Shown here: one piece after another, positions 1-25,511 of the stretch
Layout of the letters: every line of letters starts with the position of its first letter
Numbering within the stretch: position 1 is the first letter of the stretch
DNA from: a virus
DNA length: 25,511 nucleotides
Strand: one strand, 5' to 3'
IMG/VR virus record: IMGVR_UViG_3300032285_000996
Span: 1 to 25,511 of that record
Program-made: the position numbers and the translations under genes
Notes under the pieces: generated by a model
What the model was told of the DNA's origin: nothing
The model's input: only the letters and a program-made list of their open reading frames with translations
Database searches by the model: none

Positions 1-402
1 ACCCTGACGCAATGTTTCCATTGCAATCTTGTCTAGAGAGTCTGCCATGTTGAACGCGATGATGTCTGCTACTGCAGGGTCAACATCTGATAGTGAGAAC
101 AACTGTAACTTACGAGTTACAAGTGATGCGTTTCCGTATTCAGCGAGTGATACTGAAACTGTTGAAACATCTGATAGTGCTACTGCATCTGGGTCAGTTG
201 TTTCTGATGAAAGTGCGGATGTTGCTGCAGCCAAGTCATTGTAAATTGAGAATACAACGCTTGAACCTGGCATCGCTTGCTGAGCAGGGCGCTTGTCTGC
301 AACTGAACGAATCAGTGGCTGAGCACGAAGCGCGAACTCTACATAGCGGTCATACGCGGTTTTGATTAACCCTGCGAGTGCAGAGGTATCTGTGTATGCC
401 AT
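1..402 (-). CDS. Major capsid protein, N4-gp56-like (N-terminal part, cut by window edge)
   Basis: This is the first 134 residues of a major head subunit, which assembles into the icosahedral shell around the genome. The start at 402 has a near-perfect ribosome site, AGGAGGTG, a few bases upstream. The sequence runs from an N-terminal helix (YDRYVEFALRAQPLIRS), through a segment typical of the N4-gp56 family (PGSSVVFSIYNDL), to SLAEYGNASLVTRKLQLFS and a helix starting DPAVADIIAFNMADSLDK. In known capsids of this family this order forms the N-arm, E-loop region and start of the spine helix. It lies directly downstream of the scaffold gene, as capsid genes usually do. The C-terminal half is outside the window. 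The family call is by pattern recognition, without a search. Confidence 0.8.
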   Translation of the reverse strand, partial: MAYTDTSALAGLIKTAYDRYVEFALRAQPLIRSVADKRPAQQAMPGSSVVFSIYNDLAAATSALSSETTDPDAVALSDVSTVSVSLAEYGNASLVTRKLQLFSLSDVDPAVADIIAFNMADSLDKIAMETLRQG

Positions 403-429
403 AGTTCACCTCCTGGTGATTGGTAGTTT

Positions 430-900
430 TTAATTAAATGTTTGAACGCCGAGGATTGAACTTAAATCAGCAGCCGATGTAGCATTTAATATCTTTGCAA
501 GTGCATCTTCGTCCACCCCTGGAGGTGTACCTGTTTGCATTACATTCTGGATTCTGCGCTGTGCATCGGATGCAGTTTCCTTAGCCTGAGTTTCCTCTGC
601 TGCTGGTTGCTGTACTCCGAACACATCGCCATACTCAGCAAGCCATGCGGACACGGCTTCTTCTGTAGTATCAATATCCTGTGGGATAAATGCTGCGACC
701 TTTGGGTTAATACCCTTTGCTGATAGAACATCCTTGACAGTACGCTGACGAGTCTGTGTCTTAAGTGTTGTCGCTTCTTGTTCAAGTTCTTTCAAACGCT
801 TTTCTAGCGTGCGATTTACCTTGCGTAGTTGCTTGACGACATCTTGTGGCTCATTGCCAAAGTCATCATCTTCGTCATCGTATTCGTAATTGGTAGCCAT
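430..900 (-). CDS. Capsid scaffolding protein
   Basis: This 156-residue protein is probably the internal scaffold that guides capsid assembly and then leaves the head. It has a very acidic N-terminus (YEYDDEDDDFGNEP), a charged predicted coiled coil at about residues 22-52 (QLRKVNRTLEKRLKELEQEA), a middle segment resembling other phage scaffolds (VKDVLSAKGINPKVAAFIP), and a low-complexity Ala/Glu/Gln tail. Its position immediately before the capsid gene supports the role. The start at 900 has GGGAG upstream at normal spacing. It could instead be a capsid-assembly protease cofactor, but no protease motif is visible. Confidence 0.78.
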   Translation of the reverse strand: MATNYEYDDEDDDFGNEPQDVVKQLRKVNRTLEKRLKELEQEATTLKTQTRQRTVKDVLSAKGINPKVAAFIPQDIDTTEEAVSAWLAEYGDVFGVQQPAAEETQAKETASDAQRRIQNVMQTGTPPGVDEDALAKILNATSAADLSSILGVQTFN

Positions 901-987
901 CTACCTATCTCCCTTTGTTAGTTGTATTCGCAATCCACAAACAAGGTTCGGGGAAACCAAGTTGGCTATTGCTCCTAGTCTTTTACG

Positions 988-1015
988 CCCCCCTGGGCTA
1001 GTCGGTCAGGGTGGG
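988..1015. other. Intercistronic hairpin between virion genes and the scaffold gene
   Basis: CCCTG at 991-995 pairs with CAGGG at 1007-1011, and after a one-base bulge CCC at 988-990 pairs with GGG at 1013-1015. The loop is 11 bases. It lies just after the stop codon of the upstream minus-strand gene and before scaffold and capsid. Read on the minus strand there is no U-run after the stem, so it may be an RNA processing or stability element. Read on the plus strand it is followed by ATTCTTTT and looks like a terminator, although no plus-strand gene runs into it. Confidence 0.5.
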
Positions 1016-1022
1016 GATTCTT

Positions 1023-2372
1023 TTATATTGAACTTTCTGTCTTAAGTGAACCAGCACTTAAACCAGATGAACCACCAAAGCGTGCTGCTTCACGGGCTGC
1101 ACGCTTCTGTGACTGCATAAGTTCTGCTTGGTCTTGTGCAAGAACTGCCTTAACTGCTGAGATGTCGTTGTAATTCTCGCCTTCAATCTGTGCGAGTTTT
1201 GACTGTGAGCCAGCAAGTTGATATGCCTTTTGGAAGTCTGTCTTAAGTGTTGTTAAATCTTCTTTGCCTGAGGCATTAACAAATGATTCAGCAACGCCTG
1301 CACCAAAGTTCTTGAAGCCTGCATTTTGTGCAGCAGCACCAATTTCAGCAGCACGAACTTCTTTGTTAATAAGGTCCATGCCAATCTTAGGGTCAAGTAA
1401 CCATGTGATTGCTGTAGGTGTTGAGATGTTGTAATAGTTTTGAAGTGCTGCAAGTACATCTGTATTCTTTGATACTCTGTCAGCAGCGATAGATACACGA
1501 TTCTCAAACTCAGCAGGTGATACTTCATTAGCAATCCACTGACCTTTGGCTTGAGTGGTTCCTAACACTTTGGCATCTAAACCGTAGGCACGCAATGTCT
1601 GGTCATACCCGCGTTCCATGTTAATGTAAGTTGATTCATTAACTGCCAAACCTTTTGCACGCAATGCATCCATACCAGGAAAACGGTCTTTGTATGCCTG
1701 TGTACCAATGAGGTTAATCTTAATCTGAGCAGCAGTTAAATCATCTTTAATGTAACCATCAATAGTATCTGCCAATGAATCAAGTCCAGCCATCTTAAGA
1801 CTTGCTTTGAAATCTTCTAGGGCTGTAGTTGTAGCACCTCGGGTTTGTGTCTTAAGTAAATCAGCGTTTGTCTTTGCTGTATTAAGACCTGATTGATATG
1901 TGGCATACGCCATTTGGTCAGTAAATTTTGTACCATCTGTGGCTGTATATGTTGTAACATTACCGCCACCTGCAGGAGGATTATCTCCATTTCCACCATT
2001 TGATGGAGGATTATTCCCATTGCTACTACTGACTGTGCCAAAATCTTTGTAAAGTTTCCACTCTCCAGCAATATAAGACCAGTGTGTTCCTGCTGGTGCT
2101 TCGTATGGAGGAGTAGTTCCGTTACCAGTTAAGCGTTCATTTTGAATACGAGCAAGGCGTTCTGCTGCTGTTTCTTTTGGTGCAGGTTCAGTAGGTGTGG
2201 TTTGTAAACCAGCATTTGCATACTCAAGATTAGATACTTGGTTAGTTACGCTTGAGCCAACATTGCCACCGTAGCCTATTTTTTGTGCATCAGCATCTGC
2301 TTTTTTAGCAGCAATCTTAAACTGCTCATCAACGGTTGTTTTTAAACTTGATTCGTAATCTGGGTCGCGCAT
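1023..2372 (-). CDS. Virion-associated protein of unknown function (449 aa)
   Basis: No enzyme motif is recognised. The N-terminal third is low complexity: a Lys/Ala/Asp helix, a Pro/Glu-rich linker, then an Asn/Gly/Pro-rich stretch around residues 112-137. The remaining two thirds are alpha-helical with the pattern AYKDRFPGMDALRAKGLAVN, a tyrosine-rich stretch (ERGYDQTLRAYGL), and VSPAEFENRVSIAADRV. I associate this pattern with structural or ejection proteins of uncultured tailed phages, from memory only. The start overlaps the stop of the preceding gene as TAATG, implying coupled translation. The placement between portal and scaffold is consistent with a protein packed in or near the head vertex. 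Three copies of CTTAAGAC fall in frame as Leu-Lys-Thr, including one at the C-terminus. Confidence 0.72.
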   Translation of the reverse strand: MRDPDYESSLKTTVDEQFKIAAKKADADAQKIGYGGNVGSSVTNQVSNLEYANAGLQTTPTEPAPKETAAERLARIQNERLTGNGTTPPYEAPAGTHWSYIAGEWKLYKDFGTVSSSNGNNPPSNGGNGDNPPAGGGNVTTYTATDGTKFTDQMAYATYQSGLNTAKTNADLLKTQTRGATTTALEDFKASLKMAGLDSLADTIDGYIKDDLTAAQIKINLIGTQAYKDRFPGMDALRAKGLAVNESTYINMERGYDQTLRAYGLDAKVLGTTQAKGQWIANEVSPAEFENRVSIAADRVSKNTDVLAALQNYYNISTPTAITWLLDPKIGMDLINKEVRAAEIGAAAQNAGFKNFGAGVAESFVNASGKEDLTTLKTDFQKAYQLAGSQSKLAQIEGENYNDISAVKAVLAQDQAELMQSQKRAAREAARFGGSSGLSAGSLKTESSI

Positions 2373-3778
2373 TATCCTACAAATCCAAACTGCTTCATCA
2401 AATCTAGAGCCATGTTGCTATAGGTTTCCTTAGCGTTCTTGGTGGTTTGCCATAGTGGGTCTTGCTTAACTGCTTTGGTAAAGTCAGCAAAGGTATTAAC
2501 AGTTCCCTTATCTTTGTTCTGAACCTTAGCCATGAGGTCATTCCATGTAATGTTAGTTGGGTCTACTTCAAGTAGTTGTGCCATCTGATTACGGTATGTG
2601 CTTGTTACATCGTACAAAGTACGACCTTCTTTGAGAGAAGCAGCAAAGGCAGGGTTAGCATCAATAGACATTTGCTTGATATTGTTTAAATACCACTGTG
2701 CATCTTTACCATCTGCTGGATTAAGCAAGTCGCGTTGCATTGTTTCCAATTGGTTCTTGTCTAATGATATACCATAGTTAAGCGCTTGGCGCTTAATCTG
2801 GTCTACATAACTACCAATCTGCCCACCGCCAGTAAAGATGACATCTGACTTCTTGGCAAGGTACTGGCTAATCTGGTTAGCATCCCAACCATTTTGCAAA
2901 GCCAATGATGCAAGTTCGTTAATAGACTTAGTGTTATCAATAACCTTGCCAGTTACTGGGTCAATATCATTGATTTTAATTCCCAGTGCTTCCATGCCAG
3001 CCTTGACAGTATCAACCTTATTAAGCATTGTCTGTGCAAAAGTTGCAGCGTTGCGTGGGTCATGTGACTGAATGAAGAAGTCACGCATTGTTGGCATGGT
3101 ATTTGCCCACCACTTGGTGTTCTTGAGGGCTTCCATGAATGTTGCTTCGGTCCACTTGCCAGCCTTGGCTGCAGCAAATAAATCTGTTATCTGCTTCTGC
3201 TGTACTGGGTCATCAATACCGTGCTTGAAAGTTGCAGTAAGTGCATCAATCCAAATCTGCTTAGGGTCAGCACTTGGAACATTGCCACCTGTACCAGTAC
3301 CTGTACCAGTGCCAGTACCTGATGTTGTTGGGACATTAGCAGGCTTGCTTGCAACTACGCCAGTTGGTGCAGTAGCAGATGACTGTGGGTAGTTAGGAAA
3401 CTTATCTGATACATCAGGGATTCCATCACCATCAGAGTCTTTCTGACCATTGACATTAGGAAATTTACTAGGTGTTGATGAAGCAGTTGTAGATAATTGT
3501 CCACGCAAATCTGAAAGTTCTGAATCAATCTGTGTTGTTGATTGACCCTTAGCCTTGGCAATAGCCTGTTGTGACTTTAACTTGGCAATCTTCTTCTTAA
3601 GGTTTGTATCTTTTCTTGCAGTGGCTTCATCAATCTTAGCCTGAGCCTGAGCATTGCTAACTTTTTGAGCACCGCTAAGGATGGCAAGAAGGTTCTTTGC
3701 CTCTGGCGAATTAGGGTCCATGCCCTCAAGGGCTTTGCTTAATCCGTTGATTATGCCTTGCGTTAAAATATCTGCCAT
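2372..3778 (-). CDS. Virion-associated protein with a DxDxDG calcium-binding loop (468 aa)
   Basis: The protein has a Lys/Ala-rich predicted coiled coil at about residues 30-85, then a single thrombospondin-3-like calcium loop (DSDGDGIPDVSDKFP, near residues 113-127), a Thr/Ser/Pro linker containing a (GT)n run, and a helical C-terminal domain. That domain has Trp-rich and DP-rich motifs (NTKWWANTMPTMRDFF, ITWNDLMAKV). The calcium loop is typical of extracellular or virion adhesion proteins, so exposure outside the cell at some stage is inferred. TAATG overlaps couple it to both neighbours. It shares general architecture with the 449-residue neighbour (coiled coil, low-complexity linker, helical C-terminus), which suggests a related role in the DNA-delivery apparatus. 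Confidence 0.72.
   Translation of the reverse strand: MADILTQGIINGLSKALEGMDPNSPEAKNLLAILSGAQKVSNAQAQAKIDEATARKDTNLKKKIAKLKSQQAIAKAKGQSTTQIDSELSDLRGQLSTTASSTPSKFPNVNGQKDSDGDGIPDVSDKFPNYPQSSATAPTGVVASKPANVPTTSGTGTGTGTGTGGNVPSADPKQIWIDALTATFKHGIDDPVQQKQITDLFAAAKAGKWTEATFMEALKNTKWWANTMPTMRDFFIQSHDPRNAATFAQTMLNKVDTVKAGMEALGIKINDIDPVTGKVIDNTKSINELASLALQNGWDANQISQYLAKKSDVIFTGGGQIGSYVDQIKRQALNYGISLDKNQLETMQRDLLNPADGKDAQWYLNNIKQMSIDANPAFAASLKEGRTLYDVTSTYRNQMAQLLEVDPTNITWNDLMAKVQNKDKGTVNTFADFTKAVKQDPLWQTTKNAKETYSNMALDLMKQFGFVG
3287..3322 (-). repeat. Short tandem repeat encoding a Gly-Thr run
   Basis: Imperfect six-base units of the type GTACCT/GTACCA (plus-strand reading) repeat about six times and encode alternating Gly and Thr on the minus strand. 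Alternation of GGT/GGC and ACA/ACT codons shows partial divergence of the units. Slippage here would change linker length in frame. Confidence 0.7.
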
Positions 3779-4194
3779 TACTGACGAACCTTTCTAACAT
3801 CGGCTGCTACTGCGTTATAGATAGCATCTAAGTATTTATTATCTTCACGAGCCTGAAACTCAGGTGAATTCATAATTGCATTAGTTACAGCCTGTTGACG
3901 GGCATAGATACTTGAATCGCTTGACTGATTCATAGCGATGGCGTATGCCTTGGCGTAATCATTACCAGCAGCATTGCGCCCTAGTAGTTGCTGATAGACA
4001 GTCTGAACTACATAGTCTGCCTCAGCAGGGGTAAATACTGCACCACCTGTGGCACCTGTTTGACCAGTGTAACCAGCAGCAAGGCTTGCAATACTAGGTG
4101 CTTTGTTGCCAGTGTTCTTTGCAGAAGAATCCGTAGCAGCCTTGACGGTTTTATCGCCCATTGCTGCTGCACCCTTTTGGACTGCACTACTCAT
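3778..4194 (-). CDS. Small virion-module protein with a DUF4214-like segment (138 aa)
   Basis: The N-terminus is Ala/Thr/Gly-rich. Residues about 55-130 read TPAEADYVVQTVYQQLLGR, then a spacer, then NAIMNSPEFQAREDNKYLDA. The combination of YxxLLGR with a downstream SPEF resembles DUF4214, a helical module found in secreted and S-layer-associated proteins and in some phage particles. The homology call is by eye. The gene is joined by TAATG overlaps to the giant gene upstream and the 468-residue gene downstream, so the products are probably made in a fixed ratio and used together. Confidence 0.65.
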   Translation of the reverse strand: MSSAVQKGAAAMGDKTVKAATDSSAKNTGNKAPSIASLAAGYTGQTGATGGAVFTPAEADYVVQTVYQQLLGRNAAGNDYAKAYAIAMNQSSDSSIYARQQAVTNAIMNSPEFQAREDNKYLDAIYNAVAADVRKVRQ

Positions 4195-7100
4195 TAGATT
4201 ACCACCGTATCATTTGCGAAGTAACGATTAAGGAAACTTTCCGTTTCTGGAGATTCCGCAATCAGTTGTGTTCTGTATTGGTCAAATGCCCAAGCAAGGT
4301 CTGCGTTCTGCTTAGCAGTAAGACTGCGTGAACCGCCTGCCTTGTATCTATTATCCAACTCAGTTTGCAACTGTTGACGAACATCTAAGTAAAGAACCAT
4401 GTTCTTCACTACTGCACGCCCACCATTTTGAGCCATCCACTTTGCATCCTTAGATGCATTGAGAAGAATCTCTGCACGGCGTGCGTACTTAGCGCGGTCA
4501 GGTGCTGCATATTGTGAATACCAGTCAAGGTTATTCTTAGACTGCCACTGTAACCATTGCTGCTTGGCATAGTTAATTTTCTTCATGGCTGGGTCAGTAT
4601 CAGAAACAATGCCGTTTTGAATTTTGTAGGCAGTGATTTCCTTTTGAAGTGCTTGGAACTCAGTCCAACCCTTCTTGATATTAGCCTCAGTAACAATCTC
4701 ACCAGCAGTACGGTTCTGTAAATAGTTAGAACCTGCACCTGGAGCAGCACCGTGGCTATACATCCATTGGTATGCAGCCTGGCTAAAGGTGTACTTGTTG
4801 TCACCATCGTTAGCAAGGAAACCAATTAACTCTGGGTCACCCTTAGATGTTGCATCAGCCATAAGGTTGCTGAACTTCTTAAGGTTGCCAACAGTTCCAA
4901 TGCTAGGCTCAAGTCCTCCAGGATTCTTTGAAAGGCTTACTGTTGCCTCAAAGTAATCTGGGTACATCTTAAGGAACTCAGCATCTGCCTTACCGATTAC
5001 ACGGTGTGGCTTGCCATCGGCACCAATCTCTGTGTAGTCAGCGTACTTCTGTTGTAGTTGCAGGTACTGCTGACGGTAGAAGTCAACCTCTGGAGTAATT
5101 GCAAATGGCATCGTTAGTGACTGGAAGGCACGAAGCAAGTAGAACTTGTTTGTGCGAGAGGTTACCTCTGCAACTGTTGGTGCATCTGTGCGCTCACCAT
5201 TGTTGTAGCGGTATGTTTCGTAACGAAGCATCTGATTAAAGGTACGAACATATAGTTCATCCTTCTTCCACACAGTTCCAAGGCGCTTAAGTACTGGCGG
5301 TGTGAACAAATCACTAGCACTCTGAGGCGCACCCACTGGGAAGAATACTGACAAAGCATTTTCCAAAGAAGGCTGTTGCTTAAGAATCAAGTATGCTGGC
5401 AAGACTGCAAATGGTCCAACACCTGGGTTACCAGGGTTACCCTGTGTAATAACATCAAGGCTTGCCAAAGGTATCTGAATGTTCTTAAATGAATCTTCAA
5501 GAATTGGTCGCCATGACTTAGGTGCTGAATCAATGAACGCTTGTGGCACACGAACGATGAGGTTAGCGTTGCCACCAATCTTTGTAGCATCCTTAATCTC
5601 ATTGCCATCTTTGTCAACAACCATCTGACCATTGACAACCTGTGCGATTGTACGAGCAGCGTTAGCAGCAATGGCTGGGTTCTCTGCAGTCATGCCACCC
5701 CAGCGTTGTGCTGTGTTTTCAAAGGCTGCATAGAATGGGAACAGCAACTTCATTGTCTGGCTAGATGATGCACCTGTACGGCGTACAATGGTAAACAAAG
5801 TCTTTTCAACTTCTTGACGAGACTTCTCACGAGCAGAACGCACTGCACGGTTAAGTTCTTCGGCGGTTAGATGTTCTCCACCTTTTGCTGCTGATATTGC
5901 TGCAACATTACGGCGTAGTTGCTGGTCATAGACAGCGCTTGCCAATGGGTGACGAGCAAATACATCTTCTGGAAGTGAGCCAAGGAAACGCATGACACGG
6001 CGATTGATTGTGTCAATAAGGCGTTCTTGGTCCTTGTATTCCTTTGAGGTAGTTACAAGCAAACCGTTAAGAGGTGTCAAGTTTTCTGGTGTCTTGCCAA
6101 AGCGTTCAATAAGGAACTTCTGTACTTCTCCACCAGTAAGTGGCTTGCCAGATTCTTTAAGAGTCATCAGCATATTTGCTGTCTCTTGGTCTGGTAAGTA
6201 AGCCTTTACAGCACCACGAACTGTACGAATCTTTTTAAGAAGTTCCTCATCAAGTTCGCCACCCTTTATCGCTGTAAAACCATAACCATAACCTACACGA
6301 GTGTAAGTATTGTTAGCGTAAAGGCTTCCTTCATGTGACTTAAACCATTTAAGAATTGCATTGTCATCTACGCCTGTAATAATCTTTTCAACAACTGGGT
6401 CCATCTGACCAGTTTCAGGATTACGGAAATGCAAAGTAAGAATGTTTGCCCAGCCTTCAAAGTAGCGTGGGTCACTAGGTTGTACAAGACGAACTGAGCG
6501 TGAACCAATGCCTGCAGTAAATGCCATCTCCTGTGAGGAAACTATTGCGTTCCATGTTTGCTCAGCAGAGGTACGACTAAGGAACCATGAAGCACCTTCA
6601 AAAACCTTAGGCAATGTGTATGAGTGACCATTGGCATCAAATTTATTATTGAATCTGCGTTCTACATTTCCTTTAGCATCAATAATTTGCGTACCATAAC
6701 CAAGGCGTTGTTTAACAGCCATTGATTCTGTTGCATCAATACGAGCACCAATGCGTGAAGCCATGTCATCAAGATGTGCATGTGATGTTGCATACAAACG
6801 AGCAAGATTTTCTGCAGCATCTTCAACGCCATTGTTAATCATGGCATGAACATTGTCCTCATGGTAATAAGGTGAGACTGCAACATCTCGTGCGCCTGAG
6901 CGTTGTTTACGAATAAACTCTTTACGAGCAGCACGGCGTTCTGCTGGAGTTTGTAACTTGGCTTCAAAATCTGTAGCCATGTTCCAATCCCATGCTTCGC
7001 CTTGCTTCTTCATGGTTTCAGAAATTGAACGCTTGACTTCTGCATCGCGGCCCTTAGCACCAACAGCCTCAGGTAATGCAATGTGTGAAACTCCACCAGC

Positions 7101-9956
7101 CTTGCGGTCATCAAGTACTACCGCACGACCATATCCGTTTTCACGCATGTACTTATAGATTGGGTCGTCAGGATTTGACCAACCCTTTGATGAAATCCAT
7201 GCACGATAGTTTGCTGTTTTATTACCGAAAGCAGACTCACGAAGTTCAACTGGAATGTCAGACCATTTGGTTAGATATACAGGCTTGCCGTATACACGAA
7301 CTGGCTCAACATTTCCTTTGCTGTAATCAACGCGGAAAATAGGACGATGTGACCAACGGTCTTTACCAAATAAAGTTACTTCTGCTTCATCAGTTTCAGC
7401 AGCAAGAACAAGTGTCTTGTAGTCAATGCTTTTAACTTTGCGCCATCTGCCAGTTGAATCTTTGTACTCAACTTTTTTGCCAGCGTTAACAGCATCAATC
7501 ATATCTGACTGAAGTTTAAGGTTGGCTTCATTAAGTACATCAGCACGCTTACCAACAGGTAAATCTTGTGCATTTGATGGCGCTGGCTTTTGACCTAAAC
7601 GACCAGGGCGACCTGTCTTAGTTGGAATGTACTGTTCAATTGAATAAGTCTTGCCAGTCTCTGCATAATCTCTAGCAACACTAGGTGAGCCAGACAAAGC
7701 AAGACCGCGAGTTGGGTCAATTGTCAATGGTGTAGGTGAACCATGGTAGAGCGTGTATGACTCTAGGTCTGCTCGTACACCCTTAAGGCGCTCAAGTTCA
7801 TTGTCAGTAAAAGCACCAGCAATCTGATTCTTTTCCAACTCATCAATGCGTTGTGATACAGCCTTTGCAAGGTTTTGCTTTGACTGGTCAATAGAACGCA
7901 ACTTGTCAAGTTCTTGAGCAAATTCATTTTGCATTGTGCCAAGGTCCTCACGGCGACCTAACATTACATTTACATGGTCAGACAGGCGTGAGAATCCAAC
8001 TTTGCGGTTAGTAAAGAAACGGTCAACCGCATCCTTACCACCTGAGGCAACCACTGATGGAAGGGCAAAGCCTTTAGCCAACATAGATAGTTGCGCTTCT
8101 GCAAGGTTACGAGTTGTGTAACCAAGGCGCATAAGCACAGAAGTTTTAAATATGTCGTTAACAGTATCAAGTGCTGCAGCAGCACGGCGACCGCGAAGGG
8201 CAGCGCCTTCAACATCTATACCACTAAGTAGTCCTGGCAGAACTTCTTTGTGTGCATCAATGCCATACTTTAACTTGCGTAGGTCAGCGATGATTACTAT
8301 GTTTGCTGATTCGCTACGAACAACTGGAAGGCTTACTGCATGTTGCAGATGGTCGCCTTCAAAGTACGAAATAAACCCTTGGTCTTTGTGCTGTTTAATT
8401 GCAGTAGCACGGCGAGAGTCATAGATAGAATAAATTTTATCAAGAGTGTCACGGTCATATTCTGGGAACAAATGTGCAATTGCAGTATTTTCTGCTTCTG
8501 CAATTATTTTTAAACGGTCACCTTCTGTTTGTGCATTAAGGTATCTACTAGCAAGAAAACGACCTTGTTCACCAAATGTGTTTTTTGATAAATCATTTAC
8601 TTCACGAAGAAATGTATTGAACTCACGGTAAGAGTTGCCATCATTAACATGAAATACACCGCTTGGGCGTTCTTCGCTAAAAAAGTTAATAACTCTAATT
8701 GGTGGATGCAATGAAGTTTTTTGAATAATAGTTTCTATTGGCTCACCAAAGGTTCGTGCTGATTCCTTTTTGGCTGCCTTAATAGCGCCACCCTTTGCAA
8801 AGCCGCGCTCAAAGCCGTACTTAAATTCTGTACCGCCAGTAGCAACTTGATTAAGCGCTGCACGGTAACGAGTGTCAGTAGCAGCAAGGTCAGCAACATA
8901 AGCGCCAATAGCCTTGTTGTATTCTGGAGAGATAAGAATATCTCCATCCAAATTACCGCTAAGAAGTTCTTTGTGTGGATGTGGAACTTCATTCATGTTG
9001 TCAAGGGCGATAGCAGCAACTGGGTCTTTCTCTGCAATCTGTGCCATTGCCTGAGTGTCTTTACCAAGTACAGCCTTGAAAGTTTGTACAACTTCTTCTG
9101 GTGAACCAGCGCGACCAAATAGGTACGCCATTGCATCAGGATTAGTTACCTTCTTGTCAGCCCAATAACCAGCCTGACCTGCAGCATCTGAGCCAGCAAG
9201 GAAGTTAATATCTTCCCATGCCTGACCCTTTTCTTCTGCAAGGGCTTTAGTAAGGATGTTATCCATACTGTCATTGGTGGCAGCAAACTTTCCAAATACA
9301 GCGCGGGCTAACTTGCCGTTGATGTTTTCATAACGCAAGCCTTTGCTTGCAATGACTGCACCTTTACCCAAGAAACCAGTAACGGTCAGTGGGTCAATAA
9401 CTGTTGAAGCAACAGCATCTGACATACCAGAAAGAAACTTACCTGTGTACTGATTATCAAATGCAACCTTGCGGTCCTCAGGATTGAACAAGTCAAAGCC
9501 TGCAGACATAAAGCGTAGGTTGTTGTCAGTCCAGTTCTGGAACCAACCGCTTCTATCTCCAGCATTTTTACCAGGTGAAAAAACAGATAGCGCTGTTTCG
9601 CCCAAAGAAATCTTGTCTTTGTTTTGCGCTACACGCTGTGTGTACTCGTCATAAGTTTCGCCATCGTTCTTAAACTTATTGTACATAAGCGGGGTGTCAA
9701 GAATTCCCTGCTCAATCTTTTGGCGTGCCCAGCCACCAGCCTCGTAAGACTTTTGACCTGCATACAACAAACCTTGAACAGCACCACGAAGTGGAGTAGT
9801 TGCAACTTTACCAACATCTTTAATGACATTGAGTCCATCTACATACCATGGGTCATTGTTAGACAACGATGAAGATACATCGTGAACAAGTCCACCTAGA
9901 CCTGTGAAGTCAACAAGATTCTTGGTTACTTTACCAAGCGTATCCGTCCAACTCAT
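4194..9956 (-). CDS. Giant virion-type protein (1920 aa) with an ADP-ribosyltransferase-like segment
   Basis: This is the largest gene in the window. The N-terminal 150 residues are amphipathic and Gly/Ala-rich, followed by long helical regions and a coiled coil near residues 690-730. Residues about 735-800 read LYHGSP, then LALSGSPSVARDYAETG; residues about 930-960 read YKYMRENGYGRAVVLDD and GGVSHIALPEA. These two blocks match the first and last strands of the ART fold used in phage polyvalent proteins (YHG at the NAD site, a DYA helix, a closing GY..VV strand). The intervening 130 residues may be an insertion. The C-terminal half has the segment LFPFYAAFENTAQRWGG and no recognised enzyme motif. 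By analogy with T4 Alt and with large ejected proteins of podoviruses, it may be carried in the virion and injected. It overlaps the gene upstream by ATGA. Function is inferred. Confidence 0.7.
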   Translation of the reverse strand: MSWTDTLGKVTKNLVDFTGLGGLVHDVSSSLSNNDPWYVDGLNVIKDVGKVATTPLRGAVQGLLYAGQKSYEAGGWARQKIEQGILDTPLMYNKFKNDGETYDEYTQRVAQNKDKISLGETALSVFSPGKNAGDRSGWFQNWTDNNLRFMSAGFDLFNPEDRKVAFDNQYTGKFLSGMSDAVASTVIDPLTVTGFLGKGAVIASKGLRYENINGKLARAVFGKFAATNDSMDNILTKALAEEKGQAWEDINFLAGSDAAGQAGYWADKKVTNPDAMAYLFGRAGSPEEVVQTFKAVLGKDTQAMAQIAEKDPVAAIALDNMNEVPHPHKELLSGNLDGDILISPEYNKAIGAYVADLAATDTRYRAALNQVATGGTEFKYGFERGFAKGGAIKAAKKESARTFGEPIETIIQKTSLHPPIRVINFFSEERPSGVFHVNDGNSYREFNTFLREVNDLSKNTFGEQGRFLASRYLNAQTEGDRLKIIAEAENTAIAHLFPEYDRDTLDKIYSIYDSRRATAIKQHKDQGFISYFEGDHLQHAVSLPVVRSESANIVIIADLRKLKYGIDAHKEVLPGLLSGIDVEGAALRGRRAAAALDTVNDIFKTSVLMRLGYTTRNLAEAQLSMLAKGFALPSVVASGGKDAVDRFFTNRKVGFSRLSDHVNVMLGRREDLGTMQNEFAQELDKLRSIDQSKQNLAKAVSQRIDELEKNQIAGAFTDNELERLKGVRADLESYTLYHGSPTPLTIDPTRGLALSGSPSVARDYAETGKTYSIEQYIPTKTGRPGRLGQKPAPSNAQDLPVGKRADVLNEANLKLQSDMIDAVNAGKKVEYKDSTGRWRKVKSIDYKTLVLAAETDEAEVTLFGKDRWSHRPIFRVDYSKGNVEPVRVYGKPVYLTKWSDIPVELRESAFGNKTANYRAWISSKGWSNPDDPIYKYMRENGYGRAVVLDDRKAGGVSHIALPEAVGAKGRDAEVKRSISETMKKQGEAWDWNMATDFEAKLQTPAERRAARKEFIRKQRSGARDVAVSPYYHEDNVHAMINNGVEDAAENLARLYATSHAHLDDMASRIGARIDATESMAVKQRLGYGTQIIDAKGNVERRFNNKFDANGHSYTLPKVFEGASWFLSRTSAEQTWNAIVSSQEMAFTAGIGSRSVRLVQPSDPRYFEGWANILTLHFRNPETGQMDPVVEKIITGVDDNAILKWFKSHEGSLYANNTYTRVGYGYGFTAIKGGELDEELLKKIRTVRGAVKAYLPDQETANMLMTLKESGKPLTGGEVQKFLIERFGKTPENLTPLNGLLVTTSKEYKDQERLIDTINRRVMRFLGSLPEDVFARHPLASAVYDQQLRRNVAAISAAKGGEHLTAEELNRAVRSAREKSRQEVEKTLFTIVRRTGASSSQTMKLLFPFYAAFENTAQRWGGMTAENPAIAANAARTIAQVVNGQMVVDKDGNEIKDATKIGGNANLIVRVPQAFIDSAPKSWRPILEDSFKNIQIPLASLDVITQGNPGNPGVGPFAVLPAYLILKQQPSLENALSVFFPVGAPQSASDLFTPPVLKRLGTVWKKDELYVRTFNQMLRYETYRYNNGERTDAPTVAEVTSRTNKFYLLRAFQSLTMPFAITPEVDFYRQQYLQLQQKYADYTEIGADGKPHRVIGKADAEFLKMYPDYFEATVSLSKNPGGLEPSIGTVGNLKKFSNLMADATSKGDPELIGFLANDGDNKYTFSQAAYQWMYSHGAAPGAGSNYLQNRTAGEIVTEANIKKGWTEFQALQKEITAYKIQNGIVSDTDPAMKKINYAKQQWLQWQSKNNLDWYSQYAAPDRAKYARRAEILLNASKDAKWMAQNGGRAVVKNMVLYLDVRQQLQTELDNRYKAGGSRSLTAKQNADLAWAFDQYRTQLIAESPETESFLNRYFANDTVVI

Positions 9957-10411
9957 TGAGCAACCTGTGCGTTCATGACTTGTGATTCAAGCCAGCGGAC
10001 ATAGTTACGAGTTGAGTTTGTTGCCTGTGGTGATTCTGCAATCTGCTTATAGACAGGAAGTACAGCAGCCAACTTAGCGACATCTTCATTATTCTGAGCA
10101 GCAAGCATCATTGTTGATGGCAGTACTTCATTACCTGCACCAGGTCCTGAGGCAGCACCAGTTGCTGGGTGCTCATCAGGGCGTTGTGTCTTTGCGTTTA
10201 AAGGAACAACATCTTCGGCTGGCATCACAGGTGCAATTCCGCTACGACCCTGAGGGAGCGTTACACCTGACTTGTTCATCTTTGCAGATGATTCTAATTC
10301 TTGAAAATCTTGTGCGCTGTCAATGCCTGCAACATATTGTGCTGGTTGTCCTGCGCTACCTGCTCCGCCTGTGGCTGAGACTTTAAAGTTCTTTGATGCT
10401 TCTACTGCCAT
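9953..10411 (-). CDS. Unknown small protein between portal and giant virion gene (152 aa)
   Basis: The first two thirds are low complexity, rich in Gly, Ala, Ser and Pro (ATGGAGSAGQPAQYVAG). The C-terminal 50 residues form a more ordered helical stretch (EDVAKLAAVLPVYKQIAESP, then NYVRWLESQVM). No family is recognised. The start has GGAGG upstream (GCGGAGGAAAAC before ATG). The stop overlaps the start of the 1920-residue gene as ATGA, which argues for translational coupling and possibly a chaperone or co-packaged partner of that protein. Confidence 0.7.
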   Translation of the reverse strand: MAVEASKNFKVSATGGAGSAGQPAQYVAGIDSAQDFQELESSAKMNKSGVTLPQGRSGIAPVMPAEDVVPLNAKTQRPDEHPATGAASGPGAGNEVLPSTMMLAAQNNEDVAKLAAVLPVYKQIAESPQATNSTRNYVRWLESQVMNAQVAQ

Positions 10412-10478
10412 GTTTTCCTCCGCTATAAGAGCGCTAATTTGTAAGTGAGCAGTTTTAAATCATGCTCAGGATTATGAA

Positions 10479-10667
10479 TTACTTGCTTCCGCGAGTACCT
10501 GACGGTTGCTTTGTGAACATCGTTGTAGATGCCTTAGGCTTACCTCCCTTAGGAGTTGTACCTTTTGTTGGTTGCTGCACATTTGCCTTAGCGTTTCCAC
10601 CCTGATTAGCAGGCTTTGATGCCTTGCCTGGCTGGTTCTTTGGCTTTACTGGGTTTCCAAATGCCAT
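10479..10667 (-). CDS. Small basic low-complexity protein (62 aa)
   Basis: The composition is mostly Lys, Gly, Pro, Asn, Gln and Thr (NPVKPKNQPGKASKPANQGG) with a strong positive charge and no predicted fold. The start has AGGAGGTG immediately upstream, a strong ribosome site, so the gene is real despite its simplicity. Next to the portal gene, a basic disordered protein could bind packaged DNA or act as a minor head component; this is inference only. Confidence 0.65.
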   Translation of the reverse strand: MAFGNPVKPKNQPGKASKPANQGGNAKANVQQPTKGTTPKGGKPKASTTMFTKQPSGTRGSK

Positions 10668-10683
10668 ATTTTTTCACCTCCTC

Positions 10684-12501
10684 CTAAGCGGGTAAGCGTT
10701 TGATAAGAGATGCCTGTAAATTAGGCTCTCCCCGTTGGGTTAAACCTGCTAGTAGCGATTGAATATCAGGACGACCACCTGGTGATAGTTGTCCCGCTGC
10801 CACTCCTTGCATACGACCTGTAGGCGATAAGCCTGGAGGTAGTTGTTCTTGCCCCGCACCTGCTGGAACCGCACCTGGTTGCCCTTGTTCGGGACTTACT
10901 TCTGCAGGGGTAGCAGCAGGAGGGGGATTCTGAGGAGCCCACGCCTTTTGAATAGCAACTTCAATTGCTGTTCCCTTTTGGCGTTCGCTAATTACGGTAG
11001 AAAGTTTCATCAAAATGTCTGATGGGTCTTGACCTTGTGATGCAAGTGCTGGAATTGCTTGTGCATAAGAGGCAATTGCCTGCTTCATTGCATCGCGTAA
11101 TTCTTCTGTCTCAACTTTTTCTTCTTCTTGTGTTGCATTGAAGTTGAATGGCATCTGACGGCGTAGGAAATCGCGGGAAATCAACTTATCTCCGCGAGCC
11201 TGTAGACCAAATACCAACGCACGGTTGGGGTCAAGTCCTGCCATCAATCCATATTGCACATCAACTGTGTAATCGCCAGAAATATCTCGCGCTGGCTTGT
11301 ACTTAATGTTGTACGGCGTACCGTTAAAGATACCTTCTAGTGTCTTTTCTTGGTTGCCAAAAACTTTTTCATCTGTCTTAAGTGCTAAAGCCATCAACTC
11401 TGTAAATGCACGGGCAAACATTGAGTGTGCTGTCTTGATTTGTGTATCAAAACCACCCATAAGCGCCTGCACACCACGACCTGTGATGATAGAAGCATCT
11501 GAATTACCAGTGCGTGTCTCTGGATAGCGTGAACCTAAGCGTAGTTCGCTTTCAAGAACACCCTGCTGTTGGAAAGTATTTGCAGGTAGTTCAAGCGGGA
11601 CTCGGCGAATTTCGTTAGGCTTGCTGGAACGCATAATTGCATCTGGTCCAAGGGCTAACTCCTGTACATCCTGAGGCATTGCGATAGGTGCCTGTACTGA
11701 TTTGGTTGCTGCTTCCAAAGAAAGTAGCGCATAACGAGCCTTGGCAACCTGAATTGCTAGTACATCGTCAAACTGTCCTCGTGATTGGTCATCAATAGAT
11801 GGTCGGCGTACAACGCGAATCATACATTCGCCCATTGGATTAGCAGCGCGGTCAAGAACTAGGTTGCTACGCTGTGGCAAGAAGATAACATCTTGGTCTT
11901 TATCGTGGAAACGCACGACCTCAGACATTGTTGACTGTGTATTCTTGTCATAAATCAAATGTGCAATCTCTGGATATTGAGACATCAGTTCCTGAGTTGG
12001 CTTCATAATGCGTTGGAAGAACATAATGCAACGACCAAAGCGGTCAATTACAGGGTATGCACCCAATGAATCCATGAAACGGATGCGTGGCATCTGTGCA
12101 TCGTAATCAACTTCAACCTGTGCAGGTACAAATCCGTAGGTTACATAACGGTCTGCAGCATTAAACATCTGTGACTGTAAATCAGAGAAGTCAACAATGC
12201 CGTTAACAATTTCTTCACGCTTATCAGCCTTCTTACGAACTGTCTCAGACACCATAGATGTTGAGTTACAGTTAAACGCAGGCAGTGGTGCAATTGTTTC
12301 TGCAAGGTCACGGGCTGCAATATCTACCATATTCGCAACGATAGGATTCTCAAAAGGACCATCGGGGAATAAATCTGGGTAGACATCACGCATCTTGCCT
12401 TGACGAACCAAAAGAACTTGATTCATTCTCTGGTCACGGTCATCGTACATACGGCGATAACGGTCGTATGTATCTTTGATTTCGTCAATAGATAGCGCCA
12501 T
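10684..12501 (-). CDS. Portal protein
   Basis: This 605-residue protein should form the dodecameric ring at the head vertex through which DNA is packaged and ejected. The N-terminal helix set (IDEIKDTYDRYRRMYDDRDQ) leads to GPFENPIVANMVDIAARDLA and PLPAFNCNS, then the central wing region with RYVTYGFVPAQVEVDYD and FMDSLGAYPVIDRFGR, and a Pro/Gln/Gly-rich C-terminal tail. It is immediately downstream of the large terminase, the usual order. I place the start at ATG 12501 because AGGAGG sits at proper distance from it. The in-frame GTG at 12507 overlaps that ribosome site and is unlikely. Confidence 0.85.
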   Translation of the reverse strand: MALSIDEIKDTYDRYRRMYDDRDQRMNQVLLVRQGKMRDVYPDLFPDGPFENPIVANMVDIAARDLAETIAPLPAFNCNSTSMVSETVRKKADKREEIVNGIVDFSDLQSQMFNAADRYVTYGFVPAQVEVDYDAQMPRIRFMDSLGAYPVIDRFGRCIMFFQRIMKPTQELMSQYPEIAHLIYDKNTQSTMSEVVRFHDKDQDVIFLPQRSNLVLDRAANPMGECMIRVVRRPSIDDQSRGQFDDVLAIQVAKARYALLSLEAATKSVQAPIAMPQDVQELALGPDAIMRSSKPNEIRRVPLELPANTFQQQGVLESELRLGSRYPETRTGNSDASIITGRGVQALMGGFDTQIKTAHSMFARAFTELMALALKTDEKVFGNQEKTLEGIFNGTPYNIKYKPARDISGDYTVDVQYGLMAGLDPNRALVFGLQARGDKLISRDFLRRQMPFNFNATQEEEKVETEELRDAMKQAIASYAQAIPALASQGQDPSDILMKLSTVISERQKGTAIEVAIQKAWAPQNPPPAATPAEVSPEQGQPGAVPAGAGQEQLPPGLSPTGRMQGVAAGQLSPGGRPDIQSLLAGLTQRGEPNLQASLIKRLPA

Positions 12502-12519
12502 GTTCACCTCCTACCTTTG

Positions 12520-14388
12520 TTATATTGTCATTAAGTCGGATAAAGAAATTGTTGCTTGTTGTGATTTGTCATACCGTGTATGGAACATGGATTGACGATT
12601 GTGATTACGAGCAAATACATTTGCGCTATTGATGCGGTCACGCACTGCAAGTTCTGTAAACCAGAAAGCCATCACGCAGTCAGTCTTTTGTGTCTTAGGT
12701 GCATCTGGGTACCAAGTAACCAACTGCTCAATAAGAGCCTTAAGACCTTCTGACGAGTGAGTCGAAGGAAATTCAATTAAGTTATTTCCTTCTTCATACC
12801 CATGGAATAAAGTGGTTAGAGATGCAACACCAAAATCAGTGTCCCATTTATTTTGTCCTGTATGGTGTTCACGGAGTGTTGCACCTCTAGCCGATAGGTA
12901 TTCCCGTACCTCACGGTCCTGAGTCAACATCGCTTGAAATGCATTTTTCTCAACACGCCACTCAGAAATTCTGTACTTGTCAGTCCAGTCTTTAATGAGA
13001 GTTCTGATGTCATCTGGTTTCATACCAGGTACATTTGACACATCTAACAAGTATCGCTTTTGCGTTGCTAGGTCTACAGCAATACAGACAGCAGCGGTAT
13101 AACCAGACATAGCAGGGTCCAGTCCAGCCACAACAACCAGACCATCCATGCCTTCATGTCGGTTACCTGCCTTACCCTTAGGAATAATTCCAATGTTGCG
13201 GGCACCGTTGATGACACCCTTGATTGCTGCTGCAGGGAAAGCAGAATCTTCATGAACTTGTTGCTGTTGGTAAACCATTGCCCATAGGTTCGGTGACATA
13301 CGACCACGCTTTTTGGAAAGCGCCTCACCGTCCCACTTGGTATAAAGTCCATCCTCATCGGGGGTACCTTTACCTGAGACGGGAGGCATATTGGTTTTTG
13401 GCCAAAGCGTTACCCAGTCTTTGTATTCATCTTTAAATTCCAAGACCGCAGGTTGTGCAAAGTATGTCCATGGTGAAGTCTCATCAGGGTAGCGCATAGG
13501 GTCGCGCAGTTCTGAATACAAGTCGCGTGGACGAAGGCGGGTGCCTACTACCAGTAACTTGCCTCCGTCATTGTCAATACGGGACATAACTTCTGATTGA
13601 ATCCAGTCAATCTGCTTCTCGTACTCATGGGCGTTGGTATGGTCAACACAGTCGTCCATGATAATCAAGTCAGCACGGGCACCATAAATGTGTCCACGGA
13701 TACCAATAGCCTGAACTGTTGGGTCCTTTTCACCAGAGTTACGAGCCTCGGATGATAAGTAAATTAGGTCCTGCTTCCACGAATCAGAATTCTTTTCGAA
13801 CCCGCCTGGAGGTCCAAAGGCGAGATGTAGGTCCTGATAACGAGGATGGGTGAGTCTGTTCTTTATGGAGAGCAGGAACTTTTGCGCCATAGCCTGAGTC
13901 TTGGATACCACCAAGATACGGATGTTAGGGTTACGGCAAATCTGGTAGAGCGCGTAGTTGACGGTAATGGTCGTAGACTTGGCGTGCTCAGGGGGAGTAT
14001 TAACAATTAATAAATCTTTATCCCCAGGCTCATAGATGATACTAGGGTGGACATCGGAGGGGGTGGTACCCTCCAGCAAATCAATCCAATGCTTTTGGTG
14101 GGTAAAGACTTTTACACCTAGGTACTTCTCAGAAAACTCAGGAAACGGTGGTACCTCAACGGTACCGCTCTGTAGTTCCCCACGGGCGGTCATAGACCGA
14201 ACTTTGTCTATCTGGGTACGGAATGTCTCATCGGTCTTACGGTAGTATTCGTATGTCTTGACGGACCGACCGACAGCATCCATCGCCTTTTGGACGGAGT
14301 ACCCCTCCATCAGAAATTCTATAATTTGCTTTTTAATAGCATCCGCATTTTTAGTTTGCGAGTTAACTCTTTTAGTTTCCATAGGCAT
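12520..14388 (-). CDS. terL: Terminase large subunit with N-terminal helix-turn-helix
   Basis: This is the packaging motor ATPase and headful or cos nuclease. Residues 15-60 form a helix-turn-helix of the small-terminase type (GYSVQKAMDAVGRSVKTYEY). A variant Walker A, TPPEHAKST, is at 131-139 and Walker B LIIMDD at 241-246; VVGTRLRPRDLYSEL near 280-294 fits motif III. The RNase-H-like nuclease domain starts at GLDPAMSGYTA (Asp424) and ends with DCVMAFWF. The length, 622, is about 100 above many TerL proteins because of the DNA-binding head. No separate small terminase is visible nearby, so the fusion may replace it. ATG 14382 is an alternative start. There is no clear Shine-Dalgarno sequence; an RNA hairpin lies there instead. 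Confidence 0.92.
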   Translation of the reverse strand: MPMETKRVNSQTKNADAIKKQIIEFLMEGYSVQKAMDAVGRSVKTYEYYRKTDETFRTQIDKVRSMTARGELQSGTVEVPPFPEFSEKYLGVKVFTHQKHWIDLLEGTTPSDVHPSIIYEPGDKDLLIVNTPPEHAKSTTITVNYALYQICRNPNIRILVVSKTQAMAQKFLLSIKNRLTHPRYQDLHLAFGPPGGFEKNSDSWKQDLIYLSSEARNSGEKDPTVQAIGIRGHIYGARADLIIMDDCVDHTNAHEYEKQIDWIQSEVMSRIDNDGGKLLVVGTRLRPRDLYSELRDPMRYPDETSPWTYFAQPAVLEFKDEYKDWVTLWPKTNMPPVSGKGTPDEDGLYTKWDGEALSKKRGRMSPNLWAMVYQQQQVHEDSAFPAAAIKGVINGARNIGIIPKGKAGNRHEGMDGLVVVAGLDPAMSGYTAAVCIAVDLATQKRYLLDVSNVPGMKPDDIRTLIKDWTDKYRISEWRVEKNAFQAMLTQDREVREYLSARGATLREHHTGQNKWDTDFGVASLTTLFHGYEEGNNLIEFPSTHSSEGLKALIEQLVTWYPDAPKTQKTDCVMAFWFTELAVRDRINSANVFARNHNRQSMFHTRYDKSQQATISLSDLMTI

Positions 14389-14392
14389 AGTA

Positions 14393-14418
14393 GCGAATCC
14401 GCTTTATGTTAGATTCGC
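14393..14418 (-). promoter_or_regulatory. Hairpin at the terminase translation start
   Basis: GCGAATC at 14393-14399 and GATTCGC at 14412-14418 form a perfect seven-base inverted repeat with a 12-base loop. In the minus-strand mRNA the stem ends four bases before the ATG at 14388, occupying the place of the Shine-Dalgarno sequence. It could be a translational operator or a ribosome standby structure; binding by a phage protein is possible but not shown. Confidence 0.6.
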
Positions 14419-14430
14419 AGTATTTCCTTT

Positions 14431-14474
14431 CCTAACCGTAGGCTGTAGCCCCAAGGCGGAAGCCGTAGGTTAGG
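14431..14474. repeat. Long inverted repeat at the predicted 5' end of the late transcript
   Basis: CCTAACC at 14431-14437 pairs with GGTTAGG at 14468-14474. After a symmetric GTA/GTA internal loop, GGCT at 14441-14444 pairs with AGCC at 14461-14464. The predicted start of leftward transcription (about 14472) lies in the right arm, so this would be a stem-loop at the very 5' end of the mRNA, or equally an operator covering +1. Confidence 0.6.
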
Positions 14475-14478
14475 GCGT

Positions 14479-14506
14479 ATTATAGGGGCAGCCTGTGGGC
14501 TGCCAA
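14479..14506 (-). promoter_or_regulatory. Leftward sigma-70-type promoter for the packaging/virion operon, with inverted repeat in the spacer
   Basis: On the minus strand TTGGCA (14506-14501, five of six matches to the -35 consensus) is followed after 16 bases by a perfect TATAAT (14484-14479). The spacer and the end of the -35 box contain a perfect seven-base inverted repeat, GGCAGCC at 14487-14493 and GGCTGCC at 14498-14504, with a four-base centre. A repressor or activator bound there would sit directly under RNA polymerase. This is the best promoter seen in the window and it faces the terminase gene. Confidence 0.7.
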
Positions 14507-14515
14507 TGCTTAGCG

Positions 14516-14541
14516 GTAGGGCGTAAATAGTGAAGCCCTAC
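14516..14541. repeat. Inverted repeat upstream of the leftward promoter
   Basis: GTAGGGC at 14516-14522 and GCCCTAC at 14535-14541 form a perfect seven-base stem with a 12-base loop. The motif TAGGGCGTA occurs in direct orientation at 14472-14479 (minus its first base at 14471) and again near 14517-14525, flanking the promoter, which is a typical arrangement for paired operator sites. Confidence 0.55.
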
Positions 14542-14554
14542 ACTATAGTATTAG

Positions 14555-14574
14555 GTGTCCAGAGGACACTTTTT
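14555..14574 (+). terminator. Terminator-like hairpin reading rightward
   Basis: GTGTCC at 14555-14560, a three-base loop AGA, GGACAC at 14564-14569, then five T at 14570-14574. The stem is short but perfect, and the U-run follows at once. No gene lies upstream of it on the plus strand, so it would end a short non-coding transcript or insulate the rightward cluster from leftward control elements. Confidence 0.5.
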
Positions 14575-14770
14575 GGACATTCTTTTTTAAAGTATTTTTT
14601 GTTACCTATGCCACTGTACTAAAAGTGCTGGTCAGAACCACCCTCGGCTATCAAACTTATGTGGGTACATACACATATACACATACACACGCAGATTTAA
14701 AAACCCTGGGTTCGTTCACTGTCGTTCTCTCCCCTAATAAACATGCTCTGCATTTTGCTAGCCCTGTTCA

Positions 14771-14796
14771 CTTTGCTTTGCTCGCTTTGCTTTGCT
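14771..14796. repeat. Direct repeats of CTTTGCTTTGCT
   Basis: Two exact 12-base copies (14771-14782 and 14785-14796) are separated by CG, each itself two copies of a CTTTG unit. A third partial copy, CTTTGCTTTT, lies at 14812-14821. All are pyrimidine-rich on the plus strand. The spacing resembles iterons but only two full copies are present. Confidence 0.65.
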
Positions 14797-14865
14797 TGGT
14801 CTAGTTCACTTCTTTGCTTTTACTAGAACAGCCCCTCCATAAATCGCGGGGGGGAAGCCTTGCCC

Positions 14866-14885
14866 GCTTGTGTGCGCTTGTGTGC
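14866..14885. repeat. Tandem duplication of GCTTGTGTGC
   Basis: Two adjacent exact copies of a ten-base unit, one helical turn apart, just upstream of the GTGTGACC-type palindromes. Each copy contains GTGTG, the same core as the palindrome half-site, so the two could belong to one protein-binding cluster. Confidence 0.6.
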
Positions 14886-14902
14886 CTGTCTCACTATGCG
14901 AG

Positions 14903-14950
14903 ATGACCAGTCATGCCAGCCACGCTCAGAAAGTGTGACCAGTCTAACAC
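14903..14950. promoter_or_regulatory. Two palindromic operator-like sites upstream of the SprT-like gene
   Basis: ATGACCAGTCAT at 14903-14914 is a palindrome with a CA centre. GTGTGACCAGTC followed by TAACAC at 14933-14950 is a degenerate version of the perfect site GTGTGACCAGTCACAC found at 16110. The same TGACCAGTCA core makes these likely binding sites for one dimeric regulator, probably controlling the rightward cluster. Confidence 0.55.
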
Positions 14951-15041
14951 CCCTCAAATGTTGAGAATGGCGAGGAATGAGAGTAGAAATCTCCTAGTGC
15001 TTAAGTCACAAGGATTTAAGCCGATGACAGGAGAACAAGAA

Positions 15042-15680
15042 ATGACAGCAACAACAGCACTTAAGACAGGAAAGACAAGCAAGGCGGAGGCACTCTCAAC
15101 AATTACAAAAGCCCTTGAACAGGCTCATGAAATCATCAAGGCAGAAACAGGAGCGCCCCGCGCAACTCTTCTTGTGACCCGCGACCTCAAGGGTCGTAAG
15201 GGACATTTCACACCTTTCACACCGTGGACAACAGGCGAGGAGTCTTTCTCAGAAATCGCGTTTAACCTTGAGCACTTCACAACACCAGAAGAACTATTGA
15301 GCACCTTGTTGCATGAGGTAGCGCACTCAATTAATCACATGAATGGAATCGAGGACTGCTCATCGAACCAATACCATAACGCCAAATTTAAGACACAAGC
15401 CGAGGCGTTAGGTCTTAAGACACTAGAAATCAAGGGCAAGGGACACGCTGCAACCGAACTCACCGAACTAGGCGCTAAGCGATGGAAGAAAGCCCTCACC
15501 ATCCTAAGCAACGCTTTCGACCTCACCGCACTAGGCGGAGAACAGGCGAAGAAGAAGGGGCGCAATACCAACCTAATCAAGGCAATGTGCGAATGTGAGA
15601 ATGTAATCCGCCTCTCTCGCGGTGTCCTTGAATCAGGCGTGACATGCAACCAATGTGAGGAAGTGTTCAAGGAGGCTTAA
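15042..15680 (+). CDS. SprT-like zinc metallopeptidase
   Basis: This 212-residue protein carries the zinc-protease motif HEVAH at residues 91-95, followed by a third-ligand-type segment NQYHNAKF (110-117), and a C-terminal zinc ribbon (CEC at 183-185 and CNQC at 202-205). This is the SprT/Spartan order: peptidase helix then zinc ribbon. Family members cleave proteins bound or crosslinked to DNA; a phage role could be clearing host DNA-bound proteins. I choose ATG 15042, preceded by ACAGGAG at eight bases, over an in-frame ATG at 14913 that has no ribosome site and would place the operator repeats in coding sequence. It is the first gene of the rightward cluster. Its TAA stop lies in a CTTAAGACAG motif. 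Confidence 0.8.
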   Translation: MTATTALKTGKTSKAEALSTITKALEQAHEIIKAETGAPRATLLVTRDLKGRKGHFTPFTPWTTGEESFSEIAFNLEHFTTPEELLSTLLHEVAHSINHMNGIEDCSSNQYHNAKFKTQAEALGLKTLEIKGKGHAATELTELGAKRWKKALTILSNAFDLTALGGEQAKKKGRNTNLIKAMCECENVIRLSRGVLESGVTCNQCEEVFKEA

Positions 15681-15785
15681 GACAGAAACAGCCCCCGCAC
15701 CTCAAGCGGGCGCAGGTTCAAGACCTAGCGGGGGCACTAGCAAGGCGAGAGAGTCTCACCTTGTGACTTAAGACAGGAGAAAGAA
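15676..15785 (+). promoter_or_regulatory. Compound intergenic element 1 (leader of the 102-aa gene)
   Basis: In order: CTTAAGACA containing the upstream stop; an outer inverted repeat GCCCCCGC (15691-15698) with GCGGGGGC (15728-15735) around a 29-base loop; GGGCACTAGCAAGGC; a hairpin of ten pairs with one mismatch, CAAGGCGAGA with TCTCACCTTG (15741-15763); then TTGTGAC joined to TTAAGACAGGAGAAA and the ATG. The second half closely matches element 2. It could be a terminator-plus-leader or a regulated RNA structure; there is no U-run after the GC-rich stem. Confidence 0.6.
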
Positions 15786-16094
15786 ATGAACGCAATCCGT
15801 AAGCAATGGAACGAGGCTCAAGAGGGAGGCTTTGGCACCCCTACAACATGGCGCATGAGTCAGCAGATACGGGCACAGAAAGACGAACATGAGTCATTTC
15901 ATGACTTAATGCAGATTATCCCCGCAGAATTAAGAAATGAAGTCATCGCCCTATGGGTCAGAGGAACTCAAGCCTCAGCAGATGAGGCGTATAACCGCCG
16001 ATTACTTAAGTCAGAACTCAGCGAATTAGATTTCAACGAGACTCAGAACATAGCGCACGAGGCTTGGAAGAAGTTGCTCAAGATTAGTGCTTAA
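15786..16094 (+). CDS. Unknown protein (102 aa)
   Basis: A charged, mainly helical protein, 102 residues, with no recognised motif. The N-terminal part is RKQWNEAQEGGFGTPTTWRM, and the C-terminal half is likely two helices (DEAYNRRLLKSELSELDFNE, then NIAHEAWKKLLKIS). The start has the conserved cluster leader TTAAGACAGGAGAAAGAA before ATG. The stop codon is the TAA of another CTTAAGACAT motif, and in-frame ACTTAAGTC near 16005 encodes Leu-Lys-Ser. It is probably an early accessory protein, judging only from the location among small genes. Confidence 0.7.
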   Translation: MNAIRKQWNEAQEGGFGTPTTWRMSQQIRAQKDEHESFHDLMQIIPAELRNEVIALWVRGTQASADEAYNRRLLKSELSELDFNETQNIAHEAWKKLLKISA

Positions 16095-16223
16095 GACATA
16101 AGCGCAAAAGTGTGACCAGTCACACAGCCCTAATCCCTTGACAGGAGGCGCGAGTTCATGACTCAATTAGGGCACAAGCAAGGCAGGAAATACTTGCCTT
16201 GTGTATTAAGACGGGAGAAACAA
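16090..16223 (+). promoter_or_regulatory. Compound intergenic element 2 (operator, TTGACA box, nested hairpins, leader)
   Basis: In order: CTTAAGACATA with the upstream stop; the palindrome GTGTGACCAGTCACAC (16110-16125); TTGACA at 16138-16143; a perfect outer inverted repeat GCCCTAAT (16127-16134) with ATTAGGGC (16166-16173) whose 31-base loop holds an AGGAGG (16143-16148 region) and an ATG at 16158; GGGCACAAGCAAGGC; hairpin CAAGGCA (16179-16185) with TGCCTTG (16195-16201); then TTGTGTA, TTAAGACGGGAGAAA and ATG 16224. No good -10 follows TTGACA at 17 bases. The architecture parallels element 1 in its second half and element 3 in its first half. Confidence 0.6.
16110..16125. promoter_or_regulatory. 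Perfect 16-base operator-like palindrome GTGTGACCAGTCACAC
   Basis: The half-sites GTGTGAC and GTCACAC are exact reverse complements with a CA centre. Related sites at 14903, 14933 and 17112 all precede plus-strand transcription units, and at 14933, 16110 and 17112 a TTGA(C/G)A box follows after 9-12 bases. Spacing between TGTGA and TCACA is four bases, not the six of CRP-family sites, so a different regulator is expected. Confidence 0.6.
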
Positions 16224-16427
16224 ATGCTTAAGTTTTATGTAGTAAAAGAGGACGGCACTCACGCCATTGTTAAGTTCGAAACTCTCAAGGAGTTTTGGAA
16301 GTACACCTCTAAGAATTACATTAAAGAGATTCAAACCCTAGACAATGACACCACTTATTCATTCGGAAGCCTAACTCAACCAACAGTGAGCGACCCTATC
16401 CGTTCATTACTTAAGACAGGAGAATAA
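16224..16427 (+). CDS. Unknown protein (67 aa; alternative 89-aa form)
   Basis: A 67-residue protein of mixed beta/alpha character (LKFYVVKEDGTHAIVKFETL, then KEFWKYTSKNYIKEI) with no recognised family. The ATG at 16224 has the cluster leader GGGAGAAACAA upstream and matches the other starts. An in-frame ATG at 16158 has a stronger AGGAGG at nine bases and would add 22 basic residues (GHKQGRKYLPCVLRREKQ). Both may be used, giving two forms, or the upstream one may be a regulatory leader. The C-terminus ends at LLKTGE within a CTTAAGACAGGAGAA motif that also supplies the ribosome site of the next gene. Confidence 0.65.
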   Translation: MLKFYVVKEDGTHAIVKFETLKEFWKYTSKNYIKEIQTLDNDTTYSFGSLTQPTVSDPIRSLLKTGE

Positions 16428-16430
16428 AAA

Positions 16431-16760
16431 ATGACTTACACCATAAAAGAAACCGACTACATTTTTGCCGTAGCCGATAACTTTGCCACCGATTACACGC
16501 TAGTAACCGACAACGATTCAGATTCTTACCACGAAATTATGGACATGGAAGAACTAAAAGCGGGCAACATGAGCGGACTCAGTGACCGACTTAAGACAGA
16601 GTTTGAAACCTACATTAGCGAGGTAGTAGAGCGCGAACGCGAGAACGGACACGAGGCGGGCGCTTTGCTTATCTCTCAGTTACTTATCGGCATGGGTTCA
16701 ACCACTTTCGACATGATTGCCCGCCATTACTTAGCACTTAAGACAGAAAGCGAGGCTTAA
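16431..16760 (+). CDS. Unknown acidic protein (109 aa)
   Basis: A 109-residue acidic protein, Asp/Glu-rich, with probable helices in the C-terminal half (SDRLKTEFETYISEVVERER, then ALLISQLLIGMGSTTFDMIA). No catalytic motif is seen. The acidity and size recall small phage inhibitors of DNA-binding host proteins, but nothing specific supports that. The start follows ACAGGAGAATAAAAA three bases after the preceding stop. The gene contains two in-frame CTTAAGACA copies (RLKTEF, ALKTES), and its stop TAA lies in a third, CTTAAGACATG, which contains the start of the next gene. Confidence 0.68.
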   Translation: MTYTIKETDYIFAVADNFATDYTLVTDNDSDSYHEIMDMEELKAGNMSGLSDRLKTEFETYISEVVERERENGHEAGALLISQLLIGMGSTTFDMIARHYLALKTESEA

Positions 16761-16763
16761 GAC

Positions 16764-16874
16764 ATGAGCACCGATACATTATTTGGAATCGCTATTAGCA
16801 CCGCTGTAATCGTATGCCTTGCGGTTGCTTTCTCGCCAGAGTTCACCAACTGGCTCATAAGTTTGGGGTTTTAA
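16764..16874 (+). CDS. Small single-pass membrane protein (36 aa)
   Basis: A 36-residue protein with one hydrophobic segment covering roughly residues 5-23 (TLFGIAISTAVIVCLAVAF) and a short C-terminal amphipathic tail. The ATG begins three bases after the upstream stop, inside the motif CTTAAGACATG, so initiation is probably by coupling. It lacks its own Shine-Dalgarno. It is too small for a typical holin, though size does not exclude membrane-lesion, superinfection or antiholin roles. The next two genes overlap or abut it, and one also encodes a membrane protein. Confidence 0.55.
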   Translation: MSTDTLFGIAISTAVIVCLAVAFSPEFTNWLISLGF

Positions 16875-16875
16875 A

Positions 16876-16947
16876 ATGGAAACTATCTGCGGAGACTGCC
16901 TTATCCCACTCAACCAATGCCAACATGCGAAGGAGTACAAGCGATGA
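16876..16947 (+). CDS. Tiny zinc-knuckle-like peptide (23 aa)
   Basis: The 23-residue product has CGDC at positions 5-8 and CQH at 15-17, a CxxC...CxH arrangement able to bind one zinc. The ATG starts one base after the preceding stop, and the stop overlaps the next start as ATGA, the coupling pattern used elsewhere in this cluster. There is no clear Shine-Dalgarno. The cysteine spacing and exact junctions favour a real gene, but its shortness leaves doubt. Confidence 0.45.
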   Translation: METICGDCLIPLNQCQHAKEYKR

Positions 16948-17105
16948 AACTAACAAGACGAGGCAAGATAGTCAGAGCAATCTTTATTTATGTCTTAATA
17001 CTGACAGCAATTATCGGAGTATCAAACGCACTAGGTGTGTGGGATGTATCCGAGTCATGTCTAGTAGAGCAAGTCGGATGTCCCGCTGGATACCCTCTGC
17101 CTTAA
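16944..17105 (+). CDS. Small membrane-anchored protein (53 aa)
   Basis: A basic N-terminus (MKLTRRGKIVR) precedes a hydrophobic segment at about residues 12-30 (AIFIYVLILTAIIGVSNAL), then a short outside domain with two cysteines (SCLVEQVGC) that could form a disulfide. This is a signal-anchor topology with the C-terminus outside. ATG 16944 overlaps the tiny upstream gene as ATGA; an in-frame upstream start at 16917 lacks support. The stop TAA lies in CTTAAGACATA. With the 36-residue protein it forms a small membrane pair of unknown role. Confidence 0.6.
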   Translation: MKLTRRGKIVRAIFIYVLILTAIIGVSNALGVWDVSESCLVEQVGCPAGYPLP

Positions 17106-17198
17106 GACATAGTGTGACCAACGCCACACACAAAATGCTTGACACGCTATGCCACCAAGTGGCAGAGTAATAACTACCAACAACGACAGGAGAAACAA
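17101..17198 (+). promoter_or_regulatory. Compound intergenic element 3 (operator-like site, TTGACA box, hairpin, leader)
   Basis: CTTAAGACATA with the upstream stop is followed by GTGTGACCA and CACAC (17112-17129), TTGACA at 17139-17144, the hairpin GCCAC-CAA-GTGGC at 17151-17163, and the leader GACAGGAGAAACAA before ATG 17199. The order matches element 2, including the distance of about ten bases from palindrome to TTGACA. The best -10 candidate (CAGAGT, spacer 18) is poor, so if this is a promoter it may need the phage sigma factor or an activator. Confidence 0.55.
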
Positions 17199-17345
17199 AT
17201 GCAAAGACTAACAGCAAAGCAAGCGACCATAACAGTCACAATTAAATTGGGCAACGACATAGAGAGTTTCTTTTTCTATGACTCAGCCTCATACGCACAG
17301 ATTATTAACGCTATCAACAACGCACAACGACAGGAGGGAAACTAA
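17199..17345 (+). CDS. Unknown small protein (48 aa)
   Basis: A 48-residue protein with likely beta strands at the N-terminus (KQATITVTIKLGNDIESFFF) and one helix (ASYAQIINAINNAQRQ). No family is recognised. ATG 17199 is chosen because GACAGGAGAAACAA precedes it exactly as at other starts in this cluster; the frame is open further upstream without a ribosome site. The end of the gene overlaps the ribosome site of the next gene (GACAGGAGGG). Confidence 0.6.
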   Translation: MQRLTAKQATITVTIKLGNDIESFFFYDSASYAQIINAINNAQRQEGN

Positions 17346-17346
17346 C

Positions 17347-17640
17347 ATGGCACTACCAGAGCAAACACTTGAAGCATTAACCAACGGACACAACCACATG
17401 GAGTTCAACGAGGACGGACACATGACCAGTGCCAGCGGGTCAGGCGTGGACTTATACATTCTTGTCTCACTTGTATCTTGGATTAAGTTAGAACTTAAGA
17501 CAGGAATGAAGATGACTAGCAAAGGTAGCACGCTTAAGAAGGCTAACGAAATGCTGGGCACAAACTATCGCCGTAAGGAACAGGCGTTAGCCCACCTTGA
17601 GGGACTGCTATCAGTACTTAAGACAGAGGAGGAGAACTAA
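17347..17640 (+). CDS. Unknown protein (97 aa)
   Basis: A 97-residue protein with a His/Asn-rich N-terminal region (NGHNHMEFNEDGHM), a helix (LYILVSLVSWIKLELKTG) and a Lys-rich C-terminal half (STLKKANEMLGTNYRRKEQA) that could bind nucleic acid. No motif assigns a function. The start has ACAGGAGGGAAACTAAC upstream. Two CTTAAG copies fall in frame as Leu-Lys. The final LKTEEEN is encoded over CTTAAGACAGAGGAGGAG, which doubles as the ribosome site of the next gene, whose ATG overlaps the stop as TAATG. Confidence 0.65.
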   Translation: MALPEQTLEALTNGHNHMEFNEDGHMTSASGSGVDLYILVSLVSWIKLELKTGMKMTSKGSTLKKANEMLGTNYRRKEQALAHLEGLLSVLKTEEEN

Positions 17641-17774
17641 TGGCTACTGTATGGAAGTCATCAGTCACAACCAACATGACCAAGCACCTCACCCAACAAG
17701 AATTGTCAGACCTCGTGGCTAAGTTAGATGATGTAGTCATGATGGTGTGCGAGTCGTATGAGATTGGGGCTTAA
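17640..17774 (+). CDS. Unknown small protein (44 aa)
   Basis: A 44-residue product with one probable helix (TQQELSDLVAKLDDVVMMV) and a single Cys. It is identified by the strong GGAGGAG before the TAATG-coupled start and by ending exactly on the TAA of a CTTAAGACATG junction motif, like several neighbours. A small helical phage protein of this size often works by binding a larger partner; nothing here identifies one. Confidence 0.55.
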   Translation: MATVWKSSVTTNMTKHLTQQELSDLVAKLDDVVMMVCESYEIGA

Positions 17775-17777
17775 GAC

Positions 17778-17924
17778 ATGAAAGATAAATGGCTTATCAC
17801 ATTAGAGATTGAAACTTATGACGGCGACCCTAAAGGTTGGGACTGGAATTACATTTTTACAGGCGAGGACGAAGCAAGAGTAATCACCTCAGAGTTTAAG
17901 GGACGAGTACTCACAGATGAATGA
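17778..17924 (+). CDS. Unknown small acidic protein (48 aa)
   Basis: A 48-residue product with the beta-rich sequence KWLITLEIETYDGDPKGWDW and an acidic second half (FTGEDEARVITSEF). The ATG lies in CTTAAGACATG three bases after the previous stop and has no separate Shine-Dalgarno. The pattern of strand, turn and helix could form a small compact fold. It overlaps the next gene by eight bases in another frame. Confidence 0.55.
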   Translation: MKDKWLITLEIETYDGDPKGWDWNYIFTGEDEARVITSEFKGRVLTDE

Positions 17925-18066
17925 GACGGAACTTAAGCAGACATACAGCGCAATAAAGAGAGCAAGGTCACAGCGAAATAACACCACAAATAACGAGGAC
18001 TTTGACTACTGGCAAGGCATACTAGAGCAGTACCAAAACAAACTACAGACAGGAGAAAACAAATGA
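17917..18066 (+). CDS. Unknown small basic protein (49 aa)
   Basis: A 49-residue charged helical protein (TELKQTYSAIKRARSQRNNT, then DFDYWQGILEQYQNKLQ). The start lies within the end of the previous gene; the stop overlaps the next start as ATGA, and its last codons (TGENK) encode the leader ACAGGAGAAAACAA of that gene. An in-frame CTTAAG near the start encodes Leu-Lys. The precise overlaps support it although its ribosome site is weak. Confidence 0.5.
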   Translation: MNETELKQTYSAIKRARSQRNNTTNNEDFDYWQGILEQYQNKLQTGENK

Positions 18067-18308
18067 CACACACAATTATGGCTGGGGCTATGAGCAAGGC
18101 AACCACAGCATACGACAAGGACTTTGACCTCACCATTGACGGCGAAGAAGTAAGAGTTATCCTGCACTGGGATGACCTTGACGGATACGAACTGACATGG
18201 CTGGACAAGGAAGGCAGATTCATTACATCACCTGATTGGCTTGATGAAGTAAATGATTTCTGTCTTAAGTTAGATAACACCGAGCCACATAGCAAGGTGT
18301 TGTTATGA
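18063..18308 (+). CDS. Unknown acidic protein (81 aa)
   Basis: An 81-residue acidic protein with alternating hydrophobic and acidic residues (DFDLTIDGEEVRVILHWDDL, then YELTWLDKEGRF), consistent with a small beta sheet, and a C-terminal helix (PDWLDEVNDFCLKLD). The ribosome site ACAGGAGAAAACAA is perfect for this cluster. It ends with an ATGA overlap with the next gene. DNA-mimic or inhibitor function would fit the charge but is speculation. Confidence 0.68.
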   Translation: MTHTIMAGAMSKATTAYDKDFDLTIDGEEVRVILHWDDLDGYELTWLDKEGRFITSPDWLDEVNDFCLKLDNTEPHSKVLL

Positions 18309-18499
18309 TTCTTATGGAGTGCAGAAGTTGCGGTGTCATGGTGCAGAACCCAAAGACATTGAACTACATGGCGGAAAGATGCACGCCATGCGAGATGAAG
18401 TTCAGAGAACTGGCGAACCGCGCCATTGACACCTACCTAGATGAGAAGGCAGAGGCAGAACGCGATGCTCAACTTAAAACTGATTCACCCGCACGCTAG
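18305..18499 (+). CDS. Small zinc-finger protein (64 aa)
   Basis: Residues 6-9 are CRSC and residues 26-29 are CTPC, a two-knuckle CxxC...CxxC zinc site of the treble-clef or zinc-ribbon kind, followed by a long charged helix (KFRELANRAIDTYLDEKAEA). Zinc-finger proteins of this size in phages usually bind nucleic acid or a host protein. It is joined to the upstream gene by ATGA, and its last 35 bases overlap the start of the transglycosylase gene. Confidence 0.68.
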   Translation: MILMECRSCGVMVQNPKTLNYMAERCTPCEMKFRELANRAIDTYLDEKAEAERDAQLKTDSPAR

Positions 18500-18908
18500 A
18501 TTATGGATTGTTACAGTACTTATTTTGGGATTTATTTTTGTACTTAAGACACCAGCAAGGCAGTATGTATTGCCCGAACATGGCAGACTTATCGCCTACT
18601 ATCAGAACGATTACCAACGCTACGCGATTGACAAGTTGATACAGCAAGACAACCTTGAACAGTATCCATGTCTCTATGAATTGTGGACTAAGGAATCTAA
18701 CTGGCGACCAAAGGCTATGAATAAACATGGCGGTGCTATGGGTATTGCACAACTGAAACCCTCAACATGGCGTGTGCTTAAGTTGAAGCCCACGACCAAC
18801 GGCTACCGACAGGTAGATGCTGGACTCAAGTACATTGACAGACACTATGGTGAAACAGGTGGAGTGTGCAGAGCGTACGCCCATTGGTTAGCGGAAGGTT
18901 GGTATTAA
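18465..18908 (+). CDS. Membrane-anchored lytic transglycosylase (SLT-like)
   Basis: The 147-residue protein has an N-terminal hydrophobic segment at residues 13-27 (LWIVTVLILGFIFVL) and then an SLT domain: catalytic Glu77 in WTKESNW, followed by KHGGAMGIAQLKPSTW and AGLKYIDRHYG, the conserved lysozyme-like goose/SLT order. It cleaves the glycan strands of peptidoglycan. The anchor suggests export with the catalytic domain outside the membrane, as in phage SAR or anchored lysins, or a role in cell-wall penetration. ATG 18465 is preferred over 18441 because AGAGG lies upstream at suitable spacing. The stop TAA falls in ATTAAGACATG, which starts the next gene. Location in the small-gene cluster, away from virion genes, favours lysis or wall remodelling over a tail role. 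Confidence 0.78.
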   Translation: MLNLKLIHPHARLWIVTVLILGFIFVLKTPARQYVLPEHGRLIAYYQNDYQRYAIDKLIQQDNLEQYPCLYELWTKESNWRPKAMNKHGGAMGIAQLKPSTWRVLKLKPTTNGYRQVDAGLKYIDRHYGETGGVCRAYAHWLAEGWY

Positions 18909-18911
18909 GAC

Positions 18912-19160
18912 ATGACACACGAAGAACTATTGGCAAAGGTAAATCAAGGAATAGAATCTTCTAATTATTCTAACTCTCTTGGTGAGTGGCACGCAGATAG
19001 TTTTCTTTCTGCCCTGCGTGCAGTAGTGGAATTGCATAAGCCAAAGAACTACATCATTAAAGGGTTTGAAGTTACAGAGTCTTGGTGTACTGCTGACTCT
19101 GAATCACTAACTCCATACCCCTGCTCAACTATTCAGGCTATTGAGAAGGAGTTAGAGTGA
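18912..19160 (+). CDS. Unknown protein (82 aa)
   Basis: An 82-residue protein starting THEELLAKVNQGIE, with SALRAVVELHKP in the middle and a C-terminal segment containing two Cys. The N-terminal pattern (EELL followed by LRAVVELH) is one I associate with small actinophage proteins of unknown function. The ATG lies three bases after the previous stop in a TTAAGACATG junction. The stop overlaps the WhiB start as ATGA, so the two are probably co-translated. Confidence 0.68.
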   Translation: MTHEELLAKVNQGIESSNYSNSLGEWHADSFLSALRAVVELHKPKNYIIKGFEVTESWCTADSESLTPYPCSTIQAIEKELE

Positions 19161-19498
19161 AGCCACAGTTCCACAGAGTAATCAGCGTTACTCATAGCAA
19201 GAACAGATACAACAAGGGCTTGATTGGTTATGTCTTAAGATACAACCAACGGCTATGGGACAAGGCAGTTTGCAGGGGTATAGACACAGAGATTTTCTAC
19301 CCAGCACAGGAGTTGTTCACTCGTGACGAGGAGCGCATGTTTGAGAAGATGTGTGTTGAGTGCCCCGTTATGATGGCTTGCCTTGAGTGGGGCTTAGCCC
19401 ATGAAAGGTACGGAGTATGGGGCGGGACGACACCACCCATGCGACACAAGATTAGAGCAAGGATTGGTTGGGCTTTGACAGAACCAAAACTTGGGTGA
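19157..19498 (+). CDS. whiB: WhiB-family iron-sulfur transcription regulator
   Basis: The 113-residue protein has the four cluster-binding cysteines at 39, 66, 69 and 75 (C...CVEC.....C) and the family signature GVWGG at 86-90, followed by a basic tail (RHKIRARIG). WhiB proteins bind a 4Fe-4S cluster and contact region 4 of the primary sigma factor to alter transcription; phage versions such as the one in mycobacteriophage TM4 can block host WhiB function. The N-terminal 35 residues are basic and longer than in minimal WhiB proteins. It is the last gene of the rightward cluster, ATGA-coupled to its neighbour and followed by a terminator. It is the main evidence that the host is an actinobacterium. 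Confidence 0.93.
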   Translation: MKPQFHRVISVTHSKNRYNKGLIGYVLRYNQRLWDKAVCRGIDTEIFYPAQELFTRDEERMFEKMCVECPVMMACLEWGLAHERYGVWGGTTPPMRHKIRARIGWALTEPKLG

Positions 19499-19509
19499 TA
19501 GGTTTACCT

Positions 19510-19554
19510 TGCACACCAGCCACTGCGAAGGGGAAGCGTAGCGGTTGGTGTGCA
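19510..19554. other. Long hairpin after whiB
   Basis: TGCACACCA (19510-19518) pairs with TGGTGTGCA (19546-19554), and the stem continues inward through GCC and CTGC with one mismatch and some wobble pairs, about 17 pairs in all. It has no U-run of its own and lies directly before the terminator, so it may protect the 3' end or strengthen termination in both directions. Confidence 0.65.
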
Positions 19555-19561
19555 TAGAAAG

Positions 19562-19596
19562 ACCCAGCGATTCTCTCCTGTCTCGCTGGGTTTCTC
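19562..19596. terminator. Bidirectional terminator between convergent gene clusters
   Basis: ACCCAGCGA (19562-19570) and TCGCTGGGT (19583-19591) form a perfect nine-base stem with a 12-base loop. Downstream on the plus strand comes TTTCTCT; on the minus strand the stem is followed by CTTTCTAT. It sits between whiB on the plus strand and the dNMP kinase gene on the minus strand, where both clusters end. Confidence 0.85.
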
Positions 19597-19602
19597 TATG
19601 TA

Positions 19603-20136
19603 TTAAAGGTTTAATTCCTTAGCAAGCATGAACACTTCATCACTTAAGTCATCAAGAGTTCCATCGTTGTAGATGACATGGCTAAACATGTAGTTATCCA
19701 TAGCGTGCTCAGACTTATGACCATTGGCTGGCTGGTGATTGTGTCTATTGATACGCCATAGCGAACCACTCAGTTGCTTGATTGCATTAGCCTCATTGGG
19801 ATAACGCACATCAGAGATAACAACTCTATCTTCATGGCTTAAGTCACGAAGCGCCATCTTAATCCACACATCATCGCCAAACATTGAACGACCTACCTCA
19901 GTACCAAAGACTTGCATAAGTCTACGCACCTCAGGGTTTTGCTTGGCTACATCCCAACCATAGTCATCCACATACTCAGACAAACGAGTGATGCTATCCA
20001 ACTTAGGGTTCAGTGTCATCAGTGCATGACGGATTGGGTCAGCAAAAGATACTCTGCGGTATCCGTAATTAAGACATAACAATTCAGCGGTGCTGTCCTT
20101 ACCACTGCGTGCGTATCCACTTAAACCAATAATCAT
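19603..20136 (-). CDS. Deoxynucleoside monophosphate kinase
   Basis: This 177-residue P-loop kinase begins IGLSGYARSGKDSTAELL with Walker A at residues 6-14 (GYARSGKDS), a conserved VSFADPIRHAL substrate segment, QVFGTEVGR near 75-83 and VVISDVRYPNEA near 105-116. These match the phage T4 gp1-like dNMP kinases that phosphorylate dNMPs to dNDPs for replication. It is the last gene of the leftward replication module and starts by ATGA overlap with a 41-residue gene. Confidence 0.85.
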   Translation of the reverse strand: MIIGLSGYARSGKDSTAELLCLNYGYRRVSFADPIRHALMTLNPKLDSITRLSEYVDDYGWDVAKQNPEVRRLMQVFGTEVGRSMFGDDVWIKMALRDLSHEDRVVISDVRYPNEANAIKQLSGSLWRINRHNHQPANGHKSEHAMDNYMFSHVIYNDGTLDDLSDEVFMLAKELNL

Positions 20137-20258
20137 TTAACACCCCACCAAATACCTACTGCAAGTGGACCGAGGTATACCTCAATGCATTTAAGATTCT
20201 TGTAGTGCACTATACCAATACAAAACATGCGCCAGTTAAACTCATGTGTCAGTATCAT
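20133..20258 (-). CDS. Unknown small protein (41 aa)
   Basis: This 41-residue gene fills the gap between the sigma factor and the kinase. It starts with ATG 20258, which overlaps the sigma stop, has TAGGAG just upstream, and its TGA overlaps the kinase ATG. The product (THEFNWRMFCIGIVHYKNLK followed by a hydrophobic tail ending GIWWGVK) has no known motif; the C-terminal part may be membrane-associated. Perfect ATGA junctions on both sides make it a probable real gene. Confidence 0.6.
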   Translation of the reverse strand: MILTHEFNWRMFCIGIVHYKNLKCIEVYLGPLAVGIWWGVK

Positions 20259-20908
20259 TCTTCACTCCTATCTGGTCGGCGGTATCTACGGTTGTTCCAT
20301 TGTGGTTGCTCACCACCGAGTCGCTCTTGTAACTTGGTAAGTGCACGAGACACACGCTTGCGTACAGCCTCGTCACTAATCGAATACTCAACAGCAAGGG
20401 CATCTATGTCTGTGCCTCCCTCTGCGAACCTGCGTTGCAACAGCAACTGGTCTTGTTCATTTAGTTTCTTAAGACCGAAAGACACATCACTTAACATAGC
20501 CTCACGATTCATTCCCTCGTTGGGCTTGCTTGAGGTAGAGATGAACTCATCCTTAGGCGAGGAAGATACTGTCCACTGTTCATAGTTCCATACATCTTTC
20601 AGCAACTCTTGCAAGATGTCATGCGTGTAATAGAAAGCATCCGATGGTGTTGACTTAGTTTTATAGGCACGCTCTTTGGCGGCAAACTTCTGTGACTCGT
20701 TGTTAAATGTACGCTTGAGTTTAAATACCAATGAGTCTTGGTTATGCCACTCCTCAATCTTGTGCCAATGTTCTAGTGCCCAAAGGTTAAGGTGTTGGTA
20801 GACATCATCAGCCGTGACTAAGTGCCTATGAATACGGGTACATCTAGCAGCAGATAAGCGTGCTACTTTATAGACCTGTTCCCATAGTAAATCTTTCTCG
20901 TCACTCAT
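20255..20908 (-). CDS. Phage RNA polymerase sigma factor (sigma-70 family, ECF-like)
   Basis: The 217-residue protein has an N-terminal region 2-like segment (TADDVYQHLNLWALEHW at 32-48), a variable middle, and a C-terminal region 4 helix-turn-helix at about 150-196 (LNEQDQLLLQRRFAEGG, then ALAVEYSISDEAVRKRVSRA). It should direct host RNA polymerase to phage promoters. The Ser/Lys linker at 113-133 is unusual. It overlaps the upstream gene by eight bases and the downstream small gene as ATGA. Because WhiB proteins act on sigma region 4, this gene and whiB may form one control circuit. A HTH regulator without polymerase contact is the alternative. Confidence 0.78.
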   Translation of the reverse strand: MSDEKDLLWEQVYKVARLSAARCTRIHRHLVTADDVYQHLNLWALEHWHKIEEWHNQDSLVFKLKRTFNNESQKFAAKERAYKTKSTPSDAFYYTHDILQELLKDVWNYEQWTVSSSPKDEFISTSSKPNEGMNREAMLSDVSFGLKKLNEQDQLLLQRRFAEGGTDIDALAVEYSISDEAVRKRVSRALTKLQERLGGEQPQWNNRRYRRPDRSEE

Positions 20909-21287
20909 TCTTTAATTGCCTCATTGCCTCTAGTAAGTTATCAACTGTGATGAGATACCCCTTGCTTTTATTCGGGGGAATCTCGCAGGTAATCTCTCTA
21001 CCAAAGTTCTTTATTGCGTAGTGTACATGGTCAGTAGGTACCATCAGCACACCCTTCTCAAGTACGAACGCCCAGTAAGCAGCCTCAGTCACCATCAAAC
21101 CTGATGCTTCCCATGATTGTGTCTTAAGAAACCAACACTCAACTTCTATGTAGAGGTTACCTGTCTTGTTCCATTTTCTGTCACGCTTTACTTCTATTGT
21201 CTTGCCTTCGGTAAGTAGTTCTTCAACTAACTTCTCACCTTTACGCCCGTATCCAAAGTCTAAATCAAAGGATGAATTTTTAGCCAT
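20901..21287 (-). CDS. Putative PD-(D/E)XK nuclease-like protein (128 aa)
   Basis: The N-terminal half reads FGYGRKGEKLVEELL followed by TIEVKRDRKWNKTGNLYIE. A helix with an acidic residue, then a strand with E-V-K (Glu32, Lys34), is the minimal active-site pattern of the PD-(D/E)XK fold. The rest (SWEASGLMVTEAAYWAFVLE) resembles small phage nuclease-like proteins. It is wedged between primase and sigma genes with short overlaps on both sides. It may act in recombination or DNA processing; catalytic competence is not certain. Confidence 0.6.
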   Translation of the reverse strand: MAKNSSFDLDFGYGRKGEKLVEELLTEGKTIEVKRDRKWNKTGNLYIEVECWFLKTQSWEASGLMVTEAAYWAFVLEKGVLMVPTDHVHYAIKNFGREITCEIPPNKSKGYLITVDNLLEAMRQLKNE

Positions 21288-21912
21288 GTGTTAGCACGCC
21301 GACTCGCTTTCGCAAACCGTCTGCCCCTTCTGCTAGGTAGACATCGTTAACATCCTGACCCTCAGGCATGAACACAGGGAATACATTGTCTAGTTCTCTA
21401 CTTAGATTCTTAGCCATCTCCCTGCCAGCGTTGTCTCCATCGCAGAGCAGAATTACTTTGTTCCAATCAGCAAGTACTCGTGAGTAAAAAGGTTTCCAGT
21501 TGTTAGCCCCTGGTAAACCAACTGCAGCAAACCCAGCCTGTGTTGCTACCACTGTGTCAAGTTCACCTTCGCATACAATCAAAGCATCATCATCTTTGTT
21601 GAGTGCATTGATGTTAAAGATGTGAGTCGTAGCACCTGGTCTTGACATGTACTTAGGACCTGGTGCATCAGGACTTAAGGCACGAAAGCGTATGTCAATA
21701 GTTCCAGCAGGTGTCAGGTATGGGATAGATAACTTACCGATGTAAGGCTCATGTCCAACCTCAGGATTCTTTACGAAGCCGAGGCGAAACATACGAGCCG
21801 TTGCCTCTGTTATACCGCGACTCTCCAGATACGGAAGAATCTCTCCGAGGTTTTGAGCGTAAGTCTCCGTTGCTCTCTCCAGTAATTCTCTCTGCGATTT
21901 GCTTAGCCTCAT
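21280..21912 (-). CDS. DNA primase, TOPRIM catalytic part
   Basis: The 210-residue protein includes a primase linker motif (ILPYLESRGITEATARMFRL), a core strand KLSIPYLTPAG, and a TOPRIM domain: EGELD at 115-119 and DGDNAG at 158-163, which bind the two metal ions. It makes RNA primers for replication. The zinc-binding domain is encoded separately by the upstream overlapping gene. ATG 21912 has GGAG nine bases upstream, and a TGA lies in the same frame three codons before it, so it is an independent start, not a frameshift product. The helicase domain is also separate, in the 24095-24874 gene. Confidence 0.85.
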   Translation of the reverse strand: MRLSKSQRELLERATETYAQNLGEILPYLESRGITEATARMFRLGFVKNPEVGHEPYIGKLSIPYLTPAGTIDIRFRALSPDAPGPKYMSRPGATTHIFNINALNKDDDALIVCEGELDTVVATQAGFAAVGLPGANNWKPFYSRVLADWNKVILLCDGDNAGREMAKNLSRELDNVFPVFMPEGQDVNDVYLAEGADGLRKRVGVLTHG

Positions 21913-22138
21913 TGAAAGTCACTCCTTCTTTCTTCATAATGATTGAGTACACATCGCCAGCCATGTCGCAGCCGAAGCATCTGAACCCACCGTTTTCTGT
22001 ATTAAGACGAGCAGACTTTACTCTATCACCGTGGAACGCACAGCGCACAGTCACCCAACCTCGTCTGCCTTGAGGTATGTCAAAGCCGTAATGTTCTAAT
22101 ACTTTTCCCAAGTCATGCTTAGAGTTTTGCAAGAGCAT
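21761..22138 (-). CDS. DNA primase, zinc-binding (CHC2) part
   Basis: This 125-residue protein holds the zinc ribbon of DnaG-type primases: C33, H36, C54 and C57 in the arrangement VRCAFHGD...GFRCFGC, followed by DVYSIIMKKEGVTFNEAKQI. That domain selects the template start site. After the zinc domain the last 50 codons overlap, in another frame, the start of the TOPRIM gene; the tail (basic, Ser/Arg-rich) looks unlike a primase and may exist only because of the overlap. ATG 22138 is preferred over GTG 22141 for spacing from AAAGG. Confidence 0.82.
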   Translation of the reverse strand: MLLQNSKHDLGKVLEHYGFDIPQGRRGWVTVRCAFHGDRVKSARLNTENGGFRCFGCDMAGDVYSIIMKKEGVTFNEAKQIAERITGESNGDLRSKPRRDSSVSGESRYNRGNGSYVSPRLRKES

Positions 22139-22484
22139 CACTAAGCCTTTGTACTACATACGCATCCTCAATTCCCTTATTAGATGCTTTGATAATTACC
22201 AATGGTGTTGGTGCAATCTTCAATCGCTTAGCAATACGGTAGTTCTCAGCCTCAACTAAAGCCTCACGAATCCACCCAGATAAATCTATCTTGCCGTCAC
22301 GCCGTGGTGCCTTGGCTTCAATCACATAGATGTCGTTGTCAGTAGGTAATGCAACATCACCAATGTCATTGCGACCAGCACGAGGTAAGCGCTGTGCGTT
22401 ATACCCGTTCTCCATTAGCCAATCGGCTAAGTCAATCTCAAAGGCTGCACCTCTGCGTTTGTTACTTGCTTGCTGAGTTACCAT
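22119..22484 (-). CDS. Holliday-junction-resolvase-like protein
   Basis: The 121-residue protein matches the Hjc-type PD-(D/E)XK pattern: NKRRGAAFEIDLADWL with Glu16, RAGRNDIGDVAL with Asp43, and YVIEAKAP with Glu56 and Lys58, followed by a long helix (WIREALVEAENYRIAK). These enzymes cut four-way DNA junctions during recombination and before packaging. ATG 22484 overlaps the previous stop as TAATG; a longer in-frame start has no support. It overlaps the primase zinc-domain gene by 20 bases. Confidence 0.8.
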   Translation of the reverse strand: MVTQQASNKRRGAAFEIDLADWLMENGYNAQRLPRAGRNDIGDVALPTDNDIYVIEAKAPRRDGKIDLSGWIREALVEAENYRIAKRLKIAPTPLVIIKASNKGIEDAYVVQRLSDALAKL

Positions 22485-22807
22485 TAAAATAATTTGCCTT
22501 CCTCTGTTGAAGAAATCCATACGATGCAATCATTATCGTTAATGTTTTTTCTTGTGCGACCTGAATCAACAATGAACCCATCTTTCAATAATGTCATGCG
22601 AGTTGGGCGTACAGTATTTCCATTAAGACTTAAGAAAGATTCTATCTCTTGGTCTGTTGCTCCATTAAAACCTTGCAGTTTAATAAACTCGTAAACCTTT
22701 GCACGCCAAGAACCAGTACGCGGTAATGCTTTTAGTGCAGCAGTTTTTGATGTATGCCTTGCTGCTTGTGCAATTATTACTGTGTTTCTATTAACCTTGT
22801 GGTCCAT
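22484..22807 (-). CDS. Winged-helix DNA-binding protein (107 aa)
   Basis: Residues about 35-105 fit a winged helix: WRAKVYEFIKLQGFNG, TDQEIESFLSLNGNTVRPTR as the recognition helix region, then a wing with LLKDGFIVDSGRTRKN and IVWISS. Similar proteins are common in phage replication modules and may regulate or support replication. The start at 22807 has AGGAGAACAAC before it. It overlaps the glycosyltransferase gene by 17 bases and joins the resolvase gene as TAATG. Confidence 0.7.
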   Translation of the reverse strand: MDHKVNRNTVIIAQAARHTSKTAALKALPRTGSWRAKVYEFIKLQGFNGATDQEIESFLSLNGNTVRPTRMTLLKDGFIVDSGRTRKNINDNDCIVWISSTEEGKLF

Positions 22808-23525
22808 TGTTGTTCTCCTGATTCGCTGCTGCTTGTGCTGCTTGCCAGTACAGTGCATAGTAATTCTCATCGTAGGCAAAGCGCTTCATGTGCTTTGCGA
22901 TAGCACCAGTGTGTGCATGTACAGGTACACCTGCTGCTTTAAGTTTACGGAAGAACACAATGTCCTCACCCACAAACTTCTCACCAACATTCTCAATCTC
23001 TGCAAACATAGACTGACCTGGAAACTTCTGTCTTAAGGCAGGAACCACTGACTTATGCATGAGCGTAAGCCCAAGCCCTGCATTATCTACCTTGATAACT
23101 TGGTCCTTAGGTAGCGGGTGCTTGTACTTAATCTCATACTCATTGTCAGTCTCATCAAACAAGGCAGGCATAGGTTGCATGAGTGATGACTCCATCTGCT
23201 TAGAGATAAAGTAAACACCCGATACAACTGGGCGTGCAATCTTGTCTGCTGTATTCCACAACAGTTCAAGGATGTCAAGGGTTAACACGATGTCAGAGTC
23301 AACCCATAGCAACCAGTCTGTCTTAATACTGTCAGCCCACATGTCGAACAAGGCTTGGCGTTGGCGACCAATCTGATTACCTTGCACACGCACAGCATTG
23401 TGAATACCAATGTTGCGTGTTGGTGCAGTAATCGTGGTGTACATCAGACCTTCGGTGAACTTACCGTCAGTCAAACCATTGTCACACCAACCAATAGATA
23501 ATGTTTCTTTACTACTGTGTGCCAT
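22791..23525 (-). CDS. GT-A glycosyltransferase (244 aa)
   Basis: The protein has the GT-A nucleotide-sugar motif DSD at residues 76-78 in DWLLWVDSDIVLTLD, a conserved helix (NQIGRQRQALFDMW), an acceptor-side motif GEDIVFFRKLKAAG (186-199) and a histidine-rich end (VHAHTGAIAKHMK). This resembles family 2-like phage glycosyltransferases that modify DNA, proteins or cell-surface sugars. The target is unknown; lying among DNA-metabolism genes, DNA or a host surface component are both possible. ATG 23525 is preferred, with CGAGG upstream; 23543 is an alternative. It overlaps both neighbours. Confidence 0.78.
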   Translation of the reverse strand: MAHSSKETLSIGWCDNGLTDGKFTEGLMYTTITAPTRNIGIHNAVRVQGNQIGRQRQALFDMWADSIKTDWLLWVDSDIVLTLDILELLWNTADKIARPVVSGVYFISKQMESSLMQPMPALFDETDNEYEIKYKHPLPKDQVIKVDNAGLGLTLMHKSVVPALRQKFPGQSMFAEIENVGEKFVGEDIVFFRKLKAAGVPVHAHTGAIAKHMKRFAYDENYYALYWQAAQAAANQENNNGPQG

Positions 23526-23826
23526 CCATAGCCTCGCTCTCATCAATAACTTTAAGGGCGCTCTCGCCCATCTCTTTAAAAGAATCTGCCAAAGTAACTA
23601 AACTTGCAGCAATTTCCTCAATACATTCTGGACCATGATGTTCTTGTAAATGTTTACCAAACTGACCAACATAATCTGCAAACTGCATAGCCTCTAGCCA
23701 AATAGTATTTGGGTCATAGATTTGTTTCGATGCTTCGTTAACCTGTTCAAGTACACCAGGCAACTCAGCAATGATGATGTCTTTAACTTCCTGAGGTACC
23801 TTCAACTTGCTTAGTACTGCTTCCAT
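23512..23826 (-). CDS. Unknown helical protein (104 aa)
   Basis: A 104-residue all-helical protein (EAVLSKLKVPQEVKDIIIAE, then EQVNEASKQIYDP and CIEEIAASLVTLADSFKEMG) with no recognised family. The frame is open to 24057, but that part overlaps the well-supported 100-residue gene, so I choose ATG 23826, with AAAGG immediately before it. The start is uncertain and a TTG upstream is possible. It overlaps the next gene by 14 bases. Confidence 0.6.
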   Translation of the reverse strand: MEAVLSKLKVPQEVKDIIIAELPGVLEQVNEASKQIYDPNTIWLEAMQFADYVGQFGKHLQEHHGPECIEEIAASLVTLADSFKEMGESALKVIDESEAMDGTQ

Positions 23827-24085
23827 CCTTTGCGGTGAAAGTAACAGTTCTTCCGTCAATGTAAGATTCGAACTGTTCTTCCGTGAGGTCCATGAACTCA
23901 CCAGTCTTTTTATTTTTCCAAACAAGTGCCCTCCAACCAGCGGTGTATGTAAGTACACGGGGTGTAAATTTAATTTGTGTTTCAATGTCAGTCTTAAAAC
24001 GCTCTGTCTTAATAACGAACTCGTCTCCGACTTCGCTGGCTGGTACCTCGCCACCATTTTCTATTACTGATAAATCCCAATCCAT
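23783..24085 (-). CDS. Unknown protein (100 aa)
   Basis: A 100-residue mixed beta protein: GDEFVIKTERFKTDIETQIK, TYTAGWRALVWKNKKTGEFM and GRTVTFTAKDGSSTKQ. No motif points to a function. The start at 24085 has AAGGAG at good spacing. Together with the following helical gene it lies between helicase and glycosyltransferase, so a replication accessory role is a guess. Confidence 0.65.
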   Translation of the reverse strand: MDWDLSVIENGGEVPASEVGDEFVIKTERFKTDIETQIKFTPRVLTYTAGWRALVWKNKKTGEFMDLTEEQFESYIDGRTVTFTAKDGSSTKQVEGTSGS

Positions 24086-24094
24086 TTGTATCTC

Positions 24095-24874
24095 CTAAGG
24101 TTGTCCAACATCTAGTACCTGCATACTTGCAGGGTCATACGAAAGCCACACTGGTGTGCTTCCGTTAGCATCGGCGGGTCCGTAACGATTCTTAACAGCA
24201 CACACACCCATCGTAGAGATTTGGTTAATGACTGTAAGTATCAGACTCGGAGTCTGAGCGACCTTGCCATGTAGTGCTTTTTGTGGTGGGCAAGGGTTAC
24301 CAGGTACCCCCTCAGAGGTGTGGTGACAAACCACAACCGCAGCACCAGTCTCCCGTGCCCACCACTTAAGTTCCTTCATCAGTGTACGCAAACCACCCCA
24401 CTCATCTTGCGAATCCATGGTTACATCCACTGCATTGTCAAGCACAATCAAACGAACATCCTCACCAAGTCGTTCACGAGTAGCAAGTACTGCATCCTCA
24501 ATGTCCTTAAGTGTTGGTGATGAATCAAACTCCCAATAAATGTGGTCAGCAGGCTTGAGCATTTGCGCTGCCCAGTCTCTGTCCATTTCCATTAGAGGTT
24601 CTACTTCTGCTTGTTGCTTTCCCGTCAGCAGTGCAAGCAAACGAAGGCTCATCGTATGTGAGTGTGTATCTGCAGAGATGTAAAGAGTTGGAACTTTTGC
24701 ACGGACTGCCAAGGACAAAGCAAGCGTTGACTTGCCTGCCCCTGGCGGTCCAGCAATCATGCTCACCTCGCCGTAACGGATTGCTATTTGTTGAGCAGCG
24801 AAGGAGTGCCAGACCACAGGAAGGGTTGCACCCCCTCGTGATTCTGTCTTAATAGCACGGCTGAGTAAGCGCAT
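24095..24874 (-). CDS. RecA/DnaB-like ATPase (probable replicative helicase)
   Basis: A 259-residue RecA-fold ATPase with Walker A GPPGAGKST at 42-50, a conserved LYISADTHSH motif, Walker B LIVLDN at 142-147, and sensor-like VVVCHHTSEG at 180-189. A single RecA domain without the DnaB N-terminal domain is common for phage helicases and for Sak4-type recombinases; the ISAD and CHHT motifs fit DnaB/KaiC-like better than Sak4 as I read it. It probably works with the split primase downstream. The C-terminal part contains NRYGPADANGS, a likely DNA-contact loop. Confidence 0.75.
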   Translation of the reverse strand: MRLLSRAIKTESRGGATLPVVWHSFAAQQIAIRYGEVSMIAGPPGAGKSTLALSLAVRAKVPTLYISADTHSHTMSLRLLALLTGKQQAEVEPLMEMDRDWAAQMLKPADHIYWEFDSSPTLKDIEDAVLATRERLGEDVRLIVLDNAVDVTMDSQDEWGGLRTLMKELKWWARETGAAVVVCHHTSEGVPGNPCPPQKALHGKVAQTPSLILTVINQISTMGVCAVKNRYGPADANGSTPVWLSYDPASMQVLDVGQP

Positions 24875-24877
24875 TTT

Positions 24878-25282
24878 TTATGCAGGTACCTTGTTCTGGC
24901 AAGCCTGTCCCTGTGGCTTTGGGCACGCATAAAATGCTTTGTACGGACGACCCGTTGACTTAGCAATACCTGCTGGTACATGGCGCATTGGTCCACCACC
25001 GCAAGTACAATCAGGTACCTGACCTGCTGGCTTGTAACCTGCTGGTGCTGGGTATGAAGGTGCAACTGCAGCCACTGGTGTGTGACCTACAACTTCTGGC
25101 TTAAGACCAGCATTGCTTACTGCACAGATAGCATCAATGCTTGACTCAAGGTCAGCGATTGCTGCGATGCGAAGTGTCAAACCATCTAGCGCTGCATCTA
25201 GTTCAGCATCAGAGGTTGCACGGATGTTAAGTAAAGTACCCTTAGGTGTCTTTACATTTACTTGGTATAGCGCTTCATTCAT
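24878..25282 (-). CDS. Zinc-ribbon protein of the replication module (134 aa)
   Basis: The N-terminal half is beta-rich then helical (YQVNVKTPKGTLLNIRATSD, DAALDGLTLRIAAIADLE). A Pro/Ala linker follows, then a zinc ribbon starting CTCGGGPMRH and ending YACPKPQGQACQN. This C-terminal ribbon resembles those of small single-stranded DNA-binding or nuclease-associated phage proteins. AGGAGAACCAA precedes ATG 25282. It overlaps the nuclease gene by eight bases and is followed three bases later by the ATPase gene, consistent with a joint recombination or replication unit. Confidence 0.65.
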   Translation of the reverse strand: MNEALYQVNVKTPKGTLLNIRATSDAELDAALDGLTLRIAAIADLESSIDAICAVSNAGLKPEVVGHTPVAAVAPSYPAPAGYKPAGQVPDCTCGGGPMRHVPAGIAKSTGRPYKAFYACPKPQGQACQNKVPA

Positions 25283-25511
25283 TTGGTTCTCCTATAGGTA
25301 TCTCTGGATAAAGGTGTGAGTCTTTTCCACCCACGGCATAGCATGATGAGTTCACAGGGCAGGTGCCACACATAAACCCAGGTGCTGGTATAAAGATTTT
25401 ATTAGTAACTGCTATCTCAAAGCCCTTGACCCAGTTACTGAGGCGTGCCTCTGTGTATCTGTCAAGGTTAACAGGCGTGGTTAATTCACCTGTGCGTGCC
25501 ATGAAATAACT
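25275..25511 (-). CDS. Cas4/RecB-like nuclease, C-terminal part (cut by window edge)
   Basis: The frame stays open to the right edge (SYF before MARTGELTTPV), so this is probably the end of a longer gene, not a 75-residue protein. The sequence GFMCGTCPVNSSCYAVGG is a cysteine cluster of the Cas4/AddB type that holds an iron-sulfur cluster at the C-terminus of PD-(D/E)XK exonucleases. The catalytic part lies outside the window, so the call is tentative. Confidence 0.55.
   Translation of the reverse strand, partial: SYFMARTGELTTPVNLDRYTEARLSNWVKGFEIAVTNKIFIPAPGFMCGTCPVNSSCYAVGGKDSHLYPEIPIGEPNE

Follow-up and report, generated by a model that had tools for sequence, protein, structure and literature searches.

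The window analysed here is the whole of a 25,511-nucleotide stretch (positions 1 to 25,511) of the IMG/VR viral record IMGVR_UViG_3300032285_000996. Between its terminase and WhiB genes lies a module transcribed opposite to the terminase, in which a short word with the core CTTAAG reaches its peak density, about one copy per 270 bp. The features referred to below are as follows, all listed copies of CTTAAGAC being pattern matches.

14389..19498, plus strand: terminase–WhiB module, transcription opposed to that of terminase, peak word density
15042..15680, plus strand: SprT-like gene, proposed word reader, with HEVAH and zinc ribbon KGRNTNLIKAMC
19157..19498, plus strand: WhiB gene, distal end of module, rival reader
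15000..15008, plus strand: CTTAAGTCA, imperfect copy of the word, ~42 bp before the start of SprT
758..765, minus strand: CTTAAGAC
1039..1046, minus strand: CTTAAGAC
1240..1247, minus strand: CTTAAGAC
1794..1801, plus strand: CTTAAGAC
1849..1856, minus strand: CTTAAGAC
11375..11382, minus strand: CTTAAGAC
12739..12746, plus strand: CTTAAGAC
15060..15067, plus strand: CTTAAGAC
15412..15419, minus strand: CTTAAGAC
15414..15421, plus strand: CTTAAGAC
15676..15683, plus strand: CTTAAGAC, at the SprT stop codon
15767..15774, plus strand: CTTAAGAC, extends into the next gene's ribosome-binding site
16090..16097, plus strand: CTTAAGAC
16410..16417, plus strand: CTTAAGAC, extends into ribosome-binding site
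16590..16597, plus strand: CTTAAGAC
16737..16744, plus strand: CTTAAGAC
16756..16763, plus strand: CTTAAGAC
17101..17108, plus strand: CTTAAGAC
17494..17501, plus strand: CTTAAGAC
17617..17624, plus strand: CTTAAGAC, extends into ribosome-binding site
17770..17777, plus strand: CTTAAGAC
18262..18269, minus strand: CTTAAGAC
18543..18550, plus strand: CTTAAGAC
19232..19239, minus strand: CTTAAGAC
20468..20475, plus strand: CTTAAGAC
21121..21128, minus strand: CTTAAGAC
23030..23037, minus strand: CTTAAGAC
25100..25107, plus strand: CTTAAGAC

The first-pass annotation had counted about 45 copies of CTTAAG by eye, 22 of them in a plus-strand cluster, and had proposed a Markov model as a check; 45 matches were indeed found, against a shuffled mean of 7.59 and a maximum of 16 in 100 shuffles, with 22 beginning at positions 15000 to 19234. 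Under an order-1 model CTTAAGAC is the window's top 8-mer (28 copies vs. 0.8 expected), and under order 2 it comes second (28 vs. 1.64) to the overlapping TTAAGACA (30 vs. 1.82); the longer form of the CTTAAG word is C or A followed by TTAAGACA. By strand there are 18 copies of CTTAAGAC on plus and 10 on minus, while the same pattern read backwards occurs once on plus and never on minus. The module holds 17 CTTAAGAC and 19 TTAAGACA, where 0.2–0.3 are expected.

Related phages carry different words in the corresponding ~5.5-kb terminase-adjoining module. Classes were assigned at the 88 loci whose sequence reaches 1.8 kb or more upstream of TerL, every one of which shows one word: CTTAAGAC (class A) at 30, GTTTAAAC (class B) at 54 and GTCTAAAC (class C) at 4. 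Seven of 40 sequences had none of the three words, and in all seven the stretch upstream of TerL is shorter than 1.3 kb. Among these, L069 has GTATAAAC five times (0.14 expected) at positions matching those in a class C phage (L061), and was therefore taken as a class C relative without the module. A terminase profile search of the genome_contigs collection found no relative. In this module CTTAAGAC is ~98-fold enriched across 10 class A contigs and is absent from 13 class B contigs (0 vs. 1.8 expected). The class B word is a perfect palindrome and sharply defined, enriched 154-fold with every one-mismatch neighbour at 3.5-fold or less. Early genes also carry the word, at a density below that of the module, and in the early region outside the module the counts of TTAAGACA and GTTTAAAC are 49 to 2 in class A and 2 to 151 in class B. 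Elsewhere in class A there is a modest excess of TTAAGACA (73 vs. 12.7 expected) and CTTAAGAC (59 vs. 8.2), and also of GTTTAAAC (27 vs. 6.5); the modest excess in the window's structural genes may be background. Word spacing is more regular than random (CV 0.66–0.75 vs. 0.90–0.94), and helical phasing of the gaps is weak at best (resultant 0.09 in classes A and B, 0.28 over 37 gaps in class C).

Word class tracks the module, not the terminase, portal, sigma or helicase. The TerL tree requires 9 word changes (minimum 2; lowest of 50 shuffles 24), so the module has been exchanged often, and despite these exchanges the words in other early genes agree with the resident module. Sites are also retained within a class: in four of the ten contig pairs compared, retention was 38 of 43 sites at 86.5% identity and 17 of 22 at 84.5% within classes, vs. 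2 of 18 at 83.1% and 1 of 15 at 79.4% between classes.

The earlier argument that no codon pair explains the word stood for the excess itself but was otherwise only partly right: 17 of the 28 in-gene copies in the window read Leu/Ile-Lys-Thr. A recurrent Leu-Lys-Thr tripeptide or biased codon pair may account for part of the class A structural-gene copies, and the word-less Planktophila phages E7 and F5, in which CTTAAG is near background (16–17 vs. ~13.5), likewise show a modest CTTAAGAC excess (11 and 9 vs. ~1.5), mostly in genes. As an account of the words in general such a background is exceedingly improbable: words are also found in gaps, at stop codons and ahead of gene starts, the sister phages use a different word in different frames, and sites are kept against drift. 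The occurrence between genes, the enrichment in the class A module and the absence from that of class B all argue that the excess is not a codon effect. We thus agree that selection acts on the DNA word itself, which is conserved and not accounted for by one codon pair.

Orientation with transcription had been noted, and in the window 26 of the 30 copies of TTAAGACA do point with their gene and 3 against. An RNA element that acts in sense on translation or mRNA stability would fit the class A copies, which are mostly sense (244:74 in total, 204:68 in genes and 40:6 in gaps) and often abut a ribosome-binding site, and the Start Associated Sequences of Cluster K phages, in the available excerpts of PMC3203893, offer a comparison. 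However, codon usage alone predicts a ratio of 3.8 in the genes of 10 class A contigs, so that the in-gene orientation is no evidence for an RNA signal. Orientation is weak or lacking in class C (22:13 in total, 20:11 in genes, 2:2 in gaps), the palindromic class B word has none to read, the favoured position before start codons differs between class A (–26 to –17) and class B (–8), and even the antisense copies in class A exceed chance (74 vs. ~9). We regard an RNA element as improbable.

Among the gene families tested, that of the SprT-like protein is tied most closely to the word. One type, SprT_A, was found at all 30 CTTAAGAC loci and at none of the other 58, and a second, SprT_B, at 58 of 58 GTTTAAAC or GTCTAAAC loci and 0 of 30 CTTAAGAC loci. 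The longer frame of the window gene (14913–15680) matches PF10263 at 27.9 bits, against a curated cut-off of 25.6, and the protein resembles the SprT-like/Spartan metalloproteases in this match, in HEVAH (present in the protein of all 10 class A contigs) and in its C-terminal zinc ribbon. It differs from them in the role of sequence-specific regulator proposed here, for which no precedent among SprT-like proteins was found in the literature searched, and in that the class B and C relatives have lost HEXXH (0 of 14); a separate set of 20 proteins had been picked by this motif and was not counted as evidence for it. PDB searches with AlphaFold models of SprT_B and SprT_A gave no significant match. 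The list for SprT_A was led by the SPRTN-related entries 6mdw (E 0.17) and 6mdx (E 0.35).

The 300 bp that precede the SprT gene contain a word in 13 of 14 cultured phages (1.8 expected), in all 13 class B contigs and in the single class C contig. In the window's own class an exact word stands upstream of SprT in only 1 of 10 contigs, and a degenerate word lies within 100 bp upstream in 7 of 10 (4.1 expected). Read by eye, words ahead of SprT and of some early genes stand next to hexamers that resemble –10 or –35 elements. Genome-wide there was no excess at promoter-like hexamers in the window's group (class A 6 vs. 10.8 expected, B 21 vs. 24.5, C 2 vs. 0.7). The placement beside hexamers fits a transcription regulator, and it counts against a non-transcriptional site for DNA modification, packaging or replication. 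Such a site would suit words that are short, palindromic and sharp in class B like the site of an enzyme, and densest in one region. Restriction, however, would select against sites; nothing in the analysis points to modification, and we think this reading very unlikely.

Words of the form GTNTAAAC turn up again in phages cultured on Arthrobacter, Microbacterium, Streptomyces and Acinetobacter. Some of these phages are closely related, so that their counts are not independent, but GTNTAAAC was present in 15 of 15 examined phages whose SprT has a Q.TR motif before the zinc ribbon (in one weakly) and in 0 of 5 whose SprT lacks it. Motif and word go together in Henoccus (23 vs. 0.03 expected), Stuff (21 vs. 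0.04) and Alexa (CGTTTAAACG, 8 vs. 0.10), and Dismas, MW2 and Epa5 carry a SprT that lacks the motif, and no word; ep3 has the motif and only 4 words vs. 0.9 expected. In 11 of 11 cultured Arthrobacter and Microbacterium phages with a SprT_B relative (three whole genomes, 4A, Powerpuff and Emotion, and eight stretches), GTGTAAAC is the top 8-mer, with 27 copies in Powerpuff vs. 0.12 expected, oriented 20:7. When 29 gene families of the window's group were searched in 16 outside phages, only SprT_B occurred in all 11 of these, and none of the word-less Salgado, WRightOn, FlowerPower and F5 has it. The terminase-related Streptomyces phages WRightOn, FlowerPower and JXY1 show no word excess. The dNMP kinase nearly equals SprT_B as a companion of GTNTAAAC, being present in 7 of the 11 (the four misses lie in stretches beginning further right) and in 0 of the four word-less phages, but class A has it too (9 of 10), and searches of the Henoccus, Stuff and ep3 stretches did not detect it.

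Could a host protein read the word, with the phages adapted to their hosts? Class C loci have a higher G+C upstream of TerL (0.53–0.55), so hosts may differ between classes, and early modules could be host-specific. Yet Percival, with 9 words vs. 0.02 expected, was isolated on Microbacterium foliorum NRRL B-24224 SEA, and Dismas, one of the five phages without Q.TR, has none and shares this host species and strain number (NRRL B-24224); moreover, GTNTAAAC words span phages of Actinobacteria and of Acinetobacter. A host reader therefore seems most unlikely.

Three other phage proteins had been named as candidate readers. The winged-helix gene is clear in only 2 of 24 contigs (with one further weak stretch, E 0.23), and the sigma tree mixes the classes, 1 of 248 columns separating A from B; neither is supported. 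WhiB is the stronger rival. Its tree (53 rows) follows the word with the minimum 2 changes, it is the one recognised transcription factor in the module, and it is also present in Henoccus and Stuff, so that the same operator-like array could be read by WhiB, or by a small unrecognised module protein, with SprT merely linked and regulated. But neither WhiB nor sigma was found in the three whole genomes and eight stretches of the 11 sister-word phages, WhiB is present in the word-less Salgado, FlowerPower and F5, and among the families tested only SprT_B (and, within limits, dNMP kinase) runs with GTNTAAAC; we hold this reading to be rather unlikely. Amidoligase and glutamine amidotransferase were rejected as readers because both occur in the word-less Salgado stretch. 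A 65-aa zinc finger and the families cl47 and cl48 were also rejected, since they were not detected at all the class A loci that have long upstream sequence (the zinc finger is missing from L016 and L177, and cl47 from L177).

Repeated regulatory words are known from other phages. Excerpts of two reports on Cluster A mycobacteriophages (PMC6550527, PMC9283540) describe 20 to 30 repressor sites spread over the genome, most of them away from promoters and a few at promoters, among them that of the repressor region itself, and a stoperator motif that differs between relatives. The present words are alike in their many genome-wide copies far above chance and in varying among relatives. They differ in being 8 bp and palindromic (class B) or nearly so, where the Cluster A site is 13 bp, asymmetric and placed in short gaps, and in lying mostly within genes by our gene calls (class B 468 of 563, class A 272 of 327), and no L5-type repressor was recognised among the proteins scanned. 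Cluster A phages are temperate, with integrase or parABS, whereas PF00589, PF00239 and PF13614 matched in 0 of 16 contigs of the window's group, which makes an immunity role there doubtful; several cultured GTGTAAAC phages list a serine integrase. Cluster K phages, as excerpted from PMC3203893, share a repeated word at gene starts in the non-structural half and WhiB- and SprT-related genes, but their Start Associated Sequence is 13 bp, non-palindromic and tied to start codons, unlike our mostly intragenic words. Rhodococcus Cluster CA and Streptomyces R4-type phages likewise have short repeated sites bound by an immunity repressor, with different words, described as intergenic in the excerpts of PMC5721134 and PMC10276819.

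The stoperator-like site for a phage regulator suggested by the first-pass annotation remains, from comparative sequence evidence, the best reading. We give even chances to the proposal that the words are operator or stoperator-like sites of a regulator encoded in the terminase-side module, with the SprT-like protein as the likeliest candidate. A DNA-binding regulator made by the phage would recognise the word over the module and early genes, and more thinly elsewhere; where bound, it would close promoters and stop RNA polymerase within genes; and it would most likely be the SprT-like zinc protein that opens the module. We infer binding and repression by SprT from the genomes themselves, and the CTTAAGAC class would work likewise with SprT_A, as linkage and homology suggest. 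Somewhat more tentatively, SprT proteins with Q.TR (for GTNTAAAC) or KGRNTN (for CTTAAGAC) may form a new repressor class, some of them protease-dead, acting through dozens of 8-bp early-gene operators; these could be the immunity repressors still missing from the Arthrobacter and Microbacterium phages, and a module swap would switch immunity type.

If this is so, a protein that the annotations of many phages call a protease or a 'transcription elongation protein' would be a sequence-specific regulator, with a readable code from ribbon motif to DNA word that would make operators predictable from genome sequence. It would put a name to the repressor of Cluster AZ/EH phages to which PMC8758107 gives no identity; according to that paper Powerpuff forms homoimmune lysogens and has no known repressor. 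It would also mean stoperator-like early-gene control in phages without recognised integrases, and a regulator changed by module swap while the sites in other early genes come to match.

We take the window phage to be probably, as judged from its genes, an actinophage of the wider kind of E7 and F5, cultured 'Ca. Planktophila' phages (PMC10202952). Its recognised genes are those for terminase, portal, primase, DnaB-like helicase, a sigma-like protein, WhiB, transglycosylase and dNMP kinase; F5 has terminase, portal, primase, helicase and other families in common with it, and a sigma homologue (29–30%) is common to it and E7/F5. The first-pass annotation had claimed about 45 copies of CTTAAG, and 45 were indeed counted in the 25511 bp of this IMG/VR virus record (G+C 45%), against 7.59 expected and a highest value of 16 among 100 shuffles. 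The top 8-mer of the window is CTTAAGAC, at 28 copies vs. 0.8 under an order-1 model, 18 on the + strand and 10 on the − strand. The hexamer TGGGTC is also in excess over the whole window (21 vs. 4.7).

A terminase search of viral_contigs, from which the best 80 of 389 relatives were used, and two extra scans that added loci, supplied 88 loci: 24 contigs (the 23 relatives' contigs taken whole, save 452 bases of G011) and 64 more that reach 1.8 kb or further upstream of the terminase gene (TerL), some near-identical; shorter loci, records that duplicated one of the 24, and L154 (like L153) were left out. Each relative contig has one dominant 8-mer, of three kinds, CTTAAGAC (or the overlapping TTAAGACA), GTTTAAAC and GTCTAAAC, and every one of the 88 loci could be assigned to a single class (A 30, B 54 and C 4, respectively; the window is class A). 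Upstream of TerL the mean word spacing is 265 bp in class A, 281 in B and 334 in C, evener than random. The class B word is 154-fold enriched, and all its one-mismatch neighbours lie near background, at most 3.5-fold; one-mismatch counts in class A upstream stretches give that word as [CA]TTAA[GT][ATC]C[AC]. Three class B loci (L182, L189 and L194) have TGTTTAAA more often than GTTTAAAC (25/19, 30/20 and 26/17), which may be a relaxed or asymmetric form of the class B word. Class C structural genes carry 5–6 copies of GTATAAAC, the fourth form of GTNTAAAC (L061 14786–17294; L069 4785–7293, 5 vs. 0.14; L116).

The orientation of the word with transcription, also claimed at first pass, stands as a bias (26:3 for TTAAGACA in the window). 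A codon null model built from the usage of class B contigs, without selection for the class A word, predicts a ratio of 3.8:1 for genes, so that the sense:antisense ratio of 204:68 in genes of the 10 class A contigs (our own gene calls) requires no extra cause. The ratio in gaps is 40:6, and there orientation is also fixed, because many copies continue directly into a ribosome-binding site (TTAAGACAGGAGA).

Intact sites were compared in ten contig pairs with the expectation from sequence identity.

Intact sites in the partner contig, and number expected (identity^8)
G010/G012, same class: 38 of 43, expected 13
G000/G001, same class: 17 of 22, expected 6
G018/G023, same class: 11 of 14, expected 6
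G007/G009, same class: 11 of 24, expected 4
G004/G006, same class: 35 of 35, expected 22
G022/G023, different class: 2 of 18, expected 4
G022/G018, different class: 0 of 10, expected 2
G006/G001, different class: 1 of 15, expected 2
G004/G000, different class: 0 of 11, expected 1
G013/G007, different class: 3 of 14, expected 2

The classes are intermixed in TerL, portal, sigma, primase and DnaB trees; G018 and G023 (A) adjoin G022 (B) in the TerL, portal and sigma trees, and the TerL tree (88 rows) has 9 class changes vs. at least 24 in 50 shuffles. Two genes of the module, the roughly 5.5-kb segment beside TerL (window 14389–19498, + strand), gave trees with 2 class changes, the minimum (WhiB, 53 rows), and 4 (transglycosylase, 55 rows), an agreement with class that is partly built in, since the word counts that set the class come mostly from the module. 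There, class A has 200 TTAAGACA vs. 2.6 expected and no GTTTAAAC, and class B 258 GTTTAAAC vs. 1.5 and a single TTAAGACA. The informative evidence comes from the early genes beyond the module, which bear the word of the resident class and hardly the other: 49 TTAAGACA vs. 2.3 expected and 2 GTTTAAAC in class A, 151 GTTTAAAC vs. 1.8 and 2 TTAAGACA in class B. Elsewhere the excess is 73 TTAAGACA vs. 12.7 (A) and 154 GTTTAAAC vs. 9.9 (B); in structural genes, that of class A is about as large as the CTTAAGAC excess in the word-less E7/F5. Exclusiveness is limited to the module and early genes, because the rest of the class A contigs also holds 27 GTTTAAAC vs. 6.5, chiefly in G007–G009 (5, 6 and 10 copies per whole contig), perhaps the remnant of a class B module that they once carried. 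An inverted repeat, GGTGTCCAGAGGACAC..GGACA (window 14554–14582), lies in the non-coding leader that separates the terminase from the module, and a similar stretch occurs in the nine compared leaders of classes A, B and C.

Class A and classes B/C differ in the SprT-like protein near the start of the module: SprT_A in 30 of 30 class A loci and none of the 58 others, SprT_B in 58 of 58 B/C loci and none of the 30 of class A, the latter distribution being matched by an amidoligase (58/58 and 0/30). A zinc ribbon at the C terminus is common to the two (hhalign probability 77, E 2e-5); HEVAH is found in SprT_A of 10 of 10 class A contigs, and HEXXH has been lost from SprT_B in 14 of 14 B/C contigs. 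The class B module has a conserved set of three genes, for a degenerate SprT, for Amidoligase_2 and for a class II glutamine amidotransferase (this last name assigned from sequence and database matches), present in all 13 class B contigs and in G017 (e.g., G010 10434–12867).

Relatives of SprT_B (E 1e-3) occur in 82 phage records, 65 from Arthrobacter and 15 from Microbacterium phages. Eleven were analysed (4A, Powerpuff and Emotion whole, eight as SprT-bearing stretches), and GTGTAAAC is the top 8-mer in 11 of 11.

Observed/expected copies of GTGTAAAC in SprT_B phages
Percival: 9/0.02
Yang: 11/0.04
GardenState: 9/0.01
4A: 13/0.20
Powerpuff: 27/0.12
Emotion: 17/0.14
Maureen: 5/0.06
Zeta1847: 16/0.06
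Caron: 12/0.01
Soondubu: 12/0.14
DrManhattan: 14/0.07

A search of 16 outside phages for 29 gene families taken from the window's group found only SprT_B in all 11 of these; SprT_B had no match in the word-less Salgado, WRightOn, FlowerPower and F5. The near rival as companion is dNMP kinase, in 7 of 11 word phages (the four misses are stretches starting further right) and 0 of 4 word-less ones; it is also in 9 of 10 of class A, bearer of another word, and was not found in the stretches of Henoccus, Stuff and ep3. Henoccus has a motif before the ribbon (KKQGTRMLK) and the word at 23/0.03, Dismas an SprT without it and no word; Q.TR..K thus seemed predictive and was put to the test on further phages. 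Motif and word went together in Stuff (21/0.04), Alexa (CGTTTAAACG, 8/0.10) and, weakly, ep3 (GTTTAAAC, 4/0.90), making 15 of 15 motif-bearing phages (in 4A the motif reads KPQGTR). Enrichment was seen in 0 of 5 where the SprT or its remnant lacks the motif: Dismas, Lynlen, MW2 and Epa5 (each of these last two with a single stray GTNTAAAC) and the Actinoplanes phage phiAsp2, which has an SprT of the A type, like the window, and another repeated word, TGAAGTGTCA (14 vs. 0.01). Dulem virus 37, without word excess, was counted in neither group. A host protein might instead read the word; Percival, with the word, and Dismas, without, were both isolated on M. foliorum NRRL B-24224 (for Percival, the SEA stock), which counts against a host reader.

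Other features of these phages were observed in passing. The fourteen TGAAGTGTCA of phiAsp2 lie mostly within TTGACTGTGAAGTGTCA, adjoining promoter-like hexamers (by eye); gene 49 of Lynlen, a Microbacterium phage, encodes a 52-aa protein whose only similarity to the SprT of the related phage Dismas is in the zinc ribbon; and the Arthrobacter phage Emotion, in whose gene table no integrase is named, has TCACGTGAAA/CACGTGAAAC (14 vs. 0.01–0.03), which resembles the chromosomal parS core. Other repeated 12-mers occur in L217, L216 and L218 (AGAAGGTTGCCC, 7; AGGAGTGCGCCT, 7; AGAAGACCGCCT, 6 copies).

Of 14 cultured phages (4A left out), 13 have a word in the 300 bp before the SprT start, where 1.8 would be expected; for Percival this takes the downstream start aligned with relatives (from the annotated start the word is 10 bp inside). 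The one miss, by the annotated start, is Zeta1847, with a word (L225:11422–11429) just 5' of a downstream ATG. The same holds for 13 of 13 class B contigs, where words are dense in any case, and 1 of 1 of class C; upstream of SprT in class A, 1 contig of 10 has the exact word, and 7 have the degenerate word within 100 bp, vs. 4.1 expected. By eye, several words overlap promoter elements: in GardenState (TTGCGC-GTGTAAAC-TATACA), in G022 (TTGACA-GTTTAAAC-TACATT), and after TATAAT in G021 (two words) and ep3 (one); a promoter-hexamer scan of the group found no word excess at hexamers. Powerpuff has 13 of its 27 words in gaps, which make up 8.2% of the genome, and their orientation overall is 20:7.

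We propose that the words are DNA-level operators read by a module-encoded protein, and such an array with its putative reader explains the class structure, conservation, even spread, palindromes and promoter sites. Across phage families the SprT-like gene is the best follower of the word, with a ribbon motif that tracks word sequence; the SprT-like protein is the putative reader, and would bind the words and repress. None of the literature matches listed, from searches in which CTTAAG itself was not queried and few subscription journals or preprints were covered, holds an SprT-like repressor or an account of these words. Powerpuff is reported to form homoimmune lysogens with no recognised repressor (PMC8758107), so the post of repressor is vacant there. 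The lysogeny families searched for in the window's group (PF00589, PF00239 and PF13614; 0 of 16 contigs match) are absent, and for that reason we conjecture another role for the array in that group, where it may shut down early genes late in infection or keep related phages from superinfecting.

What the first reader, a model, noticed from the sequence alone, without database searches (positions are those of the whole stretch)
7070..7760. ADP-ribosyltransferase-like domain embedded in a 1920-residue virion-type protein
LYHGSP...SGSPSVARDYAETG and YMRENGYGRAVVLDD...GVSHIALPEA reproduce the start and end signatures of the ART fold of polyvalent phage proteins. The protein is encoded between portal and scaffold genes. 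If packaged, it would be ejected and could modify host proteins at the start of infection, as T4 Alt modifies RNA polymerase. An ART in a giant protein of an actinophage would be a notable takeover or anti-defence factor.
Basis: partly seen in the sequence, partly recalled or inferred. Interest (0 to 1): 0.75.

Follow-up and report, generated by a model that had tools for sequence, protein, structure and literature searches.

The report
Phage ART domain with swappable cargo slot
A giant protein, probably carried in the particle of a virus of freshwater actinobacteria, holds a real ADP-ribosyltransferase-type domain, and in sister viruses one loop of that domain is a docking slot where whole effector modules (a second ART, a ParB-like domain and others) are swapped in and out, which points to a rapidly changing set of proteins delivered into the host.

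Summary
P0001 (1920 aa, window 4194-9956, minus) carries an ART-fold domain at aa ~733-965. H738, Y764 and D949 are (near-)invariant in 66 homologues; H738 and D949 also hold in a clade only 26-31% identical. The AlphaFold model's best PDB match is the anti-CRISPR ART AcrIF11 (Z 8.9), then other ART-fold toxins, tankyrases and exotoxin A. Gene order matches podoviral Streptomyces Beephvirinae, whose homologue lacks the domain. WhiB and cultured relatives point to freshwater actinobacterial hosts.

One loop inside this ART is a cargo slot. Relatives carry there, at the same site, an R-S-E (T4 Alt/VIP2-type) ART, a ParB-like domain, two other modules, a helical linker, or nothing (the window). 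Backbones 99.4% identical differ in cargo; the tree needs at least 34 changes in 66 tips; ART and ParB modules have lower G+C. In cultured Planktophila phages E7 and F5 (terminase 99.7% identical) the whole giant-protein block is replaced.

Likely role: an ejected virion protein that delivers ADP-ribosylating and other effectors at the start of infection. Fold, conservation and swapping are shown; packaging, activity and targets are inferred.

The parts
4194..9956 (-). P0001, giant 1920-aa virion-type (ejection-type) protein carrying the ART domain
   Evidence: Open ORF; C-terminus matches phrog_10618 3.8e-60; homologue of Beephvirinae gp9 in the same gene order
7602..7760 (-). ART domain, N-terminal half (aa 733-785): strand 1 with LYHGS, strand 2 and helix ...SPSVARDYAE
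   Evidence: H738 64/64, Y764 65/65
7743..7745 (-). Codon of H738 (strand 1, candidate NAD-binding His)
   Evidence: Invariant in 64 homologues and in clade 2
7665..7667 (-). Codon of Y764 (H-Y spacing 26, the same as the required H20/Y46 pair of AcrIF11Pae2)
   Evidence: 65/65; Trp in two clade-2 members; spacing from PMC12421852
7548..7595 (-). Cargo slot, empty here: linker GQKPAPSNAQDLPVGK (aa 788-803)
   Evidence: In relatives this position holds 80- to 240-aa modules
7320..7472 (-). Small SH3/Hfq-like beta subdomain nested in the ART (aa 829-879); weak structural match
   Evidence: Z about 4; assignment weak
7062..7340 (-). ART domain, C-terminal half (aa 873-965): RPIFRV...VRVYGKPVYLTKW...MRENGYGRAVVLDD...SHIALPE
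7110..7112 (-). Codon of D949, candidate catalytic acid in the loop before the last strand
   Evidence: 65/66; kept in clade 2 at 26-31% identity; equivalence to AcrIF11 D115 is inferred
9953..10411 (-). 152-aa ORF upstream, counterpart of Beephvirinae gp7; its stop overlaps the P0001 start
   Evidence: phrog_8200 2.2e-26
10684..12507 (-). Portal protein
   Evidence: phrog_104 1.5e-21; 40% to Romero gp3; 47-49% to cultured E7/F5
12520..14388 (-). Terminase large subunit
   Evidence: phrog_38 6.4e-67; 49% to Romero gp1
2372..3778 (-). 468-aa ORF, possible second internal/ejection-type protein
   Evidence: phrog_6654 6e-66; similar to Romero gp11/gp12
1023..2372 (-). 449-aa ORF, possible third internal/ejection-type protein
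   Evidence: phrog_8424 2.7e-57; similar to Romero gp13
430..900 (-). Scaffold-like protein
   Evidence: phrog_7813 4e-45, weak scaffold PHROG matches; similar to Romero gp36
1..402 (-). Major capsid protein, cut by the window end
   Evidence: phrog_1357 3e-28; 56% to Romero gp37
19157..19498 (+). WhiB-family regulator, actinobacterial host marker
   Evidence: PF02467 5.9e-15

Best explanation
The region is a genuine ART-fold domain of the His-Tyr (diphtheria toxin/PARP-like, polyvalent-type) branch built into the giant internal protein of a podovirus-like phage of freshwater actinobacteria. Most likely the protein is packaged, enters the cell with the DNA, and the ART uses NAD+ (H738, Y764, D949) to modify a host macromolecule at the start of infection. 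The same domain also serves as a fixed frame: one loop after strand 2 is a cargo slot where relatives carry exchangeable modules that would be delivered along with it. The window carries the empty-slot version. Shown: fold, conservation of H/Y/D, slot position, repeated exchange. Inferred: packaging, ejection, catalysis, targets.
For: Fold: Z 8.9 to AcrIF11 and, lower, other ART-fold proteins; two of the six best BFVD matches are named PolyVal ADP-ribosyltransferase, though weak (E 0.05 and 0.17). Residues: H738 64/64, Y764 65/65, D949 65/66; H738 and D949 also kept in a clade 26-31% identical; AcrIF11Pae2 needs H20/Y46 (same 26-residue spacing) and the acidic pair D146/E147 (PMC12421852). Context: syntenic with podoviral Beephvirinae, whose gp9 lacks aa ~737-1130, so the ART is an extra module in a shared carrier protein. 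Slot: six content classes at one site; pairs with 99.4%, 99.2% and 99.1% identical backbones but different cargo; at least 34 changes on the tree; cargo ART 89% identical between backbones 62% identical; ART and ParB cargo G+C 0.37/0.35 against 0.44; slot ARTs keep R, STS and ExE, match PF03496 at 1e-12 and VIP2-type folds at Z 11.3. Cultured E7 and F5 differ by replacement of this whole block (PMC10202952).
Against: No virion proteomics, enzymatic data or target. No sequence-profile match of the window's domain to any ART family. Foldseek itself gives no significant PDB hit; Z 8.9 is only just above the stated background for models without clear hits, so the ART call rests on fold rank, motifs and conservation together. 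The third catalytic position is not the canonical Glu; S957 lies where PARP-type enzymes have Glu (manual alignment), and the D949-D115 equivalence was not superposed residue by residue. Two clade-2 members have Trp at the Tyr position.
Confidence: 0.6

Rival explanations
1. The outer ART has lost catalysis and works only as a structural display frame for cargo modules (or for target docking) in the ejected protein.
For: No canonical third Glu; the loop between strand 2 and strand 3 accepts inserts of up to about 240 aa; Trp for Tyr in two clade-2 members; more distant carriers (F5 type, Beephvirinae) do without the ART.
Against: H738 and D949 kept over 26-31% identity while D950 and H958 change; the domain is kept in every full-length clade-1 homologue, including those with an empty slot.
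Confidence: 0.25
2. The cargo ARTs are eukaryote-directed toxins (Trojan horse against protist grazers), as proposed for VIP2-like ARTs in freshwater phages (PMC6802176), and the outer ART merely accompanies them.
For: Cargo ART folds match VIP2/CDTa-type enzymes best; the same habitat and predicted actinobacterial hosts as in that paper.
Against: The cargo lies in the middle of a protein of the portal-capsid gene block; no secretion or translocation part was seen; it also matches T4 Alt (phrog_832 4e-9); it is swapped with a ParB-like domain, which has no obvious eukaryotic target. I could not check whether the 24 phages of that paper belong to this family.
Confidence: 0.08
3. The slot variation is an assembly or binning artefact of metagenomes, and only one version is real.
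For: Nearly all carriers are IMG/VR contigs.
Against: 65 carriers come from 62 metagenomes, always at the same site and in frame; divergent cargo sequences within a class; cultured isolate F5 is the empty version of a carrier 87% identical to L208/L209, which hold the ParB-like cargo.
Confidence: 0.04
4. P0001 is a non-ejected structural protein and the ART acts, if at all, late in the producing cell.
For: No direct evidence of ejection; late-gene position fits any virion or morphogenesis protein.
Against: Podoviruses deliver large internal proteins with DNA (PMC8954989); effector domains in giant phage proteins are generally linked to early delivery (PMC5512222, PMC9503650); rapid cargo exchange suggests a host-facing role.
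Confidence: 0.1

Closest known systems
ARTs of phage polyvalent proteins (Tox-ART-HYD2 clade; Iyer et al. 2017, PMC5512222)
   Same: H-Y-type ART in a giant, probably virion-borne phage protein; similar start motif (LYHGT...LELARDYAK in the RPP1 prototype CBX87992)
   Different: No significant sequence-profile link; Pfam's polyvalent ART model not hit; the domain is interrupted by a cargo slot and an SH3-like subdomain; the carrier is an actinophage ejection-type protein in which no RNAP or MPTase module was detected
AcrIF11, anti-CRISPR ADP-ribosyltransferase (6kyf; PMC12421852)
   Same: Best solved fold match (Z 8.9); same H-Y spacing of 26; acidic residue in the loop before the last strand
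   Different: AcrIF11 is a small free protein made in the cell; the target here is unknown; sequence identity 16% over the aligned part
T4 Alt
   Same: Suspected deployment (packaged, injected ART); the slot cargo ART of sister phages matches Alt's PHROG (4e-9) and is R-S-E class
   Different: The window's own ART is H-Y-(D) class, not R-S-E; Alt is a separate head protein, not a module in a giant protein slot
Beephvirinae gp9 (Streptomyces phages Romero, Abafar and others)
   Same: Homologous carrier, same gene order, podoviral virions (PMC11536984)
   Different: Lacks the ART and slot region completely (tested on Romero)
Planktophila phages LanE43-AprE7 and -AprF5 (PMC10202952)
   Same: Same gene order, portal 47-49% identical, giant protein in the same place; the F5 carrier family also takes a ParB-like cargo
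   Different: No ART was detected in their giant proteins; E7 and F5 differ by whole-block replacement
T4 internal proteins and phage P1 DarA/DdrB (recalled; DdrB in PMC5512222)
   Same: Variable head proteins delivered with DNA for counter-defence
   Different: Separate genes rather than interchangeable modules inside one domain of one protein

Membership tests
ART superfamily (fold) | Split beta-sheet ART fold | tested here: met
   AlphaFold model with ART strand order; best chains AcrIF11 Z 8.9, MbcT 6.3, ParT 6.0, tankyrase 4.7, exotoxin A 4.4; Foldseek alone not significant
ART superfamily, H-Y branch | Conserved His in strand 1 and Tyr in or after strand 2 | tested here: met
   H738 64/64, Y764 65/65; Trp in two clade-2 members
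ART superfamily, H-Y-E enzymes (PARP/diphtheria type) | Catalytic Glu at the start of the late strand | tested here: not met
   By manual alignment the position is S957 (57) or T (9) of 66; no Glu conserved there
Tox-ART-HYD2 / ART-PolyVal | Asp as third catalytic residue, strand 5 | tested here: inconclusive
   D949, 65/66 and kept in clade 2, lies at the end of the strand before the last; equivalence not superposed
Tox-ART-HYD2 / ART-PolyVal | Sequence-profile similarity to the family | tested here: not met
   No Pfam hit; profile against the RPP1 prototype gave no alignment (single sequence, weak test)
Polyvalent proteins | Giant phage protein combining several effector domains, delivered early | tested here: inconclusive
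   Family members combine two ARTs, or an ART plus a ParB-like domain; the window member has one; delivery untested
R-S-E ARTs (Alt/VIP2), for the slot cargo of relatives, not the window | R, STS and ExE motifs and fold | tested here: met
   motifs in all complete cargo ARTs; PF03496 1e-12; Z 11.3
T4 Alt family, for the window's domain | R-S-E active site | tested here: not met
   The window domain has H738/Y764/D949; no R-S-E cargo in its slot
Podoviral ejection proteins | Large internal virion protein encoded with the head genes, ejected with DNA | not testable with these tools
   Position, size and homology to a podovirus protein only

The most novel reading that the evidence does not exclude
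Phages of abundant freshwater actinobacteria carry a dedicated loading dock: one fixed ART domain in a giant ejected protein whose loop accepts exchangeable effector modules, exchanged between phages faster than the rest of the gene diverges, so that each particle delivers a conserved ART plus a changeable second weapon; the whole carrier block is itself replaceable.
Probability: 0.45. Interest if true: 0.82.

Novelty: new variant of a known kind. Interest (0 to 1): 0.65.

Why it matters
ARTs in virion-borne giant phage proteins are a known theme, but an ART whose own loop is a hypervariable cargo slot, with near-identical phages differing in the cargo, was not found in the papers searched. 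It offers a natural series in which the effector changes and nearly everything else in the carrier stays the same, in viruses of one of the most abundant groups of lake bacteria. It bears on the eukaryotic Trojan-horse reading of ADP-ribosyltransferases in freshwater phages: at least in this family they sit inside a phage head-block protein. And it likely identifies the unexplained 8-kb island that separates the cultured Planktophila phages E7 and F5 as the giant-protein block, so the question can be tested with isolates.

Tried and rejected
Pfam, PHROGs, NCBIfam and PDB sequence searches found no ART in the window's own protein. Foldseek alone against the PDB returned mostly the SH3/Hfq-like subdomain and unrelated chains; the ART match appeared only in the VIA-align second look. 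hhalign of the family profile against the RPP1 prototype ART failed. A scan of bacterial genomes with the C-terminal profile found no prophage relatives. Family searches for the FGGW cargo gave no known family; GYRGAH matches only phrog_2579 'ParB C-terminal domain' and no solved structure. The first class count put three truncated loci (L078, L060, L020) in 'empty'; corrected. Intein or homing-element explanations were dropped because the ART and ParB-like inserts match effector domains and carry no such features that I could see; no dedicated intein search was run. The earlier paper on freshwater actinophages cited for the Trojan-horse idea is not held (looked up by a DOI from memory).

Full report
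What was checked. P0001 is an open 1920-codon ORF (window 4194-9956, minus). The two motifs lie at aa 736-769 and about 934-964. Upstream are a 152-aa ORF, a 62-aa ORF, portal and terminase; downstream are 138-, 468- and 449-aa ORFs, a scaffold-like ORF and the capsid gene. This order matches Streptomyces phage Romero (Beephvirinae): terminase 49%, portal 40%, capsid 56%, and weaker matches for the other head-block ORFs. Phage Abafar of that subfamily is a podovirus (PMC11536984). WhiB is present. So this is a podovirus-like actinophage; G000 is a virus record identical in extent to the window.

The domain. Sequence libraries are silent. Forty-four relatives came from IMG/VR, more from a profile scan, and 66 distinct homologues including the window were aligned. 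H738 and G739 are invariant, Y764 invariant, D949 and D950 65/66. A model of aa 640-1060 from 33 sequences has its ART core mostly at pLDDT 80-92. In the VIA-align second look its best chain is AcrIF11 (6kyf), Z 8.9, 3.6 A over 118 residues; MbcT 6.3, ParT 6.0, tankyrases 4.7 and exotoxin A 4.4 follow. In BFVD two of the six best rows are named PolyVal ART, with weak E-values. AcrIF11Pae2 loses activity when H20/Y46 or D146/E147 are replaced (PMC12421852). The H-Y spacing is 26 there and here, and D949 lies in the loop before the last strand, as D115 appears to in AcrIF11; this last equivalence is inferred from aligned ranges, not superposed. In a second clade (26-31% identical) H738 and D949 persist, Y764 is Tyr or Trp, and D950 is lost, which singles out D949. 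The canonical Glu is absent.

Relation to the carrier. Romero gp9 aligns at aa 173-705 and 1164-1916 of P0001 and lacks about aa 737-1130. The ART is therefore present in the freshwater lineages and absent from the Streptomyces homologue at that place; whether it was gained or lost was not tested.

The slot. After the motif GRPGRLGQKP and before KRADVLNEA, relatives differ in kind: 16 have a short linker (the window among them), 15 a helical linker (QWD type), 15 an R-S-E ART, 10 a ParB-like module, 7 a GYRGAH module, 3 an FGGW module. The ART cargo matches PF03496 at about 1e-12 to 1e-13 and T4 Alt's PHROG at 4e-9; a model of the L016 member gives VIP2 at Z 11.3; all complete copies keep R, STS and ExE. 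The ParB-like call is weak (PHROG 0.002-0.003, Pfam ParB_N 0.05-0.1; conserved EGNHR). GYRGAH matches phrog_2579 at 3e-32. FGGW has no name.

Exchange. Backbones outside the slot: L047 (ART) and L048 (empty) 99.4% identical, L017 (ParB) and L048 99.1%, L086 (ParB) and L051 (empty) 99.2%. On a tree made without the ART and slot columns the cargo class needs at least 34 changes (least possible 5; shuffled mean 40.6): only slightly linked to descent, except for GYRGAH. Cargo ARTs 89% identical lie in backbones 62% identical. ART and ParB cargo have G+C 0.367/0.345 and GC3 0.15-0.16, against 0.44 and 0.35 in the rest of the gene; FGGW and GYRGAH do not differ in overall G+C. Carriers come from 62 metagenomes.

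Larger-scale variation. Clade 2 phages have portals as similar to the window's as clade 1 (79-81% against a clade-1 median of 81%), but giant proteins only 28-29% identical, against 51-71% in clade 1; they too have the outer ART and ART cargo at the same place. A third carrier type, L205/L208/L209, has the ParB-like module without the outer ART. The cultured phage F5 (OX376641) carries the empty form of that type, 87% identical. F5 and E7 (OX376640) are near-identical in terminase (99.7%), portal (96.6%) and capsid (99.0%), but their giant proteins do not match and the two following ORFs match weakly or not at all. This is most likely the 8-kb island that the authors left unexplained (PMC10202952).

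Interpretation. The best-supported reading is a giant internal protein delivered with the DNA, whose fixed ART modifies a host target and whose slot delivers a second, exchangeable effector. Reasons: head-block position, podovirus homologue, the known or predicted early delivery of such proteins and of ARTs in them (PMC5512222, PMC9503650, PMC8954989), effector-type cargo, rapid exchange. None of packaging, ejection or catalysis was tested. A catalytically dead display frame remains possible. The eukaryote-toxin reading of VIP2-like ARTs in freshwater phages (PMC6802176) is less likely for this family because of where the cargo sits.

Prior knowledge and novelty. ARTs in polyvalent and virion proteins are established (PMC5512222, PMC9503650), so the domain itself is a new member of a known kind. 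A cargo slot inside the ART, with measured exchange, was not found in the papers searched; hence new variant of a known kind.

Noticed in passing
L268 8703-16928 and L269 18243-25941: In cultured Planktophila phages E7 and F5 the giant protein and the two next ORFs are replaced as a block while terminase, portal, scaffold-like and capsid genes are 97-100% identical; probably the unexplained 8-kb island of PMC10202952.
   Followed up: partly
L223-L253 (clade 2): Portal as similar to the window's as in clade 1 (79-81%) but giant protein only 28-29% identical: two divergent versions of the carrier gene in similar phages.
   Followed up: partly
L205, L208, L209: Third carrier type with the ParB-like module in a coiled-coil-like region and no outer ART.
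   Followed up: partly
L105-L109, L113, L103: GYRGAH cargo related to phrog_2579 'ParB C-terminal domain' (3e-32); its TIYRAVP...WVTPLREYA pattern looks like an R-S-E ART by eye.
   Followed up: no
L098, L085, L068: FGGW cargo (FGGWYNKQAKELVLDFSDNV...SIWDIKN) without any known family.
   Followed up: no
L263, L266, L261, L258: Other giant phage proteins, apparently unrelated carriers, hold R-S-E ART-like modules; L266 seems to have two in tandem.
   Followed up: no
window 7320-7472: Small SH3/Hfq-like beta subdomain inside the ART (Z about 4, weak).
   Followed up: no
window 14913-15680 (+): SprT-like metallopeptidase (PF10263 2.2e-6) on the opposite strand next to the terminase.
   Followed up: no
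window 18441-18908 (+), 19603-20136 (-), 20255-20908 (-), 21280-21912 (-): SLT transglycosylase, deoxynucleotide monophosphate kinase, sigma-70 region 4 and Toprim matches.
   Followed up: no
window 22791-23546 (-): Looks by eye like a glycosyltransferase, as reported in cultured E7/F5; no Pfam match at 0.01.
   Followed up: no

Follow-up and report, generated by a model that had tools for sequence, protein, structure and literature searches.

The nine-letter repeat that recurs throughout the window, a stretch of viral DNA (IMG/VR record IMGVR_UViG_3300032285_000996) analysed over its full 25,511 nucleotides, most likely belongs to a family of dispersed phage DNA sites read by a phage protein, and does not represent a translation cassette. 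Judged from sequence comparisons, the sites are probably the binding words of the phage's own SprT-like protein, which would be an autoregulated repressor with the dispersed copies acting in a stoperator-like manner.

In the window, TTAAGACA is enriched and dispersed, with 30 copies on both strands compared to a mean of 1.25 and a maximum of 6 in 100 dinucleotide shuffles. The top enriched 9-mer is CTTAAGACA (23 observed, 0.5 expected), and among words 7 to 10 bases long enrichment is highest for pieces of CTTAAGACA and its neighbours. Nineteen of the 30 copies lie within genes on the coding strand, four are antisense, six overlap a stop codon, and a single intergenic copy precedes a Shine-Dalgarno-like sequence. 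The coding strand holds 26 of the 30 copies and the non-structural part of the window 25. Within genes, 18 of the 19 coding-strand copies are read in the frame NTT-AAG-ACA and one (at 23029) as TTA-AGA-CAG. The 24 in-gene copies exceed the numbers obtained by 60 synonymous codon shuffles of the window genes (mean 4.25, maximum 9), and in all ten phages tested the in-gene copies of the word outnumber those in every synonymous shuffle, indicating selection beyond codon use. The SprT-like gene and the sites are located as follows.

15042-15680, plus: SprT-like protein gene with C-terminal zinc-ribbon-like tail (phrog_6361), proposed site reader
15000-15008, plus: variant site CTTAAGTCA, about 33 bases 5' of the SprT-like gene start, candidate autoregulatory operator
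15061-15068, plus: TTAAGACA in SprT-like gene
15388-15395, plus: TTAAGACA in SprT-like gene
15415-15422, plus: TTAAGACA in SprT-like gene, part of GTCTTAAGACA
15677-15684, plus: TTAAGACA, TAA is the SprT-like gene stop
15768-15775, plus: TTAAGACA, intergenic, into ACAGGAG, ATG at 15786
16091-16098, plus: TTAAGACA, TAA forms the stop at 16094
16411-16418, plus: TTAAGACA near end of ORF 16224-16427, into ACAGGAG, ATG at 16431
16591-16598, plus: TTAAGACA in gene
16738-16745, plus: TTAAGACA in gene
16757-16764, plus: TTAAGACA(TG), stop 16760 and start 16764
17102-17109, plus: TTAAGACA, stop at 17105
17495-17502, plus: TTAAGACA in gene
17618-17625, plus: TTAAGACA in gene, near gene end
17771-17778, plus: TTAAGACA(TG), stop 17774 and start 17778
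18544-18551, plus: TTAAGACA in gene
18905-18912, plus: TTAAGACA(TG), stop 18908 and start 18912
16991-16998, minus: TTAAGACA antisense to plus gene
18261-18268, minus: TTAAGACA antisense to plus gene
19231-19238, minus: TTAAGACA antisense to WhiB-like gene
20069-20076, plus: TTAAGACA antisense to minus gene
21120-21127, minus: TTAAGACA sense in minus gene
23029-23036, minus: TTAAGACA sense in minus gene, frame TTA-AGA-CAG
23319-23326, minus: TTAAGACA sense in minus gene
24005-24012, minus: TTAAGACA sense in minus gene
24845-24852, minus: TTAAGACA sense in DnaB-like helicase gene
11374-11381, minus: TTAAGACA sense in portal gene
1848-1855, minus: TTAAGACA sense in minus gene, left block
1239-1246, minus: TTAAGACA sense in minus gene, left block
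1038-1045, minus: TTAAGACA sense in minus gene, left block
757-764, minus: TTAAGACA sense in minus gene, left block

A preliminary description had interpreted the repeat as a gene-junction cassette, and its account of the junctions is accurate. The TAA within TTAAGACA is the stop codon of the ORFs ending at 15680, 16094, 16760, 17105, 17774 and 18908. At 16760, 17774 and 18908, TAAGACATG provides the following start as well (16764, 17778 and 18912). Two copies, at 15768 and 16411, lead into ACAGGAG 5' of the starts at 15786 and 16431. That junction copies are a minority among the 30 was absent from this description. As the motif's raison d'être, however, a translation cassette lacks support, given the placement of most copies within genes or antisense, the use of GTTTAAAC or GTCTAAAC in sister phages, and the motif type tracking one phage protein. 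Conservation of the junctions in relatives, set beforehand as a test, gave a mixed outcome. Among ten other TTAAGACA-type genomes, the stop of the SprT-like gene is TAAGAC in seven, the motif lies just past this stop in two, and one has neither. At the transglycosylase end TAAGACATG is kept in 4 of 10 other TTAAGACA-type genomes, and TAAGAC is found in none of nine genomes of the other word types although all nine retain the gene. The other four junctions, with few orthologues, keep TAAGAC in 1/1 (16094), 2/3 (16760), 2/3 (17105) and 1/1 (17774). Termination-reinitiation at the TAAGACATG junctions is possible as a secondary use.

The related set comprises 33 genomes, the window and G001-G032, and its words are lineage-specific. 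TTAAGACA is found in 11 genomes, GTTTAAAC in 13 and GTCTAAAC in G008, while six of seven more distant genomes carry CTTAAG-centred words. Near relatives whose terminases are 82-88% identical differ in their word. At the sequence level, the word type tracks the allele of the SprT-like gene at 15042-15680: all 13 GTTTAAAC genomes and G008 have an allele without HExxH, and all 11 TTAAGACA genomes, together with G024, G025, G026, G030 and G031, have the HExxH allele. Neither allele and no recognised family gene was found in G027, G029 and G032; the records of G027 and G032 start near the terminase, and a family gene there would probably be cut off. A near-identity search of phage records with the first 25,000 of the 25,511 bases gave no match, and against 248 named records the window terminase is everywhere less than 60% identical (up to 50.6% among the matches listed).

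The window protein scores 28.6 bits against PF10263, over the gathering cut-off of 25.6, and carries HEVAH. The longer ORF from 14913 matches phrog_6361 at 3.3e-44, and the B-type, Mano, Adolin, phiAsp2 and Alexa members do so at 6.7e-10 to 1.2e-57; genes of this type are currently labelled protease or transcription elongation protein. HExxH is present in all 29 aligned members of the window's clade, with H91, E92 and H95 invariant, and is kept in the named phages aligned. The 11 aligned freshwater members of the GTTTAAAC or GTCTAAAC type all lack HExxH and retain the tail and the words. All 21 aligned members whose word is GTTTA[A/C]AC or GTCTAAAC carry the tail motif KQ[TSG]TR, and the 10 others all lack it. 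The predicted structure of the B-type protein resembles 6mdw (Z 7.5), consistent with a SprT/SPRTN-like fold. Searching solved structures by sequence, the window protein yielded only weak, unrelated matches (best E 0.13), and Foldseek with its model found none at E <=0.001, the most sensible being the zincin 3e11 (E 0.2). In a phmmer comparison of eight phage groups sharing the words, the family ORF was the sole protein family found in all eight: of the ORFs of Mica or Microdon, it alone matches all seven other groups, the runner-up matching three. These groups may share a further protein too diverged for phmmer.

The co-occurrence of family and words extends across phyla. Among named phage records with the family protein, GTTTACAC or GTTTAAAC is in excess in 20 of 24. 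Of 13 Arthrobacter/Microbacterium/Streptomyces-type records (including 4A, host not stated), 12 have GTTTACAC as their top 8-mer, and GTTTAAAC is at least 5-fold over expectation in 8 of 10 proteobacterial or cyanobacterial records. The exceptions with neither word in excess are Eden, MW2 and Epa5, of which Eden and MW2 have tails without KQxTR; phiAsp2, also a family member, has a different repeat. Dulem37 was rejected as a member (weak match of 5e-6, missed by the family profile) and left out of the counts. In WRightOn, FlowerPower and HaugeAnator, which match the window terminase, the family profile finds nothing and the words are absent. Their top 8-mers, CAAATCGG (6 counts, z 7.0), CATATATG (8 counts, 4 sites, z 11.0) and GCATATGC (8 counts, 4 sites, z 8.5), respectively, show that a modest palindrome excess exists without the family.

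In 93 independent loci, the non-redundant part of 103 fetched (10 dropped as redundant), GTTTAAAC ranks first of 7627 8-mers with at least 60 counts (289 compared to 8.9 expected), and GTTTACAC reaches 155 compared to 14.2 expected. GTTTA[A/C]AC occurs in 92 of the 93 loci (18.4 expected), the remaining locus, L458, lacking both GTTTAAAC and GTTTACAC. Since these loci were collected by a peptide pattern on the same tail, they test the association of tail and word, not the whole family. The controls show GTTTA[A/C]AC in 10 of 59 (19.5 expected); they are 59 of 120 contigs, picked by hand for lacking both a family match and an abundance of the window's words, and since the contigs were fetched by a CTTAAGACAGGAGA match they do not form a random sample.

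Sites are also found in front of the gene itself, and in several named phage records a word lies directly 5' of the family gene. No 8-mer is commoner than GTTTAAAC in the 300 bases 5' of the gene match, where 40 of 101 loci have it; in 55 of 103 loci, neither GTTTAAAC nor GTTTACAC occurs exactly within about 300 bases 5' of the gene. All 13 GTTTAAAC-type genomes have GTTTAAAC within about 140 bases 5' of the family gene, in G012 and G021 nine bases past TATAAT. In the 11 TTAAGACA-type genomes the site 5' of the gene is exact in two, CTTAAGTCA or CTTAAGCCA in six and looser in three; the window's own site is a variant, not exact TTAAGACA. TTAAGTCA is 6.6-fold enriched in the window's clade. By eye, some sites follow a -10-like box or are flanked by -35- and -10-like boxes.

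With regard to the mechanism, TTAAGACA would be bound by the SprT-like protein, in which a SprT/zincin-type fold precedes a basic zinc-ribbon-like tail; the protein itself would contact the word, the tail being the putative reading head. Since the SprT-like gene heads a block of small genes and a variant site lies just 5' of it, the gene is probably autoregulated. The effect would be repression: protein bound to the many non-structural copies would block or stop transcription of the block, as at cluster A stoperators. Its role is probably the shutdown of early genes, no integrase having been detected in these phages (of 32 freshwater genomes fetched, 12 were searched, and none matches PF00589 or PF00239 at E 0.001). 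Because the genes are tiny and packed, the site fits many places, either in frame or as a TAA stop with an ATG, and the junction cassettes may be sites economically put at gene ends.

An action of the words in mRNA, as a translation or processing signal through termination-reinitiation or an RNA-binding protein, would account for the orientation in the window's clade, where 290 copies of TTAAGACA are sense and 67 antisense across 11 related genomes, and for the six stop overlaps, the three TAAGACATG junctions and the two copies entering ACAGGAG. Orientation bias, which stoperators would be expected to show, recurs for GTTTACAC by strand in KeAlii (19:4), VroomVroom (15:3) and Cen1621 (24:4). 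The annotated records Zeta1847 (16:6), Maureen (12:5), Percival (8:6) and Adolin (19:7) are the four for which gene strands were checked and in which nearly all genes are plus. The bias is weak or missing, however, in Percival, IAmGroot (7:11), Microdon (21:22) and, for GTCTAAAC, G008 (20:16), and GTTTAAAC has no orientation because it is a palindrome. Automatic counts for 12 high-GC isolates (160 sense, 131 antisense) were set aside since the simple ORF caller is unreliable there. The exact palindrome, the antisense copies, the sites at promoter-like boxes and the unbiased Microdon make a role in mRNA improbable. GTTTAAAC resembles an enzyme site in being strictly palindromic, with no enrichment in the freshwater phages of sequences one mismatch away from it, and the words could be a host feature copied by the phage (an overabundant HIP1-type motif, a Chi site or a modification site); yet Proteobacteria, Actinobacteria and other groups have the same words in their phages and genome loci, and near relatives use different words, which leaves this very unlikely.

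ImmA/IrrE-type proteases cleave or displace a separate repressor, and a comparable switch, in which the SprT-like protein acts on another word-binding repressor, agrees with the HExxH conserved in the window's clade and the named phages. It is nevertheless unlikely, although less so than an action in mRNA, given that the freshwater members without HExxH keep tail and words, that the word goes with the tail, and that phmmer found no other protein common to all eight groups. The predicted fold and the HExxH of most members would likewise suit a DNA-dependent protease that sits at the words and removes proteins from phage DNA, instead of a transcription regulator; the loss of the active site throughout a word-rich lineage, and sites before the gene that suggest autoregulation, make it very unlikely. 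Known SprT/SPRTN members are DNA-protein crosslink proteases, and sequence-specific sites are not known for them. The window protein resembles these metallopeptidases (PF10263) in its sequence and HEVAH, and differs from them in that words, tail and gene go together and that one lineage lacks HExxH.

The proposed repressor and its sites share with the cluster A repressor-stoperator system (PMC9262239) many short dispersed sites (30 compared to 1.25 expected in the window) and a site near a promoter. On orientation to transcription the picture is divided: the window's clade has the bias of cluster A, and Microdon and IAmGroot show no strand bias. Cluster A stoperators are 13-14 bp long and lie mainly in short intergenic regions (PMC9262239), whereas the present sites are 8-10 bp and mostly in genes; the candidate protein here is SprT-like. 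The cultured 'Ca. Planktophila' phages E7 and F5 resemble the window's group in their whiB and sigma factor genes, with genomes of about 39 kb and a GC content of 44.7-44.8% (PMC10202952). The resemblance is one of description only: in a search that may leave out very near records, none of the phage records reaches 60% identity to the window terminase.

If the proposal is true, a widespread phage gene that annotations call a protease or transcription elongation protein gains a testable function, its binding word becomes predictable from the protein's tail, and packed phage genomes are seen to carry regulatory sites within coding sequence. Among the open-licence papers listed, no report linking a SprT-like phage protein to these words or to stoperators was found. 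The cluster AZ phage Powerpuff is reported to form immune lysogens with the repressor unidentified (PMC8758107), and the phrog_6361 family is a candidate for it. More tentatively, and with slightly less than even confidence, phrog_6361 may represent unrecognised, phylum-spanning phage transcription regulators that combine a SprT fold of DNA-repair type with a zinc-ribbon reading head and coevolve with genome-wide site arrays. They would provide the missing immunity repressor of the temperate members (those of cluster AZ and probably EH, and relatives in bacterial genomes), and in some lineages a protease would have become a pure DNA-binding protein.

The likeness to cluster K motifs drawn in the preliminary description is apt insofar as both are dispersed actinophage motifs. 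In cluster K, SAS/ESAS elements are confined to the non-structural half, some overlap stops and Shine-Dalgarno sequences, and their function is unknown (PMC3203893, PMC12699233). The likeness does not extend to consensus or start-codon proximity: SAS, there given as GGGATAGGAGCCC, typically lies 3-7 bp before starts (PMC3203893, PMC12699233), a consensus that the window words lack, and only the three TAAGACATG and two ACAGGAG copies among the 30 are near start codons. Cluster K phages also carry a SprT-related gene. In Pixie, a SAS and an ESAS-like inverted repeat lie directly before this gene, whose product, gp78, matches phrog_1006 best and phrog_6361 weakly (0.00057).

The 8-base word TTAAGACA occurs 30 times in the window against an expectation of 1.25, and the top enriched 7- to 10-base words of the window are parts or extensions of the 9-base CTTAAGACA. 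The six stop-codon overlaps and three stop-start junctions reported in the preliminary description, the latter carrying the form TAAGACATG, are exact in the window sequence. Stop overlaps account for only six of the 30 copies; 19 are intragenic in coding orientation (18 framed NTT-AAG-ACA), four are antisense and one is intergenic, ahead of a ribosome-site-like sequence. Of the 30 copies, 25 are found to the right of position 14,388, beyond the left-hand block that contains the packaging genes. Within genes, 24 copies are observed compared with 4.25 after synonymous-codon shuffling within the genes. Given this placement and the excess over the codon shuffles, TTAAGACA is under selection as nucleic acid, independent of location.

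Where sites recur every few hundred bases among very small genes, a word that includes TAA and has TG behind it can supply a stop and a start free of cost. Retention of the junction motif in related phages is mixed: at the orthologous junctions of relatives the motif is variably retained, and in the other word types it is absent where the gene is comparable. Such variable retention is expected if the DNA site matters and its position can shift freely.

The window, a virus record of 25,511 bases, displays minus-strand packaging genes and others at the left, a plus-strand small-gene block (15042–19498) and minus-strand replication genes at the right, and includes WhiB-like and sigma-factor genes. 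By description alone, layout and gene content agree with those of phages cultured on freshwater ‘Ca. Nanopelagicales’ (PMC10202952).

For comparison, the best 80 of 389 terminase-related stretches were fetched, those above 10 kb were sorted into types, and 32 related genomes (G001–G032) were read. The TTAAGACA type comprises 11 genomes including the window, the GTTTAAAC type 13 genomes with 27 to 58 copies apiece, and the GTCTAAAC type a single genome, G008, with 36 copies; nevertheless, the terminases of these genomes are 79 to 97% identical to that of the window. No word was found in the fragment G032. Seven relatives are more distant (terminase match 23 to 46%, with no convincing match in G031); six of these have CTTAAG-centred words, and the seventh, G029, has no strong word. 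Graded variants of TTAAGACA exist (TTAAGTCA, TTAATACA and ATTAAGAC), which suggests a 10-base near-palindrome. GTTTAAAC lacks graded variants, with 496 sites versus 10 expected in 16 loci and neighbour words at chance level. In the seven genomes charted, sites are dense in the non-structural part, especially in the small-gene block beside the terminase.

Many palindromic hexamers are missing or nearly so in the window and G001–G032, which suggests restriction avoidance. AAGCTT has no copies in most of these genomes, where about 7 to 23 are expected, and three in G025. CTTAAG is abundant in the window's clade and has no copies in G008, G011, G012, G021 and G032 (fetched loci L055, L068, L073, L064 and, in part, L063).

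Comparison of all called genes by motif type revealed an HExxH allele of the SprT-like gene (window 15042–15680) in 11/11 TTAAGACA genomes, and its absence from all 15 genomes of other types. A diverged allele is carried by all 13 GTTTAAAC genomes and G008, and both alleles match phrog_6361. Two further genes (G005 10434–11237 and 11609–12442), tentatively named amidotransferase-like and amidoligase-like, are confined to the GTTTAAAC and GTCTAAAC types and absent from TTAAGACA phages. Because these genes are also type-restricted, the link between gene and word would be ambiguous within the freshwater group alone. In locus L029, four GTTTAAAC copies fall inside 185 bases (6377–6561). In a comparison of eight groups with the words in common, one ORF each of phages Mica (268 ORFs of at least 80 residues) and Microdon (341) matches all seven other groups, and this ORF is the SprT-like family member; the runner-up matches three groups. 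The query list of G005 was without the family gene, which the gene caller had missed.

The tail motif KQ[TSG]TR is found in 21/21 members accompanied by GTTTA[A/C]AC (the joint form of GTTTAAAC and GTTTACAC) or GTCTAAAC, and in 0/10 others. Predicted structures of family members are fair (mean pLDDT 82.5 and 77.0), and the model lacking HExxH retains a likeness to SprT and other zincins of that kind (abylysin, Z 7.7; SPRTN 6mdw, Z 7.5), although such Z-scores may reflect a common arrangement.

Proteins of 11 named phages formed the query alignment A3, which gave the best 80 of 525 viral relatives; a further 23 loci came from records of bacterial genomes, including Microvirga, Sphingobium, Streptomyces, Arthrobacter, Geminisphaera and several MAGs. 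After removal of 10 redundant loci (103 to 93), GTTTAAAC ranks first of 7627 8-mers with at least 60 counts, and GTTTACAC is the next non-overlapping word. At least one of the two occurs in 92/93 loci, versus 18.4 expected and 10 of 59 hand-picked control contigs. Among all 103 loci, GTTTAAAC is the commonest 8-mer in the roughly 300 bases upstream of the gene; an exact word lies there in 48 (40 GTTTAAAC, eight GTTTACAC) and in none of the other 55. As the loci were retrieved via the tail motif, this set links the words to the KQxTR tail.

A tblastn search with the diverged allele matched 87 named phage records, and one with the Mano member 163; 24 named records with the family were examined. 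GTTTACAC is the top 8-mer in 12 of 13 records (cluster AZ and EH phages, Streptomyces phages Microdon and Henoccus, and record 4A), with 13 to 43 copies where at most 0.22 are expected, Eden being the sole exception. GTTTAAAC is at least 5-fold enriched in eight of ten proteobacterial or cyanobacterial records (Mica, Mano, MQ-4, PT1, ECO1230-10, Alexa, R5C and Pan1), without being the top word in four of the eight; the exceptions are MW2 and Epa5. The tails of the Eden and MW2 members are without KQxTR. Eden carries TGTTCATA seven times, one copy ahead of its SprT-like gene, and phiAsp2, whose family member is nearest the window's type, carries a different repeat, a TGACACTTCACAGTCA-like site with a copy directly before the SprT-like gene.

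Upstream of the gene, GTTTAAAC is located 15 to 19 bases from the start in Mano, Mica, MQ-4, PT1, ECO1230-10 and Alexa, and GTTTACAC 30 to 75 bases upstream in Adolin, Maureen, KeAlii, Microdon and Henoccus; in R5C no word was found in the 130 upstream bases. All 13 freshwater GTTTAAAC genomes have an upstream GTTTAAAC, in two of them nine bases past TATAAT. Among the 11 TTAAGACA genomes the upstream site is exact in two, CTTAAGTCA or CTTAAGCCA in six and looser in three. The window has a variant site:

15000: variant site (CTTAAGTCA or CTTAAGCCA) before the SprT-like gene

Upstream placement of this kind, across these genomes, is what would be expected of an autoregulated operator.

The simplest account would be a DNA-binding, self-repressing regulator with dispersed sites: the SprT-like protein would repress its own promoter and, bound at dispersed sites, would hinder transcription of the early block. 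For stoperators of cluster A phages, hindrance of transcription at dispersed sites has been proposed (PMC9262239). The single orientation expected of stoperators agrees with the bias in the window's clade but does not extend to every phage with words, and in-gene placement differs, so that the words are not classed as a cluster A stoperator system. Since no integrase match was obtained in 12/12 freshwater genomes tested, the role in these phages is probably temporal control. For Powerpuff (cluster AZ), the authors did not identify the repressor (PMC8758107), and the SprT-like protein could fill this role in cluster AZ phages.

In cluster K phage Pixie (L470, 6739–6938), an ESAS-like inverted repeat over TTGACA and a SAS stand directly before gp78, an SprT-like gene (phrog_1006). 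This may be an analogous pairing within a different SprT family, yet six SAS copies are spread among 21 genes there. In loci L343–L348, CGCCCAGG is strongly over-represented in Bordetella phage MW2 (48 versus 8.7 expected), as is CCCTGGGC in Pseudomonas phage Epa5 (53 versus 5.3). In Arthrobacter phage VroomVroom (L314–L316) another palindrome, TTCACGTGAA, is enriched as well (12 counts, six sites) and resembles parS. The GTTTACAC sites of Microdon (L332–L334) are distributed across the whole 53 kb, at least four copies, as GTGTAAAC, lying one base ahead of ATG. In Dulem virus 37 (L299–L301), TTACAACCGA forms clusters at 30993–31253 and 50751–50815 of the record, one of them directly ahead of the SprT-like gene at 31444.

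Follow-up and report, generated by a model that had tools for sequence, protein, structure and literature searches.

The rightward gene cluster of a 25.5 kb virus record, referred to here as the window, has gaps between its small early genes. A sequence-only reading had placed three related compound elements in what it took for the only long gaps of this cluster and had read them as a possibly undescribed mobile or duplicated leader RNA or promoter module. The locus raises the question of what these elements are, whether all three belong together and whether their hairpins reflect selected structure. We found that elements 1 and 2 are a real, exchangeable structured module, to which element 3 is related only in part.

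Results

The window carries a leftward gene for the terminase large subunit (TerL, 12520-14388). This TerL belongs to a large family with 389 confirmed relatives among viral contigs, many of the records being near 40 kb. Among the phage records searched, none had a TerL of more than 60% identity, and a host/prophage search of genome contigs returned neither a TerL relative nor a copy of the promoter-bearing form of the module (type II, see below). A WhiB-type factor (19157-19498) and a sigma-70 region 4 protein (20255-20908, - strand) are also encoded. In WhiB, sigma factor, size and G+C, the window agrees with the family of isolated 'Ca. Planktophila' phages (PMC10202952). From this agreement, which concerns these traits and not compared sequences, we infer an actinobacterial host. 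The phage, an uncultured one, probably infects actinobacteria, and the phage type carrying the module appears to be widespread and mostly freshwater. The rightward cluster includes a SprT-like gene (15042-15680, + strand), the TAA stop of which is overlapped by the word CTTAAGACA at 15676-15684. Upstream of this gene and on the same strand, a CRP-type box (14934-14949), TTGAGA (14961-14966) and TAGAAA (14984-14989) make up the probable first promoter of the cluster (14934-14989).

A sequence check found the blocks named in the sequence-only reading at the positions it gave or within a few bases of them, including the CAAGGC hairpins and the palindrome GTGTGACC at 16110 and 17112. The features of the three elements all lie on the + strand. 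The structured core of element 1 (15691-15735, GCCCCCGC...GCGGGGGC) is bounded by the arms of an outer helix, P1 (GCCCCCGC at 15691-15698 and GCGGGGGC at 15728-15735), which encloses the hairpins P2 and P3; it has no promoter motifs. Folding places a further hairpin, P4, at 15740-15764, where the leader would start, in line with the P4 hairpins seen downstream of other cores. CTTAAGACAGGAGAAAGAA, consisting of the word and the ribosome binding site (RBS), and the ATG of the next gene follow at 15767-15788 (ATG at 15786). In element 2, a CRP/GlxR-type box, TGTGA-N6-ACACA (16111-16126), which has 9 of 10 consensus letters, directly abuts P1. The core (16127-16173, GCCCTAAT...ATTAGGGC) has the P1 arms GCCCTAAT (16127-16134) and ATTAGGGC (16166-16173). 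Within P2 lies a TTGACA -35 box (16138-16143), 11 nt from the CRP-type box as in the type II spacing, and 18 nt past it a weak putative -10-like sequence, CTCAAT (16162-16167; family consensus cACnAT), which would set the +1 at A16174. The predicted hairpin P4 (16178-16202) and ATTAAGACGGGAGAAACAA, which holds the RBS, with the ATG of the next gene (16205-16226, ATG at 16224) complete the element. Elements 1 and 2 thus have a common fold, in which P1 of 7-8 bp encloses P2 and P3 and one unpaired base precedes the 3′ arm of P1, and a common order after P1 of RC, P4 and RBS. The folding z-scores were -3.0, -3.5 and -2.4 for elements 1, 2 and 3.

Element 3 combines a CRP-type box, TGTGA-N6-CCACA (17113-17128), with TTGACA (17139-17144; together 17113-17144), followed by a spacer hairpin, TGCCACcaaGTGGCA (17150-17164), which is present in only some relatives, the RBS GACAGGAGA and an ATG at 17199. 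It has no P1-P3 and matched neither of the covariance models R1 and R2 described below, so that it was rejected as a third copy of the structured core. A CRP-type box, a -35 box, a hairpin and an RBS are all that it has in common with the other elements. The proposed kinship of the three therefore holds for elements 1 and 2, which belong to one family defined by P1-P3, and only partly for element 3, which appears to be a CRP-box promoter starting a leader without P1-P3.

The word CTTAAGACA, found at 15676, 15767, 16090 and 17101, had been counted among the blocks of the module, but it is not confined to these gaps. The window contains 23 sites where 0.23 would be expected, and about half of them fall within genes and in frame. 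CTTAAGAC is the most over-represented 8-mer in 12 word-rich genomes (330 versus 27, both strands), and eight sister genomes have GTTTAAAC in its place (672 versus 31). The sites fall in genes, gaps and stops and are concentrated in one genome region, where they recur about every few hundred bases. Codon bias as the only cause was rejected because LK is written CTT-AAG in excess (274 versus 126 expected), a second open frame is used too, and the GTTTAAAC of the sisters occurs in two frames. The word is a genome-wide feature, separate from the module.

If the window is taken alone, the short arms and the presence of only two copies would leave room for a chance resemblance between unrelated hairpins of a GC-rich gap. 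Relatives reduce the probability of this reading to almost nothing. Starting from the two window copies, 46 distinct members were collected in fetched relatives and used for model R1. This model matched 119 times in 58 loci, and 60 loci that were fetched by DNA pattern added another 123 matches. Altogether 197 distinct copies with flanks were obtained. Their layout consists of P1 (7-8 bp) enclosing P2 and P3, the latter with the heptaloop NNCRNRA, followed by RC, in many copies P4, and then TTAAGACAGGAGA and ATG. Model R1 scored elements 1 and 2 at 66.6 and 67.0 bits. A second model, R2, was built from alignment A4, which consists of rows of other loci and has no window row, and found element 2 at 65.1 bits (E 3.5e-15) and element 1 at 61.2 bits (E 4.5e-14); the hold-out is partial, as A4 was aligned with R1, the seed of which held the window copies. 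With E values of about 1e-14 for a model lacking window rows, and with 197 distinct copies, chance resemblance was ruled out. The distribution of the family follows the word-rich group, in whose near-complete records, searched whole, 1-4 copies per genome were present. Near-complete records of the other group gave nothing convincing (two matches with E 0.02-0.03 were 25-nt fragments), R2 reached a best E of only 0.28 in 53 other relatives, and among 55 loci with few or no CTTAAGACA words a clear match was seen in just one, L025, at a contig edge.

No Rfam 15 family reached its gathering threshold in the window, where only matches below threshold were obtained (e.g. mascRNA, 15.6 versus 42.5 bits). 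In 12 relatives, Rfam returned two tRNAs and one hammerhead ribozyme only, none of them at R1 sites. A weak likeness to lambda boxA/boxB was also noticed.

Pairing covaries between copies, as the sequence-only reading had claimed from the window. In alignment A2 (90 rows), standard pairs made up 89.8% of pair cells compared with 67.3% after shuffling, double changes numbered 303 compared with 89, and the covariation score was 0.514 compared with 0.156 after shuffling and at most 0.101 for slid structures. Alignment A4 (87 rows) gave 90.1% versus 68.8% standard pairs, 264 versus 69 double changes, and a score of 0.525 versus 0.170 (shuffled) and at most 0.121 (slid); A2 and A4 are largely separate sets, and both were fitted to the structure, which favours structure. 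The exchange of arms in P1 is plain, with GCCCCCG/CGGGGGC, GCCCTAA/TTAGGGC, GCCTCAA/TTGAGGC and GCCTTGC/GCAAGGC. P4 hairpins had a mean score of 5.4 compared with 1.3 for shuffled sequences, although about two thirds of the copies did not reach the strict P4 score. In homologous gaps of relatives both pairing and block order are conserved; their absence was what the sequence-only reading had named as grounds for abandoning the idea.

The chemistry of the pairs leaves room for another interpretation of the fold. Of 1360 pair cells in P1 and P3, 1328 were Watson-Crick, 12 G-U and seven A-C, with little strand bias and none that is clear. Near absence of G-U pairs and little strand bias are unusual for a structure selected only in RNA, so a structure at the DNA level is possible. 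The three-armed hairpin or inverted repeat could be bound by a phage or host DNA-binding protein, or be a recombination site that keeps the cassette moving, RNA folding being a by-product. We regard this as unlikely, yet as the most serious of the alternatives. Against it, the arms vary freely and keep pairing, unlike a sequence-specific dimer site, and P4 and the RBS form one unit with P1-P3.

There are two forms of the element. Type II copies have a CACA-ended box upstream and TT(G/T)AC in P2, and type I copies have neither; among the 197 copies, 71 were type II and 96 type I, the rest being mixed, and covariation of the fold was seen in both forms. Because the box of element 2 ends in ACACA, the simple typing rule labels it 'I+', yet both features are present. 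The type II box reads A-TGTGA-N6-TCACA, and TCACA is separated from TTGAC by 11 nt in 68 of the 71 copies, an arrangement with a fixed -35 distance as in CRP/GlxR-type promoters; the window copies agree with it in 9 of 10 letters. Exact CRP half-site pairs are rare in the 12 word-rich genomes (0-5 per genome), and all have an N6 spacer except one with N9. The type II core measures 46-48 nt, with a fixed -35 box, 29-31 nt between this box and the end of P1, and a -10-like AT, the weak window version of which was missed by a general scan. Numbered from the predicted start, the 71 copies have A at -8 in 100%, T at -7 in 87%, A at +1 in 99% and C at +2 in 100%, whereas type I copies have C or G and rarely A at -7.

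Type II, and with it element 2, is therefore likely to be a sigma70-type promoter, as predicted from sequence, under an activator of the host CRP/GlxR family. A phage-encoded CRP-type regulator was rejected, as none of 25 phage records searched encodes a CRP-type helix-turn-helix; this makes a host CRP-type factor the likelier partner. The promoter reading stays a prediction because the generic sigma70 scan, which found no more promoters than in shuffled sequences, flagged nothing at these elements and because the putative box would be centred at about -55.5, not a standard class I or class II CRP position. Since the predicted start of type II comes after the fold, the fold could act as RNA only in read-through transcripts. 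It covers the predicted promoter from about -47 to -1, which would fit a fold acting in DNA. The ESAS of Cluster K phages, which likewise join a promoter and an inverted repeat within 46-47 bp, were considered not to form paired RNA (PMC3203893, PMC11373665), which points the same way.

The position of the structures between genes might also suggest that they terminate or attenuate transcription between operons, or act as put-like antiterminators, and that a new promoter follows them or lies within them. Several type I copies are indeed followed by a hairpin and then by a CRP-box promoter. Neither P1 nor P4 is followed by a U-tract, on which ground an intrinsic terminator was rejected, and a scan of the + strand gave no terminator-like site at elements 1-3. 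Type I copies without a promoter stand directly before genes, which termination would silence, and a put-like role predicts one copy per leader, not several per cluster. We consider this explanation improbable.

The relatives further support the view of the sequence-only reading that the module is mobile or duplicated. Element 1 is identical from P1 through the RBS, including P4, to L171:1354-1408, with unrelated sequence on both sides, and element 2 together with its CRP box matches L108:192-248 without a difference as far as the end of P1, the two having different P4 hairpins. Altogether, 58 element pairs have matching cores and P4 hairpins between flanks that do not match. The proteins encoded downstream fall into 57 clusters, from gene starts that were called automatically and may in some cases be wrong, and several clusters have type I upstream in one set of phages and type II in another. 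Near-identical modules between non-homologous flanks, together with either form before one gene, indicate a cassette that is exchanged between genes across dozens of related phages. The precision of the exchange would also suit a recombination site in DNA.

Hammerhead ribozymes occupy equivalent leaders in relatives. In L091, Rfam recognized a type II hammerhead with 41.5 bits (threshold 37); a second hammerhead stayed just below threshold. A motif search in the loci of relatives found seven, all lying 15-24 nt ahead of an RBS, and none when the sequence was reversed. Five of the seven precede the SprT-like gene, the leader of which holds an R1 element in L077. Another leads a homolog of the gene that is led by R1 in L169, and a further one, read by eye, follows the SprT-like gene of L091 in the gap corresponding to that of element 1. 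These hammerheads are sequences separate from the module, and the cores of elements 1 and 2 lack the hammerhead core (CUGANGA, GAAA and a cleavage triplet in a three-way junction). Hammerheads flanking phage genes were proposed by Perreault and colleagues to cut long transcripts into gene-sized mRNAs (PMC3088659). Their equivalent position suggests processing or stabilisation of mRNA by P1-P3 and speaks against a fold confined to DNA. By analogy, and at lower certainty, it is plausible that P1-P3 would play the same part.

A stronger version, in which P1-P3, in place of the hammerheads, is itself a self-cleaving RNA or the substrate of a dedicated nuclease (e.g. a tRNA-like target of RNase P or RNase Z), seems distinctly improbable to us. 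The shared leader positions, the conserved RC after P1, a T-loop-like heptaloop and the weak, non-significant match of element 1 to the tRNA-like mascRNA (E 7.3) are consistent with it. However, few unpaired positions are conserved, no ribozyme family matched, and the A expected in a T-loop is variable; as heptaloop position 5 is C, A or T, a canonical tRNA-like T-loop was rejected.

Discussion

Comparison among relatives shows a three-helix fold predicted from sequence (P2 and P3 within P1), with RC, often P4 and a strong RBS after it; this fold covaries, and the cassette has been exchanged between unrelated genes. Start sites, cleavage and CRP binding of the module are predictions. We give an even chance to the reading that a single exchangeable intercistronic cassette of the early gene cluster occurs as element 1 in one form and as element 2 in another, and that it combines a promoter form with a boundary role in read-through RNA. 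In type II, with the -35 box in P2 and the -10 at the junction of P3 and P1, the conserved R that follows P1 would be the first base transcribed, and the mRNA would begin with P4. In read-through RNA from upstream promoters, P1-P3 may mark the cistron boundary by offering a site for processing or by forming a stable 3′/5′ end. Type I, as in element 1, would yield the same kind of mRNA, with a 5′ P4 hairpin and RBS, without a promoter of its own. It is a long shot that P1-P3 is a new class of RNA that punctuates mRNA, cleaving itself or being cleaved by a host nuclease, and that it is interchangeable with hammerheads in phage leaders and fused to a CRP-controlled promoter such that initiation and processing give one 5′ end.

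The module links three questions that are usually studied apart, namely the cutting of long early transcripts into messages of gene size, the reshuffling of small early genes along with the regions that control them, and the way in which a phage may couple its early promoters to a host CRP-type signal. Nearly 200 copies of a structured element family absent from Rfam provide material for tests, and the processing idea can be tested directly because of the swap with hammerhead ribozymes.

The description as undescribed fits the structured module, given Rfam and a limited literature search, but not its general kind, as phage intergenic promoter or repeat cassettes, SAS/ESAS and hammerhead-flanked genes are already known. 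The PeSL cassettes of T4-type phages reportedly place a promoter and a stem-loop between genes and may aid gene shuffling. The module shares this combination and differs in phages, promoter type and fold.

CTTAAGAC and GTTTAAAC resemble the stoperators of Cluster A (PMC9283540) and the 17-bp dispersed palindrome of Cluster O (PMC4351075), in that short sites occur by the dozen across the genome, denser in one arm and partly in genes. The sequences of these sites differ from the word, for which no repressor was identified here; the likeness concerns the word and not the module.

The hammerhead ribozymes flanking prophage genes (PMC3088659; RF02276) resemble the module in being structured RNAs that lie in the leader of one gene or of a short block. 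Unlike them, R1 elements lack the GAAA/CUGANGA core and an Rfam match, and their cleavage is conjectural.

In Cluster K mycobacteriophages, SAS are start-associated, RBS-like repeats, about half of which have an upstream 46-47 bp inverted-repeat element (ESAS) with SigA-like -35 and -10 sequences 17-18 bp apart (PMC3203893, PMC11373665). Both systems consist of repeated, compound elements linked to gene starts in the early arm. No sequence relationship was seen between them, and the 13-bp GGGATAGGAGCCC at gene starts of Cluster K was not encountered, the RBS-linked repeat here being TTAAGACAGGAGA. The ESAS arms follow a subcluster consensus sequence and do not pair as RNA, whereas the arms of the module vary and covary, and the module adds two enclosed hairpins, P4, a CRP-type box and a promoterless form.

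A CRP-type box followed by TTGAGA and TAGAAA was found at 14934-14989 of the window, upstream of the SprT-like gene, and is probably the first promoter of the rightward cluster of early genes. CRP-box promoters resembling window element 3, which lacks the P1-P3 core, form a conserved family in related phages (for example at loci L003, L018, L114 and L144) with the layout GTGTGACCAACATCACAC...TTGAC...CTACCAAC...GACAGGAGA. The gene that follows window element 3 has a homolog at locus L006, where the leader is not a CRP-box promoter but an R1-type element, a member of the family with the P1(P2,P3) fold.

The window encodes a phage sigma-70 region 4 protein (20255-20908, minus strand) and a WhiB-type factor (19157-19498, plus strand), and one or the other might be involved in recognising the type II promoter, which belongs to the promoter-bearing form of the module. 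tRNA genes were present in two relatives (L108:5982-6052 and L086:3087-3158) and none was found in the window.

Type II hammerhead ribozymes lie immediately 5′ of the RBS of early genes on the minus strand of L091 (2294-2360, 2517-2583 and about 1575-1650); L087, L088, L094, L046 and L147 likewise carry them, just ahead of the RBS of early genes.

Across the whole window and the related genomes G001-G033, genome-wide words differ by clade, being CTTAAGAC(A) in the window's group and GTTTAAAC in sister phages, whose TerL is 82-90% identical. In the same set, word sites number dozens per genome, cluster densely in one region and occur in more than one reading frame. These clade-specific words could represent operators or stoperators that have undergone a switch in specificity.
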